DNA from: Limnomonas spitsbergensis | Lineage: Eukaryota > Chlorophyta > Chlorophyceae > Chlamydomonadales | Length of the DNA stretch: 64,000 nucleotides | Reading direction: 5' to 3' | NCBI GenBank assembly: GCA_037349105.1 | Contig: JAYJMM010000036.1 | Coordinates: 4,872,001-4,936,000 of the forward strand | In this document: one piece after another, positions 1 to 64,000 of the stretch | How positions within the stretch are numbered: position 1 is the stretch's first letter | How the letters are laid out: the number at the start of each line of letters is the position of its first letter | Made by a program: the position numbers and the translations under genes | The notes under the pieces: generated by a model | The model's database searches: none | The model's input: the letters and a program-made list of their open reading frames with translations, nothing else | What the model was told of the DNA's origin: nothing

Positions 1-1435
1 TTATCTCGGGTGTGGGGTAGGGCCTGCACCAGCAGACCAGCAGGCACAGCAGCATGAGGGCCATGCCATCTTCGGACAGGTTGTAAAGGGAGACCGAACA
101 CTTCACTGTTATCTCGGGTGTGGGATAGGGCCTGTACCGGCAGACCAGCAGGCACAGCAGCATGAGGGCCATGCCATCTTCGGACAGGGTGTAAAGGGAG
201 ACCGAACACTTCACTGTTATCTCGGGTGTGGGGTAGGGCCTGCACCGGCAGACCAGCAGGCACAGCAGCATGAGGGCCATGCCATCTTCGGACAGGTTGT
301 AAAGGGAGACAGAACACTTCACTGTTATCTCGGGTGTGGGGAAGGCCTGCACTGGCACCTGCCACTGCCCACAGTTGAAGGGCATTGCTACCTTCTGACA
401 TGGTGAGAGAGGGGACCAAACACTTTACCGTTGTCTTCAGAGGTGTTAGGCTGGGCCTGTGCCAGCAGAGATGCAGATGCCACAGCGTGAGGGCCAGGCC
501 AGCTTCGAGCAGGGTGTGAAAGGGGACCAAACACTGAACCGTAATATTTTGAGGTGTGGGACAGGGCCTGCATTGGCACAATCCACAACCTATAGTTTGA
601 GGGCATGGCCAGCTTCCAGCAGGGTGAGAGGCGCGACGGGGTGGTCAGTAAAATGCTTAGCCATCAGCTTTGATATTTGAAGGATGTGGGGTAAGGACTG
701 TACCAGCAGATGGATAGCTGAGGTCATATATAGCTTAACGTAGGTTGTGCAACAAGTTGGAATAGCTGAGGTCATATCCCGCACTAGGTAGGGTGTGCAG
801 CAAGATGGGGGTGATGTCTGCAAGGTCTGAATTCAACCCTAATATTGGGGGATGTGGGGTAGGTCCCGTTTTATCTTAGTGTAGCATGACCTAATCACGC
901 AGTCCTTGGGACAAAATGATTATATGATAATTTGTGTGCGGCAGAGGATGGTTTGCACTTGTTGTGCTATCAGCCCCTCTCTAATCTCTGACATGATTGC
1001 CTCTATCTCATCTGCTTAGGAAAGGGTTGCTGCTGATGTAGGAAGGGATTGCGGCCATTGCGCCCCCCCCCTCTTCTTCTTACATTTGGTTGCCCCTTGA
1101 TCCCCTGATCTGTCTGTGGGAGTCTTGAAAAACATTGGATAGCCAACACATCCTTGCCCCTCCCCTCATGTTCAAAAGGAGACGCTGCAACAACAATGGA
1201 ACAGGGGATTGCGAGCCTCTCCCACCTTATTCACATGATTTCCCCTCCCCCCGTTCTATTCTTCGAAAGCCTCCTTTGTTTGATTACCCCTACCCCCCTG
1301 CTCAGACAGAGATGTTGCCGATCGGACCGGGCATTGCCTCCCTCCCTCCTCGTCCACACGACTTCCCCTACCCCCTCTTCAGTAAGTGGGGGCCTTTGAA
1401 AACCTTCATTTGATTGTCCCTGCCCCCCTGTGCAG
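1..1435. repeat. Degenerating 108-bp tandem repeat and upstream intron of the helicase gene
   Basis: A 108-bp unit starts at 1, 109, 217 and 325 (near identical) and continues in decayed form near 432, 541 and 660. Each unit contains the phrase TTCGGACAG followed by G(T/G)TGTAAAGG, which could be an exon end plus donor, but no conserved helicase motif lies upstream, so this is only a possibility. From about 1070 to 1435 there are pyrimidine-rich acceptor-like blocks; two earlier copies, near 1150-1190 and 1270-1310, resemble the true acceptor plus exon start at 1436. I see no convincing exon in this stretch. Confidence 0.7.
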
Positions 1436-3629
1436 ACGGAGACGCTGCGGAAGAGGCTGTGCCAGGTCATATTGACGGTGCCGGCGCCGGCACTGCAGCC
1501 CTGGGCGTCATGGGCCGCCTACTGATAGTGCTGCGCCTGATGTACGGCCAGGGGCAGCAGCAGCAGCCGCTGGAGAGGCTGTCGGTAAGGGAGCATCACA
1601 GGCAGCTGGAGCAGCTGGAGCAGGAGGTAGCGGAGCAGCTGAAGCAGCAGCAGGAGCAGAAGGAGCAGCAGCGGCAGCAGCAGGAGCAGCAGCGAAAGAA
1701 GTGCAGATGGGACTTTGATAAACCACCTCTTGACAGGGTCCCAGGGGCTGCCGGTACCGACTGTGGCGGGAAGGGCCTGAAAACGGAGGATGCGAGAGGT
1801 TTTAAAACTGAGGACGGGAATGGCATCATAACAGAAGGCGGGAATGGCTTCCGAAGCGAGGACTGGAAGGGTTCTAAAGCCGAGGGCGGGAGGGGGATTA
1901 AAGCCGAGGCTGTTGATGACGGCTCGGAGGATGATTTCCAACAGGATCCGATGCCGCAGTCTAGCAGCGGGGGCGGCACAAGACACGGCAGCGGGGGAGG
2001 GAGCGTGAGCGGCACCAAGCGGCGGAACGGTGGGAAGGGGCAAGAGGGCAAGGTGAAAACGAGTGGGGCGATGAAGCGGCCGGCCGGCGCAGCCCATGCT
2101 CCTATCTCCACGCCTGCGCTTGTTCCTTCCGCATCTGGCGGGCCTGCCGCGCCTTCAAACACTGCGGCCACCCTCCAGTCCCGCCTACAGACTGCCCTGT
2201 CCGAGGGACCTGTACAAGACTGCCCCCTTCAGCCGCAAGCGTTTAGCGGGCCGAGCTTAGCTTCCGCCGTCGAGGCAGGAGCAGGAAAAGGAGGGGCAGA
2301 TGTGGAAGCCGCAGCCGCAGCACCTGAAAGCCTGCCAAGCGACGCAGGCAGTGCTGCGCGGGCACGTATGCGAGCGGCCCTGGGCATTGCACCTGCTGCG
2401 GCCAAGAAGGGGATGTCGCGCCTGTCCCGCCCACACGAGGAGGCAGCTGCTGCGGACGGGCCGAACGCAAAGCGCCGCAGTTCGACTGCTGCTGAGCCCA
2501 GCAGCCTGCTGCAACAGCAACAGCAACATCAGGTACAACAGCAACAGCAACAACAGGTACAGCAGCAACAGCAGCAGCAACAGGAGCATCCGGTGCAACA
2601 GCAACAGGAGGAGCAGCAAGAGACAGCTGCGGAGGGTGACGGCATGGACCTGGTCATAAAGCAGGAGCAGGGGCTTTACAGAGTAGGTCAGGATGTAGGC
2701 GGAGGTCCGCAGGCTGGAGATCTGCCCGGGGCGCCGGGTGTAAAAGCTGAAGATCGACAGCAGGTAGCAGATCTACAACCTGTACATCCACCCCAGGCAG
2801 CGGATCTACAATCTGAGGATCCAACTCCAGCAGAGGATCTACCTGCAGTACAAGACAGGGGGAGGATGGAAGGATCCATGCGTCCTGACCCTGCCATGCA
2901 CCAGCAGGAACTCCAGCAAGGCAATGTTGGTGAAGGCCTGCTGCTGAGGGCAGGTTGCGGGCAGGTGCAGCATACTGGGCTGCACAGACCTGTCATATCC
3001 GAAGTGCTGAGAGATGGGCAGATATGCCTTGCTGCATTATTTGAGGGATTTGAGCCGCGGAAAGGGATGGACTGCCCTGCTGGACTGCGGGAGGGCCACG
3101 AGCAGCTGCGGCAGCAGAGGGGCGAGGTAGCTGGTGCAGCAGCCTCGAAAGAGGGTTACGAGCAGGGAGGGCCCCATGCAATGCAGCAGCAGCAGAGGGG
3201 TGAGGCAGCCGGGGCAGCAGCCTCGAAAGAGGGTTACGAGCAGAGGCTGCCTCGGGCGATGCAGCAGCAGCAGCAGCAGCAGCGGGGCGAGGCAGCCCGG
3301 GCAGCAGCCTCGAAAGAGGGTTACGAGCAGAGGCTGCCTCAGGCAATGCAGCAGCAGCAGCAGCAGCAGCGGGGCGAGGCAGCCCGGGCAGCAGCCTCGA
3401 AAGAGGGTTACGAGCAGAGGCTGCCTCAGGCAATGCAGCAGCAGCAGCAGCAGCGTCCCCTGTCTCCATTGTTGCTCCAACCGGTGTCGGCCCCGCCTGA
3501 TCGGCCATGTATCGGGGATTATCGGCTGGTGGTTCGGAAGACGGTTCGGCAAGACTTCTCCTCAGGAGGGCGAGGCGGCAGGGGCGGGCAGAAGGGTGGA
3601 AGGTGGGTGGGGCTTGCAGCAGGGTTCAG
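1436..3629 (+). CDS. RTEL1: RTEL1-like giant exon: Gln-rich insertion inside the helicase core
   Basis: One exon of about 2.2 kb. It opens after the acceptor CCCCCTGTGCAG with an Ala/Gly-rich stretch and the hydrophobic segment [13 protein letters not shown], which fits the helix just before the variable linker of RTEL1. Near the end, [15 protein letters not shown] resembles the family's YKVHI-type strand that follows the linker. Between them lie roughly 650 low-complexity residues: CAG/CAA-coded Gln runs (about 1555-1700, 2510-2620, 3180-3455), an 11-residue K-x-E-D/G-G-x-G repeat (1770-1910), and four to five copies of a roughly 30-residue [16 protein letters not shown] repeat (3110-3455). 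Animal and plant RTEL1 linkers are tens of residues long. Two phase-compatible donors exist, AAG|GTGGGT after 3602 and CAG|GTGAAG after 3629. Minus-strand reading frames here are mirror images of CAG repeats. Confidence 0.7.
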
Positions 3630-6600
3630 GTGAAGGGTGGCGAATGGGTGACATGAAGCTGGAGGGGCGGGCAAAAACTCAGGAGGGGGCTATATATGTG
3701 ACTCCTACCCAGTATGATATGTACCCTTCACCGCACTTGACTGTTGAAGCGACATAGTACCCATGGCCGAGCCTTTTCGCCCCAACCCGCACCTGTCGCG
3801 GGGGTGGGTATGGCAGGCGTTAGGCAGACTATACTACTCATCCTCATGAGCCCCTGGGTGATGCCTCCAACCTGCTGACCCCTGTCAGCATTCAGAGCAA
3901 GCCGCCGTTTGTAAAAACAAATAAATAAAGACTACTACTCCACCGGAGCAGGAGGCGTGAGAACCGCTCGACCCACAGCAGCTCCATCCAAGTTAGTAGG
4001 ATAGCCTGCTCACGACATCCGCCGTTTGTACTGCATGTGTTGCCTAGTCTTACAGAGGTGGGTGAGGCCGCGCTGTTCATCAGCCCTTGGAGGATGTCCC
4101 CCAGCCTGCTGTCACCTGACAGTATTTCATTTGTTGCCTTCTTGTGGCCAGGAACAGTTTGAAGCAAGCCACTAATTTGATGTTGTTCTATCTTACAGGG
4201 GTGGGCGAGGCCGAGCTGCCCATCCGCCCCTAGATGATGTCTCCAACCAGCTGTCACCTGACAGCATTTGATGCAAGCCACCGTTTGCACCGTATGTGTT
4301 GCTCTGTCTTACAGGGGTGGGTGAGGCCACGCTGTTCATCAGCCCTTGGAGGATGTCCCCCAGCCTGCTGCCAGCTGACAGTATTTGAAGCAAGCCACCA
4401 TTTGATGTTGCTCCTTCTTACAGGGGTGGGCGAGGCCGAGCTGCCCATCCGCCCCTAGATGACGTCTCCAACCAGCTGCCCACCGGAGGGGGTACTCAGC
4501 GGCTGGGTGAGGGTACCCAGCAGACGCAGGCGCGCCTGGCCATGCCCGTCCAGCTGAGCCTTTGGTGCATGAACCCTGCCGTCGCCATGCGGGAGCTGTC
4601 GCGCCCGGCACACACGGTGGGTGTCGCTGGCATCGCATGGGTGCCTGCTGTTGGCATGGCAGGGGGGCCTGCTGTTGGCATCGCAGGGGGGCCTGCTGTT
4701 CGCATCGCAGGGGGGCCTGCTGTTGGCATCGCAGGGGGGCCTGCTGTTGGCATCGCAGGGGGGCCTGCTGTTGGCATCGCAGGGGGGCCTGCTGTTGGCA
4801 TCGCAGGGGGGCCTGCTGTTGGCATCGCAGGGGGGCCTGCAGTTCGCATCGCAGGGGGGCCTGCTGTTGGCATCGCAGGGGGGCCTGCTGTTGGCATCGC
4901 AGGGGGGCCTGCAGTTCGCATCGCAGGGGGGCCTGCTGTTGGCATCGCAGGGGGGCCTGCTGTTCGCATGGCAGGGGGGCCTGCTGTTGGCATCGCAGGG
5001 GGGCCTGTCGCTGGCATCGCAGGGGGGCCTGCTGTTGGCATCGCAGGGGGGCCTGCCGCTAGCCCTGCAGGGCCAGCTGGGTAGTGAGCGATGCAGGCAG
5101 CAGCGCCTGATCTGCCGAATGAGGCGCTTGGGTAGATGCATAGAAGCTGTGATAGCTACTGAATACGTTATGGTAGCACAATCAGGCAAAACGGTATGCT
5201 GTATCATGTCATATCGTGCTGTATCGTGCTACCTAGGTAGCACAATCCGGCCCAACCTGTGCCCTGTCCTGCTACCTTGGAAATCGGATTACGCCCCGTG
5301 GCAGGGGCCAAGGGTGCCTCCCATTCGACGTGCTTCAGTCAAGCGACCCAAATGTCTGTCGGGCTCGGCCTGATAAACTGACACGACCATGATTGGAGTT
5401 TTGAGGTCTCGTTGGAATCCCTTTTCTGGCACACTTGGATGCATATAACCCCGTACTGCATTGATTTCTGAGACGCCGGGCTTTTTTGATCTGCATCCAT
5501 CCCAGATCCTGTGATGCCTCGATTGCTTACAGATCCTAGCCTGACATCTTAAAGATCCCAACCGTCCTGGATTCGAATCCATTGCCAGGTGATGCTGACC
5601 AGTGGGACGCTCTCGCCGCTGGAGTCGTTTGCCTCTGAGCTGGGCATCGAGTTCAAGGTCAAGCTGGAAGCGCCGCATGTGGTGGACATAGCCAAGCAGG
5701 TGGGACGCAGTGGGGTATTTCCTTTTCGTCCATTTTTGCTTTCTTTCCTCTGTCTGGGGTTTGGCTGGGGTTGTTTACCTTTTCACGGCTTGTCTGTTCA
5801 AGGTCTGGCAGCGCCGCATGTGGTGGACATGGCCAAGCAGGTGGGACGAAGGGGTCCCCTCGTCAAAGGCATGGCATGGCTGTACGCATGCAGTGCAACT
5901 GCTCACAAAGAGGTCTTGCAGCAGTTGATTTTCAAATTTGAACAGGCTGTCAGGGGGACTCGTAAGAAAGACAGAAAGAAAACTACGCCCCCCTAGGGGC
6001 GTGCGGGTTAAGGGAACAGCGCAGCTCGGGGACTCGTATAAATCCTCATCTATTACGACCCCTCTTGTCTGCCCCCTTACAGATCCAGCCTAATAGAAAG
6101 ACAGAAAGAAAGAAAAAGGATACTAGATGCTTCCACAATCCTTAAATTTGATTGAGGCAGCTTTCTGCCTCCCACTTTTGCTATCACCACAACCTTTGTG
6201 AATTGCGATAGGCCCCTCGCCGCCCCCCCCTCCCACTTTCGCCGCAACACTGCTTTTGCTGTAACAAGGACTTAAACGCGCATGTTGGGACGGGCCCTTG
6301 GCCGCCCACCTTTTGTTCAAAGCCTGTACAAGTAAGGTGCATGCTTCGGAATATTTTACCTCCCCTTTCAGGCCAAGCATGCCTCACGATGGCCTTTAGG
6401 ATAATGAGCCGTGTTTCTTTTTTTGTGACTCAGCTACATGTCAGCTACAGCCCAGCCACTGGCCGGAGGCCCTTATTGTGGCCAGCTATGCTGCTTTCGC
6501 CACCAGTCGTAGGCCGGTCCAGGTCTGGTCCTAATCGAGCCTTTAGCGGCCGCAGGGCGGCCTGCCAAAGCTGGCCTTGTAGCCAAAAACTGAAGCAGTA

Positions 6601-9600
6601 ATAATGAAGTGCCTGACTGATGTCAACGAGCAGTGGGGCCGAAGGACTGTACCTCCGCCTTTTGATGCAGCAGTCCACCGACTCCTTCTTGCCTCTTCTG
6701 ATCGCAAATGCCCTCCTTTTCCCCCTTCCAATCACCCTCTGAGCCCCCCCCCCTCCACACACACACTTCTTCCCCTTTCAGTTGAAACTGCTGCGTGCTG
6801 GAGAGAGTTCCGGCTGCTGACACTATTGCAAATGCCCTCCTTTTCCCCCTTCCAATCATCCTCTGAGCCCCCCCCCCTCCACACACACACTTCTTCCCCT
6901 TTCAGTTGAAACTGCTGCGTGCTGGAGAGAGTTCCGGCTGCTGACACTATTGCAAATGCCCTCCTTTTCCCCCTTCCAATCATCCTCTGAGCCCCCCCCC
7001 TCCACACACACACTTCTTCCACTTTCAGTTGAAACTGCTGCGTGCTGGAGAGAGTTCTGGCTGCTGACACTATTGCAAATGCCCTCCTTTTCCCCCTTCC
7101 AATCATCCTCTGAGCCCCCCCCCCTCCACACACACACTTCTTCCCCTTTCAGTTGAAACTGCTGCGTGCTGGAGTGAGTTCCGGCTGCTGACACTATTGC
7201 AAATGCCCTCCTTTTCCCCCTTCCAATCATCCTCTGAGCCCCCCCCCCTCCACACACACACTTCTTCCCCTTTCAGTTGAAATTGCTGCGTGCTGGAGCG
7301 AGTTCCGGCTGCTGACACTATTGCAAATGCCCTCCTTTTCCCCCTTCCAATCATCCTCTGAGCCCCCTCCCCTCCACACACACACTTCTTCCCCTTTCAG
7401 TTGAAACTGCTGCGTGCTGGAGCGAGTTCCGGCTGCTGACACTATTGCAAATGCCCTCCTTTTCCCCCATCCGATCATCCTCTGAGCCCCCCCCCCTCCA
7501 CACACACACTTCTTCCCCTTTCAGTTGAAACTGCTGCGTGCTGGAGCGAGTTCCGGCTGCTGACACTATTGCAAATGCCCTCCTTTTCCCCCTTCCAATC
7601 ATCCTCTGAGCCCCCCCCCTCCACACATACACTTCTTCCCCTTTCAGTTGAAACTGCTGCGTGCTGGAGCGAGTTCCGGCTGCTGACACTATTGCAAATA
7701 CCCTCCTTTTCCCCCTTCCAATCATCCTCTGAGCCCCCCCCCCTCCACACACACACTTCTTCCCCTTTCAGTTGAAACTGCTGCGTGCTGGAGCGAGTTC
7801 CGGCTGCTGACACTATTGCAAATGCCCTCCATTTACCCCCTCCAATCATCCTCTGAGCCCCCCCCCCTCCATACACACACTTCTTCCCCTTTCAGTTGAA
7901 ACTGCTGCGTGCTGGAGAGAGTACCGGCTCCTGACACGATCGCAAATGCCCGCCTTTTCCCCCTTCCAATCATCCTCTGAGCCCCCCCCCCTCCACACAC
8001 ACACTTCTTCCCCTTTCAGTTGAAACTGCTGCGTGCTGGAGAGAGTTCCGGCTGCTGACACTATTGCAAATGCCCTCCTTTTCCCCCTTCCAATCATCCT
8101 CTGAGCCCCCCCCCCTCCACACACACACTTCTTCCCCTTTCAGTTGAAACTGCTGCGTGCTGGAGCGAGTTCCGGCTGCTGACACTATTGCAAATGCCCT
8201 CCTTTTACCCCTTCCAATCATCCTCTGAGCCCCCTCCCCTCCACACACACACTTCTTCCCCTTTCAGTTGAAACTGCTGCGTGCTGGAGCGAGTTCCGGC
8301 TGCTGACACTATTGCAAATGCCCTCCTTTTCCCCCATCCGATCATCCTCTGAGCCCCCCCCCCTCCACACACACACTTCTTCCCCTTTCAGTTGAAACTG
8401 CTGCGTGCTGGAGCGAGTTCCGGCTGCTGACACTATTGCAAATGCCCTCCTTTTCCCCCTTCCAATCATCCTCTGAGCCCCCCCCCTCCACACATACACT
8501 TCTTCCACTTTCAGTTGAAACTGCTGCGTGCTGGAGCGAGTTCCGGCTGCTGACACTATTGCAAATACCCTCTTTTTCCCCCTTCCAATCATCCTCTGAG
8601 CCCCCCCCCCTCCACACACACACTTCTTCCCCTTTCAGTTGAAACTGCTGCGTGCTGGAGCGAGTTCCGGCTGCTGACACTATTGCAAATGCCCTCCTTT
8701 TACCCCCTCCAATCATCCTCTGAGCCCCCCCCCCTCCATACACACACTTCTTCCCCTTTCAGTTGAAACTGCTGCGTGCTGGAGAGAGTACCGGCTCCTG
8801 ACACGATCGCAAATGCCCGCCTTTTCCCCCTTCCAATCATCCTCTGAGCCCCCCCCCCTCCAAGCACACACTCTACCACTCATGCAGGTGTGGACTGGCG
8901 TGCTCCCTCATGGCCCGGAAGGCTCCCTGTTGAATGGAACGTACAAGTCGGTCTCCACCCTGGCCTACCAGGTAGGAGGTGGGTCGGGGCACTCCTGTCA
9001 AGATGAAATGAGCGTCCATGCAACCAGCCTGGCCTACCAGGTAGGAAGTGAGCTGAGGCGCTCCTGTCAAGATAAAATGGGCGTCCATGCAACCAGCCAG
9101 GCCTACCAGGTAGGAAGTGAGCTGAGGCGCTCCTGTCAAGATAAAAATGAGCGTCCATGCAACCAGCCTGGCCTACCAGGTAGGAAGTGAGCTGAGGCGC
9201 TCCTGTCAAGATAGAAATGGGCGTCCATGCAACCAGCCTGGCCTACCAGGTAGGAAGTGAGCTGAGGCACTCCTGTCAAGATAAAAATGGGCGTCCATGC
9301 AACCAGCCTGGCCTACCAGGTAGGAAGTGAGCTGAGGCGCTCCTGTCAAGATAAAATGGGCGTCCATGCAACCAGTCTGGCCTACCAGGTAGGAAGTGGG
9401 TCGGGGCACTCCTGTCAAGATAAAAATGAGCGTCCATGCAACCAGCCTGGCCTACCAGGTAGGAAGTGAGCTGAGGCGCTCCTGTCAAGATAAAAATGAG
9501 CGTCCATGCAACCAGCCAGGCCTACCAGGTAGGAAGTGAGCTGAGGCACTCCTGTCAAGATAGAAATGAGCGTCCATGCAACCAGCCAGGCCTACCAGGT

Positions 9601-12600
9601 AGGAAGTGAGCTGAGGCGCTCCTGTCAAGATAAAAATGGGCGTCCATGCAACCAGCCAGGCCTACCAGGTAGGAAGTGAGCTGAGGCACTCCTGTCAAGA
9701 TAAAAATGGGCGTCCATGCAACCAGCCTGGCCTACCAGGTAGGAAGTGAGCTGAGGCGCTCCTGTCAAGATAAAATGGGCGTCCATGCAACCAGCCAGGC
9801 CTACCAGGTAGGAAGTGAGCTGAGGCGCTCCTGTCAAGATAAAAATGGGCGTCCATGCAACCAGCCTGGCCTACCAGGTAGGAAGTGAGCTGAGGCGCTC
9901 CTGTCAAGATAAAAATGGGCGTCCATGCAACCAGCCAGGCCTACCAGGTAGGAAGTGAGCTGAGGCGCTCCTGTCAAGATAAAAATGGGCGTCCATGCAA
10001 CCAGCCAGGCCTACCAGGTAGGAAGTGAGCTGAGGCGCTCCTGTCAAGATAAAAATGGGCGTCCATGCAACCAGCCAGGCCTACCAGGTAGGAAGTGAGC
10101 TGAGGCGCTCACCTATCTAGTTCGAAAATTATGTATCCACCCAACCAACCTGGCCCACCGGGTAGGTAAGGGGTTCGGACGCGGACCTGTCAAAAGGACA
10201 AAAATGTATCCACCCTGGCCTACTAGGCAGGAGGTGGGTTGGGGCGCACAACTATCAGGTTCAAAACGAGTAAGCATCCACCCTGGCTTACGGGCTTGCA
10301 TTTCTGTGGCACCATGGGTCAGTCCTTGCTGGAGTGCTGCATGTCTGCAATCCACATGTTCTATGATGCCCTTTTGTATCATGCATTCATACCTACCATG
10401 TGCTGCTGCTGCTGCATGGACAGGATGCCATGGGCCAGTCCGTGCTGGAGTGCTGTCGGGCCATCCCAGACGGGGTGCTGCTGTTTGTGTCGAGCTACAG
10501 CCTGATAGACACGCTCAGCACGAGGTGGAAGGTGAGGGTTGCATGGAACATGGAGATGGGGACATACACGGGTACACAGGGTTCAGGCATTCCAGGGTTA
10601 TATACTTACATGAAATACTGGTCAGGGATGGAGGGAGAGGGTCATCTGAACGGGTGGAAGGAGAGGGGTGGAAGGAGAGGGTCATCTGAAGGGGTGGAAG
10701 GTTAGGGGTGGAAGGAGAGGGGTGGAAGGAGAGGGGTGGAGGGAGAGGGTCATCTGAAAGGGTGGAAGGAGAGGGGTGGAAGGAGAGGGGTGGAGGGAGA
10801 GGGTCATCTGAAAGGGTGGAAGGAGAGGGGTGGAAGGAGAGGGGTGGAGGGAGAGGTTCATCTGAAAGGGTGGAAGGAGAGGGGTGGAAGGAGAGGGGTG
10901 GAAGGAGAGGGTCATCTGAAGGGGTGGAAGGAGAGGGTCGTCTGAAGGGGTGGAAGGAGAGGGTCATCTGAAGGGGTGGAAGGAGAGGGGTGGAGGGAGA
11001 GGGTCATCTGAAGGGGTAAAATGAGAGGGTCATCTGAAGGGGTGGAAGGAGAGGCGGGATACAACACTGGAACCGAGGTGGCAGGTGAGAGTCATCTGAA
11101 ATATGGGTCAGGCATAGAAGGTGAGGGTAGATGCAACACTGCCACGCTGGGCAGGAGGGCAGGGGAAATGCTGGTGTCCCAGGCATGAGGTGGAAGGTGG
11201 GGCAGCAACGGTAGCATCAGCAGGCATTCCAGGAGACAGGTCAGCTTGGATGGTAAGGTCTGCATCAGGGTTCGGGGTTCTTTAGGCATGAGCTTGCTGG
11301 TGCACACCGGAAGAGAAAACGGAGGGACGTGTTTCATTCAAGAATGTGTGAGCTGAAGGAAGCATGCCTGTGGTGCCTGCAGGTCACTGGGCTGTGGGAT
11401 CAGCTGCAGGCTGTCAAAGAGGTGGTTACGGAGCCGCGGGAGAGTGGCAAGGCGTTTGAGGCGGTCTTGGCCAAGTACATGGGGGCGGTACAGGCGCGCA
11501 TGGGGGCGCTGCTGATCGCAGTGTGCAGGGGAAAGGTCAGTCAGAACTCACGAATCCATTCCTCACTGTTTTTACCTATGACTCATCACTCCCCGATATG
11601 TGTGGAACAAAGTGGCTGCATTCCACATTTTCCGGTTGTGTCTCTTTCTGCGTCCACATCTCATCACTCCCTGATCGGTGTGGAACATCATCACTGCCTT
11701 CCACACTTTTCAGCCGTCACTCTCTCTGCCCATAACTCATCACTCCCCAATTGGTGTGGACCACTGCCAATGCCTTCCACATACTCAGCCGTCTCACTTT
11801 CTGTGCCCATAACTTATCGCTCCCCAATAGGTACTCGGTATGGGACACCGTCACTGCCCTCCACACTTTCCAGCCGTCCCTTTCCCTGCCCATACCTCAT
11901 CACTGTCCACCCAATGTTGAACTCCCTCACTGCCCTCCACCGATTCCGACCCTCCCTTTTTCCTCGCTTCAGGCATCAGAGGGTATTGACTTTGCCGACG
12001 AGTATGCCCGCGGGGTCCTCCTAGCCAGCATCCCCTACCCTTCAGTCAAGGACACTAAGGCAGGTCCTTCAGGCGGGTCCTTCAGGCGGGTCCTTCAGGC
12101 GGGTCCTTCAGGCGGGTCCTTCAGGCGGGTCCTTCAGGCGGGTCCTTCAGGCGGGTCCTTCAGGCGGGTACTTCAGGCGGGTACTTCAGGCGGGTACTTC
12201 AGGCGGGTACTTCAGGCGGGTACTTCAGGCGGGTACTTCAGGCGGGTACTTCAGGCGGGTACTTCAGGCGGGTACTTCAGGCGGGTACTTCAGGCGGGTC
12301 CTTCAGGCGGGTCCTTCAGGCAGGTCCTTCAGGCGGGTACTTCAGGCGGGTCCTTCAGGCAGGTACTTCTGGCGGGTACTTCAGGTGGGTCCTTCAGGCG
12401 GGTACTTCAGGCGGGTCCTTCAGGCGGGTCCTTCAGGCGGGTCCTTCAGGCGGGTCCTTCAGGCGGGTCCTTCAGGCGGGTACTTCAGGCGGGTCCTTCA
12501 GGCGGGTCCTTCAGGCGGGTCCTTCAGGCGGGTACTTCTGGCGGGTACTTCAGGCGGGTCCTTCAGGCGGGTCCTTCAGGCGGGTCCTTCAGGCGGGTCC

Positions 12601-15600
12601 TTCAGGCGGGTCCTTCAGGCGGGTCCTTCAGGCGGGTCCTTCAGGCGGGTACTTCAGGCGGGTACTTCAGGCGGGTACTTCAGGCGGGTCCTTCAGGCGG
12701 GTCCTTCAGGCGGGTCCTTCAGGCGGGTACTTCAGGCGGGTACTTCAGGCGGGTACTTCAGGCGGGTCCTTCAGGCGGGTCCTTCAGGCGGGTCCATCAG
12801 GCGGGTGCTTCAGGCGGGTACTTCAGGCGGGTACTTCAGGCGGGTCCTTCAGGCGGGTACTTCAGGCGGGTACTTCAGGCGGGTACTTCAGGCGGGTCCT
12901 TCAGGCGGGTACTTCAGGCGGGTACTTCAGGCGGGTACTTCAGGCGGGTACTTCAGGCGGGTACTTCAGGCGGGTACTTCAGGCGGGTTCTTCAGGCGGG
13001 TTCTTCAGGCCGGTCCTTCAGGCGGGTCCTTCAGGCGGGTCCTTCAGGCAGGTCCTTCAGGCGGGTCCTTCAGGCGGGTCCTTCAGGCGGGTCCTTCAGG
13101 CGGGTCCTTCAGGCGGGTCCTTCAGGCGGGTCCTGCAGGCGGGTCCTTCAGGCGGGTACTTCAGGCGGGTACTTCAGGCGGGTACTTCAGACAAGTACTT
13201 CAGGCGGGTACTTCAGGCGGGTACTTCAGGCGGGTACTTCAGGCGGGTACTTCAGGCGGGTACTTCAGGCGGGTACTTCAGGCGGGTACTTCAGGCGGGT
13301 ACTTCAGGCGGGTACTTCAGGCGGGTACTTCAGGCGGGTACTTCAGGCGGGTACTTCAGGCGGGTACTTCAGGCGGGTACTTCAGGCGGGTACTTCAGGC
13401 GGGTACTTCAGGCGGGTCCTTCAGGCGGGTACTTCAGGCGGGTACTTCAGGCGGGTACTTCAGGCGGGTACTTCAGACGGGTACTTCAGGCGGGTACTTC
13501 AGGCGGGTACTTACAGTCAGGAACATGAGCAGGTTGGATGCAACATTTCAAATACTTGGGAGGCAGGGTTCAGGACTCTGTAGTTTAAGGAGTCAACAGT
13601 ACGAGCATCAGGTTGCTGCTGCCAGATCCGACTAGCCTGCATCCCCTACCTGCCTGTCAAGGCCAGTTCTGGGAGCGTACCTCTGGGCACCTACAGCCTA
13701 TTCCCTGCTTCCCCTGAACCTCTTCTTGGCACTTTCAGGCCCGTTTTCGATGATATCGGGTGGAAGCTAGGTTCAACGTCGAGTCAGTGCTGAGGCACCT
13801 CGCACGCCCAGCTTTGAACAAGCGATGGCGTCTCCTGACGCAGCCCTCCAGGAGGGGAATGCAGAAGAAACTGAGAATGACAGGTTCTGTTGCAGTGTTT
13901 ATTTTAGTGGGATTCTAGACCACAATTTGCTGGGTTGCCCCGCGGCCACCCCTGGGCCGATTCCCATCAAACCTGGACCGGCCTCCGGCTGGTGGCCCAA
14001 GCAGCAGGGCTGGCCGAACCAGGGACTCGTGGCTGGGGGGCACCACGTAGCTGAACTGTAGCTGATAGTGGTATACCACGCACTCAAAACGACACTGGTT
14101 CTGTGCATAGTTTACACCGAACCCGTCTACCCGCAGGTGACGCTGAAGAAGCACTACAATGATGCCGCGGGACCGCGGCTGCTGGGCCAGGGGCTGCTGA
14201 GCGGGGACACCTGGTACACGCAACAGGCGTTTCGGGTGCTCAATCAGGTGCGGGCTTAAGGCCTACTCCAGAGGGTAAACCAGGCACAGTTTTCTTCAGC
14301 ACGGCGTCATTTTGTGTTTGTTCTCCCAAGCACAGCTGGCCAGGTAAGGTGCATGCCCATACAAGGACACCTGTACACGCAACAGGCGTTCCGGGTGCTC
14401 AATCAGGTGCGGCCTTCTGATAAATGAATAAACACACCCTGTGGCGTGAATGAAGGAAGCCACCCTTTCGGCCGTTGCACTAGGTGGCCTTAAGACCTTC
14501 ACCAGAGGGTAAACCAGGCACAGTTTTCTTCAGCACGGCATCATTTTGTTTTCAATCTCCCAAGCACAGCAGGCCAGGTAGGGTGCATGCCCATGCAAGG
14601 TCACCTGGTACACGTTACAGGCCTTCCGGGTGCTCAATCAGGTGCGGCCTTCTGATAAATGAATAAACACACCCTGTGGCGTGAATGAAGGAAGCCACCC
14701 TTTCGGCCGTTGCACTAGGTGGCCTTAAGACCTTCACCAGAGGGTAAACCAGGCACAGTTTTCTTCAGCACGGCATCATTTTGTTTTCAATCTCCCAAGC
14801 ACAGCAGGCCAGGTAGGGTGCATGCCCATGCAAGGTCACCTGGTACACGTTACAGGCCTTCCGGGTGCTCAATCAGGTGTGGCCCGCACCTGATAAACCG
14901 GACGCAATTTTATTCTGGAGGGCGCTCTTCATTTTATTTTCTATTTTCTATTTTATTTTCTAAACGCAACAGGTCAGGTAGGGTGTATGCCCAACAATGA
15001 GAACTGGTACATGCAACAGGCAGTCCGGGTGCTCAATCAGGTGTATAGCCTTCGCGAAAGGTAAAACCGAGGCATTCATTCAGGTGCAGCATGTGACCGT
15101 CAGGAATTTATATGAGGTGGGGGTTACGGGGACGTAAGTGTTTTCTGCACGTTTCAAGGTTAAGATGATGACCTTAACCTTACCCCTCACAATCCTTGAA
15201 GGTTTGGGCCTCAAGATTGAGATTGAAAAATGTATGTGATTTGAAAAAAGACGTGATTTGAACTGTATGTGATTTAAACATCATGTGGTTTGAACTTCAT
15301 GTGATTTGAACAATACGTGATTTGAACTGTATGTGCGTTGAACAGTGAGTTGAACCTTTTACGCAATTGTGTGTGTCTTCTGTTTCTTATCACGCATACC
15401 CTTCGTGGTGGCCTCTTCCAATGGTGTCAATGGTTTGTTCGATTTGAATTGGCTACCAGTCAGGGAAACAAACGTTGACAAGCCAGCCCTGGGCTTCTGC
15501 GTTTTTTCTCATATCTCAGGTCCCTAGGAGGGGGTCGTCTCACTGTGTTCATTCTTCCCCTCTGTATGTCTACTCCTCAGGCCTTGGGCAGGTGCATCCG

Positions 15601-18600
15601 CCATAAGTATGACTACGGGGCCATTGTACTGCTGGATGAGCGCTTCAGACAGCCCCGGAACCAGGCTGGGCTGTCCAAATGGGTTCGGAGCACCGTTAAG
15701 GTGGGTGGTCGTGGGTGGAGGGTAGGAGCATGATCAGGGTGAGTGGAGTTGGGTGGAGGGTGGGAGCGTTGTCAGGGTGGCTACATGGTTGAGGCGGTCC
15801 CCAGTGCCACTCAGCTCGGTTCCACTCATCATAATCGCCACCCCTCCGCCGTCATGGTGGTTTCCCGGTTTGGAATTCATCTGAACCCTCAGCCCAGTAG
15901 CTAAGCTCACCTTCTGCCGCATGCTAACTTGGTTTGGGTTGTAGCATACATGGTAACTAAATCTACCCATATCATGCGCCCCCCCCCCATATCACGCCAA
16001 AAACACTGTCCCAGCCACATTATGCCCCAGTTCTTTCCCGACTCCGCTGCATTCAGGTCTCCGGCCGGCAACCTCATTTGCTTTGGCCACCAGTCGTAGG
16101 CTGGTCCAAGGTCGGTCCCAATTGGGCCTTCGGCGGCCGCGGGGCGGCCTGCTGAAGGTGGACTGAAGACAGAATAGCCAAAAAAAGAAGCCCTGCTCCC
16201 CCCCCCCTTTGCTTTCTTCTTTCCTAGATCCACTCGAACTTCAGCGAGGGCATGTCTTCCCTGCGCGCCTTCTTCAAGGGTTTGGAGCTGGACCCCCCCG
16301 TGCGCCCGCCGCCACCTCAGCAGCTCCAGCCGGATCTGCAGAACCCGGATCTACCCGGGCCGCCGGCGTCGGTCTCGAGGGCCGGCTGCTGCGGCAACGG
16401 CAGCGCCGGGGCGGGGAAGGAGGCCGGCAGCGGCGGTGGCCGTTGCTCATCGGAGGCCTCTGAGGGCACGGCCCGCTGCGGAGGCGCCGCAGTCCACACG
16501 TCCTGGCGCTCCGATGCGGATATAAAGCACGAGATAGGCTACGAGCCGGACGGCCCGGCGCCCGCGCATCGGGTAGCCTACCAGGAGCAGGGCCAGCAGC
16601 AGGGTGGGTCCACAGCGCCGCTCGGTTCCGTCCCCCAGGAGGACGCGTCAGCTAAGGGTATGCATCGCTCCGAGGGAGATCGACCCGCAGCAGTGGCAGC
16701 AGCAGCAGGAGCAGCAGCAGCAGGAGGAGATCTGGTCCAGCAGCGCCCCTGGCCCCCAACAGACCTTCCAGCGAGGAAGGCCCCGGGAGTCTTCAAGGGG
16801 TATCAGGATATCCGGGGGTGGCTGAAGACTGGGGCGACGAAACAGCAGGAGCAGCAGCAGAAGCTGCAGCAAGAGCAGCAGGCGCTACCGCAGCAGCAAC
16901 AGCAGCAGCAGTCACAACCACCTTCCGCCGGTAAATTTGAAGGCAGATCTAACTGGGGCGGATCCAGCTGGGGCGGATCCAGCTGGGGTGGATCCAGCCG
17001 CCCTGGTGCAGGTGCTGCTGCTGTGGTTGTACCTGCAGTTGGAGCGAGCAGCCTTAGTCCGCCGCCGCCGAAGCAGCAGCATTTGCCTTTCCCAGGGTTT
17101 GGAATCGCTGCGATGGAAGCGCCTGCTGCTGGAACAGGCAGCGTCTACCAGCCGCATCAGCAGCAGCAGTATTTGCCTTTACAGGGGTTTGGCTCTGCTC
17201 CCATGGATGTGCCTGCTGCTGGAACAAGCAGACAACGTGAGCCGCCGCAGCAGCAGCATGTGCATCTTCAGAGGCTTGGTTCACCGGCCTGGGCTGTGCC
17301 AGCAGATGGAAAAGGAAAGGCGGATCAGGGGCAGCAGGGGCAGGGGCAGCAGCAGTTTCCTTACCAGGGATTTGGCTCGGCTGCGGTCAATTCGCATGCA
17401 GCTGGAGCCAGCAGCCCATACCAGCCTCAGTCAGGAGGGCAAGCAGGGGGGGCCAGCCTAGGACAGCACCAGCAACAGAATCCGCAGCTGGGGAACCAGC
17501 ACCATGACAAAGTTCAGGAGGGCCCCAACCAGCATCAACACCAGCAGCAGCACCTGAATCAGTACCCTCGATATCAGCAGCAACAGCTCTATGGCCAGCA
17601 CCAGAACCAGAACCGGTTTGGGCAGCAGCAGCAGGATCAGCAGCACCAGCACCAGCACCAGCCACAGGGCAGCTATCAGCACCAACACCAGCCCTTCAGG
17701 CAGCAGCAGCAGCAGCAGGACTCTGTGGACCCCCAGCGCACTGGCCTGCACCAGAATTGGTTCCCAAACCGGGGCGTTGGGCCGCATCCACACCCTGGAC
17801 ATGGCTATGGCCAGCAGCTGCAGCAGTACCCACACCCTGGCCAGCACTCTGCCCAGCATGCACACTGGAGCCAAAGCATTCAACAGGGAGATCACCAGCA
17901 GCTGCAGCAGGAACAGAAGCAGGAAGGTCTCGGGCAGCAACCGCAGAAAGCGCTGCTGCTGCTGCAGCACCAGCAACATCAGCAGCACCAACAGCAGGCA
18001 TGGGTCCCGAGTGCAGCGTATGGGGCAGTGACACCCGAGGGGAAGCGAGCCTTTAGTGATGCCTCGTCGCCGCCGCCGGCAACAAGGACTCCCTTGGGGC
18101 CGCCGCCACCAGCCGCGGATCCTACGCTGCATCTGCCGACGGCGTGTACTAGACCAGCTCTGTCAGCAATACATGCCACGCCACCGTCCTGGGCACCGTT
18201 CCGCTTCCGATCGCAGGGGGGTCCGGAGGGCGGAAATTACGGTGTGACTCCGCCGCCAGTGCACGCAACATGTGCGGCAGGGCCTGAAGCGTTCGGTAGG
18301 CGCACCGCTGGGACAGCTGAGCCGGGCGCAAGCGGAGCGGAGGCCGCGACCGTACTGAGCGAGCGGTCATCCGCATGGGGCCGCAGCGCGGCGCCCGCCC
18401 TGGGTCCCGGCTGCTTCGACACGCCGCTGTGCCCACGCGCCGCGCCCTTCCATGCTGCCTCCGCTCCCTCCATCGGCCCGTCGACCTCGGCAGAAGAAGC
18501 GGGCAGGCAGGCGCTGCCACCTCAATGGAGCGGCAGCAGCACCTTGCCGCGAGCCGCCCAGCAAGCATCAGGCCTTAATGCTAGAAGCTGGCCAGAAGCT

Positions 18601-19113
18601 GCCTCCCCCAGCAGGCTGTTCGCATTCCACACAGGAGCAGCGGAGACGGCCCCGTCCCTTGACCTGGCCCCAACAGGGCCGTCTGAAATCGGCGGCTGGG
18701 CAGCGCCAGCGGGCTGTTCCGCATGGGGCAGCCGCCCGGGCCTGCTTCAGCATGACCAGGGTTTTCAAAGTGCTGCCCAGGGTTTCCAAAGCAGTGCAGG
18801 AGCCAACGATGGCCGATCGCCGGCGCTGAACCGTGACAGCGTCGAGCAGCCCGGCGTTTGCGCAGCGACGTTGATGATGCCACGCTCAACCACGTTCCCG
18901 GCGCCGTCCGCCACGCCATGTCCGGCATCGTTCACGACGCCGGCTACTTGGGTGAGCGATCCGCAGACGTCTCGGCCTAGCCTGTGGCAGCAGCTGCAGG
19001 AGCAGGTAGCGGCCCGCCACAGCCCGAAGATGCTGCATGGGCCGCAGCAACAACAACAACAGCGACAGATGCAACAGGCCGTGCAGTATCAGCAGTGGCC
19101 GCAACAAGATTAG
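1436..19113 (+). CDS. RTEL1: RTEL1-type DNA helicase, 5' part missing or not found
   Basis: An XPD-family (RTEL1/FANCJ/DDX11 group) superfamily-2 helicase, which in other eukaryotes unwinds D-loops, telomeric T-loops and G-quadruplexes in the nucleus. Exons that keep one reading frame: 1436-3602 (or 3629), 4424-4616, 5589-5699, 8888-8971, 10424-10531, 11383-11535, 11973-12059, 14137-14247, 15581-15700, 16228-19113; about 2,006 residues from the first listed exon. Family signatures in order: [58 protein letters not shown] (motif IV region), [15 protein letters not shown] (motif V), and [17 protein letters not shown] (motif VI, QxxGRxxR) split exactly by an intron. Introns after 4616 are phase 0. 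The exon ending at 12059 appears to use a GC donor (AAG|GCAGGT). The N-terminal Walker A/B exons were not found; they probably lie before the window. RTEL1 is preferred over FANCJ or DDX11 because of motif wording; this subfamily choice is less certain than the superfamily. Confidence 0.85.
3840..4423 (+). repeat. Acceptor-plus-exon-start copies (about 110-130 bp) upstream of the 4424 exon
   Basis: The true acceptor CTTCTTACAG|GGGTGGGCGAGG at 4423/4424 and the first roughly 60 exon bases are preceded by diverged copies near 4045-4130, 4190-4265 and 4305-4390, with a more decayed one near 3850-3900. Each has a CTTACAG-type acceptor and the exon phrase GGTGGG(C/T)GAGGCC, and ends with a GACAG(T/C)ATTTGA phrase. 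They lie in the intron before the exon that encodes [12 protein letters not shown]. Confidence 0.8.
4640..5075 (+). repeat. 24-bp GC-rich minisatellite, about 18 copies, in a helicase intron
   Basis: The unit has period 24 bp and contains GCAGGGGGGCCTGC followed by TGTTGGCATC, with TGTTCGCATC variants. Because 24 is a multiple of three, every frame stays open and gives long artificial reading frames (for example an 8-residue GIAGGPAV repeat). It starts just after the donor ACG|GTGGGT at 4616/4617 and lies in the intron before the LTSGTLSP exon. Confidence 0.9.
5800..5850 (+). repeat. Copy of exon end plus donor (helicase exon 5589-5699)
   Basis: The last 30 or so bases of the exon encoding [10 protein letters not shown], plus its GTGGGACG donor, recur about 137 bp downstream, with GACATGGCC in place of GACATAGCC. 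The copy has no exon start and would be a decoy donor. Confidence 0.85.
6422..6600 (-). mobile_element. Dispersed element of about 180 bp, copy 1
   Basis: One of five copies in this window. On the minus strand it runs from a TTTTTGGCTAC-like end, through a core with GGACC(A/G)GCCT and GGTGGC(C/G)AAAG, to GTAGCTGACATGTAGCTGAG. It has no coding capacity. The size and termini suggest a non-autonomous DNA transposon (MITE). It lies in the intron before helicase exon 8888-8971. Confidence 0.7.
6700..8887 (+). repeat. 124-bp satellite, 18 copies, with a 7-unit higher-order repeat
   Basis: Unit starts fall near 6706, 6828, 6952 and so on to 8809, with spacing of 123-124 bp. Each unit has a C-rich tract, a CACACACAC tract and CTTCCCCTTTCAG, which is a strong acceptor shape, followed by TTGAAACTGCTGCGTGCTGG. 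The last unit runs into the true acceptor ATGCAG|GTGTGGACTGGCGTGCT at 8887/8888. Variant bases at about 7361, 7466, 7621, 7694 and 7916 recur 867-868 bp later, so a block of seven units has itself been duplicated. Overlapping minus-strand reading frames are artefacts of the repeat. Confidence 0.95.
8953..10110 (+). repeat. 70-bp minisatellite carrying an exon end and splice donor, about 17 copies
   Basis: The true exon 8888-8971 ends CTGGCCTACCAG followed by GTAGGAGG. A unit of about 70 bp containing C(C/T)(T/A)GGCCTACCAG|GTAGGAAGTGAG is then repeated about 16 more times up to about 10110, with two further decayed copies near 10150 and 10215. Units differ mainly at CCTGG/CCAGG, in the A-run length (GATAAAAATG/GATAAAATG) and at GGCGC/GGCAC. 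Every copy keeps a plausible donor. Confidence 0.95.
10300..10350 (+). repeat. Partial copy of helicase exon 10424-10531 start
   Basis: The sequence ATGGGTCAGTCCTTGCTGG and following bases at about 10313-10345 matches the start of the true exon (ATGGGCCAGTCCGTGCTGG at about 10431). It sits upstream in the intron and is truncated. Confidence 0.75.
10625..11100 (+). repeat. Purine-only minisatellite (GGTGGAAGGAGAG units)
   Basis: This is an array of units of about 13-16 bp built from GGGGTGGAAGGAGAG and GGGTCATCTGAA, so the plus strand is almost purely purine for about 450 bp. The unit resembles the donor just upstream, AGGTGGAAG|GTGAGGG at 10531/10532. Isolated later copies, GAGGTGGCAGGTGAGAG (about 11075) and GAGGTGGAAGGTGGGG (about 11187), keep the exon-donor form. 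Confidence 0.85.
11555..11972 (+). repeat. About 85-bp degenerate tandem repeat, five copies, in a helicase intron
   Basis: The phrases CTCATCACTCCC, GTGTGGA and CTGCC(T/C)TCCACA recur every 80-90 bp from 11570 to the acceptor at 11972. The repeat fills the whole intron between exons 11383-11535 and 11973-12059. The copies are diverged and pyrimidine-rich. Confidence 0.8.
12060..13512 (+). repeat. 13-bp minisatellite, about 112 copies, two interspersed variants
   Basis: The unit is GGGTCCTTCAGGC or GGGTACTTCAGGC. It begins at the exon boundary AAG|GCAGGT (12059/12060). The C variant dominates the 5' half and the A variant the 3' half, with blocks of each. As 13 is not a multiple of three and no frame meets a stop, the array yields reading frames of 416 and 610 codons with a 13-residue period; these are not genes. 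Each unit holds CTTCAG, an acceptor-like string. Confidence 0.97.
13630..13680 (+). repeat. Decayed copy of the end of helicase exon 11973-12059
   Basis: CTAGCCTGCATCCCCTACC followed by TGCCTGTCAAGGCCAG matches the true exon end CTAGCCAGCATCCCCTACC followed by CTTCAGTCAAGGACAC. It lies beyond the 13-bp array, so the array appears to have expanded inside an exon-end duplication. Confidence 0.65.
13900..14070 (+). mobile_element. Dispersed element of about 180 bp, copy 2
   Basis: Same family as 6422-6600, plus orientation. It shares AAACCTGGACCGGCCTCCGG and the GTAGCTGAACTGTAGCTGA end. It is inserted in the helicase intron just upstream of exon 14137-14247, and a small reading frame across it is not a gene. 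Confidence 0.7.
14248..15045 (+). repeat. 235-bp tandem repeat, four copies of the end of helicase exon 14137-14247
   Basis: The exon ends with CGGGTGCTCAATCAG and a GTGCGG donor at 14247. Copies of the last 40 or so exon bases plus donor end at 14406, 14641, 14876 and about 15040. Two full 235-bp units are nearly identical; the first and last are more diverged. Copies also contain a CTTCAG and a CACAG acceptor-like site upstream, so each looks like a pseudo-exon. Confidence 0.92.
16040..16185 (-). mobile_element. Dispersed element of about 180 bp, copy 3 (truncated)
   Basis: Minus orientation. It shares CCACCAGTCGTAGGCTGGTCC and GGCGGCCGCGGGGCGGCC with copy 1 at 6490-6570, but lacks the tandem GTAGCTGA end. 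It lies in the last helicase intron. Confidence 0.65.
16228..19113 (+). CDS. RTEL1: RTEL1-like last exon: end of helicase domain and Gln-rich tail
   Basis: Terminal exon of 961 codons plus TAG, starting after TTTCCTAG. The first residues, [19 protein letters not shown], match the family's final helicase helix (the VIRDVAQFFR-type end in RTEL1). The rest is a low-complexity tail: Pro/Gln-rich at the start, a WGGSS triplet around 16950-17000, four copies of a roughly 37-residue unit containing PxxGFGxAxMxxPAAG (17080-17420), a His/Gln-rich block (17460-18000) and an Ala/Ser/Pro-rich end. Animal RTEL1 tails carry a harmonin-N-like domain and a PIP box; I could not recognise either here. The region has an open frame of nearly 3 kb and normal codon content, so I consider it coding, but its function is unknown. 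Confidence 0.8.
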   Translation: MHSNFSEGMSSLRAFFKGLELDPPVRPPPPQQLQPDLQNPDLPGPPASVSRAGCCGNGSAGAGKEAGSGGGRCSSEASEGTARCGGAAVHTSWRSDADIKHEIGYEPDGPAPAHRVAYQEQGQQQGGSTAPLGSVPQEDASAKGMHRSEGDRPAAVAAAAGAAAAGGDLVQQRPWPPTDLPARKAPGVFKGYQDIRGWLKTGATKQQEQQQKLQQEQQALPQQQQQQQSQPPSAGKFEGRSNWGGSSWGGSSWGGSSRPGAGAAAVVVPAVGASSLSPPPPKQQHLPFPGFGIAAMEAPAAGTGSVYQPHQQQQYLPLQGFGSAPMDVPAAGTSRQREPPQQQHVHLQRLGSPAWAVPADGKGKADQGQQGQGQQQFPYQGFGSAAVNSHAAGASSPYQPQSGGQAGGASLGQHQQQNPQLGNQHHDKVQEGPNQHQHQQQHLNQYPRYQQQQLYGQHQNQNRFGQQQQDQQHQHQHQPQGSYQHQHQPFRQQQQQQDSVDPQRTGLHQNWFPNRGVGPHPHPGHGYGQQLQQYPHPGQHSAQHAHWSQSIQQGDHQQLQQEQKQEGLGQQPQKALLLLQHQQHQQHQQQAWVPSAAYGAVTPEGKRAFSDASSPPPATRTPLGPPPPAADPTLHLPTACTRPALSAIHATPPSWAPFRFRSQGGPEGGNYGVTPPPVHATCAAGPEAFGRRTAGTAEPGASGAEAATVLSERSSAWGRSAAPALGPGCFDTPLCPRAAPFHAASAPSIGPSTSAEEAGRQALPPQWSGSSTLPRAAQQASGLNARSWPEAASPSRLFAFHTGAAETAPSLDLAPTGPSEIGGWAAPAGCSAWGSRPGLLQHDQGFQSAAQGFQSSAGANDGRSPALNRDSVEQPGVCAATLMMPRSTTFPAPSATPCPASFTTPATWVSDPQTSRPSLWQQLQEQVAARHSPKMLHGPQQQQQQRQMQQAVQYQQWPQQD

Positions 19114-20263
19114 CAAGCTGGGTTGGCACGCAGCCCAAGTCAAAGTACCTAAAAACCTTTAAAATGATTTGCTGTCCGACATTGGGGACAGGCCCTATGC
19201 ATCTCTCGAGTGGCTCCCAGCCTGTACGGTACTGCCTGACATTGCAGGAGCAGAAAGCAATCGGTTTTTGTTTTACACTGTACTGTAGTCTGTAGTACAG
19301 CCTGGGTACTGTAGTACCAATAGTAATGTCCAAGTCTCTTCCAATATCTCTGATTTTGACAGGTTCATAAAGAAGAAATCTTTCGACAGTGGCCGCACCT
19401 CCTGGCCCTACCGAACAGCAGAGGATGCATCCTTAGTTTCTTATTTGCGTAAATGCAGGGATGTATCGGTCAGTAATGCAAGGCGTATGTGAGGGCAGGG
19501 CAATGAGCAGCCACAACACTGCCCGTTTTCCTGTTGCTGCCAGTATGAGGCTTGAGCTGGTCTCCTTTCTGTGCTCTTCTTGTTCCCACAACCTGGCAAC
19601 GAAATGCGCTACGGCACTGTGCGTAGGCGGAATACCCACAGCCGCCTAATTGTCCAGCTCAGATGGTGATGGCATTCAGTTCTGTTCCCACAGAATGGCA
19701 CCTTGAGTGACTGACCACATGCACCAAACACTGGTAGGCATAGCACACTGCCTCTGTAGTCCAGCCATTAGCCCTAGCCATGGTGGTGGAGCCGGAAGAG
19801 GCCATCCCGCAAGGTGAAACTATCATTATGGCAGGCTTCTGTCTTCAAAAAAAGGCACCAGGTGACCGAGTCATATACAAATGTGTACACTGCAGCGTAC
19901 TCTGCCATCCAGCTGAGATAAGGCTAGCCCTACGATCTCGATTTCCCACTGCTGGCTGTTTGATAAGGAGCCTGGACTTTGCACTGTTAAGTTATTACAG
20001 TCCACCATTTAAATAATTTGTGATCTCGAATGGTACCGGTGCATTATGGCAGTTACCGGTACATCAATGACTCATTTCGACGGATGGGACAAAATATTCA
20101 GCCATAACCCAACGCAGACAGGCACTTGGGGCACCATCCAAACTATCCACCTAATGCACTCCACGTCTTGTGCAGTCATTAACCATCTAGCGATGGACCG
20201 TGCCATTTGGGAATCTGAAATTAAGCAACCAGTCCAGAAAGTGGTTAAGCCCCTAGGTGTAAA
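19114..20263. other. Helicase 3' flank, no gene seen
   Basis: Apart from the helicase 3' untranslated region this stretch shows no recognisable coding or RNA gene. Short open frames occur (for example 19780-20016) but lack codon bias, family motifs and splice context. Confidence 0.5.
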
Positions 20264-20499
20264 TCAGACATGAGGGTGACTGGAACTTACATGTAAGTTA
20301 TAGGCTTGCTCCTGAGCGGTGCTCCTGAGTCTCAGCTGCCCCATGGCCAAGGAGCACTTAAGTGCAGGCTCCCATCGCAATGCTGGCTCACGTCTTCCTG
20401 CCGGCCCTACCTTTACTGCCAGCTCTCGATGGCTGCTAGTTTTGGGCGCACTGCCGGGTCTGCGGCCACAATACGAAGAGCCCAAGATGCTGAACCCTA

Positions 20500-20587
20500 G
20501 ACTATGATAACGCAGAATCTGGACATGCATGTCAGCCAAGCTGCGCAGCGCCCCCGTCAGACCTAGCATCCCAGCGCTGTGGTCCAA
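20500..20587 (-). CDS. Candidate C-terminal exon of the Mini-RNase III-like gene
   Basis: On the minus strand, after GATGTGGAG, the reading LDHSAGMLGLTGALRSLADM resembles the GYLYLTG..ERL.EL end of Mini-III proteins and is in the frame required by the phase-0 exon end at 21905. A related copy of the acceptor and exon start lies upstream at about 20650-20710, reading LDRSSGK. The match is short and the 3' end of the exon is unclear. Confidence 0.3.
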
Positions 20588-21539
20588 CTCCACATCATAT
20601 GGTGTCATGGCACAAACGCTCCACATCTGGACATGCATGTACGCCAAGCTGCACGAAGACTGTGCTTCCCGGAGCTGCGGTCCAGCTGCACATTATATGG
20701 TGTCATTACAATTCAGCTCCCCATCACGTTGGGTGCTTGCCTAGGGGGGTCACTGGTTTTCGCTTGCTGTCCTAGCGTATTTAGTGCCTTAACCGGTTGA
20801 AGGGCACAAGTCCCATGCATCACATGTGATGCCCCGTTGGACTGTAAAAACTTCAAAACACTTCACGCGCCAGATTTAGGGCAAGGTGCATTTTCCTGAA
20901 CCTGGCGTTCTTAATTTCAGATGCTTGCGTCCCCGTTTGCCATGACTATGACAGGGAGGACGAGCCAGAGGCTTCACATTTCTTCGCCACATGATGTTGC
21001 ATGGGATCGCAGGCTAGGATTCGGGCGTCAAGTATTCACAGGAGCCAGCAAGAGCTGCATCACGGCGTGGCATCGTGGCAGGTCCGTCAAGAAGAGGAAT
21101 GCAACCTGTGGAGTGGGCGGCATGGCACAACTTTTAAGCTGGCAAATTATTATTATTACTGTATTGTATACCGGTATATTCTTACTATTTCACTTAGCGT
21201 GAAGATATTTACCCTACAGCCTTTTTTGATAACAGTAGTGGCAGCAGTGGTAGACTGGTAGGTCTGTCAAGAAGAGGAATGTACCTTCAGCCTATCAAGC
21301 TTGTGTGCAATTAGGAAGAGGCCGCAGGTCCATCAAGAGGACAAATGCTACTAATGGAGTGACAGCGTGCATATCACCATGAAGTGATAGAATGGCCTCG
21401 GGACAGACTTGGTAAATCCTTGACTGGAACAATACAGCCTTTCACCCAGCTTGACCCAGCCCTTCCAAGTCTAGCCAATTCAGCCCTGCCCTGCCTCATC
21501 TCCCCCCGAACGCTGACCCACTTGTTTTAATGTGATCCA

Positions 21540-21670
21540 CATCTAGCCCACCCTATCAAGTACAGTTACCTCCTCCAACACCCCTCCACCCTATCAAGTA
21601 CAGTTACCTCCTCCAACACCCCTCCACCCTATCAAGTACAGTTACCTCCTCCAACACCCCTCCTCCCGTT
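21540..21670. repeat. Tandem repeat of about 40 bp, three copies
   Basis: CCCTATCAAGTACAGTTACC followed by TCCTCCAACACCCCTCCA is repeated three times in the intron downstream of Mini-RNase III exon 2. Confidence 0.9.
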
Positions 21671-21764
21671 CCCAAGGCATGCCATACCCTTGTCTCGCCC
21701 AGCCACAAGTCAATCAACGACTCAAATGAAGGCATCCAGAAATCAATCACCAGCACTACGTCTC

Positions 21765-21904
21765 GCACTCACCAGTACTACGTATTGCACTCACTAGCGC
21801 TACACCCAGCACTCACCAGCACTACGCCTCTCACTCACCAGCACTACACCCAGCACTCACCAGCACAACGCCTCTCACTCACCAGCACTACACCCAGCAC
21901 TCAC
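21765..21904 (-). repeat. 20-bp repeat of an exon end and donor, about seven copies
   Basis: On the minus strand the true exon end GTGCTG|GTGAGT (21905/21904) is followed by about seven copies, spaced about 20 bp, of (T/A)GTGCTGGTGAGTG. Intervening bases alternate between GAGAGGCGT and GCTGGGTGT. Almost every copy keeps a near-perfect donor. Confidence 0.93.
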
Positions 21905-23158
21905 CAGCACCTCCAGGGCCGTCGCCTTCTTGTACTGCAGGGAGTCCATGCCCCGTGGCGGAGAGATCGCCGAGCTGTTACGCGCCCAACGTAGGATGTC
22001 GCGTTCTTCCTCAGTCAGCAGGGCAGCGTTAATTTGACCGAGTGCAGCGTCGCCTGTCTGCAGCTTTACCATTGCTTGAGAGTCTGCTGCCGCTTCACCT
22101 GCAAGCGCTGCACTATCCGCCGCCGCTGCTGTATGGGGTGGTGATCTAGGAGGCACTGCGGCTGTGACTTCCTCACTGGTCTCGGAGGCATGGGTCTCTG
22201 AGTCAGCAGGTATGCCCCCAGGATCTGCCATGAGGTCGAAGTACAGCGCCTGTCAAGAGGAGGGAGGAAGCAGGGATGTATTCTCAGGGCGGAAGGCGTG
22301 ATGAAGCTTTGACAGGGTCGAAAAAGATAGGCTGCTCTGTAATGCATCTATGCCAATTACCCTCTACCCCAAATAACTTCCTTAGGAAGGCCACGTTCCT
22401 AGACCCTGAAGGAGCTGTGCGAAGATATACAGGGGTAGAAACCTTAACCCCAACAAGCTGCGCTAGGTTGAATATTTTGGCATCTGCCTAAACCCATAGC
22501 CCCAACAAACAAGCTATCGGCAGGTGCTGCCCTGATTCGCCAATCGCTATGTTTAAGTGCCCTTCATTCGCTTGTAACGTCATCATGTTATAAAAATGAA
22601 GCCTCGGGCCTTTTTGCTTGCATGTTCAGCATGCCAGCATAAAATACCTCCTCGTGCATGGCATGCATTGCATGCATGGACAGGCTTGTAAATCCCTGTC
22701 ATGGCATGTTGGAAGATGAGAATGTGGGTGTTGGTTAGCTGACGCACTGGAAACCTGTGTAAACCATGCCACATGAGCAATGCAATGCCGTGCTGTGAAA
22801 GGCAGCGTGCCTGTTGTGCTGCACTTGTGTGGCTCTTGACCGCAAGGTTGTACGCATGGAGCGGTTGCCGGCCGGAGCCAAAATAGTGTTGCCGCACGAA
22901 CGTCTCCCACACCGCGTCGCCAAGGAAAGCGAGAGAGGCCGTGTTGTATCGAGATCGGACCTCTGAGGCGCTGAGCGTGACAGGAATGGGCAGCAGCTTG
23001 TTGCGGAAACGGCTGTTGCTGATGATATCGTGTTGGCCTTTGGACGTGCATGGGATTGTGGCTTGCGTGCGAGGCACGCTGCCTCTCCTGCTGCTGCTGA
23101 TTAATCTTAATTGACGAGTGCAGTGAGGCTGCCGCAGATTGGAACCCTGGCGATGCAT
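21905..23158 (-). CDS. Mini-ribonuclease III-like protein, exons 1 and 2
   Basis: A homologue of bacterial Mini-III (MrnC) and plant organellar RNC3/4-type enzymes, which process rRNA or intron RNA in plastids. Exon 1 is 23158-22811: an Arg/Ser-rich presequence of about 65 residues, then RSRYNTASLAFLGDAVWE, the family's catalytic ALAYLGDAVYE motif with its acidic residues, and a conserved KSHTSAAQQ. Exon 2 is 22249-21905: ALYFDLM, an Ala-rich insertion of about 45 residues, then LTEEERDILRWARNSS and YKKATALEVL, matching the LTEEE..VLRRGRN and Y.ATALEAL motifs. The frame is kept across the intron, but the exon 1 donor would be CAG|GCACGC, a GC-type site. Exon 2 ends CTG|GTGAGT. The expected short C-terminal GYLYLTG-like exon is not certain (candidate near 20587). 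Confidence 0.8.
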
Positions 23159-23736
23159 CAGCAAAATCCCAACGCCACAGCTACTATGTCTTCCCGATGC
23201 ACCTCCTTACAGCTGCTTGCTACTTAGTAACCAGGAACATATTTCCTTCTATGTAATTCGACGGTCCCTCTGTCCTCTGATGAACGATGACCGGCAAGGA
23301 TAGTTTGGCTCCACTCCTAGATCCTGCTTTCCTCTAGGCTTCCAGAGTGGGTGCATGCGAAATCGTGATCCACTTAATGAGGTCGAATTCTTGGGCCGAT
23401 GAGTGGATTTATTAGCCGAGCTGGGGCCTGAGCGACAAGCGATTCTCGCAGATCTGAGGTCCGGAAGTTGGATCAGATACATTTGTGCGATTCAAGCGGT
23501 GACACCATGGGAGTGGCACTGCCCTGAAGGCTGCCCTGTTCGCGTCCTTCTTTGCGACATCCTCGTCTGAAACAACTGGATTAGTGTGTGTTGTTCAATT
23601 TTGAGAAAGCTGCAGTAGATCCTTCAATACGGTTCTTCAATCCAATTTGATAGCAGGATACAGAAACTGTGGATTCCTCTCCCTTCACTTCTCCCGAGCA
23701 AGCAAGGAGGCAAGACACTCTCGAAATAGTGCCAAT
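23159..23736. promoter_or_regulatory. Divergent intergenic region (Mini-RNase III / zinc-finger protein)
   Basis: This 578-bp gap separates two divergent start codons and so must hold both promoters. No TATA box stands out. The part at 23245-23480 is compositionally even and looks structured, but I could not place it in a known RNA family. Confidence 0.45.
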
Positions 23737-25273
23737 ATGCTTATCATCCAAGGTCAATGCAGCGGGCTTCTTGCTTCGACACGGGTTCCCTCATCAGCAT
23801 CTGCAGTGTATCGTCTACTCTCAAGACCAAGCAGGAAATTTGCCATGCCCCAGCTTCAGCCTATTGGTGTTCCAGGAGGATCTCCAGGAAATCCTCACCA
23901 ATCTCATTTGATCAGCCCGTTGTGCACGAAATCGGTGAGCCATAAACAGTATTTTGAATGTAGGACTGTTGCATGGCAGATTGGCAGAGTGCATGAAAGC
24001 ACCTCAAGTCATTATTGGGTTGTTTAGTTATGCATGGCAGGACCAGGTTAGGATGCATGTATGGGTGACCACGAGTTCCCATGTAGGCTTAGAGCCAAGT
24101 CACACCTAGTTCAGCTCGCCGTTTCGGTTGGTTGGTTCGGCGTCAAAGAGCCCTCTTGCGGGAAGCTCAGTTTGTCGAAACCAAACCAATGCGAAACCAA
24201 CCGAACTGAAACTGGGGGTCGGACCCCAAGTTGCGAAACCGTGGGAAACTGAGGTACCCAAACCGGCCGAACTCAGCGAAAGCAGTCAGGTGTGAATCCG
24301 CTCTTAGTATCTGGTTAGCAGGTTTGCAGGATGCCCAGGCTCATACCGATATCCATGTCGATAAAATAAATAGTATACCGACATTTGGGAAATGCTGATC
24401 TGGCCCTTTTGTCCTTCATCTAGGTGAAATCCTAGCTACCTGAAGCACCAACGGCATGTTTGACTAACAACCTAAACTGTCAAATTCACTGATGTGATCT
24501 CCCTGACAAATAATGCAAGCAAGCAACCCGACCATACACATTCCTATCCTTCTTTTCCTGTTTAGGTTTTCCTCCCCCATTTCAGTTGCCTTATCTCGTC
24601 AGACACACCCTTGCCATCGGAGCTCGGATTTCTGACGTCCCACCTGTGTATCAACCCATTGTAATACCGGATACTATGTTTATAACGGTGCATACCCGCT
24701 AGGCCCTGCTGATCGCTCGGCCGCGTGGGGCTGGCAGGGAATGACTAAGCTCAATTCCAGCTACCATGCACAGCCTGGGCCATGGTGCAGGCATGTGCCC
24801 CTCCTATGTGAGGGGGGGAGGAACATGGAACCCGACGATCTAGCCAGGGGGAGAGAGAGGATAGTTTGGCAGGTTTGATCCGTCAACCTCTGGGTATGGT
24901 TGCCACCTGATCATACATATTTCTCATTTTCTTTCCTTTTCTTCTGTCCTTCCGTTTGCACTGCATGGTCTTTTCAAATAGGCTCCAGGATGGATATCTT
25001 GACGCCGTTACACCAACCATACACAAAGGCTGCTGGTGCGCTGCCACTTGATTGCAGATGACACCATCCTCTGCTGATGGTAAGGTGACCAGACATGCAT
25101 GTCCGGTATGCGCCGGCACAGGCTTCAAGCCGTGCGGCCAATGCAACGGAACGGGAGCAAACCAGGAGGACAAGTTTGGAGGCAGCATTAAAGCGGGGGA
25201 TCCCTGCTGGCTGTGCGAGGGATCCGGGAAGACCATGTGTGGTCAGTGTATCGACCTGACGGATTCATTCTGA
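23737..25273 (+). CDS. Small CxxCxGxG (DnaJ-type) zinc-finger protein, probably organellar
   Basis: Two exons, 23737-23934 (66 codons, donor TCG|GTGAGC) and 25058-25273 (acceptor GATTGCAG), joined in phase 0 to give 137 residues. Exon 1 is rich in Ser, Arg and Gln (SSASAVYRLLSRPSRKFA), like a plastid or mitochondrial transit peptide. Exon 2 has CPVCAGTG, CGQCNGTG, CWLCEGSG and a final CGQC. This is the DnaJ type III zinc-binding fold without a J domain, as in the plant BSD2/LQY1-like plastid proteins that assist Rubisco or photosystem II assembly. Which member it is cannot be told. An ATG is also the first codon of exon 2, so an untargeted 71-residue form is possible. The intron holds a MITE-like element and a SINE. 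Confidence 0.75.
24086..24310. mobile_element. Element of about 220 bp with imperfect terminal inverted repeats (MITE-like)
   Basis: The left end GCTTAGAGCCAAGTCACACC pairs with the right end GGTGTGAATCCGCTCTTAG when reverse-complemented, and similarity continues inward for about 45 bp (GTTTCGGTTGGTT against AACCGGCCGAAC). There is no coding capacity. No clear target-site duplication was seen. It is inserted in the intron of the zinc-finger gene. Confidence 0.6.
24664..24912 (-). mobile_element. SINE-like element, minus copy
   Basis: On the minus strand this shares with 26495-26765 the phrases CATACCCAGAGGTTGA, GGATC(A/G)AAC, GCACCATGGCCC and CAGCCCCACGCGGCCGAG. The two copies lie in opposite orientation about 1.8 kb apart. 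The tRNA-like A box is missing from this copy. Confidence 0.7.
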
Positions 25274-26080
25274 GGCAACAGGTGTACCATGAAAAATGTT
25301 ACTTCATAGGTCAGTTTCCACAGTTGATTTGGCGGCTTGGCGCGAAGAAAGACTATACGGGGTTGTACCCGTGAATCATACCGATCAACTTCAGGGACCG
25401 ATTGTCTGCTGCAGGTCCATGGCTGCATCTTTTGGATGTCAGGCAGTGTTGCGTTGGTGAGGACGAAATTGGATTTTTGGGAGTTGATCCGAGTGACTCT
25501 CTACCGCACTGTGACAGCTGACTTATGCGGGCATTTAATTATTCCTTCGTGTTGGCTGTTCCCGGTGCGGCATGTTTTAATGTATCTTGGTTTCGGTACC
25601 ATTTCAATGCATGTTATCAAGGGGTGGGGATAAAAGTTTATCCCTCCATCTTGGAATGCATGTGAAACCACATGTTGGGCTCACCCTCCCACACCCTGCC
25701 TCCGGAACCGCTGGTCCGCGGAACGTTAATTTATCTGTCGAACAACAGTTTAATGGATCCTGTGAGAAGCGCACTGATGTACTAATGGATTTATACCCCT
25801 CATGTACCTATGACTCGGATGTGTGAATGAGATATTAAGATTTGACTGGGTTCCGGAGGCGCAAGGGTGGGTTGGTTGTCTGCCAGGGGTCGAAAACATT
25901 TTTTGAGGATGGGGGTTTAGACGCTTTGTCACTGCCCCCCCATCAGTTGGTACCGGTAAAGTTCTCTGCACACCCCCAAAACACGCCATCGGCCAGCCCT
26001 GCCTGTGATTGACCGGCTTCGCAGCCCCGTTATTAGTTATCATTTCAACGCGCAGCTGGTCCGTGCGCCCCAAAATTGAA
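25274..26080. other. Zinc-finger gene 3' flank, no gene seen
   Basis: Open frames here are short and lack family motifs. I see only unique sequence with scattered TACCGGTA words. Confidence 0.4.
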
Positions 26081-26084
26081 AGTA

Positions 26085-26340
26085 ATATATTGATAGTGGA
26101 GTGAACCCGGTTGAATGGTAGAGGAAAATGACCCCAAAAGTCCCAAAACAAGTGCAAAGATGTGTGGGCATCACTACAGCTTCCTCTTTCTTCTAGGCGC
26201 AGCCCCAAAGAGTAATTTATGAATACCGGTAGTGGAGTGAACCATGTTATATGGTAGAGGAAAATAACTCTAAAGGTCTCAAAACAAGTGCAAAGATGCC
26301 AGGGCATTATTATTTCTTCCTTTTCCTTCTAGGCACACCT
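26085..26340. repeat. Direct duplication of about 130 bp
   Basis: AGTGGAGTGAACC, ATGGTAGAGGAAAAT, AAAACAAGTGCAAAGATG and TTCTTCTAGGC recur in the same order about 133 bp apart. The copies are about 80 percent alike by eye. No coding content. Confidence 0.85.
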
Positions 26341-26494
26341 TCAACGCTGTCCCCTCACAACACTCACCTGTACTGTCCAGCGCCCCCCACAGGAGATCCT
26401 CGCAAAAGAAGATGCCACCTATGGTTAGGGTTTAGGGTTTCCCGCCCCGGAACTGCTGGTTGCCCCCCCCCCCGGATGCAACCTATGGTTAGGG

Positions 26495-26765
26495 GGGGGA
26501 ATGGTCCAGTGGTATGACGCTGGTGGCATCCATACCCAGAGGTTGAGGGATCGAACATGGTACACGCTCCTCTACCCCCCCCTACCTAGAACGGCAGGTT
26601 TCATGTTCCTGCCCCTTCGCATAGGATGATAGGAGGATGTCATGGCTGCACCATGGCCCTGGCTGTGGATGGTACCTGGACTTGAGCCTATTCATTCCCT
26701 ACCAGCCCCACGCGGCCGAGCAGTGGGCGCCTTAAGTAGGGCTCAGCGGGTTTGCACCATTCTCA
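26495..26765 (+). mobile_element. tRNA-derived SINE-like element, plus copy
   Basis: The head GGTCCAGTGGTATGACGC resembles a tRNA A box, and GAGGGATCGAACATGG a degraded B box about 40 bp later. A body shared with 24664-24912 follows, ending near CCCCACGCGGCCGAG. No coding capacity. Confidence 0.65.
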
Positions 26766-27204
26766 AGTTATAAACTTATGTTTAGGATCAGAAAACGCCC
26801 TTCAGACAAGCCGTTACGGTATTCAAGTTACACCTCTGGGCCCTGCTCAAATAAGGCTCGGCCGCGTGGGCGCCTAACTACCGCAATGTATTTTTAAGTA
26901 ATAAGTAGTCGTAGGTCAAGTTTCGTTTAAGTTAAAAAAATTCAGAATCCAGCTACTGGTGTGTGATAATAGAAAGACATGTTCCGTAGGCGGAACAGAG
27001 GAGTGTGCCGAAGTGGTACAATTTGACGGCTGTGAACCTGTCCGCTGCCAATAATTTGAATTAGACAAGTTATTGAACTGTGGGTTCATAGATCGAAAAA
27101 CGTGTGGCATGCATGCATGGTGCTTACAAAACTGACGAGGCATTTGAGCTCGATGCATATCGACATCACCATGACTTATCGAGACAGCCCATCGATTACT
27201 TGTT

Positions 27205-28042
27205 CTAGTACCGTAAAACGCCTTAGACTCCGCGCACCCCCAAAAAAAAGAATTTGTTTTTCGCCCGTTTGCCAAAAAGAATTTAAAAAACGGTCGCGCA
27301 GCGACGAAATTTAAATTTTAATTTAACGCCGCGCAGCACAGAATTTAATTACATATCGCGCATCACTGAAATAATTTAAATTTTCGTCCGCGCAGCACTG
27401 TCAGCCAGTACCGTAAAGCTCAGTTAAAACTTTGGGTGATGCAGGCACCCCCCTGCTAGCAACGATCCCGTAATCGTCATCCTCCTCCCCCGCCGGTTTC
27501 TGGCCCCAGGAAACGTGTAGTTATGTAAACGTGGGCGGCTCAGTGGTTCTAAGCAATCTGGCAGTCCACCCTGAGGTCTGCGGTTCAAATCCTGTCAAAG
27601 TTCATTTACCGCTCTCCAGGCGTAAGCAGGGATAACGGCAGGGAGGAGGAGGAGGATTGGAAGGCCGAGCAGGCCGAGGAGAGGCGCTGGCGATTCGACT
27701 GGCGAGACGAGTGGATGGAGGCTGAACTGAGCAGTAATGCTACCTATGAGTACCGGTAGTGCTCATCTGAGTCATCAGTACTGTTGCTGTGCATGGCTAT
27801 TTGAGCAGACTTGACAAGGATGACTAAACGGATATCGAATCAAACAGTCGTGCGCTAGCGCATGATTTTTGTAAAAAGTGCTGTTTTTAATTCATACCGC
27901 GCACCCCCAAAATAGTTTTTTGGGCACCTGACTGACGCTCCGCGCAGCGGACTTTTTGAATTAATATTATCGCGCACCATGTCCGCGCACCCCTATCATG
28001 ATTTAATTTCGAGCGGAGTATAAGGTGTTTTGCGGTGGTCTT
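27205..28042. mobile_element. AT-rich element with inverted ends and GCGC-dotted sequence
   Basis: ACCGTAAAACGCCTTAGACT at 27210 is repeated in inverted form at about 28015-28040 (AGTATAAGGTGTTTTGCGGT). Inside both ends are AAATTT/TTAATT-rich tracts interrupted by CGCGCA words. A tRNA-like head (GGCTCAGTGG with GGTTCAAATCC about 45 bp later, at 27545-27600) sits in the middle. This could be one insertion of about 830 bp or two oppositely oriented fragments. A further GCGC-dotted AT-rich block occurs at 28490-28620. Confidence 0.45.
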
Positions 28043-28084
28043 TCCTTGTCCCGTATCCGGCGTCTGAAGCTCCAAAAGATGGCG

Positions 28085-28157
28085 TACCCATACAGGGGGT
28101 CGAACCCTGGACCTATGCCTTAGGAAAGCATCGCTCTATCCACTGAGCTACACGGGC
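28085..28157 (-). tRNA. tRNA-Arg (anticodon CCT)
   Basis: The minus strand folds as a 73-base cloverleaf. The acceptor stem is GCCCGTG with TATGGGT (three G-U pairs); the D arm is GCTC/GAGC; the anticodon stem is ATGCT/GGCAT around the loop TTCCTAA, so the anticodon is CCT; the T arm is CAGGG/CCCTG with loop TTCGACC. The discriminator base is A. The A box (TAGCTCAGTGG) and B box (GGTTCGACCCC) are intact. There is no intron. Confidence 0.92.
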
Positions 28158-29828
28158 ACACAATTCATACCTACCCCACACCAAAAGGATCCTTTTTCAT
28201 TCGACTTATTCAGATCTCCGGTTTTGTAGGGTTGGGCGGCCGGCCTCACCACTTGTTAGGTCCAAATAACAAATAAAAATAACCAAACAAAAATATGGCT
28301 TTACATGTTGCTCCAGCCTGTAGCCATGCACATGAACTCTGGGCTACAAAAAGACCCCTACTTCCATTCAATGACCTTTGCCCTCCTGCCAGTCCCCATA
28401 ATGAAGCTCGATCCTGACGATTCGGGGCCCCAACAGCCACACATTTCCTGAGGCCGGGAACAGGCCAGGGGTTTGTACGGTACTGGCTGTAATTGCTGCG
28501 CGGACGGATATTAGTATTATTTTAACTGATGCGCGACGTTTCACTTAAGTATGTGCTGCGCAACATTAAATTAAAATTCCGCCGGTAGCAACGATTTTAA
28601 ATTCTTTCTGCCTGCGCGACGGGAAAAATGTTTTTGTTTCTTGGCTACGTGGACCCTTGGTCGTTTTACGGTAACCTCTTCATTTCAAGGCCGGGTTCCA
28701 CGGGGTTCTGGGGGCGTAGCGATGCAATGCCACATTTGTGTGATTCCATGACACCATGGAACGGCGATCCCACTGTTCCCATGCGCCTTCTTGCGCCTAA
28801 TTTTGCAAATACCAATACTGGTTCACGTGACATTTGCGATCTTGGGATCATCAGCGTATCATCAAGTACCGGTACATCAACATAGCCAAGGACATCATCG
28901 GCATCGCCGTAGAAATCATCTTCATATTGCATTCCATTTTGTGAAGTCAATCAAAATTGCAGGGCGAGGTCTCAGGTTGTGGCAGGCCCGGCATGAGCTC
29001 CTGAGAAAAGAAAACAATATAATGCCGCACCCGGCCAAACAACAGACCAGAAGAAACTGTTATCGTCGCACTGCAAATGCCCTCTCACAATCCAAATGTC
29101 AAAGACCTTCAAAGATGTCATCGTTTATGTCATCGCCGCATTGCCACACCCGCTATCGACCACCTTTTGGTTTCCTTTCCTGCAGGGTAGGAGAACATTA
29201 CTTTAGTGATACAGAAGATGTGTTCACTGGACAGGTCTTGGGCAGGAAAAACAGATTGCTTCCGGAAAGCAATGCATACGTGCCTGAACAAGGTTTGGTG
29301 CAGAACCAACATTTCTGGGAAGCCGCTCCTGCATTCTTCCAAAACAAAAATTGAGGCAGAAAAACATGTTCCCTTAAGCAAGATGTACACCTTGAAAGCT
29401 TTCGGATCCAGGCCCCGTATCCTCCCCTTCCCAAGACTTCAGACACGCCCTGCCCTCTCTGAACAGGACGATGGGTGGATGCGTCGAGGGCGGAAACAGG
29501 GCCACTGATGGCGTGATGCAAAACAACTCGGTATTTTGTGCAAATACCGGAACAGACTGCATTGCGTGCCCTTGGAAACACAAATGGCCAAATGGGCAGC
29601 CAGTGCCAATTCTTCACCAGTCTTCACACCCAATCTCCCACCCCCCACACTTACATGCATGAAAGGGAACACAATCAAGAATAATGTTTAAAAACATGTG
29701 TGGGCATCTGACAAAAAATGACGTTCCCTCAGCCCACCACAACGGTGTTGTCACACGGACAGCGCGTTGCATCTTGTCTGCTCAGCCCAGAGCTCTCGCC
29801 GGGGAATATTGCGCAGCTCCTAGTCCCC
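28158..29828. other. Intergenic region with one weak minus-strand frame
   Basis: An 88-codon minus-strand frame (28932-28666, beginning MQYEDDFYGDADDVLGYVDV) is acidic at its start and has fairly even codon use, but I do not recognise it and it has no supporting splice context. The block at 28490-28620 is AT-rich with GCGC words like the element upstream. Nothing else is supported. Confidence 0.3.
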
Positions 29829-32658
29829 TCAGCCCAGTGATCTCACCCGGACATATCGCTCCGCCTCGAGAAGGTGCAGGTTGTGAAGTGCCCTGATGGC
29901 CCTGCGTGCACACGTGAGTGCCGGAGAAGAGCTAACATTTAAAGCAAGGTAACGCAGCAGTGTCCACACTAAGGCACTTAAGTTACAATTCAGCTACATC
30001 ACGTCTAAGGCACTTAAGTTACAATTCAGCTACATCACGGCCTACATCAAAGCTGTGCTATCCCTACACTGCCATGGCCCAAGGTCTAAATGCTTGCCTC
30101 AAGAGTCAATCCTCTTCTTGCCAGCGTAATCATTTCCAAAATGACAGAAATCACGCCTCTTACAGCTCCCAGATCACAACATCATCCGCCCTCCTATATG
30201 CATACACACCATTTGCTTAACGTAGACACATTTCTTTCCATATGTATGCGCATTCATACTTATTCCCATATGCATTCATACATCATCCTGCTCCCAGATC
30301 TTATGAAGATCCAAAGTTTTGTTTTAGTGGTTACCGGACCACCTGCGATGGGCTGTGCTGCGGCCACCCCTAGGCCAATTGACACCAAACCTGGATCGGC
30401 CTCCGGCTGGAGGCCCGAGCAGCAGGGCTGGCCAAGCCAGGGGCTGGTGGCCGTAGGCCACAGTGTAGCTGAAATGTAGCTGAAAGTGTTACGGTAACCA
30501 CTGCAAAAAACACTTATGATCGACCTCCCTCAATGCACTCACGCCTCTTTCTGCTCCTTGATCTTGTCATCGTCCACCTCCCTGACGTTGACCTTGAACT
30601 GCTCGCGGACCTGACCCACCAAAACCTTCTCATTGTCTTGCTGCAATCACGGAAACGATACAGACAAATGGCGAGATTAAAACCCCGAAGTTGTAGATGC
30701 GTTGGATGCTAGAGGGTTCAGGGTTGAGATGCTATGGCACGTTAAAACGACACTGTTTGCGGACCTGACCCTCCAAGACCTTCTCGTTGTCATGCTGCCA
30801 ACATGTTTAGGGTTACAGAAAGGTGAGGGCACGTTAAGGGGCCTGTCACTTTGGGGGTCGGAGGAGTCCCCCCAAACAAGGGGTTTCGGCCGGGACGGAG
30901 CCTTTCCACCCAAAAAGGTCGTCAGAAAAAAAGCGAACTTTCCTTCTGGATTAAAAGCTCAAGTCCTGGACGCCAGTAAAACTGTTTGAGGGGAAAGACC
31001 CCATCCCAAGGGTCAACTGCGGTTGTCGGGGGACTCGTCCGACCCTCTAAGTGACAGGCCCCTTGGCACGTTCAATTACCGCACTGCTGGCAGACCTGAC
31101 CAACCAGGACCATCTCATGGTGTGAATAGACCATCAGTAGCAGAAGATTAAGATTTCCCAAGATTTTGCATGGTCGGGCCTGAATGGTCTTTTGTAAGAT
31201 TTCCCGACCATGCAAAATGTTGGGAAATCTTCTGCAGAAAACTGACAGATAGATTAGGCATGCACAAATCATGCTGGCAATGTGACACAATCCTCAATAC
31301 AAAAAACTCTTCGCACTCTCTTACTGCAAATTGATTGGTAGAGACGCATCAAACTATCAAAGGCAGCGTGCTCATGATCAATTCCAACATTTTGCATGTC
31401 AACACTATTTGGCCATCTAATCCAGAATGGATTATCCCATTGAGAGCATGAAAAGCGCAGTAAAGGACCCATCACCAAATACTGACAGGCAGTGCTGCTG
31501 CTGCTATCTCTACAACCACTTATAGTACAGCTGGCGCCCTGCATGTAAGGTCTTCAGCCACAGGTAACATCATGCAAGTGCAAGTGGCCCCATGGCTTAC
31601 GGGGTTATCACTGAACTTGTCACAAGGCTGTACACGAAACCCAAAAATGGATTCAGGGATAACCTGATTGTCTGATGCCCCCTCCTGTTCCCGTCCCCAG
31701 CTGGCTTTTGAAGCCTTTTCATGGCAGCATGCAGTGTTTTTTAGTGATATCTGCTATTCACTGTTGGGTCATTGTTGGGTCCTGAAATGTTTGGAACGCG
31801 CACCGCAGGCACGAAAAATCTCAATTCTCAGCTGATTTCGCTGTATTCGGTGCATTTCGGGATATTTTCGGTACCAAGCGAGTGCGTTGATCTCCAGACC
31901 AACAATTTCGGTACGAGTCGTACCCGGTACCGACTAAAAGAATCACTGGCAGCATTGCCAGGGCGTATTGGTCTGGACTAGCACTGACCAGGTGTAAATT
32001 GCCAACAGGTCCTACATAAAATGAACTAGAAATTTCATGAGGCCACGGCCTTGTTTGAGGACCTGACTACAACTAGCAGCCCTCGAACCGTCAGCCGGTG
32101 CGCCTCACAGGCATCGCATGCACAGGCCTTACGGTAGGCCCCTCGTTGCGCCCCATGGGCAATTAAAAAACATGAGGTAAACGCTAGCCTCTCACCCTTC
32201 GCTTCCAGCCTGGCCCTATTTCCCCATATAAATGTATCCACTCACCCTTTGCCCCATGAATCTCGCCAGCATGATGCAGTCCTTGTACAGCTGCATGACA
32301 AGAGGGATGTGGGCGTGAGGGAGGGTGGGAGGATAAATCCTTGCGGTAGGCAGGAATGCTTGGTATCACATGGGATAAAAGTATGCCCTGGAACAAGGAA
32401 AGCGAGATATGATTGTTGGGGGCCCAAGCAACGGGCACCCTGCTACTGGAACCTAGGAGGTTATCGACATCAGACATGGGCATGTGAATGGGCAGCCAGC
32501 AGCAGCTTTCGGAGTGTGGGCCCTGGAGTATGCCAACCCCTCTGAGATTATAATGAAGTACACGAGCACAGGCAAGAACAGGCGTCATGTCATCTACGTT
32601 GAGTCGGGTGAAGCATGCTCACCTTCTTTACGGACACCTCTTTGAAGAGCTTCTCCAT
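29829..32658 (-). CDS. LYR-motif (complex1_LYR) family protein
   Basis: Four exons on the minus strand: 32658-32623, 32290-32246, 30640-30543, 29901-29829. Phases match (0, 0, 2) and the product is about 83 residues. Exon 1 gives MEKLFKEVSVKK; exon 2 LYKDCIMLARFMGQR, where LYK is the LYR tripeptide position; exon 3 the typical VREQFKVNVREVDDDKI; exon 4 AIRALHNLHLLEAERYVR and a short tail to TGA. This is a complete small LYR domain. Family members are mitochondrial assembly factors or accessory subunits (LYRM types) that bind acyl carrier protein and help deliver Fe-S clusters; the exact member cannot be told. Exon 4 could alternatively splice at CGG|GTGAGA. The start codons of this gene and of the plus-strand SEN34 gene are about 380 bp apart. 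Confidence 0.8.
30312..30510 (+). mobile_element. Dispersed element of about 180 bp, copy 4, with terminal inverted repeats
   Basis: Same family as 6422-6600. This copy shows its ends best: GTTTTAGTGGTTACCG on the left and CGGTAACCACTGCAAAAAAC on the right, an inverted repeat of about 15 bp. It lies in the last intron of the LYR gene. Confidence 0.75.
30735..31130 (-). repeat. Two extra copies of the acceptor and exon start of the LYR gene
   Basis: The true exon 3 starts TTGCAG|CAAGACAATGAGAAG (minus strand, 30640). Diverged copies of acceptor plus about 45 exon bases occur at about 30790-30735 (GGCAGCATGACAACGAGAAG) and 31130-31085 (CACCATGAGATGG then GGTCAGGTCTGC). Both lie upstream in the intron relative to transcription. 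Confidence 0.8.
30836..31065. mobile_element. 230-bp MITE with terminal inverted repeats
   Basis: The left end AAGGGGCCTGTCACTT and the right end AAGTGACAGGCCCCTT are perfect inverted repeats, and TGGGGGTCGGA/TCCGACCCTC extends them inward. The element is flanked by a direct GCACGTT on both sides (30829-30835, 31066-31072), a probable 7-bp target duplication. There is no coding capacity. It sits between two decoy copies of LYR exon 3. Confidence 0.8.
31140..31235. ncRNA. Long hairpin, candidate small-RNA precursor
   Basis: Left arm 31140-31178 and right arm 31203-31235 pair almost completely (GCAGAAGATT with AATCTTCTGC; TTTTGCATGGTCGGG with CCCGACCATGCAAAA), with one small bulge of about four bases and a 24-base loop. 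It lies in an intron of the LYR gene. The shape fits a microRNA or siRNA precursor, or the remains of a foldback transposon. No expression evidence is available. Confidence 0.5.
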
Positions 32659-33039
32659 CCTCCTCGATCGCTTTTAGATACACGGATGGCTAGTTAAAAT
32701 CCACAAGACTTGCTTGACGACGTTCCGCTGGTCAGCCCAGCCGAAGGGTCGCGATCAAGATTTGGGGGGGGGGGGCGATGGCGCGGGCAGGAAAGGTCGC
32801 AGGCTGCACAACGGCAGCGGTGCCAAAGGAGTAACAGTTGTGGATAATATTATATTTCTTAACGATAAAACTGGGGGCAGAATGGAGGTGATGTGGGTGT
32901 TATGCCTTTTCCGCGTTTTCCCACATGTACGGCATGGGGTGGCGAGTTCTCTCTTCCGGATTTGCATCAGGGCAGCCTTTGCAAACCCAAATTAGAAACT
33001 TATAAATTTTAAGCCTGTAAATTCCAAAGTGACGAAACA
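32659..33039. promoter_or_regulatory. Divergent promoter region between the LYR and SEN34 genes
   Basis: A 381-bp gap between two divergent start codons. It contains a run of ten G and, near 32998-33008, TTATAAATTTTAA, a possible TATA-like element about 35 bp before the SEN34 ATG. That is closer than usual, so it may belong to the leader. Confidence 0.45.
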
Positions 33040-36000
33040 ATGAAGGCTGAAGAGGATCAGCCGATCGAGATTCACGTCAGTGGCGGCAAGGGTTATGTTT
33101 GGAGGGCCGATGGTGGGAACTTGGACACGATGTGGCTGGGGCTACGAAAGGTGTCATAAAATTTAGAGACAAATGTCTTGCTTGACGCACTCTTGATACC
33201 AGCATGGCGCATGCACCGTCTCCGATGCCCATGCGCATGACATGCAGCCCTGCGTCCTTGTCATGCCAGAGCTGACAGAACATGCCAAATGCATTCATTA
33301 GTGTATGTGTCGAACATTCCTATGACCACCCACCTTGTGCGCTGGCTCTGAGTGACAAGACCACGCTGCCTCATGCAGACGTCATCAGGCTGCGACGAGA
33401 TCACCGCATCTACGGCTGCTTGATTGGTGGAGTCAGCCGTGAGTTGGAGCCATGCACCCCCCATGCAACCAACCCATGCTTAACATGCAACCTGTGCCTC
33501 CCCATGTATCCATACAACTCCCACGTATCCCATGCTATGTCGATTGGGCTGGAACCCCTGGGGGACACCTGATCGAACCTCACAACTGTTCCAGCAGATG
33601 CTGAGAGGGATTAAGGTACATAATCTGATAGTTATGGACAAAATCACAAAGAGAGGCCCGGGACATAGGGGCTAGGATGACCCCCCTTTAAAGAAAGAAC
33701 TGAACGTCTGTCCATTATGGTTCCTGCTCCCTGTCATACCCTGTCAGGTCACCCAATAGCCAAACTTCAGGGCCCCCCAGCATGTGTGTGTTACTGAGAC
33801 GGCATGTGCACATCCACCCGATCACATGTCCACACATGCTGCTGTTGGTGTGAAAGCGTGGATGCGTCCACGCTGGGTGGCCTTGTTCGAAAGGGCCTGA
33901 CAGTGTGACCAGAGGAAGTGAGAGAGCAGCGCAAGCTAGGAAACGGCTGCCTCACATGGACGTGTTCGCTGAAGTGTTTCTTTTTTGGCTACAAGGCCAC
34001 GTTGGACAGGCCGCCTTTCAGCTTCCAAAGACCGGATTGGGACCAAACCTGGACCGTCCAATGAGTGGTGGCCAAAGTAGCATGGCTGGCCACAAACGGG
34101 GCCTCCGGCCAGGGGTGGTGTGGAGTGTAGCTGACATGTAGCTGAGACACAAGAAACGAAACGCTGGTCCACTGCCGGTTGGAGGCTGGACACCGGCTCC
34201 GGCTGATATCTCTGCCTGTGACCTGCCAGAGGCCTTCCAGAGGGGGTTGTTGCGACAATGAGAGTCCAGGATTTCAACCCAAAACCATAACCCCCTAAAT
34301 TGGGCTACTCCTCCCCCCTTCCGGAATTGAGCTGTCCCTGTGATTAGAATTGTCCAGGGTGATAACACCAAGGGCAGCATGACGCTTCGGACACACCTTT
34401 CCGAGGGACGTGAGAAACCCCTGCGCTTAGTCAGGAATGAGTGGTGCGGGTCCACTAGAATATAACCCATCAGTGGGATGTCGGAAGCCCCGGCCTAGGG
34501 ACTCCCCTACCCATCACGCCACCGCCTGGCGGTGGAGTAGTCTTTCTCCCTTTCTGTCCAGAGTGAGTGCACAGGCCCAGCGCCGACAACTACCACCCTG
34601 TACCCACAGAGTTCAAGAACCAGAACCACATCAATGGGCTGCCGCTGGAGCTGAGTGCGGATGAGACTTCACTGCTGGTCATGAAAGGTTAGGTGCTGAA
34701 CCCTGAAGCCTGATCCTTAAGAACCCTAGACGGTACTGCTTGACCCCTGAACCTGAATTTCTTCTTGGCTTGTCATGAATGACGTTTTTCTACGGCTGAA
34801 GACCTGAACCCTGAACCCTCGTCTGCTACTCCTGAATGGTGCGGCGCTGAACCCTGAACCCTGAACCCTGAACCCTGAACCCTGAACCCTGAACCCTGAG
34901 CCTTGAACCCTCAACCCTCAACCCTCAACCCTGATCTGCTGCTCAGGCCAAGTGCGACAGGGTGGCATCCTGCCGCGACATGTTACCCTTGCATCCATTT
35001 GATCATGAAAGCTCACTGTACAAGATAAGCAAACTGACAGACTGACAGGCCAATAAAGCTGGCCGACCTGATCCTCCCTCTTGTGGGCATGGACCCTGGT
35101 AAAACACCAAGAAATAAACATGATGTATTGAAAGGCACAGCTGGCACTTTGACGATTGGGCAGAGCCGAGGGGAAAGCATGGGACATGTCGAGATTCTAT
35201 TTACGAGTATCCTGCGCCTCACACTCAAACTCCCTCCTGCATCCCGAGCTCCTCTGCCATCCTGCGCCTCTCGCTCATCTGCCCTCCTGCACATCACACG
35301 AACCTCCCCTCCTTTGTCACTGTTGCTCACAGGATGGGGCGCTTTAAAGGGTTCCACGATGCCCAGCAGCAGCAGGCCCAGTCAGGCTGCCCAGGATACA
35401 ACGCGTATAACAGCCTCTGGGGGCCCAGCCGCCGCCCCAGCCCCAAAGCCTGAAGGAAACCGCCCGGAAGCTATCGCTGCTGGTGGAAAACGGCAGCGGC
35501 GGCACAAGAGCTACAACCACCAGGCATCAGAATCTGACCGGGAATACTACGCGTACTACGAGGCGGTGAGTTACTGCGAGTACTACGAGAAATTACCCGT
35601 GCGAGTACAAGTAGGTGGTGAGTCACCGGGAGTACAACGTGAAATACCCGTACTAGGAGGCGCTGAGGCACCACAAGTACTGAGAGAGATACTTGTGCTA
35701 GGAAGCGGTGCCTTACCAGGGCAGGATCTCTAGGCGGCAATGGATCGAAGAAAGAGGCACTCACATGGGGCAGCGAATGGAGAATAAAAGGGAAAGGGAT
35801 TTTGGGGCTACATCACATGGGGCGAGATTTGGACCCTAAACATTTTAACTCGTAACCCTTAACCCTAAACCCTAGCATCACATGGGGCGAGATTTGGAGG
35901 AAGAGCCGACCTCGGTCACGCACAGACTTGGGGGACCACGTTACAAATGCAAAAAAAATGCAAAAATCCTTGCATAGTGCCGTGCTGTGGGAACCTAGTG

Positions 36001-39000
36001 AAACCAAGATACCTAGGAACCGAAGTGCCTAACTTTGAAATACAAATTCCCCCCGCGGAATGAATAGAGGAGAGCACGTGCTACCAGTAGCATCCGACCT
36101 AGCAGGAATTACGATCGGCAGGATGGCCTCCGGCTGGTTGGAGGACGCTTGGCGTGTGCATGTAGGGTTTAGGGTTTAATATGCATGGCTTGTCTAAACC
36201 CTGAACGAGTGACCCATCAAGTAGGAAAAACTTTGAAATGCGCGTGTAGTATAGTATATGCTATTTAAAGGTCCAGCAAGCACGGTATCCTTTAGTTAAC
36301 CCAAAGAAATGCTGCAGGTATCCTGAAATGCCTTATGATGATAAATCGGCCCTAACAAAATACCTCTGCAACAAATGTGTGCCTTACGACCTGATCTTTG
36401 AAGCGTGGTCTCGGTAGGAAGAAAGAAAGCTATGCCCCGGGGGGGGCGTGAGAGTTAAGGAAACAGTGCAGCCTGGTCTCGGTAAATTGAGCTGCCCCCG
36501 TCAGGTGCAGATTTATTCATTTATTAATTTCTGAGCTGCTGCCTGCCTCCTTTTAGGTTGGAGGGTACGCTGAGTGCTGGGACAAGGTGTCCTTGCAGTA
36601 TGCGGCGTCTCTGCCCATGCTAGAGATCATATCACAGGTGATGTTGGCCACGATGCATACTGGTGCTACTGATGGTGTTGCTGATGCTGCTGATGGTGGG
36701 TTCAGGGGTTGTCGCAAGCAACTGTTGCCACTCAGTGCGTCGCTGAAATGCTGATATTCTTGGGGTTGGGTTTTATTTCAGGTGATGGCTGTCACCCCTG
36801 GTTGTCACCCTTGGTTTTGTGTGTTTTAGAAGAACCTCCGCATTCATCCGATAGCCTTTTCTGGGAGGACCTGACAATTCCAAAGGTGAAATCCACCCTG
36901 CGACCGAAGCCTTCAAAGTGTGTAGAGATATTCCGAGATACGGCGATATGCCCTGATATAAGACGACGATGCCGAAATATGTCGGGGACTCGCGACGCGA
37001 TGGGCCGATATGTGCCTCTTAAGAAGAGTGATACCCAAGGAGGGATGTAACAAAGACGCTCAGCAGAAAGCTGCGGCCTTTCGGAAGGAGTGACGCGTGC
37101 TGAAAGTCATGGGGGGGTGATCACCCCTAACACCGGACGGATTTTGTGGCATATGCTCGAATGACGGCGTTCGTAAGTATCCGGCATAAACTAGGAGGAC
37201 CAAACAGGCACGAGTGAAACCGCACATTCAATAACTCTATAATATTTATCTAGTAACACTTTTTTCATTGTTTATTTATGAAACAAACAATTGTTTAATA
37301 ATACGGCAATAATTGTTGTTGAATTGTTTGTCCTATGTCTGTATGCATGCCAATACTCAGCTCTGCTTACTTGAGGCCGGGGGGACTTTCCCCATTTTTG
37401 TACCGAGGATTCCCTTGGGCAAACTGGATTCCCTTGACACCAGCGATTTATTGTAGTGACATCTGCTATTAATTGTTGAGGAATTGTTGGGTAATTGTTG
37501 GGTAATGCAATGTTTGGAACGAGCGCTGCAGGCGCAAATCTCGATTCTCAGCTGTTTTTCAGGATATTTTTGGGACCAAGCCAGTGCGTTGATCTCAAGA
37601 CCAGTAATTGTTCGATACCTTATTTCGGTACGAGTGGTACCCGGTACCAACTAAAAAAATCACTGCTTGACACTTTTTCCCCCACACCTGAATGGAACCC
37701 CAGGTGCAGGTACATGAAAGGACTAGAGTGCCCTGGAGTAGGTGTCCAAGGCCACCTCGTATGTAGAATATGTTGCCGCTGGCTACCGCATTGAGCATTT
37801 CCTCAATCTTTGAATTCCCAAAAAACGTTGCCTCGCATCTTCTTTCTTGCCCCTCCACACCTTTCCCCCAACCAGCACCTGCCAGCAGGTGCGGCATCAT
37901 CAGTAGCGGGATGGGCCTCTCAACTCCACAAAGCCTTGCCTCCCACCTTCCCTCTTGCCCTCTCCCCAGTCTCCTCCTCAACCATCACCTGCCAGCAGGC
38001 GCTGCATCATCAGCTGGGGGACGGGCCGAGTAATCTTGCCCCTAAACTCCACAAAGCGTTGCCTTTCACCTTTCACTTGCCTCTCCCCACTCTCCTCCGC
38101 AACCATCACCTGCCAACAGTTGCTGCATCATCAGTAGCGGGATGGGGCGAGTTATCTTGCTTCTTCAATCCACAAGGCCACCGGTTCCACGGGTTCCACC
38201 GGTTCGCTCTGCCTGGCCCTTTTGCAAAAGGCTGTGGGTGGTTGCGTTAACTTTGTTACAACAACAAAGCGCTGACTCCCACATCCTCTCTTGCTCCTCC
38301 CCACACAACTGCAAGCAGGCGCTGCATCACCAAAGGGAGGTCAAGGCGAGGGAGCTGCGGGCACGGGGAGGGGTTGAGAGACCTGTGTCGGTGGCAGCCG
38401 CGGTCCCGGCTGCTAGAGGCTGCATGGAAGCTGCTGCCCAGGAGCAGGCAGCTTCCCAGGCTGGTAATCCGAAGCATTTGGCTTCGCCACAACACAACTC
38501 TGGGAACTTTTTGGCCGAATCCAGGGGCAAGCAAGGGGGTCGCGGAAAAAGCTACGACAAGGCTGCCGCCTCTGACCGCGATTACTACGCCTACTACGAG
38601 GCGGTGAGTCGCAAGATCTTGAACTTGTCTAAGGACAATGCCAAGGACACTCAAGTCCACACATCTGTAGAGCTCTATCTGGATCCCTGTATGCAAACCC
38701 TGAAGCCTGCAAATGCAGTGCACGTTAGTTTGAGGGCACAGTGCATTCTCGCCCAGCCTTACAGCCGAATGGCCTCGTCATCCCGTCACAGTTCAAAACG
38801 TCTAAAACCAGGCTTCAAAACTGAATACCCTGATTACAATTGCAGGTACAATCAATATGTACCTGACCTCTACATAATAGTCCCCACACCTCTGTCGACC
38901 CCTCTTACCTTGAGGTGTCTCGTGCCCTATCAGGCAGCCTATCCAGAGCTGTTTTAGGGAGTATGCAGGGTTCCAACCTGTCCAGGAGGTGGGTCCCCTC

Positions 39001-42000
39001 CCAGCACTGTCAGAGGAAAACTTGCACATCACTGAGGAAGGAAAGAGGCCAGGAAGAGACTGAGTCCCCCCTCATGACACTCAGGTCAACCACTAGCCCT
39101 CTTGCGACTGCACGAGGTGGGGTGTGCGCTACTGTTTGACAGACACAGAGCCACCATAACACTCAGGCTCAATGGGTGGCTTTCTTAATCCACACCTCTG
39201 GAGGAGTGGGCGCACATACAACATATCGTACCATTTATTAAATTGTCAGGTGGGTGCGTATGCCGAGGACTGGGCCAGCAGCACCTTCCTGCAGCGCGCC
39301 GCGTTGCTCCCCATGCTGGAGGTCATCACACAGAAGTTGGCGCACGACAGGTCCGAGCAAGCTGCACAGCAGATGGCGCATGACAGAGGGGATCAAGCGG
39401 CACCGGCAGGCACCGGGGCGCAGCCAAGATCGCATGCAGCTGCGTCTGGGCAACAGGTCGCGACTGCGGCTGCGTCGGCGGTACAGGGGCAGCCGGTACT
39501 GGATCCCCCTGCGGCTTGGATGGCAGCCCTTCTGGATGGCTCTTCGTACGCGGTGCCCACAACAGCTGAGGAGGCCCGGGGTCAGCCTAGGTCAGGTAGG
39601 TGGGTTGAACATGCCAGTTGTCTTGTACAGCTGTACTAGGTTGTCTAAGTGTGGACCATGGGATGTGTGGCAGAAAGAAAGGAAGCTGCCTCCTGCAGCC
39701 AGGGGCATGTGAGGGTTAATAAGTGATCGCAGAATGGATGAGCTGCCAGTAGGTTGGCAAAACGTGTTACTGTGTGTGGACCTTGACCATGAGGCAAAAC
39801 GTGTTACTGTGTGTGGACCTTGACCATGAGGCAAAACGTGCTACTGTGTGTGGACCTTGACCATGAGGCAAAACGTGCTACTGTGTGTGGACCTTGACCA
39901 TGAGGCAAAACGTGCTACTGTGTGTGGACCTTGACCATGAGGCAAAACGTGTTACTGTGTGTGGACCTTGACCATGAGGCAAAACGTGTTACTGTGTGTG
40001 GACCTTGACCATGAGGCAAAACGTGTTACTGTGTGTGGACCTTGACCATGAGGCAAAACGTGTTACTGTGTGTGGACCTTGACCATGAGGCAAAACGTGT
40101 TACTGTGTGTGGACCTTGACCATGAGGCAAAACGTGCTACTGTGTGTGGACCTTGACCATGAGGCAAAACGTGTTACTGTGTGTGGACCTTGACCATGAG
40201 GCAAAACGTGTTACTGTGTGTGGACCTTGACCATGAGGCAAAACGTGTTACTGTGTGTGGACCTTGACCATGAGGCAAAACGTGTTACTGTGTGTGGACC
40301 TTGACCATGAGGCAAAACGTGTTACTGTGTGTGGACCTTGACCATGAGGCAAAACGTGCTACTGTGTGTGGACCTTGACCATGAGGCAAAACGTGTTACT
40401 GTGTGTGGACCTTGACCATGAGGCAAAACGTGCTACTGTGTGTGGACCTTGACCATGAGGCAAGACGTGCAACTGTGTGTGGACCTTGACCATGAGGCAA
40501 AACGTGTTACTGTGTGTGGACCTTGACCATGAGGCAAAACGTGCTACTGTGTGTGGACCTTGACCATGAGGCAAAACGTGCTACTGTGTGTGGACCTTGA
40601 CCATGAGGCAAAACGTGTTACTGTGTGTGGACCTTGACCATGAGGCAAAACGTGTTACTGTGTGTGGACCTTGACCATGAGGCAAAACGTGTTACTGTGT
40701 GTGGACCTTGACCATGAGGCAAAACGTGCTACTGTGTGTGGACCTTGACCATGAGGCAAAACGTGTTACTGTGTGTGGACCTTGACCATGAGGCAAAACG
40801 TGCTACTGTGTGTGGACCTTGACCATGAGGCAAGACGTGCAACTGTGTGTGGACCTTGACCATGAGGCAAAACGTGTTACTGTGTGTGGACCTTGACCAT
40901 GAGGCAAAACGTGCTACTGTGTGTGGACCTTGACCATGAGGCAAAACGTGCTACTGTGTGTGGACCTTGACCATGAGGCAAAACGTGTTACTGTGTGTGG
41001 ACCTTGACCATGAGGCAAAACGTGCTACTGTGTGTGGACCTTGACCATGAGGCAAAACGTGCTACTGTGTGTGGACCTTGACCATGAGGCAAAACGTGCT
41101 ACTGTGTGTGGACCTTGACCATGAGGCAAAACGTGCTACTGTGTGTGGACCTTGACCATGAGGCAAAACGTGCTACTGTGTGTGGACCTTGACCATGAGG
41201 CAAAACGTGTTACTGTGTGTGGACCTTGACCATGAGGCAAAACGTGCTACTGTGTGTGGACCTTGACCATGAGGCAAAACGTGTTACTGTGTGTGGACCT
41301 TGACCATGAGGCAAAACGTGCTACTGTGTGTGGACCTTGACCATGAGGCAAAACGTGTTACTGTGTGTGGACCTTGACCATGAGGCAAAACGTGCTACTG
41401 TGTGTGGACCTTGACCATGAGGCAAAACGTGCTACTGTGTGTGGACCTTGACCATGAGGCAAAACGTGCTACTGTGTGTGGACCTTGACCATGAGGCAAA
41501 ACGTGCTACTGTGTGTGGACCTTGACCATGAGGCAAAACGTGTTACTGTGTGTGGACCTTGACCATGAGGCAAAACGTGTTACTGTGTGTGGACCTTGAC
41601 CATGAGGCAAAACGTGCTACTGTGTGTGGACCTTGACCATGAGGCAAAACGTGCTACTGTGTGTGGACCTTGACCATGAGGCAAAACGTGTTACGGTGTG
41701 TGGACCTTGACCATGAGGCAAAACGTGCTACTGTGTGTGGACCTTGACCATGAGGCAAAACGTGCTACTGTGTGTGGACCTTGACCATGAGGCAAAACGT
41801 GCTACTGTGTGTGGACCTTGACCATGAGGCAAAACGTGTTACTGTGTGTGGACCTTGACCATGAGGCAAAACGTGTTACTGTGTGTGGACCTTGACCATG
41901 AGGCAAAACGTGTTACTGTGTGTGGACCTTGACCATGAGGCAAAACGTGTTACTGTGTGTGGACCTTGACCATGAGGCAAAACGTGCTACTGTGTGTGGA

Positions 42001-45000
42001 CCTTGACCATGAGGCAAAACGTGTTACTGTGTGTGGACCTTGACCATGAGGCAAAACGTGCTACTGTGTGTGGACCTTGACCATGAGGCAAAACGTGTTA
42101 CTGTGTGTGGACCTTGACCATGAGGCAAAACGTGTTACTGTGTGTGGACCTTGACCATGAGGCAAAACGTGTTACTGTGTGTGGACCTTGACCATGAGGC
42201 AAAACGTGCTACTGTGTGTGGACCTTGACCATGAGGCAAAGACGTGCTACTGTGTGTGGACCTTGACCATGAGGCAAAACGTGCTACTGTGTGTGGACCT
42301 TGACCATGAGGCAAAACGTGTTACTGTGTGTGGACCTTGACCATGAGGCAAAACGTGTTACTGTGTGTGGACCTTGACCATGAGGCAAAACGTGTTACTG
42401 TGTGTGGACCTTGACCATGAGGCAAAACGTGCTACTGTGTGTGGACCTTGACCATGAGGCAAAACGTGTTACTGTGTGTGGACCTTGACCATGAGGCAAA
42501 ACGTGTTACTGTGTGTGGACCTTGACCATGAGGCAAAACGTGCTACTGTGTGTGGACCTTGACCATGAGGCAAAACGTGTTACTGTGTGTGGACCTTGAC
42601 CATGAGGCAAAACGTGCTACTGTGTGTGGGACCTTGACCATGAGGCAAGACGTGCAACTGTGTGTGGACCTTGACCATGAGGCAAAACGTGTTACTGTGT
42701 GTGGACCTTGACCATGAGGCAAAACGTGCTACTGTGTGTGGACCTTGACCATGAGGCAAAACGTGCTACTGTGTGTGGACCTTGACCATGAGGCAAAACG
42801 TGTTACTGTGTGTGGACCTTGACCGTGAGGCAAAACGTGTTACTGTGTGTGGACCTTGACCATGAGGCAAAACGTGCTACTGTGTGTGGACCTTGACCAT
42901 GAGGCAAAACGTGCTACTGTGTGTGGACCTTGACCATGAGGCAAAACGTGCTACTGTGTGTGGACCTTGACCATGAGGCAAAACGTGTTACTGTGTGTGG
43001 ACCTTGACCATGAGGCAAAACGTGCTACTGTGTGTGGACCTTGACCATGAGGCAAAACGTGCTACTGTGTGTGGACCTTGACCATGAGGCAAAACGTGCT
43101 ACTGTGTGTGGACCTTGACCATGAGGCAAAACGTGCTACTGTGTGTGGACCTTGACCATGAGGCAAAACGTGTTACTGTGTGTGGACCTTGACCATGAGG
43201 CAAAACGTGTTACTGTGTGTGGACCTTGACCATGAGGCAAAACGTGCTACTGTGTGTGGACCTTGACCATGAGGCAAAACGTGCAACTGTGTGTGGACCT
43301 TGACCATGAGGCAAAACGTGCTAACTGTGTGTGGACCTTGACCATGAGGCAAAACGTGCTACTGTGTGTGGACCTTGACCATGAGGCAAAACGTGCTACT
43401 GTGTGTGGACCTTGACCATGAGGCAAAACGTGTTACTGTGTGTGGGACCTTGACCATGAGGCAAAACGTGTTACTGTGTGTGGACCTTGACCATGAGGCA
43501 AAACGTGTTACTGTGTGTGGACCTTGACCATGAGGCAAAACGTGCTACTGTGTGTGGACCTTGACCATGAGGCAAAACGTGCTACTGTGTGTGGACCTTG
43601 ACCATGAGGCAAAACGTGCTACTGTGTGTGGACCTTGACCATGAGGCAAAACGTGCTACTGTGTGTGGACCTTGACCATGAGGCAAAACGTGCTACTGTG
43701 TGTGGACCTTGACCATGAGGCAAAACGTGCTACTGTGTGTGGACCTTGACCATGAGGCAAAACGTGCTACTGTGTGTGGACCTTGACCATGAGGCAAAAC
43801 GTGTTACTGTGTGTGGACCTTGACCATGAGGCAAAACGTGCTACTGTGTGTGGACCTTGACCATGAGGCAAAACGTGTTACTGTGTGTGGACCTTGACCA
43901 TGAGGCAAAACGTGCTACTGTGTGTGGACCTTGACCATGAGGCAAAACGTGTTACTGTGTGTGGACCTTGACCATGAGGCAAAACGTGTTACTGTGTGTG
44001 GACCTTGACCATGAGGCAAAACGTGTTACTGTGTGTGGACCTTGACCATGAGGCAAAACGTGCTACTGTGTGTGGACCTTGACCATGAGGCAAAACGTGT
44101 TACTGTGTGTGGACCTTGACCATGAGGCAAAACGTGCTACTGTGTGTGGACCTTGACCATGAGGCAAAACGTGCTACTGTGTGTGGACCTTGACCATGAG
44201 GCAAAACGTGCTACTGTGTGTGGACCTTGACCATGAGGCAAAACGTGTCTACTGTGTGTGGACCTTGACCATGAGCAAAACGTGCTACTGTGTTTGGACC
44301 TTGACCATGAGGCAAAACGTGTTACTGTGTGTGGACCTTGACCATGAGGCAAAACGTGTTACTGTGTGTGGACCTTGACCATGAGGCAAAACGTGCTACT
44401 GTGTGTGGACCTTGACCATGAGGCAAAACGTGTTACTGGTGTGTGGACCTTGACCATGAGGCAAAACGTGTTACTGTGTGTGGACCTTGACCATGAGGCA
44501 AAACGTGCTACTGTGTGTGGACCTTGACCATGAGGCAAAACGTGTTACTGTGTGTGGACCTTGACCATGAGGCAAAACGTGCTACTGTGTGTGGACCTTG
44601 ACCATGAGGCAAAAACGTGCTACTGTGTGTGGACCTTGACCATGAGGCAAAACGTGCTACTGTGTGTGGACCTTGACCATGAGGCAAAACGTGTTACTGT
44701 GTGTGGACCTTGACCATGAGGCAAACGTGCTACTGTGTGTGGACCTGACATGAGGCAAAACGTGTTACTGTGTGTGGACCTTGACCATGAGGCAAAACGT
44801 GCTACTGTGTGTGGACCTTGACCATGAGGCAAAACGTGTTACTGTGTGTGGACCTTGACCATGAGGCAAAACGTGCTTACTGTGTGTGGACCTTGACCAT
44901 GAGGCAAAACGTGTTACTGTGTGTGGACCTTGACCATGAGGCAAAACGTGCTACTGTGTGTGGACCTTGACCATGAGGCAAAACGTGTTACTGTGTGTGG

Positions 45001-48000
45001 ACCTTGACCATGAGGCAAAACGTGCTTACTGTGTGTGGACCTTGACCATGAGGCAAAACGTGCTACTGTGTGTGGACCTTGACCATGAGGCAAAACGTGC
45101 TACTGTGTGTGGACCTTGACCATGAGGCAAAACGTGTTACTGTGTGTGGACCTTGACCATGAGGCAAAACGTGCTACTGTGTGTGGACCTTGACCATGAG
45201 GCAAAACGTGTATACTGTGTGTGGACCTTGACCATGAGGCAAAACGTGTTACTGTGTGTGGACCTTGACCATGAGGCAAAACGTGCTACTGTGTGTGGAC
45301 CTTGACCATGAGGCAAAACGTGCTACTGTGTGTGGACCTTGACCATGAGGCAAAACGTGTTACTGTGTGTGGACCTTGACCATGAGGCAAAACGTGCTTA
45401 CTGTGTGTGGACCTTGACCATGAGGCAAAACGTGCTTACTGTGTGTGGACCTTGACCATGAGGCAAAACGTGTTACTGTGTGTGGACCTTGACCATGAGG
45501 CAAAACGTGCTACTGTGTGTGGACCTTGACCATGAGGCAAAACGTGCTACTGTGTGTGGACCTTGACCATGAGGCAAAACGTGTTACTGTGTGTGGACCT
45601 TGACCATGAGGCAAAACGTGTTACTGTGTGTGGACCTTGACCATGAGGCAAAACGTGCTACTGTGTGTGGACCTTGACCATGAGGCAAAACGTGTTACTG
45701 TGTGTGGACCTTGACCATGAGGCAAAACGTGTTACTGTGTGTGGACCTTGACCATGAGGCAAAACGTGCTACTGTGTGTGGACCTTGACCATGAGGCAAA
45801 ACGTGCTACTGTGTGTGGACCTTGACCATGAGGCAACGTGTTACTGTGTGTGGACCTTGACCATGAGGCAAAACGTGCTACTGTGTGTGGACCTTGACCA
45901 TGAGGCAAAAACGTGCTACTGTGTGTGGACCTTGACCATGAGGCAAAACGTGTTACTGTGTGTGGACCTTGACCATGAGGCAAAACGTGCTACTGTGTGT
46001 GGACCTTGACCATGAGGCAAAACGTGCTACTGTGTGTGGACCTTGACCATGAGGCAAAAACGTGCTACTGTGTGTGGACCTTGACCATGAGGCAAAACGT
46101 GCTTACTGTGTGTGGACCTTGACCATGAGGCAAAAACGTGCTACTGTGTGTGGACCTTGACCATGAGGCAAAACGTGCTTACTGTGTGTGGACCTTGACC
46201 ATGAGGCAAAACGTGCTACTGTGTGTGGACCTTGACCATGAGGCAAAACAGTGTTACTGTGTGTGGACCTTGACCATGAGGCAAAACGTGCTACTGTGTG
46301 TGGACCTTGACCATGAGGCAAAACGTGTTACTGTGTGTGGACCTTGACCATGAGGCAAAACGTGCTACTGTGTGTGGACCTTGACCATGAGGCAAAACGT
46401 GCTACTGTGTGTGGACCTTGACCCATGAGGCAAAACGTGCTACTGTGTGTGGACCTTGACCATGAGGCAAAACGTGCTACTGTGTGTGGACCTTGACCAT
46501 GAGGCAAAACGTGTTACTGTGTGTGGACCTTGACCATGAGGCAAAAACGTGTTACTGTGTGTGGACCTTGACCATGAGGCAAAACGTGCTACTGTGTGTG
46601 GACCTTGACCATGAGGCAAAACGTGCTACTGTGTGTGGACCTTGACCATGAGGCAAAACGTGTTACTGTGTGTGGACCTTGACCATGAGGCAAAACGTGT
46701 TACTGTGTGTGGACCTTGACCATGAGGCAAAACGTGCTACTGTGTGTGGACCTTGACCATGAGGCAAAACGTGCTTACTGTGTGTGGACCTTGACCATGA
46801 GGCAAAACGTGTTACTGTGTGTGGACCTTGACCATGAGGCAAAACGTGTTACTGTGTGTGGACCTTGACCATGAGGCAAAACGTGCTACTGTGTGTGGAC
46901 CTTGACCATGAGGCAAAACGTGCTACTGTGTGTGGACCTTGACCATGAGGCAAAACGTGCTACTGTGTGTGGACCTGACCATAGAGGCAAAACGTCGTTT
47001 ACTGTGTGTGGACCTGGACCATGAGGGCAAAAAAACGTGCTACTGTGGTGTGGACCTTGCCATGAGGCAAACGTTGACTGTGTGTGGACCTTGACCATGA
47101 TGGCAAAAACCGTGCTACTGTTTGGTGACCTTAACTGTGACTGTTTGGACCTGTGACCATGTAAGGCAAACGTGTTACTGTGTGTGGGACCTTGACCATG
47201 AGGCAAAACGAGTGTTACTGTGTGTGGACCTTGACCCATGAGGCAAAACGTGCTACTAGTGTGTGGACCTTGACCATGAGTCCCCCCCCAAACGTGTTAC
47301 TGTGTGTGGACCTTGACCATGAGGCAAAACGTGCTAACTGTAGTGTGTGGACCCTTGACCATGAGGCAAAACGTGGTGCTAACGGTTGTGTGGCACCTTG
47401 ACCATGAGGCAAAACGTGCTACTGTGGTGTGGACCTTGACCATGAGGCAAAACGTGTTTACTTGTGTGTTGTACTGGACCTTGACCATGAGGCAAAACGT
47501 GCTACTGTGTGTGGACCTTGACCATGAGGCAAACGTGTTACGTGGTGTGTGGACCTTGACCATGACGGCCAAAAAAAAAACGTGTTACTCTGTGTAGTGG
47601 ACCTTGACCATGAGGCAAAACGTGCTACTGTGTGTGGACCTTGACCATGAGGCAAAACGTGCTTACTGTGTGTGGACCTTGACCATGAGGCAAAACGTGT
47701 TACTGTGTGTGGACCTTGACCATGAGGCAAAACGTGCTACTGTGTGTGGACCTTGACCATGAGGCAAAACGTGTTACTGTGTGTGGACCTTGACCATGAG
47801 GCAAAACGTGCTACTGTGTGTGGGACCTTGACCATGAGGCCAAAACGTGCTACTGTGTGTGGACCTTGACCATGAGGCAAAAACGTGCAAGAAAGAAGGG
47901 ATACTGTGTGTGGACCTTGACCATGAGGCAAAAACGTGTTACGTGTGTGGACCTTGACCATGAGGCAAAAACGTGTTACTGTGTGTGGACCTTGACCATG

Positions 48001-51000
48001 AGGCAAAACGTGCTACTGTGTGTGGACCTTGACCATGAGGCAAAAACGTGTTACTGTGTGTGGACCTTGACCATGAGGCAAAACGTGTTACTGTGTGTGG
48101 ACCTTGACCATGAGGGCAAGAACGTGCTACTGTGTGTGGACCTTGACCATGAGGCAAAACGTGTTACTGTGTGTGGACCTTGACCATGAGGCAAAAACGT
48201 GTTACTGGGTGTGGACCTTGACCATGAGGCAAAACGTGTTACTGTGTGTGGACCTTGACCATGAGGCAAAACGTGCTACTGTGTGTGGACCTTGACCATG
48301 AGGCAAAACGTGCTACTGTGTGTGGACCTTGACCATGAGGCAAAACGTGTTACTGTGTGTGGACCTTGGACCATGAGGCAAAACGTGTTACTGTGTGTGG
48401 ACCTTGACCATGAGGCAAAACGTGTTACTGTGTGTGGACCTTGACCATGAGGCAAAACGTGCTACTGTGTGTGGACCTTGACCATGAGGCAAAACGTGCT
48501 ACTGTGTGTGGACCTTGAACCATGAGGCAAAACGTGCTACTGTGTGTGGACCTTGACCATGAGGCAAAGACGTGTTACTGTGTGTGGACCTTGACCATGA
48601 GGCAAAACGTGCTACTGTGTGTGGACCTTGACCATGAGGCAAAACGTGTTACTGTGTGTGGACCTTGACCATGAGGCAAAACGTGTTACTGTGTGTGGAC
48701 CTTGACCATGAGGCAAAACGTGTCTACTGTGTGTGGACCTTGACCATGAGGCAAACGTGTTACTGTGTGTGGACCCTTTCGACCATGAGGCAAAACGTGC
48801 TACTGTGTGTGGACCTTGACCATGAGGCCAAAACGTGCTACTGTGTGTGGAGCCTTGACCATGGGCAAAACGTGTTACTGTGTGTGGACCTTGACCATGA
48901 GGCAAAACGTGTTACTGTGTGTGGACCTTGACCATGAGGCAAAACGTGCTACTGTGTGTGGACCTTGACCATGAGGCAAAAACGTGTTTACTGTGTGTGG
49001 ACCTTGACCATGAGGCCAAAACGTGTTACTGTGTGTGGACCTTGACCATGAGGCAAAACGTGCTACTGTGTGTGGACCTTGACCAGTGAGGCAAAACGTA
49101 GTTTACTGTGTGTGGGACCTTGACCATGAGGCAAAGACGTGCTACTGTGTGTGGTACCTGGACCCATGAGGCCAAGACGTGTATACTGTGTGTGGGACCT
49201 TGACCATGAGGCAAAACGTGTTACTGTGTGTGGACCTTGGACCCTGAGGCAAAACGTGCTACTGTGTGGGACCTTGACCATGAGGCAAAACGTGGCTACT
49301 GTGTGTGACCTGACCATGAGGCAAAACGTGTTACTGTTGTGTGGACCTTGACCATGAGGCAAACGTGCTACTGTGTGTGGACCTGGACCATGAGGCAAAA
49401 CGTGTTTACGTGGGTGTGGACCTTGACCATGAGGCAAGACGTGTTACTGTGTGTGGGTGGACCTTGAACCATGAGGCAAAGACGTGTTACTGTGTTGGTA
49501 GGACCTTGACCATGAGGCAAAACGTGGATTACTGTGTGTGGACCTTGACCATGAGGCAAAACGTGCTACTGTGTGTGGCACCTTGACCATGAGGCAAAAC
49601 GTGCTACTGTTTGTGGACCTTGACAGAGGCAAAACGTGTTTACTGTGTGTGGACCTTGACCATGAGCACGTTTGTGTGTGGACCTTGACCATGAGCAAAA
49701 CGTGTTACTGTGCTGTTGGACCTTGGACCATGAGGCAACAACGTAGTTACTGTGTGTGGACCTGACCATGAGGCAAAACGTGTTACTGTGTGTGGACCTT
49801 GACCATGAGGCCAAAACGTGTTACTGTGTGTGGACCTTGACCATGAGGCAAAACGTGACTGACCATGAGCAAACGTGCTACTGTGTGGGACCTTGACCAT
49901 GAGGCAAAACGTGCTACTGTGTGTGGACCTTGACCATGAGGCAAAACGTGTTACTGTGTGTGGACCTTGACCATGAGGCAAAACGTGCTACTGTGTGTGG
50001 ACCTTGACCATGAGGCAAAACGTGCTACTGTGTGTGGACCTTGACCATGAGGCAAAACGTGCTACTGTGTGTGGACCTTGACCATGAGGCAAAACGTGCT
50101 ACTGTGTGTGGACCTTGACCATGAGGCAAAACGTGTTACTGTGTGTGGACCTTGACCATGAGGCAAAAAGAAAGGGAGCTGCCTCCTGCAGGCAGGGGCG
50201 TGTGAGGGTTAACGAAGCTGTGCAGAGTGGATCAGCTAGGTGGGCAGAGGGTGATACTTGGTGTGGATCAGCTAGGTGGGCAGAGGGTGATACTTGGTGT
50301 GGATCAGCTAGGTGGGCAGAGGGTGATACTTGGTGTGGATCAGGGCTGAGTGGCGGAAAGAAAGAAAGCTGCCCTTTGCAACCAGGTGGGCAGCACATGC
50401 CACTGGGTGTTATTATTGACACTGTCTGGCCCTCATAAAAGTTCTTTTAGGGGGTGATGCCAGGGTGATGTGACAGCAAGATCCAGGTGTGGACCAGGGC
50501 AGTGTGGATACACTCCACAATGGTGATTGTGATTAAAACGAAACAAAAAATCGTGTTGCCTAGTTTAGAAGAGAACGAGGTATATACATCCTTAACTCTT
50601 CACCCTAAAATCTGAACCCCAAATCATTAGTCCTGATTACTGTCACGCTTGCAGGAAATGGATTTGAAAGCAGCTGGGATCCAGAGTCCAGCTGCCACCA
50701 TCCATCTACAACCTTTGCTAGTACCGGTTTTGATATTATCATACTGCTGTACTCCTTTCCACAGGAGTAGGGCTCAAAAGGAGCATGGATCCAGAGTCCA
50801 GCTGCCACCATCCATCTACAACCTTTGCTAGTACCGGTTTTGATATTATCATACTGCTGTACTCCCTTCCACAGGAGTAGGGCTCAAAAGGAGCATGGAT
50901 CCAGAGGCCAGCTGCCACCATCCATCTACAACCTTTGCTAGTACCGGTTTTGATATTATCATACTGCTGTACTCCCTTCCACAGGAGTAGGGCTCAAAAG

Positions 51001-53460
51001 GAGCATGGATCCAGAGGCCAGCTGCCACCATCCATTCACAACCTTCACCCATATTGATATTATATTATCATACCGGTATTCCCTCCCTCTCTCAGGGGTA
51101 GGGCTCGAAATCAGCCTGAATCCAGAGGCCAGCTGGCACTACCCATCCACACCACAGGAGCTGTCCAGGTTCATTGTGTTCTGCAGCCTGCATAAAAAAG
51201 GGTGAGCCAGGGGGGGGAAACGAGGACCTGCATGCAAAATGAAGGGCAGGAGAGCAGGGCCAGGGGAAAGAAACTGTAACTTACTTTTATGGGAAATGGC
51301 TGAGGTAGGGAGGTCAAGTGGATATAAATGCATGAGCCAGCGGAATGCCGAGAGACCGGGGATGTGCTGTTGGTATAAAGTCTGCTCAGAGCATCATGTG
51401 GCCTCATTGATGAGATGTTTGGATTTTGAATTTGGATTTGAAACGTGTCAGGTACACCTTGTCTGGAGGTGCGAAGTTTGGTGCGGACCTACTGGCCTAC
51501 CCTGGGGACCCGGCTGAGTTCCATGCACAATTCACGGTGAGCCCTGTAATGGGAATCCTGAATTCAATTGAGGTGAAGGTGAAGGTTAAAATAAAATATC
51601 TGGGAAATCACCGGGGCAAGGTAGGGGAGCCTCCTCTGAACTGCTTGTACCCTAAAAACTTGCTTTCCTCCAGCCGTTGCTGTGGCTTCAGCAGCTGGAA
51701 GAGGCTTTTTTGATTTCTTCGCGTGTAGTAACCAAGCGCATTGCAAGGGAGCTGAAGGAGGGCCACCCACCCACCAAAATGGCAGTTGTAGGGATTAGGG
51801 AAGCGCGTGCGTGGGCCTGAACAGGGGAGCCCTGTCATATGTCGATATGTGTGGACGAATGGTAGAGAGGGGGCTCATTTCAGGAATAGGAGAATGCCTC
51901 CTCCTAATGAAGAGGAAGCAGTCTCCTGGTGTATGTCTGGTATTCCTGGGAAGATACAGAGCCTGGCCTAGCCGATCTCCCTTCTCAAGGCTCTTTAAAG
52001 CGCACCCATATATGTTTACGTCCAGGTTTAATAGCGTACCTAGGGAGATAGTGCCATGGGACACGTGCATGCACAAAAACATATTGGACGGCAAGGCTCG
52101 TTGCCCACGGACTCATACTACTCAAGCGGCAGGGAGTGTCAAGGGCTTTGCGTGTCTTGGCTTGTGATTTAGGGTTCAGGGTTAATGCAACTCCCTGGTA
52201 ATGCCTGCTGATACAGACTTCTGCCGAACTCCCTGTTTTCTGCTCATATAGACGTGTGACTGGCTTCCTGCCTCTCTCTTCCTGTTCTTATTCAATATGC
52301 TGGCATCATGCAATGGATGACGAACCTTATGGCTGGGTGGATTGTGTAGGTTCGGCCCATCACCCGAGGCACTCCTCTCAACCCCATTCTGCTCAAGTCG
52401 GCATCCAGGTATGAATGCATTAAGTCTGGCGGGTGGTGTCACTCGCTTTTCAACACCGTCTGTGGTACTTGTTTCGTAGTATTTCAATCACATGATGCCA
52501 GTACCGTATTGAACTATGCAACCGTCCATTTTTTCCTCAGAGCATGCATGCGGCTCATCAGATGGGCTGACTGGAATCATTTCTCTTCCCCATCACTCGA
52601 CACCCAGGTCTGCAGCATCACCCCTGCTGCCAGCGTACACTGCCCTGCGTACACTGCCCTGCGTACACTGCCCTGCGTACACCCCACTGATACATTCACT
52701 GGAGGCCTACATTTTAGATGGGCTGCCCTAAGAGGGGCTGCCTTTCCTTTGCCTTACAATTTAGGGTTTCCTGAACTAAACCCTAAATCCTTAATTACGG
52801 GCTGCCTTTCCCTTGCCTTTAGATGGCCTGTCTAGAGGGGCTGCCTTAAGAGGATCTGCCTTTCCTTTATCCTTTCTCAGAAGGGCTTTTCCCTCTGTCT
52901 TGTTTTCTCTCTCCCACTCAGTTTCCTCTAAGACTGTTGGATGCCCACATGGCCAACCTTTGCTTGAGCAGTGTCCAGAGGTGTAATTCATTAACTGGAG
53001 ATCGGGATCTTAGGACTTCCTTTCCTTTTGGGGGTGGCCTTCTCCTTCACCTGTTGCCTCTGGTTTTTCTCCTCCTCTTCTGAATGTCAAATGAATTACA
53101 CCGCTGGGCCATGCTGAAAAGGCTCTTCCCTTATTTTCTAGCCATAAGTTAATTGTCTTCCCGACCAGACAGTTGGGCGCCCACGCGGCCGAGCGTCTTT
53201 TCAGCAGGGCCCTGAGGTGTAACGTCATTGACTGAAGATCCGGTAACTGAAGCTGTGTTTGATGCACCAGGGGATCTCACACAGCCAGGAAGCACCTGCT
53301 GCTGGCTACGGTCCCTGCCCTGGATGAAGCCGCGGAGGGGAAGCTGCAGGGCCGGAGAGCGGGATGCAGGTTGCAGGAATGGCTGGAAGCGGTGGTGGGG
53401 GCAGGTGGCAGCGTGGCATACCTATCCTTTGGCCCAGAAACTGGGTTTGGAGGCAAATAG
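33040..53460 (+). CDS. SEN34: tRNA-splicing endonuclease subunit SEN34
   Basis: Eleven exons whose phases all match: 33040-33112, 33379-33438, 34610-34687, 35333-35565, 36557-36637, 38319-38603, 39250-39595, 51096-51201, 51452-51536, 52350-52408, 53271-53460; 531 residues. The N-terminus reads GYVWRADDVIRLRRDHRIYG then INGLPLELSADETSLLV, as in SEN34 N-terminal domains. The C-terminus has FIVFCSLHKKG, GGAKFGADLLAYPGDPAEFH and TARKHLLLATV. The catalytic Tyr (in YPGDP), His (eight residues later) and Lys (in ARKHLLL) are all present, so the subunit should cut the 3' splice site of pre-tRNAs in the nucleus. The middle is unusual: about 250 residues with a duplicated block, S(D)RxYYAYYEA-VGxYAE...LPMLE, and Gln/Ala-rich spacers. 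Intron 7 (39596-51095) is 11.5 kb of satellite DNA. The start is the first ATG in frame with the exon 1 motif. Confidence 0.9.
33972..34165 (+). mobile_element. Dispersed element of about 180 bp, copy 5
   Basis: Plus orientation. It runs from TTTTTTGGCTACAAGGCC through GGACCAAACCTGGACCGTCC to GTAGCTGACATGTAGCTGAG. It lies in SEN34 intron 2, which otherwise shows only unique sequence. Confidence 0.7.
34845..34935. repeat. Interstitial telomere-like (CCCTGAA)n
   Basis: CCCTGAA is repeated about eight times, followed by CCCTCAA variants, in SEN34 intron 3; looser copies extend upstream to about 34690. It is one base from the plant-type telomere unit CCCTAAA. True CCCTAAAC-like words occur nearby at 35850-35875 and 36165-36178. 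Confidence 0.85.
35566..35730 (+). repeat. Copies of the exon end plus donor of SEN34 exon 4
   Basis: The true end GCGTACTACGAGGCG|GTGAGTTAC (35565/35566) is followed at roughly 50-bp spacing by diverged copies: GTACAAGTAGGTGGTGAGTC, GTACTAGGAGGCGCTGAGGC and GTGCTAGGAAGCGGTGCC. The first keeps a usable GTGAGT. All three run on in frame, so intron retention would extend the protein by about 55 residues. Confidence 0.75.
37840..38318 (+). repeat. Acceptor-plus-exon-start copies before SEN34 exon 6
   Basis: The true acceptor GCAAGCAG|GCGCTGCATCACC (38318/38319) is preceded by copies ending CACCTGCCAGCAG|GTGCGGCATCATC (about 37896), CACCTGCCAGCAG|GCGCTGCATCATC (about 37999) and CACCTGCCAACAG|TTGCTGCATCATC (about 38120). 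Spacing is about 100-200 bp and each has its own pyrimidine tract. Confidence 0.9.
39667..39757. repeat. Left flanking direct repeat of the 37-bp array (AGAAAGAAAG family)
   Basis: AGAAAGAAAGGAAGCTGCC, CTCCTGCAGCCAGGGGC and GTGAGGGTTAA are found again just past the array at 50167-50215 and partly at 50357-50395. Related phrases occur at 5965-6020 and 36420-36480, so this is also a dispersed repeat. Confidence 0.8.
39756..50168. repeat. 37-bp satellite array, about 281 copies, inside SEN34 intron 7
   Basis: The unit contains GGCAAAACGTG(T/C)TACTG then TGTGTGGACCTTGACCATGA. The main variable base is GTGTTAC/GTGCTAC. Rare variants (CAAGACGTGCAACTG at about 40459 and 40829) recur 370 bp apart, showing a ten-unit higher-order duplication. 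From about 39756 to 44240 units are nearly perfect; from about 44240 onward single-base insertions and deletions become frequent, worst at 46970-47610 and 49080-49870. There are no unique spacers, so this is not CRISPR-like. All reading frames here are artefacts. Confidence 0.98.
50162..50400. repeat. Right flanking direct repeat and 36-bp tandem repeat
   Basis: The left-flank sequence recurs immediately after the last 37-bp unit. A 36-bp unit (GTGGATCAGCTAGGTGGG then CAGAGGGTGATACTTG) is then repeated three and a half times (50227-50345), and a third AGAAAGAAAGCTGCC copy follows. Confidence 0.85.
50640..51095 (+). repeat. About 115-bp copies of the acceptor and exon start before SEN34 exon 8
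   Basis: Three nearly identical units (TTCCACAG|GAGTAGGGCTCAAAAG, CAGAG(G/T)CCAGCTGCCACC), with acceptors near 50763, 50873 and 50983, and a partial one near 50652, precede the true exon start CTCTCTCAG|GGGTAGGGCTCGAAAT at 51096. Each has its own TACTCCC(T/C)TTCC pyrimidine tract. If used, copies would add about 20 codons with altered frames. Confidence 0.93.
52625..52685. repeat. Short repeat CCCTGCGTACACTG, four copies
   Basis: A 14-bp unit repeated about four times in the last SEN34 intron. Confidence 0.9.
52935..53235 (+). mobile_element. SINE-like fragments with a CACGCGGCCGAG core
   Basis: Two fragments (about 52938-52990 and 53172-53235) share GGGCGCCCACGCGGCCGAG and AGCAGGGCCCTGAGGTGTAA-type phrases, including a GTCATTGACTG end. 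Further copies are at 26826-26877 (minus strand), 63044-63105, 63517-63572 and 63600-63662. They lie in the last SEN34 intron; the second ends about 35 bp before the last acceptor. Confidence 0.7.
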
Positions 53461-53639
53461 AGTCCTCCTTCCCACATATTGTGTTTACTACAAAGTCTGC
53501 AGGACTCCAGGTCTTTTGAGTGGATCGTTGGGAGGTTGCTTAATGGAACTTGAGGGACCAGCAGTAGAGGGCGGAAGGTTTGCATATCGTGATTGTGAAA
53601 TTCAATTGATTGGCCTGTTCACAAATTTGAACTTTGCCA

Positions 53640-54330
53640 AGTATGTGAACAATGCTGGCTGGGGTTCTCATACATTTGTGCTGCACTGCGAAACGGCTGC
53701 CGAACTACAATTTCTCGGTCTTGCTGACGTTGACCTAGAGCTCTTTAGCTGTCCGCATATAACAGGCACATGAGTGCTGGCCCCGCCCTCAGCGCAAGAC
53801 CCTCTGCCAGGCATTTGGCTGCAATAGTACCAGGCAGGTCGCTGATGTAGAGGCTGAAGAGAAGGGGATGAGAGGGCAGCCCTGCTTGACACCTCTGGTG
53901 CAAAGAACATGGCCACTCCTTTTATGGCCGTCTGTGAGCGTATGGAATGCACCGATACAAAGCGCTTGGGCGGCCTGAAGGTATTTGAAGGCGCTGAGAC
54001 AGATGCTGCCAAAGCCCCCGGGGCACAAAGTCATAGGCCTTGGTGAAGTTTACATAGGCCACATGCAACAAGCTATGGCCCCCAGGTGCCCGTTGTGCAT
54101 GTAGTGCATGCCTCACGAGGAAAGCAGCCTGGAGCGTACTGCGGCGCCGCTGGAATCCGAACTGTTCAGGAGGGATGTGCTCGTGCAAGCGCGCCCAATG
54201 ATCAGTGATGCTGGTAAGCATGCTAGCATACAACCGGTATAGCACGCAGGTGATGGCAATAGGCTAGTAATTACCGATATCAAGGGTGTCACCCCTTTTG
54301 TAGATCCGCGGGAAAACTCCAGATCAGATT
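53640..54330 (-). pseudogene. Decayed LINE reverse transcriptase
   Basis: On the minus strand, pieces of a non-LTR reverse transcriptase appear in order: GVFPRIYKRGDTLDIGNY then a stop, CVLYRLYASMLTS, PPEQFGFQRRRSTLQAAFLV, NFTKAYDFVPRGLW, GVKQGCPLIP (then a frameshift) and SLYISDLPGT. The catalytic YADD box reads YADS followed by a stop, and VNVSKTE follows out of frame. Frameshifts and stops show that it is dead. It begins about 180 bp after the SEN34 stop, in antisense orientation. Confidence 0.85.
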
Positions 54331-55505
54331 GGAGCCATGTCTCATACCAGGGCCCCATACAATACGCATGCCACATGCCCGCATTGTTCAAGGCATGGCT
54401 TGCTTGGTGGAGTTGGGCTGACAGTGCACGTACTTCATAAGCGTGGATCAGTAGCTCCGTCCTGGCCAGCAGGAGAAGACTGTAGACAACAGGTGAGGGC
54501 GATTAGGGTGCACAGATCGGGTTTCTGAGCCGTACTAGCAGCCTTGTAAGCCCCCTCCCAGATCTACCACGAGAACGCAACACCTGCTATATTGTTACGA
54601 CTTGGCCTTCGTGCGGAAGATATATGGCACCAATTGTACAAGGAATGGCGTTGAATCTGCTGCTGTTCCTTGCCCTCTTCGGCGTGGCCTTCTCTCAATC
54701 TCACAACTCGACGAGAGATACGAGCTTTATGGAGACGATAGATGAGGACGCTCGGATTTTCGTCTGGCACCATTTTCTGTCTGACGGTGGGTGGTAGGTA
54801 CCCGGCTACAGCACAGCTGCAGCGCCTTGGAATGTTGCCAAGTCGAAAAAACAGCCATGGTGTCGCTGCTCCCGAAAGGGCTTGTCACTAAGCATTTAAA
54901 TGGACTACTCTCAGATTGAAAAGGGCTACTCATGAGTGTTCAACTGGGGGGGGTGAGTTGCTGTGGCAGCTCTTACATTTGCCCGACATGGACAGTGCAT
55001 GGGGCCCCGACTGGCCCCCCTGAAGGAAGTGCAACAGGCTGATGCTTTGCTCTGTCAATGGGCTGACAGAGCAAACGAACAGCCTCTTGGGCAGAAGAGC
55101 ACTATGTGGCAAGCTAGTGTAAATACATTTACATAGCAGTGTCGCATAGCCGTCCCTGTGTCATCAGCTTTACACGCTGAGACAGTAGCACGACCACTCC
55201 GATGAGCCCTTGGGCTGCCCCTTCAAATTAAATTACTACACCCACAGGGCGCAGACCTGAGCGTTGCTTGAAAGAGGAATGGAGTATCCCATTTGTCGGC
55301 CACCCTTGGCTACCCTTGGCTACCCTTGGCTACCCTTGGCTACCCTTGGCTACCCTTGGCTACCCTTGGCTACCCTTGGCTACCCTTGGCTACCCTTGGC
55401 TACCCTTGGCTACCCTTGGCTACCCTTGGCTACCCTTGGCTTAAACGGGAAGAAATTATGATCACTGATGGGAAGAAACACCGTCTACCTCTGTTTTTTC
55501 TATAG
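54331..55505. other. Region between the LINE remnant and prolyl hydroxylase exons
   Basis: No recognisable exon was found. An N-terminal exon of the prolyl 4-hydroxylase may lie here but I could not identify it. The tract 55305-55441 is a simple repeat (listed separately). Confidence 0.4.
55305..55441. repeat. 10-bp repeat TACCCTTGGC, about 14 perfect copies
   Basis: A perfect decamer array about 65 bp upstream of the first identified prolyl hydroxylase exon. Perfect copies indicate recent expansion. It gives two overlapping reading frames with a 10-residue period that are not genes. Confidence 0.97.
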
Positions 55506-58500
55506 CTGCTATGCTTGCACATGTTCCCTAGCCAAGAATTCCACATTTTGCCTGATTGGCTGCGGTGTGCGCCTCCCTGCGGCACAGATGAATGTGATTA
55601 CATCCGGAACAAGGCAGAGAAACGGCTGGCGAGATCAGGAGTCGTTGGTGAGTACGTACCATCCATTCTGGTGCCATCCATCCTCACACCCATCCAAGGA
55701 TGGGAGGGCAGGTTGTGTCTACCTCCCATCAAAGACAGTACTCCTGTATATGTAGGCATCGGTGATGTGATATGATATTATATAGTATATAATTGTATAT
55801 GCCCGTGACCTGTATTGCTGCCGATATTCTGGGTGACATATTACATCAAGACCGTCCCTGATCGACCGTGCCGACAATGTCTTACCGACTTACCCTCTGG
55901 ATCTGGACATGCAATCAAATCATTCTGATGCCATGAACAAAACCAGACGCGATCGGCTGACCCCATGGACTGACCCCATGAACAGACCCCATGGACTGAC
56001 CCCATGGACTGACCCCATGGACTGACCCCATGGACTGACCCCATCAGCTGACCCCATCAGCTGACCCCATGGACTGACCCCATGAACTGACCCCATGGAC
56101 TGACCCCATCAGCTGACCCCATCAGCTGACCCCATCAGCTGACCCCATGGACTGACCCCATGGACTGACCCCATGGACTGACCCCATGGATTGACCCCAT
56201 GAACTGCCCCCATGGACTGACCCCATGAACTGACCCCATGGACTGACCCCATGGACTGACCCTATCAGCTGACCCCATGGACTGACCCCATGAACTGACC
56301 ACATGGACTGACCCCATGGACTAACCCCATGGACTGACCCCATGAACTGACCCCATGGACTGACCACATGGACTGACCCCATCAGCTGACCCCACGGACT
56401 GACCCCATGGACTGACCCCATGGACTGACCCCATGAACTGACCCCATGGACTGACCACATGGACTGACCCCATCAGCTGACCCCATGGACTGACCCCATC
56501 AGCTGACCACATGGACTGACCACATGGACTGACCACATGGACTGACCACATGGACTGACCACATGGACTGACCCCATGGACTGACCCCATCAGGTGAACC
56601 CATGAACTGACCACATGGACTGACCCCATGGACTGACCCCATGGACTGACCCCATCAGCTGCCCCCATGGACTAACCACATGGACTGACCACATGGACTG
56701 ACCCATGGACTACCCCCATGGACTGATCCCATGGACTGATCCCATGGACTGATCCCATGGACTGACCACATGGACTGACCACATGGACTGACCCCATGGA
56801 GGCATGGACTGATCCCATGGACTGACCCCATGGACTGACCCCATGGACTGACCCCATGGAGGCATGGACTGACCCCATGGACTGACCCCATGGAGGCATG
56901 GACTGACCCCATAAACTGACCCCTGATCGGTGCCATATCCTTGGCCGGACTCCCTCAGATACGGGCAATGGTGGTAGTCAGGTGTCGGACATCAGGACGT
57001 CGGACGGCATGTTTTTCGCACGGGCCGAGGACCAGGTCATAGAAAGTAAGATGGGTCAGTTTGACCGGGGGACAGGTTTGAATCTATGGGGGACTAGGGG
57101 AATTCGCGATGCATGCCTGGCTACGTTACGAAAGATTGAGCCGAGGCTCGCATTTGACAAGACCTGCTAACCTTGCTTACTCGTCTTTTCCGGCCGGGAG
57201 GATCAGGTCATAGAAAGAATCAGGGTTTTAACCAGTCAGGATACAGGATTCGCCAGGGCCTTAACCCTTTAGCCCTTTCACCCTGAAGTGCTTAAGCCCT
57301 TCAACCCTTTAATCATTCAGGAATGGCCAGGGCTTCACCCCATGGTCTGATCATTATGGTGCATATTGGCAAAATATTTCCTAAACTAGCAGCTCCTTCA
57401 ACAGGCGAACAACTGATCCATCAGAGTCAGTCAGGAACTTTCATTTTCCCGTGCATGTTTCTGGTGAACCTGCATGTAGCAGATCTTCATAAGCTCGTTG
57501 CACGATCGCCGACCCAAGCAGAGGGCTGCCTCAACCCCATCCTGAACCTCGCCTCCTGCTGCAGCTATTGAGCGGAGGCTAGCTGAGTGGACCCTGACCC
57601 CGGTACATAGTGGAGAGGGGCTGCAGGTGCTCCGGTACCGCAAGGATCAGAAGTACGACGCGGTGAGAGTGACGACGCGGGCTTGGGGTTTAGGGTCCCC
57701 CCCCCCCAACCATAAATAAATAAGGGGTTTAGGATGAGTTGGGGTCGCAATGCTAGTTTTTGTGTCAGTCGGGTGGTAACGGCCCGGATGCAGCCCTGGC
57801 GCCAAGCTGAGCTGTTCTCATATTGCCACAACTTGCAAGCCTTTTTGTGGCGCAATAACCACCGCTGAGATCTTGAGTGCTTATTTATGTTGTAGTCGTA
57901 TGTTGTCAGGAAGCTCATTAACCGGATGACATGAACCGGATGGCATTACCCGGATGGCCGAGATGATTTGCAACTTCTGCTGATTCCCTAATGGTGATGC
58001 TGATTCTCTAATGCTGATCCTGATTCTCTGGTGCTGATTCTGTTAAATGTGTGATTATGTGATGCTGGTCCTGATTCTCTGATGATGATGCTGGTCCTGA
58101 TTCTCCGATGATGATGCTGGTCCTGATTCTCCGATGATGAGGCTGGTCCTGATTCTCTGATGCTGATTCTCTGATGCTGATACTGATGCTGATGCTGGTC
58201 TTGATTCTCTGATGCTGATTCCCTGATCCTGATGTAATTCTCTGATGCTGATCATGGTGCAGCACTGGGACTTTTTCTTTGACGAGGTCAACGTCAAGAA
58301 CGGTGGCAACCGCTTCGCAACTGTGCTCTTGTACTTGGCAGCAGCTGATGACGGCGGGGAAACGGTGAGCAGAATGGGTCCCTTGGATCCTGTTGTAGGA
58401 TTCAAGGGATCCACAACAGCAACCTCTCCGCAACATTTAACCCCCAGGAGTCTGCCTAGGGGGTAAATGTTGCGGAGAGGGTGCTGTTGTGGGTCCCTTG

Positions 58501-60112
58501 GATCCTACAACAGGACGTTCTTTTACTTTGAAGTTCAATTCCAGTGCAAAAAACTGACATGCCCGCTGAAGGGGTTTCCTGCCGATGATGTATTGCTGCT
58601 TTGGTACCGGCGTCCGATGTTTCATGCCCAAATGGGAGGCATCCTCATTTTTTGCCCCGCTCATGGAATATTGATGTCTTTAAAAATGGCTGCGAGGCAA
58701 ATTTGACTACCCTCAGGTCTTCCCCAAGGTTCCTGCCCCCAACGGCATCAACCCTCTCTTCTCAGACTGCGCAAAATACAGCCTGGCGGTGAAGCCCAAG
58801 AAAGGAGATGCTATTCTGTTCCACAGGTACGTCTTGGCCCGGAAAGGGGATGCTTTTCTGTTCCACAAGTACCTCCCAAAGCCCCCAAAGGGGGACACCA
58901 TGATGTTCCTCGGGGAAACTGAGCCCCGCTTCATGTTTTCAATGAATATATGTCAATATATGTATTTAACCTGCTACCGGTACACGCTTGCAATGAATAT
59001 TTATTTATATGCCTCTGCAGGGCCTTTTATCAGATCCTTATCACTTTATCTGCCATCCAGGCACCATCAACCTATTTTGCGCCCTAAGACCTTTGCTGCC
59101 CCCCCCTTTTGCTGCCCCCCCCCCCCTTTTGTGCCTTGACGCCTTTGCTGCCCCCCCTTCCCATCATCGCATGAATGCCACTGGGCAAGACTGGATTGAA
59201 TTCAGGCAGCACCTACACCCTCCTCCCATTCCAAAACCCGGTTCCTGCCCCCCGGTGTTCTCGTTACAGCATGAACGCAACCGGGCACCTGGAGGAACGG
59301 TCGATGCACGGGGCCTGCCCAGTGCTCAAGGGAGAAAAGTGGTCCATGACCAAGTGGTAAGTGGCCTTTGACAAATTGGCTAGCCCGGCCACTGGCTTGA
59401 AGCTCGTGATCAGCCCAGCACCTGACTGGCCGATAAGTGTTCCTCCATAGTCCACACTCCATAGTCTCCACACCAGCGTAGGGGCAGTCTCTGATCGTTG
59501 GGTCATGCAGGCCCACGCTGGGTGTCTCGTAATTATTTTTAAGCTGCGACACCAGATCCTGTGCCTTCTAGCACACATTGGATGCTGACTGTCTCAAAGA
59601 GAGACACTGCACACCCCTCGCTGACCTGACATACTTGGGACCCTTGAATAGGAACTCGTAAGCATTTGATCAAATGGCTCTACGCTAGTGAGTGGTTGCG
59701 TTCAAGTCTGAACCCTCCATGGTCAACCCTTAACCCTCAATGGTCAACCCTTTACCCTCAATGGTCAACCCTTAACACGCAATGGTCAACCCTTGACCCT
59801 CAATGGTCAGCCCTTGACCCTCAATGATCAACCCTTGACCTTCACTGATCAACCCTCAACACGCAATGGTCAACCCTTGACCCTCAATGGTCAACCCTTA
59901 ACATGCAATGGTCAACCCTTGACCCGAACCCTAAGCCATCAGCTGCTTCCCGCTGCCTTCCCTTCAGGATCCACGGCGCCCATTACGACATGGGAGGTGA
60001 CAAGTACGACAACCAACACAAGCAATACAAGAAGCTGCTGGAGGATCACAAAGCGGGTGTCCATCATGGTGGGTACGAGAACATTCTTGCACGCTTGCAA
60101 GATCACACTTGA
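55506..60112 (+). CDS. Prolyl 4-hydroxylase (2-oxoglutarate/Fe(II) dioxygenase)
   Basis: Exons 55506-55647, 56959-57045, 57565-57662, 58263-58364, 58717-58826, 59270-59356, 59968-60112 join in frame to 256 residues. The product hydroxylates peptidyl proline in the secretory pathway, as in plant and algal cell-wall glycoprotein synthesis. Motifs in order: DECDYIRNKAEKRLARSGVV; DIRTSDGMFFARAEDQV; IERRLAEWT..GEGLQVLRY; HWDFFFDEVN with the iron-binding HxD; NRFATVLLYL and GGET|VFPK; LAVKPKKGDAILFHS; MHGACPVLKGEKWSMTKW with the distal His and the 2-oxoglutarate-binding Lys. The last exon (ending at 60112) has no family match beyond KWIHGAHYDMGGD and may be misjoined. The usual N-terminal membrane anchor was not found, so the 5' end is incomplete. 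The first exon could instead start at the GCACAG acceptor 95 bp later. Confidence 0.9.
55962..56925. repeat. 13-bp minisatellite (ACTGACCCCATGG), about 74 copies
   Basis: The unit ACTGACCCCATGG has interspersed variants CATCAGCT, CATGAACT and CCACATGG. It fills the prolyl hydroxylase intron 55648-56958. A period of 13 bp gives false minus-strand frames with a 13-residue period (GSVHGVSPWGQ). Near 56800-56910 a GGAGGC insertion appears in several units, indicating local higher-order copying. Confidence 0.97.
57965..58255. repeat. Degenerate TGCTGATTCTCTGA repeats in a prolyl hydroxylase intron
   Basis: Units of 12 to about 30 bp built from GATGCTGATTCTCTGA and GGTCCTGATTCTC(C/T)GATG run up to the acceptor GGTGCAG at 58262. 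The repeat is loosely ordered. Confidence 0.85.
58389..58514. repeat. Foldback (inverted repeat) with arms of about 56 bp just after an exon
   Basis: Left arm 58389-58445 and right arm 58458-58514 are reverse complements with only a few mismatches, around a 12-base spacer. It begins about 25 bp after the donor ACG|GTGAGC (58364/58365). It may be a foldback transposon or an inverted duplication. Confidence 0.9.
58827..58930 (+). repeat. Two copies of the end of prolyl hydroxylase exon 58717-58826
   Basis: The exon end AAGCCCAAGAAAGGAGATGC, ATTCTGTTCCACAG|GTAC is followed by GCCCGGAAAGGGGATGC, TTTTCTGTTCCACAAGTAC (to about 58872) and CCCCCAAAGGGGGACACC, ATGATGTTCCTC (to about 58912). The first copy keeps a donor-like AAGTACC. 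Confidence 0.85.
59165..59200 (+). repeat. Copy of the start of prolyl hydroxylase exon 59270-59356
   Basis: GCATGAATGCCACTGGGCA matches the true exon start CATGAACGCAACCGGGCA, about 100 bp upstream of it. It lies in the upstream intron, which also has long C-rich tracts (59098-59155). Confidence 0.75.
59705..59935. repeat. About 20-bp repeat (CAATGGTCAACCCTT), about 11 copies
   Basis: Alternating units CAATGGTCAACCCTTGACCC and CAATGGTCAACCCTTAACA(C/T)G run up to the pyrimidine tract of the last prolyl hydroxylase acceptor at 59967. Confidence 0.93.
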
Positions 60113-60604
60113 AACCAGGCAGAGCGTGTTGAGGGAAAGTAGACAGTCCGCAGTCGGTTGTCAGCCAATCAGTCTCTGACGCCTTCCTGAGTGTCCATCA
60201 ACCTTCTCCTCCTCAAGGGGCACGCACAATTCTGGTAGCGCAGCAGGTGGACCAAGCAGCATGGATGCGAGCTCCAAGCACCGCACCCTGAGCCACTCCC
60301 CCCACCCCCACATTCCTGCATGCAGAGCTATAGGAGGAGTTAAGAAGGCTGCTTGACGCTCAACGTGGCTGATGGCAAGCGGTCTGTCAACATTGACCCT
60401 TAAGGAGAGACCTATACAGAGGAAACCTTAAAAGTACCACATTCTGATTAAAAAATTACACCTTGGTAACGACGTGGATGTGGTTTCAGCCATGAGGTAC
60501 ATCCGCTGCTTTCCGGATTCCAACATTTCAAGGAGGGGGATGACCTTGACTTACTCCCCCCTGAGAAGGCCCAGGTTGATGCATTAGCAATCCTCCTAAG
60601 CCAG
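60113..60604. other. Prolyl hydroxylase 3' flank, no gene seen
   Basis: No recognisable gene or RNA. Contains a CAAGGGGCACGCAC-type unique sequence and no long meaningful frame. Confidence 0.4.
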
Positions 60605-60865
60605 GCGATGTGTTTGCCAGTTGGGCTGGTATGGGTAGGCCAGTTGGGCTGGCATTGGTTTGCCAGTTGGGCTGGCATGGGTAGGCCAGTTGGGCTGGCA
60701 TGGGTTTGCCAGTTGGGCTGGCATGGGTAGGCCAGTTGGGCTGGCATGGGTTTGCCAGTTGGGCTGGCATGGGTAGACCAGTTGGGCTGGCATGGGTAGA
60801 CCAGTTGGGCTGGCATGGGTAGACCAGTTGGGCATTGGTTTGCCAGTTGGGCTGGTGGGGTAGGC
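60605..60865. repeat. 24-bp minisatellite (GCCAGTTGGGCTGGCATGGG), about 11 copies
   Basis: Units alternate between two endings after GCCAGTTGGGCTGGCATGGG: TTT and TAG(G/A), giving a 48-bp dimer over most of the array. All frames stay open and give false reading frames (minus-strand PTHASPTG repeats). Confidence 0.95.
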
Positions 60866-61735
60866 CATGCAGCCCCGTCATCTGTGTTGCAGTGGTAAGC
60901 TGTGTTGACCTATCAGCCCTTCCAGCCAGTACCTGTGGGGTAGCGGGGCAGTGTGTTTGGCTCATGAGGACCAGGGCCTCTCTGTTTGCAAGCGACCGGA
61001 TTGCTTGGCTCGTTTGTCATACCATCATTCTGTGCCTCATGCGCAAGATTCAAGGCTGGGTCAAGCCCCACGCTGGCTTTAAGTTGACAAAAGACTAACC
61101 GCGCTTGGGGCAGGATTCGCTGGCCTCTAGATGGCTGCTGCTGCTCAGAAGTTGCTTTTTCGTAGATAGGTCGTATTTTCAAGGTAGGGGTGGTAACAGA
61201 TTCAGATTCCAGAGATGGTTGCGCATGGTAGCTAGGTAGCATAAATAGCACGGCAACACGTGATGTGTATGCCACTCATTTCACATTTATGTTCATGCAC
61301 ACACCGGTCTTCATCCATGTTAGCGAACAGCATCCAATGTCATCCTCCTCCCACATGCAAGTCTGGATCTTGTTTAAGTAGCGTTTTGTTGGGTTTTATA
61401 AATTATCTTGAACCGCAGGGCAGGTATTGAGATATGGCCAATATTTTAGGGTCTTTGGCCAATTTGTAGCCTTAGCTACGATATGGGGTTAGCTAGCGAG
61501 GTTTCACTATTCCGAACTACTGATAGATGAGGATATTCATCCTCATTACTAGCCTGACCCGCAGTTACTTATTTAAATATCTGGAAATGTGCCAGATGTT
61601 CTCAAATACCTGGTCAGAAAGCATTTAGCTAGCATGGAGGCCCGACAGAAACCAATAGGCAACCAGCCCATACCTGCGTGTTCGGCCCAGATAGGACAGC
61701 CCTGTAGCGTGTCTTAGGATTAAAAACAATGGACA
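60866..61735. other. Intergenic, no gene seen
   Basis: Unique sequence of average composition with no family motif in any frame that I can recognise. Confidence 0.4.
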
Positions 61736-62660
61736 TCACTCAGCACGAGAGCGGCAGCATGCAGAAGGCAATGCAAGGTCGGGAGGTGCCTCTGGCTGCA
61801 CCGTGTCCACCGCATGGCCGTCAAGGTGCGCTTGAGGCATCATCGGCCAACACGCACCTGGTTGGCATCAGTCTATGCTACGCCTGCGGCCAACTACGGT
61901 AATGTGGTGTGGTCCACCGGCCACCTCAAGCCGCGGCATTGCCTCAGGGGCAAGATGCAGTCAAGCTTGCTTTAACACCTGTGCCCAACCGGCAGGGCTA
62001 CTTGCGTTTGCCGCAAGCTGGGGGGTCATGAGAGAGCTGCAGATCCACCCGTTACAACGAGGTTGGTGGTAGCATGCACTCCACTTCTACAACGAAGCGG
62101 TAGCACCAGCAGCACAGCAAGACAGCCCCCATCACTGCGGCTGCCATGGCTGCCGACATGCAGCTTGCTGATACACAGAGCATCGAAGGGCACAGCTGGT
62201 GTAGGAAATTGCTTACTGCCTTGGAGGACCTGGAGCAGGGAGTATCCATACACAGACTGGGTCAAAGGGGACTGCTCTGTAGCCTCTTACCGTGATAGAG
62301 GTGATGGCGATAGTGGACGCAGCCTATGAGAGTGAGCAGCAGCAGGTCACTGGCCTAGGGGATCCCAGAGACCCAGCCGTGGAGCATAGGTCTGCGGCCG
62401 CCTACGCATCTAGTTTCAGCCTACAGCAGGCGCCGTGAAAGCGCAGGCCTGGGGCCGCACCAGCCGAAGGGAGTGTGCTTGCGTGCACGCAACTTAAGGC
62501 TGCGGCTCGGTGCCATCAGCACGGCTGAGACTAGGAGCAGGCACGGCGGTCAACAAGACAACAATGTGACAGACTATGCTGCCAGCAATGTTGGGCTAGG
62601 GAGACGGCGACCATGTAGAGGACGCGCTGCATGCATGCTTTCAATGCCCCAGCGTGCAGG
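61736..62660 (+). pseudogene. LINE 3' remnant
   Basis: Plus-strand pieces in shifting frames, HRVHRMAVKVRL, RTWLASVYATPAANYGNVVW and GVMRELQIHPLQ, followed by FYNEAVAP, resemble the region after the reverse transcriptase in algal LINEs. Frames are broken by stops (for example before NTCAQPAGLLAF) and frameshifts. It may be the same family as the minus-strand remnant at 53640-54330, but no overlapping part is present to compare. Confidence 0.55.
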
Positions 62661-64000
62661 ATCAACTTAGGGAGCGGGGATGGGCAGGTCCTTCAAACGC
62701 GTTATAGACGTCTTCTTGTTGTACTGGGGCAGGCTTGGGTGGGATGTGGAGATTTTTTGATGTGGTAGCTTTCGTTGAGGCTGAGTCGTTATAGAGGTCG
62801 GGGCTCCCAATCTGAACAAAAACACACCTTGTAAGTGCCCCCTGGTGCCCCTTAACTTCATTTCCTCTTTCCGGGTTTTCCTGGCCTTCTGCCTAGTATG
62901 TTAGTGACCTTATTCTTTTTGAGGGCCAGGATCTGGACGGCCTAAATTTTTTCCAGACTTCCTTTTTGAGGGGGAAGGTAATTCACTTCTTTTTCCGTCT
63001 GTTCCTATTATCTTTCCGTAAGTTTCTCTCTCCCGACCACGCAGTCGGGCGCCCATGCGGCTGAGTTTTTTCAGCATGGCCCAGTGGTGTTATGTCGTTG
63101 ACTCCTTGAATAGACTAGACGATCACTATCTTAATCACGGATCACTATGGAACTGGGTCCCATAAATCAGATGTACGAAGGTTTGAGTATAGCTGTTCCC
63201 TTCAGTTTTTTTCTCCCCAACCCGGGCAGTTGGTCGCTCACACTGCCGAGCCCTTCTGGGCTTGACCGAGAAAAGTCTTTGACACAACGGCACCTACGTC
63301 ATGGCTCCTCAAATCAAGGCTTCTTAGTTTCTTACACAACAGACCGTCAATGCGGATGAGAAAGCAAGGGCCCCTGGTAAAATACAGTCCGAGGGGTCCT
63401 CGCACATGTTACTAAGACAACCTAGGGCATCAAAACATTCGACTTGGACTGCTGGAGAAAGCTGCTGCTCACTGCTGAAACATGGCTTCACACCTACACC
63501 AATATGGGTCTTATGCAGGCCACGTACGAGCCTTTCTTGAGCAGGGCCCAGAGGTGAAACGTCATTGACATGCACCAATATGGGTCTTATGCCCAAGACA
63601 GTTGGACACCCACGCGGCCGAGCCTTTTTGAGCAGGGCCCAGAGGTGTAATGTCATTGACATGCACCAATTTGGGTCTTATGCACACACGCTCGTATCCC
63701 ACCACCCAGCTCCATCATGCTAATTAGAGTTCGGCCACTCAACTACCAACATAACAATTTGTCATGCGTGACCTGAAAAATGCGCAGTCGCTCAGCAGAC
63801 GTGCACTCGCAGCACACACCTATCTACGGTAATAACTATTCTGCAGCCGCAGCCGCAACTAAATGGTCAGGAGCCCACTTGGCTGAAGAGAATACAAAAA
63901 GAAAAAACCCACCTGTCCGCCTGCACTCCTCTTCTCCCTTGCACTGCCCCTCCTACCAGCTCCCTCCCTCCCCCCTCTGAACTGCCCTTGCCTCGAGGTA
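62661..64000. other. Intergenic region with CACGCGGCCGAG-family repeats
   Basis: Three copies of the SINE-like CACGCGGCCGAG / AGCAGGGCCCAGAGGTG element lie at 63044-63105, 63517-63572 and 63600-63662. The phrase ACCAATATGGGTCTTATGC recurs three times (about 63499, 63575, 63665; the last with TTTGG), so the last two copies form a tandem duplication of about 80 bp. No gene is supported to the window end. Confidence 0.6.

Follow-up and report, generated by a model that had tools for sequence, protein, structure and literature searches.

Copies of exon–intron junctions in introns of Limnomonas spitsbergensis are probably products of local direct duplication

The window, a 64,000-nucleotide stretch of Limnomonas spitsbergensis DNA (contig JAYJMM010000036.1, positions 4,872,001 to 4,936,000), contains two firm gene models, an RTEL1-like helicase gene (from position 5589) and a prolyl 4-hydroxylase-like gene. 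The RTEL1-like gene (4424-19113, plus strand) has nine exons, located at 4424-4616, 5589-5699, 8888-8971, 10424-10531, 11383-11535, 11973-12059, 14137-14247, 15581-15700, and 16228-19113. The exons join in frame from 5589 onward, and the piece running from 5589 to the early part of the 16228 exon matches Helicase_C_2 in Pfam (E 3.6e-49). The exon at 4424-4616 was predicted by the gene finder and has an open frame; we take it to resemble human RTEL1. The prolyl 4-hydroxylase-like gene (54645-60112, plus strand) has eight exons with in-frame joins, located at 54645-54786, 55588-55647, 56959-57045, 57565-57662, 58263-58364, 58717-58826, 59270-59356, and 59968-60112. Its protein matches 2OG-FeII_Oxy_3 (E 6e-18).

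Other genes of the window are less complete. The label SEN34 is supported by a Pfam match to tRNA_int_endo (E 1e-11). The label Mini-RNase III is supported in part, by a Ribonuclease_3 match (E 3.5e-7) that covers residues 32-55 of the joined piece only. The protein labeled LYR has no Pfam match. The exon at 1436 was defined by an open frame only.

An earlier note on this DNA had claimed that exon-intron junctions are copied into the adjoining introns at 14 boundaries of the window. For each boundary, a probe of 36 exon and 14 intron bases was searched in its own intron (up to 1.5 kb). Approximately 200 equal-length stretches from other introns served as the null, and a p value of about 0.005 is the floor of this test. 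A copy was counted as junction-spanning when it contained at least 8 exon and at least 3 intron bases. The claimed copies are real: at all 14 boundaries the copy in the own intron outscores every null draw (p about 0.005). Eleven of them cross the junction (1436, 4424, 5699, 8971, 12059, 14247, 30640, 35565, 38319, 51096, and 58826), and three do not (10424, 59270, and 21905). In all, 41 window junctions were probed and 16 have a copy, including two that were not listed earlier (57045 and 10531). Three of the remaining 25 (57565, 57662, and 36557) gave p values of 0.02-0.045, with the junction not spanned.

The copies range from single spaced segments to long arrays, and are on the plus strand unless stated. 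The exon end and donor of 5699 have a spaced copy at 5805-5854, with approximately 63 bp copied and an 82-bp spacer. Those of 8971 are contained in a 70-bp array of about 16.6 copies (8955-10110), and those of 14247 are copied in an array with a unit of approximately 235 bp (14208-15044). To a gene finder, the 14247 copies resemble 21-nucleotide micro-exons. A 13-bp array of about 112 copies (12058-13512) begins at the donor of 12059, which is of the GC-AG type as judged by frame; the array unit holds few exon bases. The donor of the Mini-RNase III-like exon (boundary 21905) lies at a 22/44-bp array on the minus strand (21743-21910) that includes only four exon bases. The exon end and donor of 58826 are copied at 58842-58875 (offset 42), and those of 10531 at 11183-11202 (SW 30, null maximum 31, p about 0.010). 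The copy of the exon end of 35565 (35645-35667) has lost the GT, and that of 57045 (57192-57215; SW 36, null maximum 21) extends one base beyond the junction.

At exon starts, a 44-bp copy of the acceptor and exon start of 4424 is present at 4191-4234 and is identical to the original. The acceptor of 1436 has a diverged copy at 1293-1321 (SW 28, null maximum 21). The copy at 10312-10339 contains bases +4 to +32 of the exon at 10424, without the acceptor. On the minus strand, the acceptor and exon start of 30640 have a spaced copy at 30752-30798 (offset 154). A 121-bp array of about 2.8 copies (37828-38146) contains the copied acceptor of 38319, and a 110-bp array of 4.3 copies (50677-51151) contains the acceptor and exon start of the SEN34 exon at 51096. 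The exon-start copy of 59270 (59169-59187) is diverged and has lost the AG, and its score exceeds the null narrowly (SW 23, null maximum 22). The 124-bp array at 6704-8872 showed no junction-derived match (acceptor 8888: SW 15, p about 0.95).

Two junction units and the 124-bp array unit were searched for in the entire assembly (260 Mb, 124 contigs), with a search that can miss common words. The 5699 unit was found at two places, both at its own locus. The 8971 unit gave 17 matches including the original, all within window positions 8930-10245. The 124-bp array unit was found at one further place, on contig C92. The confinement of both junction units to their own intron speaks against a mobile element. 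An introner or other mobile element would be present at many unrelated places, and neither junction unit was.

The spread of such copies was surveyed in the window together with a sample of the same genome, consisting of 21 stretches of 10 kb (210 kb) at fixed positions on contigs longer than 0.5 Mb. A purpose-written gene finder produced 39 gene models with 127 introns, of which 117 were used and 10 were left out by length (<120 or >9000). Most junctions are therefore predictions of this gene finder, and some are false. In the two firm genes it recovers 26 of 28 curated junctions, with 30 predicted, which is not an independent test because the same junctions seeded the splice-site model. A first setting over-called micro-exons. 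Retraining the splice-site model with the junctions it had itself predicted reduced recall from 26/28 to 23/28 and brought in additional micro-exons, and the retrained model was not used for the counts. Removal of the edges of short or weak exons left 96 donors and 91 acceptors. These filters, along with wrong neighboring exons, lost 14247, 51096, 58826, and others from the survey, although these were probed directly as described above. The array at 39700-50200 was masked in whole-sequence analyses. Pfam was run on 10 proteins (two from the window and eight from sampled loci); eight matched, that of locus L007 only below the curated cut-off, and those of L003 and L015 had no match.

At a score of 26, a junction-spanning copy within 1 kb was found for 17 of the 96 donors and 13 of the 91 acceptors. 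Identical probes placed on other introns gave 0.23% for donors and 0.00% for acceptors. Two of the window matches are at unsupported or false junctions, 513 (an unsupported exon) and 17907 (inside the curated last helicase exon). Leaving the window aside, the sampled loci show copies at 12 of 73 donors and 8 of 69 acceptors, distributed over 8 of the 16 intron-bearing loci. The claim that the copies are systematic and independent of the gene is thus borne out. The window is richer in junction copies than the genome sample.

Whether such copies are particular to junctions was assessed with a paired test, in which each junction was compared with random points of the same intron at equal search lengths (introns of at least 350 bp). 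Donors recur at a rate of 0.218 and interior points at 0.260 (78 introns), a difference of -0.042 (95% interval -0.136 to 0.051). Acceptors recur at 0.163 and interior points at 0.271 (73 introns), a difference of -0.108 (95% interval -0.221 to 0.012). The sampled loci alone gave 0.207 versus 0.248 for donors and 0.132 versus 0.245 for acceptors. A restricted set comprised 36 introns whose genes were curated or had Pfam support, with 30 introns per side. Here donors gave 0.400 and interior points 0.407 (95% interval -0.190 to 0.178), while acceptors gave 0.133 and interior points 0.410 (95% interval -0.453 to -0.082); a copy was present at 12 of 30 donors but at only 4 of 31 acceptors. Because these introns also show no excess, with wide intervals, false junctions do not hide one.

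The rate of recurrence was also followed along the sequence on the donor side. At the donor itself it is 0.187, and within the intron it ranges from 0.15 to 0.42. Into the exon it falls to 0.071, 0.039, 0.017 (1/60), and 0.000 (0/49) at 25, 50, 75, and 100 bp; at 150 bp it is 1/28. Such an exonward decay would result from duplications some tens to about a hundred bases long that overlap the exon edge. The earlier note had implied that junctions are targeted, and had held that the idea would fail if junction-derived sequence were no more common in introns than other local duplicates. This is the outcome here: both in all introns and in those of curated or Pfam-supported genes, junctions have no higher recurrence than points in the intron interior, and a process aimed at junctions is unsupported per position. 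The junction copies are those among the pervasive local duplications that overlap an exon edge.

Local duplicates cover 34.5% of intron bases, 17.6% of exon bases, and 34.2% of other bases, the last figure with the satellite stretches L006 and L013 counted in. Repetitive protein, and probably some wrongly predicted exons, contribute to the exon coverage. With L006 and L013 left out, two-copy events number 0.47 per kb in introns and 0.34 in other noncoding sequence, and arrays number 0.65 and 0.34, respectively. On the same basis, 3843 direct segments were found in the real sequence and 0 in shuffled sequence. Inverted local copies, again with L006 and L013 left out, are fewer, with 138 alignments versus 1075 direct alignments at up to 1 kb, and many of the 138 are self-palindromic. 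The duplication is restricted neither to junctions nor to introns, and its copies are direct repeats at most a few hundred bases apart, as local duplication requires. Duplicate families with a spacer of at most 10 nucleotides were classed as tandem and make up 83 of 155. The spacer exceeds 20 nucleotides in 51 of the 62 single-pair families. In 45 spaced single-pair families that were probed, the flanks are on average unrelated, with an identity of 0.55 that equals the shuffled level, as spaced local insertions would produce. A tandem origin of every copy was dropped as an idea after this flank test. Since spaced pairs have flanks that are unrelated on average, exact tandem slippage probably does not explain all copies; repair of breaks from a local template, or template switching, would do so. 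An apparent peak of BLAST offsets near 100 bp was also set aside, as a diagonal scan shows a broad spread; blastn suppresses near diagonals.

Counts of events, made with L006 and L013 excluded, bear on the possibility that splice junctions, or exon edges generally, are true duplication hot spots, with breaks or R-loops at splice sites as one conceivable cause. Relative to uniform neutral placement, 67 of 92 two-copy events are noncoding versus 75.3 expected, eight straddle an exon edge versus 3.6 expected, and nine have a wholly exonic source versus 5.1 expected; eight of the 92, with exon on both sides, were kept out of the model. Arrays touch an exon edge in 21 of 98 usable cases versus 15.1 expected, with six further arrays that run through exons set aside. 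These excesses, at exon edges and within exons, are mild (1.4- to 2.2-fold). The straddling events and edge-touching arrays favor hot spots, as does a reported enrichment of tandem repeats in two green algae, Chlamydomonas and Volvox: in the available text of PMC3887541 these repeats are densest in introns and more common near intron-exon junctions. The Limnomonas duplications resemble these in being from a green alga, with the highest repeat density in introns and more repeats toward intron ends. That work counted repeat motifs and does not, in the same text, describe units that contain exon ends and splice sites, as found here; it reports a near-junction excess, while the per-position test gives none. 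Against hot spots, per-position rates at junctions are not elevated, and the edge excess is not junction-specific because exon-only sources exceed expectation by a comparable margin. The excess might have arisen if the conserved exon copy decayed more slowly, but this found no support, as exon and intron parts of the copies are equally similar (0.909 and 0.906). The earlier note had offered R-loops or transcription-coupled repair at splice sites as a driver; neither is needed, given that local duplicates are also frequent outside annotated introns. Hot spots are judged unlikely. Far less probable still is a reading of the copies as remnants of recent intron gain, in which an AGGT-containing segment was duplicated in tandem and the intron lies between two copies. 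This model is established in single cases, and the accessible portion of PMC4974935 describes an intron of the potato RdRp gene gained through a tandem duplication that crosses an intron-exon boundary. The duplicated segment spans the exon-intron boundary there as it does here, but in potato a new intron arose, whereas here existing introns just receive extra copies. The AGGT signature was sought in 78 introns, and in none (0/78; score of at least 22, null 1.3%) do the donor and acceptor regions have a repeat in common. The copies sit within introns and not at the opposite splice site.

The copied splice sites, termed decoys here, could also be functional alternative splice sites or micro-exons under selection. 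The GT or AG is retained in 26 of 30 decoys, and the decoy score is within 1 unit of the original in 19 of 30. The gene finder calls the 21-nucleotide copy at 14386-14406 and further copies of 14247 as exons. These points favor function, but retention is barely above that of interior points with copies, where 113 of 144 preserve the corresponding dinucleotide, and the detection rule favors retained sites in decoys and interior controls alike. Decoys are thus kept about as well as neutral copies, with no sign of purging. Use of the decoy would yield a stop in 23 of 28 cases and a frameshift in three more (26/28 total), which argues further against function, and this explanation is considered very improbable. 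The splice-choice problem raised by the earlier note is real, since most copies retain GT or AG. Judged from reading frames and Pfam continuity, the two firm genes are consistent with use of the first donor and last acceptor. The median internal exon is 134.5 bp and the median intron 605 bp; such lengths fit exon definition, in which the donor or acceptor nearest its own exon wins. For Volvox and Chlamydomonas, which have shorter introns, intron definition is proposed in the available part of PMC4378016, and under intron definition the inner copies should win. The spliceosome apparently ignores the near-perfect copies, probably through exon definition. A broader statement is offered tentatively: that about 1 in 6-7 boundaries have near-perfect, un-purged intronic copies that the spliceosome would pass over by exon rather than intron definition, and that duplications may be mildly favored at exon edges.

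Local direct duplication without a preference for junctions is the preferred explanation of the copies, with a probability of roughly 0.78. The excess of events at exon edges, and the higher density of two-copy events and arrays in introns than in other noncoding DNA, speak against it. The copies, their spread through the genome, and the absence of a per-position junction preference come directly from the data. The proposed course of events is as follows. Short stretches of DNA would be constantly duplicated in direct orientation over a short distance, in introns and outside annotated genes. Some duplicates would become tandem arrays, and others would remain as two copies around an unrelated spacer. 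Where a copied stretch crosses an exon edge by chance, the intron would gain an exon end and a splice site. The insertion would be tolerated because the original first donor or last acceptor stays in use, and the intronic copy would then drift or expand as other intron repeats do.

Non-tandem local duplications are reportedly known among natural rice insertions from work by Vaughn and Bennetzen in 2014. In rice, nearby DNA is reportedly likewise copied in at a short distance, and the rice cases are recent polymorphisms. Short direct duplications have also been observed in mouse cells, where, according to the available text of PMC8355091, small tandem duplications result from the repair of breaks with overhangs. 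The duplications described here are similarly short and direct but also include spaced copies with unrelated spacers, and their mechanism is inferred. A literature search for a genome-wide load of decoy junctions returned no title naming one among the matches listed.

No process beyond local duplication is needed to spread complete exon ends through introns, where they can serve as starting material for new exons and can mislead gene annotation. Provided that the spliceosome ignores them, the decoys would offer many natural tests of how it chooses between near-identical sites at known distances.

Among the curated and Pfam-supported introns, a small sample, intronic duplicates of an exon end with its splice site are commoner for donors (12 of 30) than for acceptors (4 of 31). 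The donor at 12059 in the RTEL1-like helicase gene opens a GC-AG intron, as judged by the reading frame, and a 13-bp array (12058..13512, plus strand, about 112 copies) begins directly after it. Matches to the unit of the 124-bp array at 6704-8872 are present on another contig of the assembly (C92, 973618-974064, minus strand) and are 74-87% identical.

An intron of the prolyl hydroxylase gene contains a 128-bp palindrome (58388-58515) with arms about 90% matched. Outside the window, one sampled 10-kb stretch (L006:1-10000) consists entirely of local repeats, in contrast to the other stretches, and has a GC content of 36% versus 49-61% in the remainder. This stretch is possibly a satellite block.

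Within the SEN34-like gene, a minisatellite whose 37-bp unit is repeated about 270 times spans 10.1 kb (39756-49857), and the whole array is apparently housed in a single intron. Two adjacent exon pairs of this gene, 35456-36637 and 38319-39590, encode proteins that are alike when compared by eye (YAYYEAVGGYAE... and YAYYEAVGAYAE..., respectively). Because of this similarity, a larger-scale local duplication of one exon pair is suggested.
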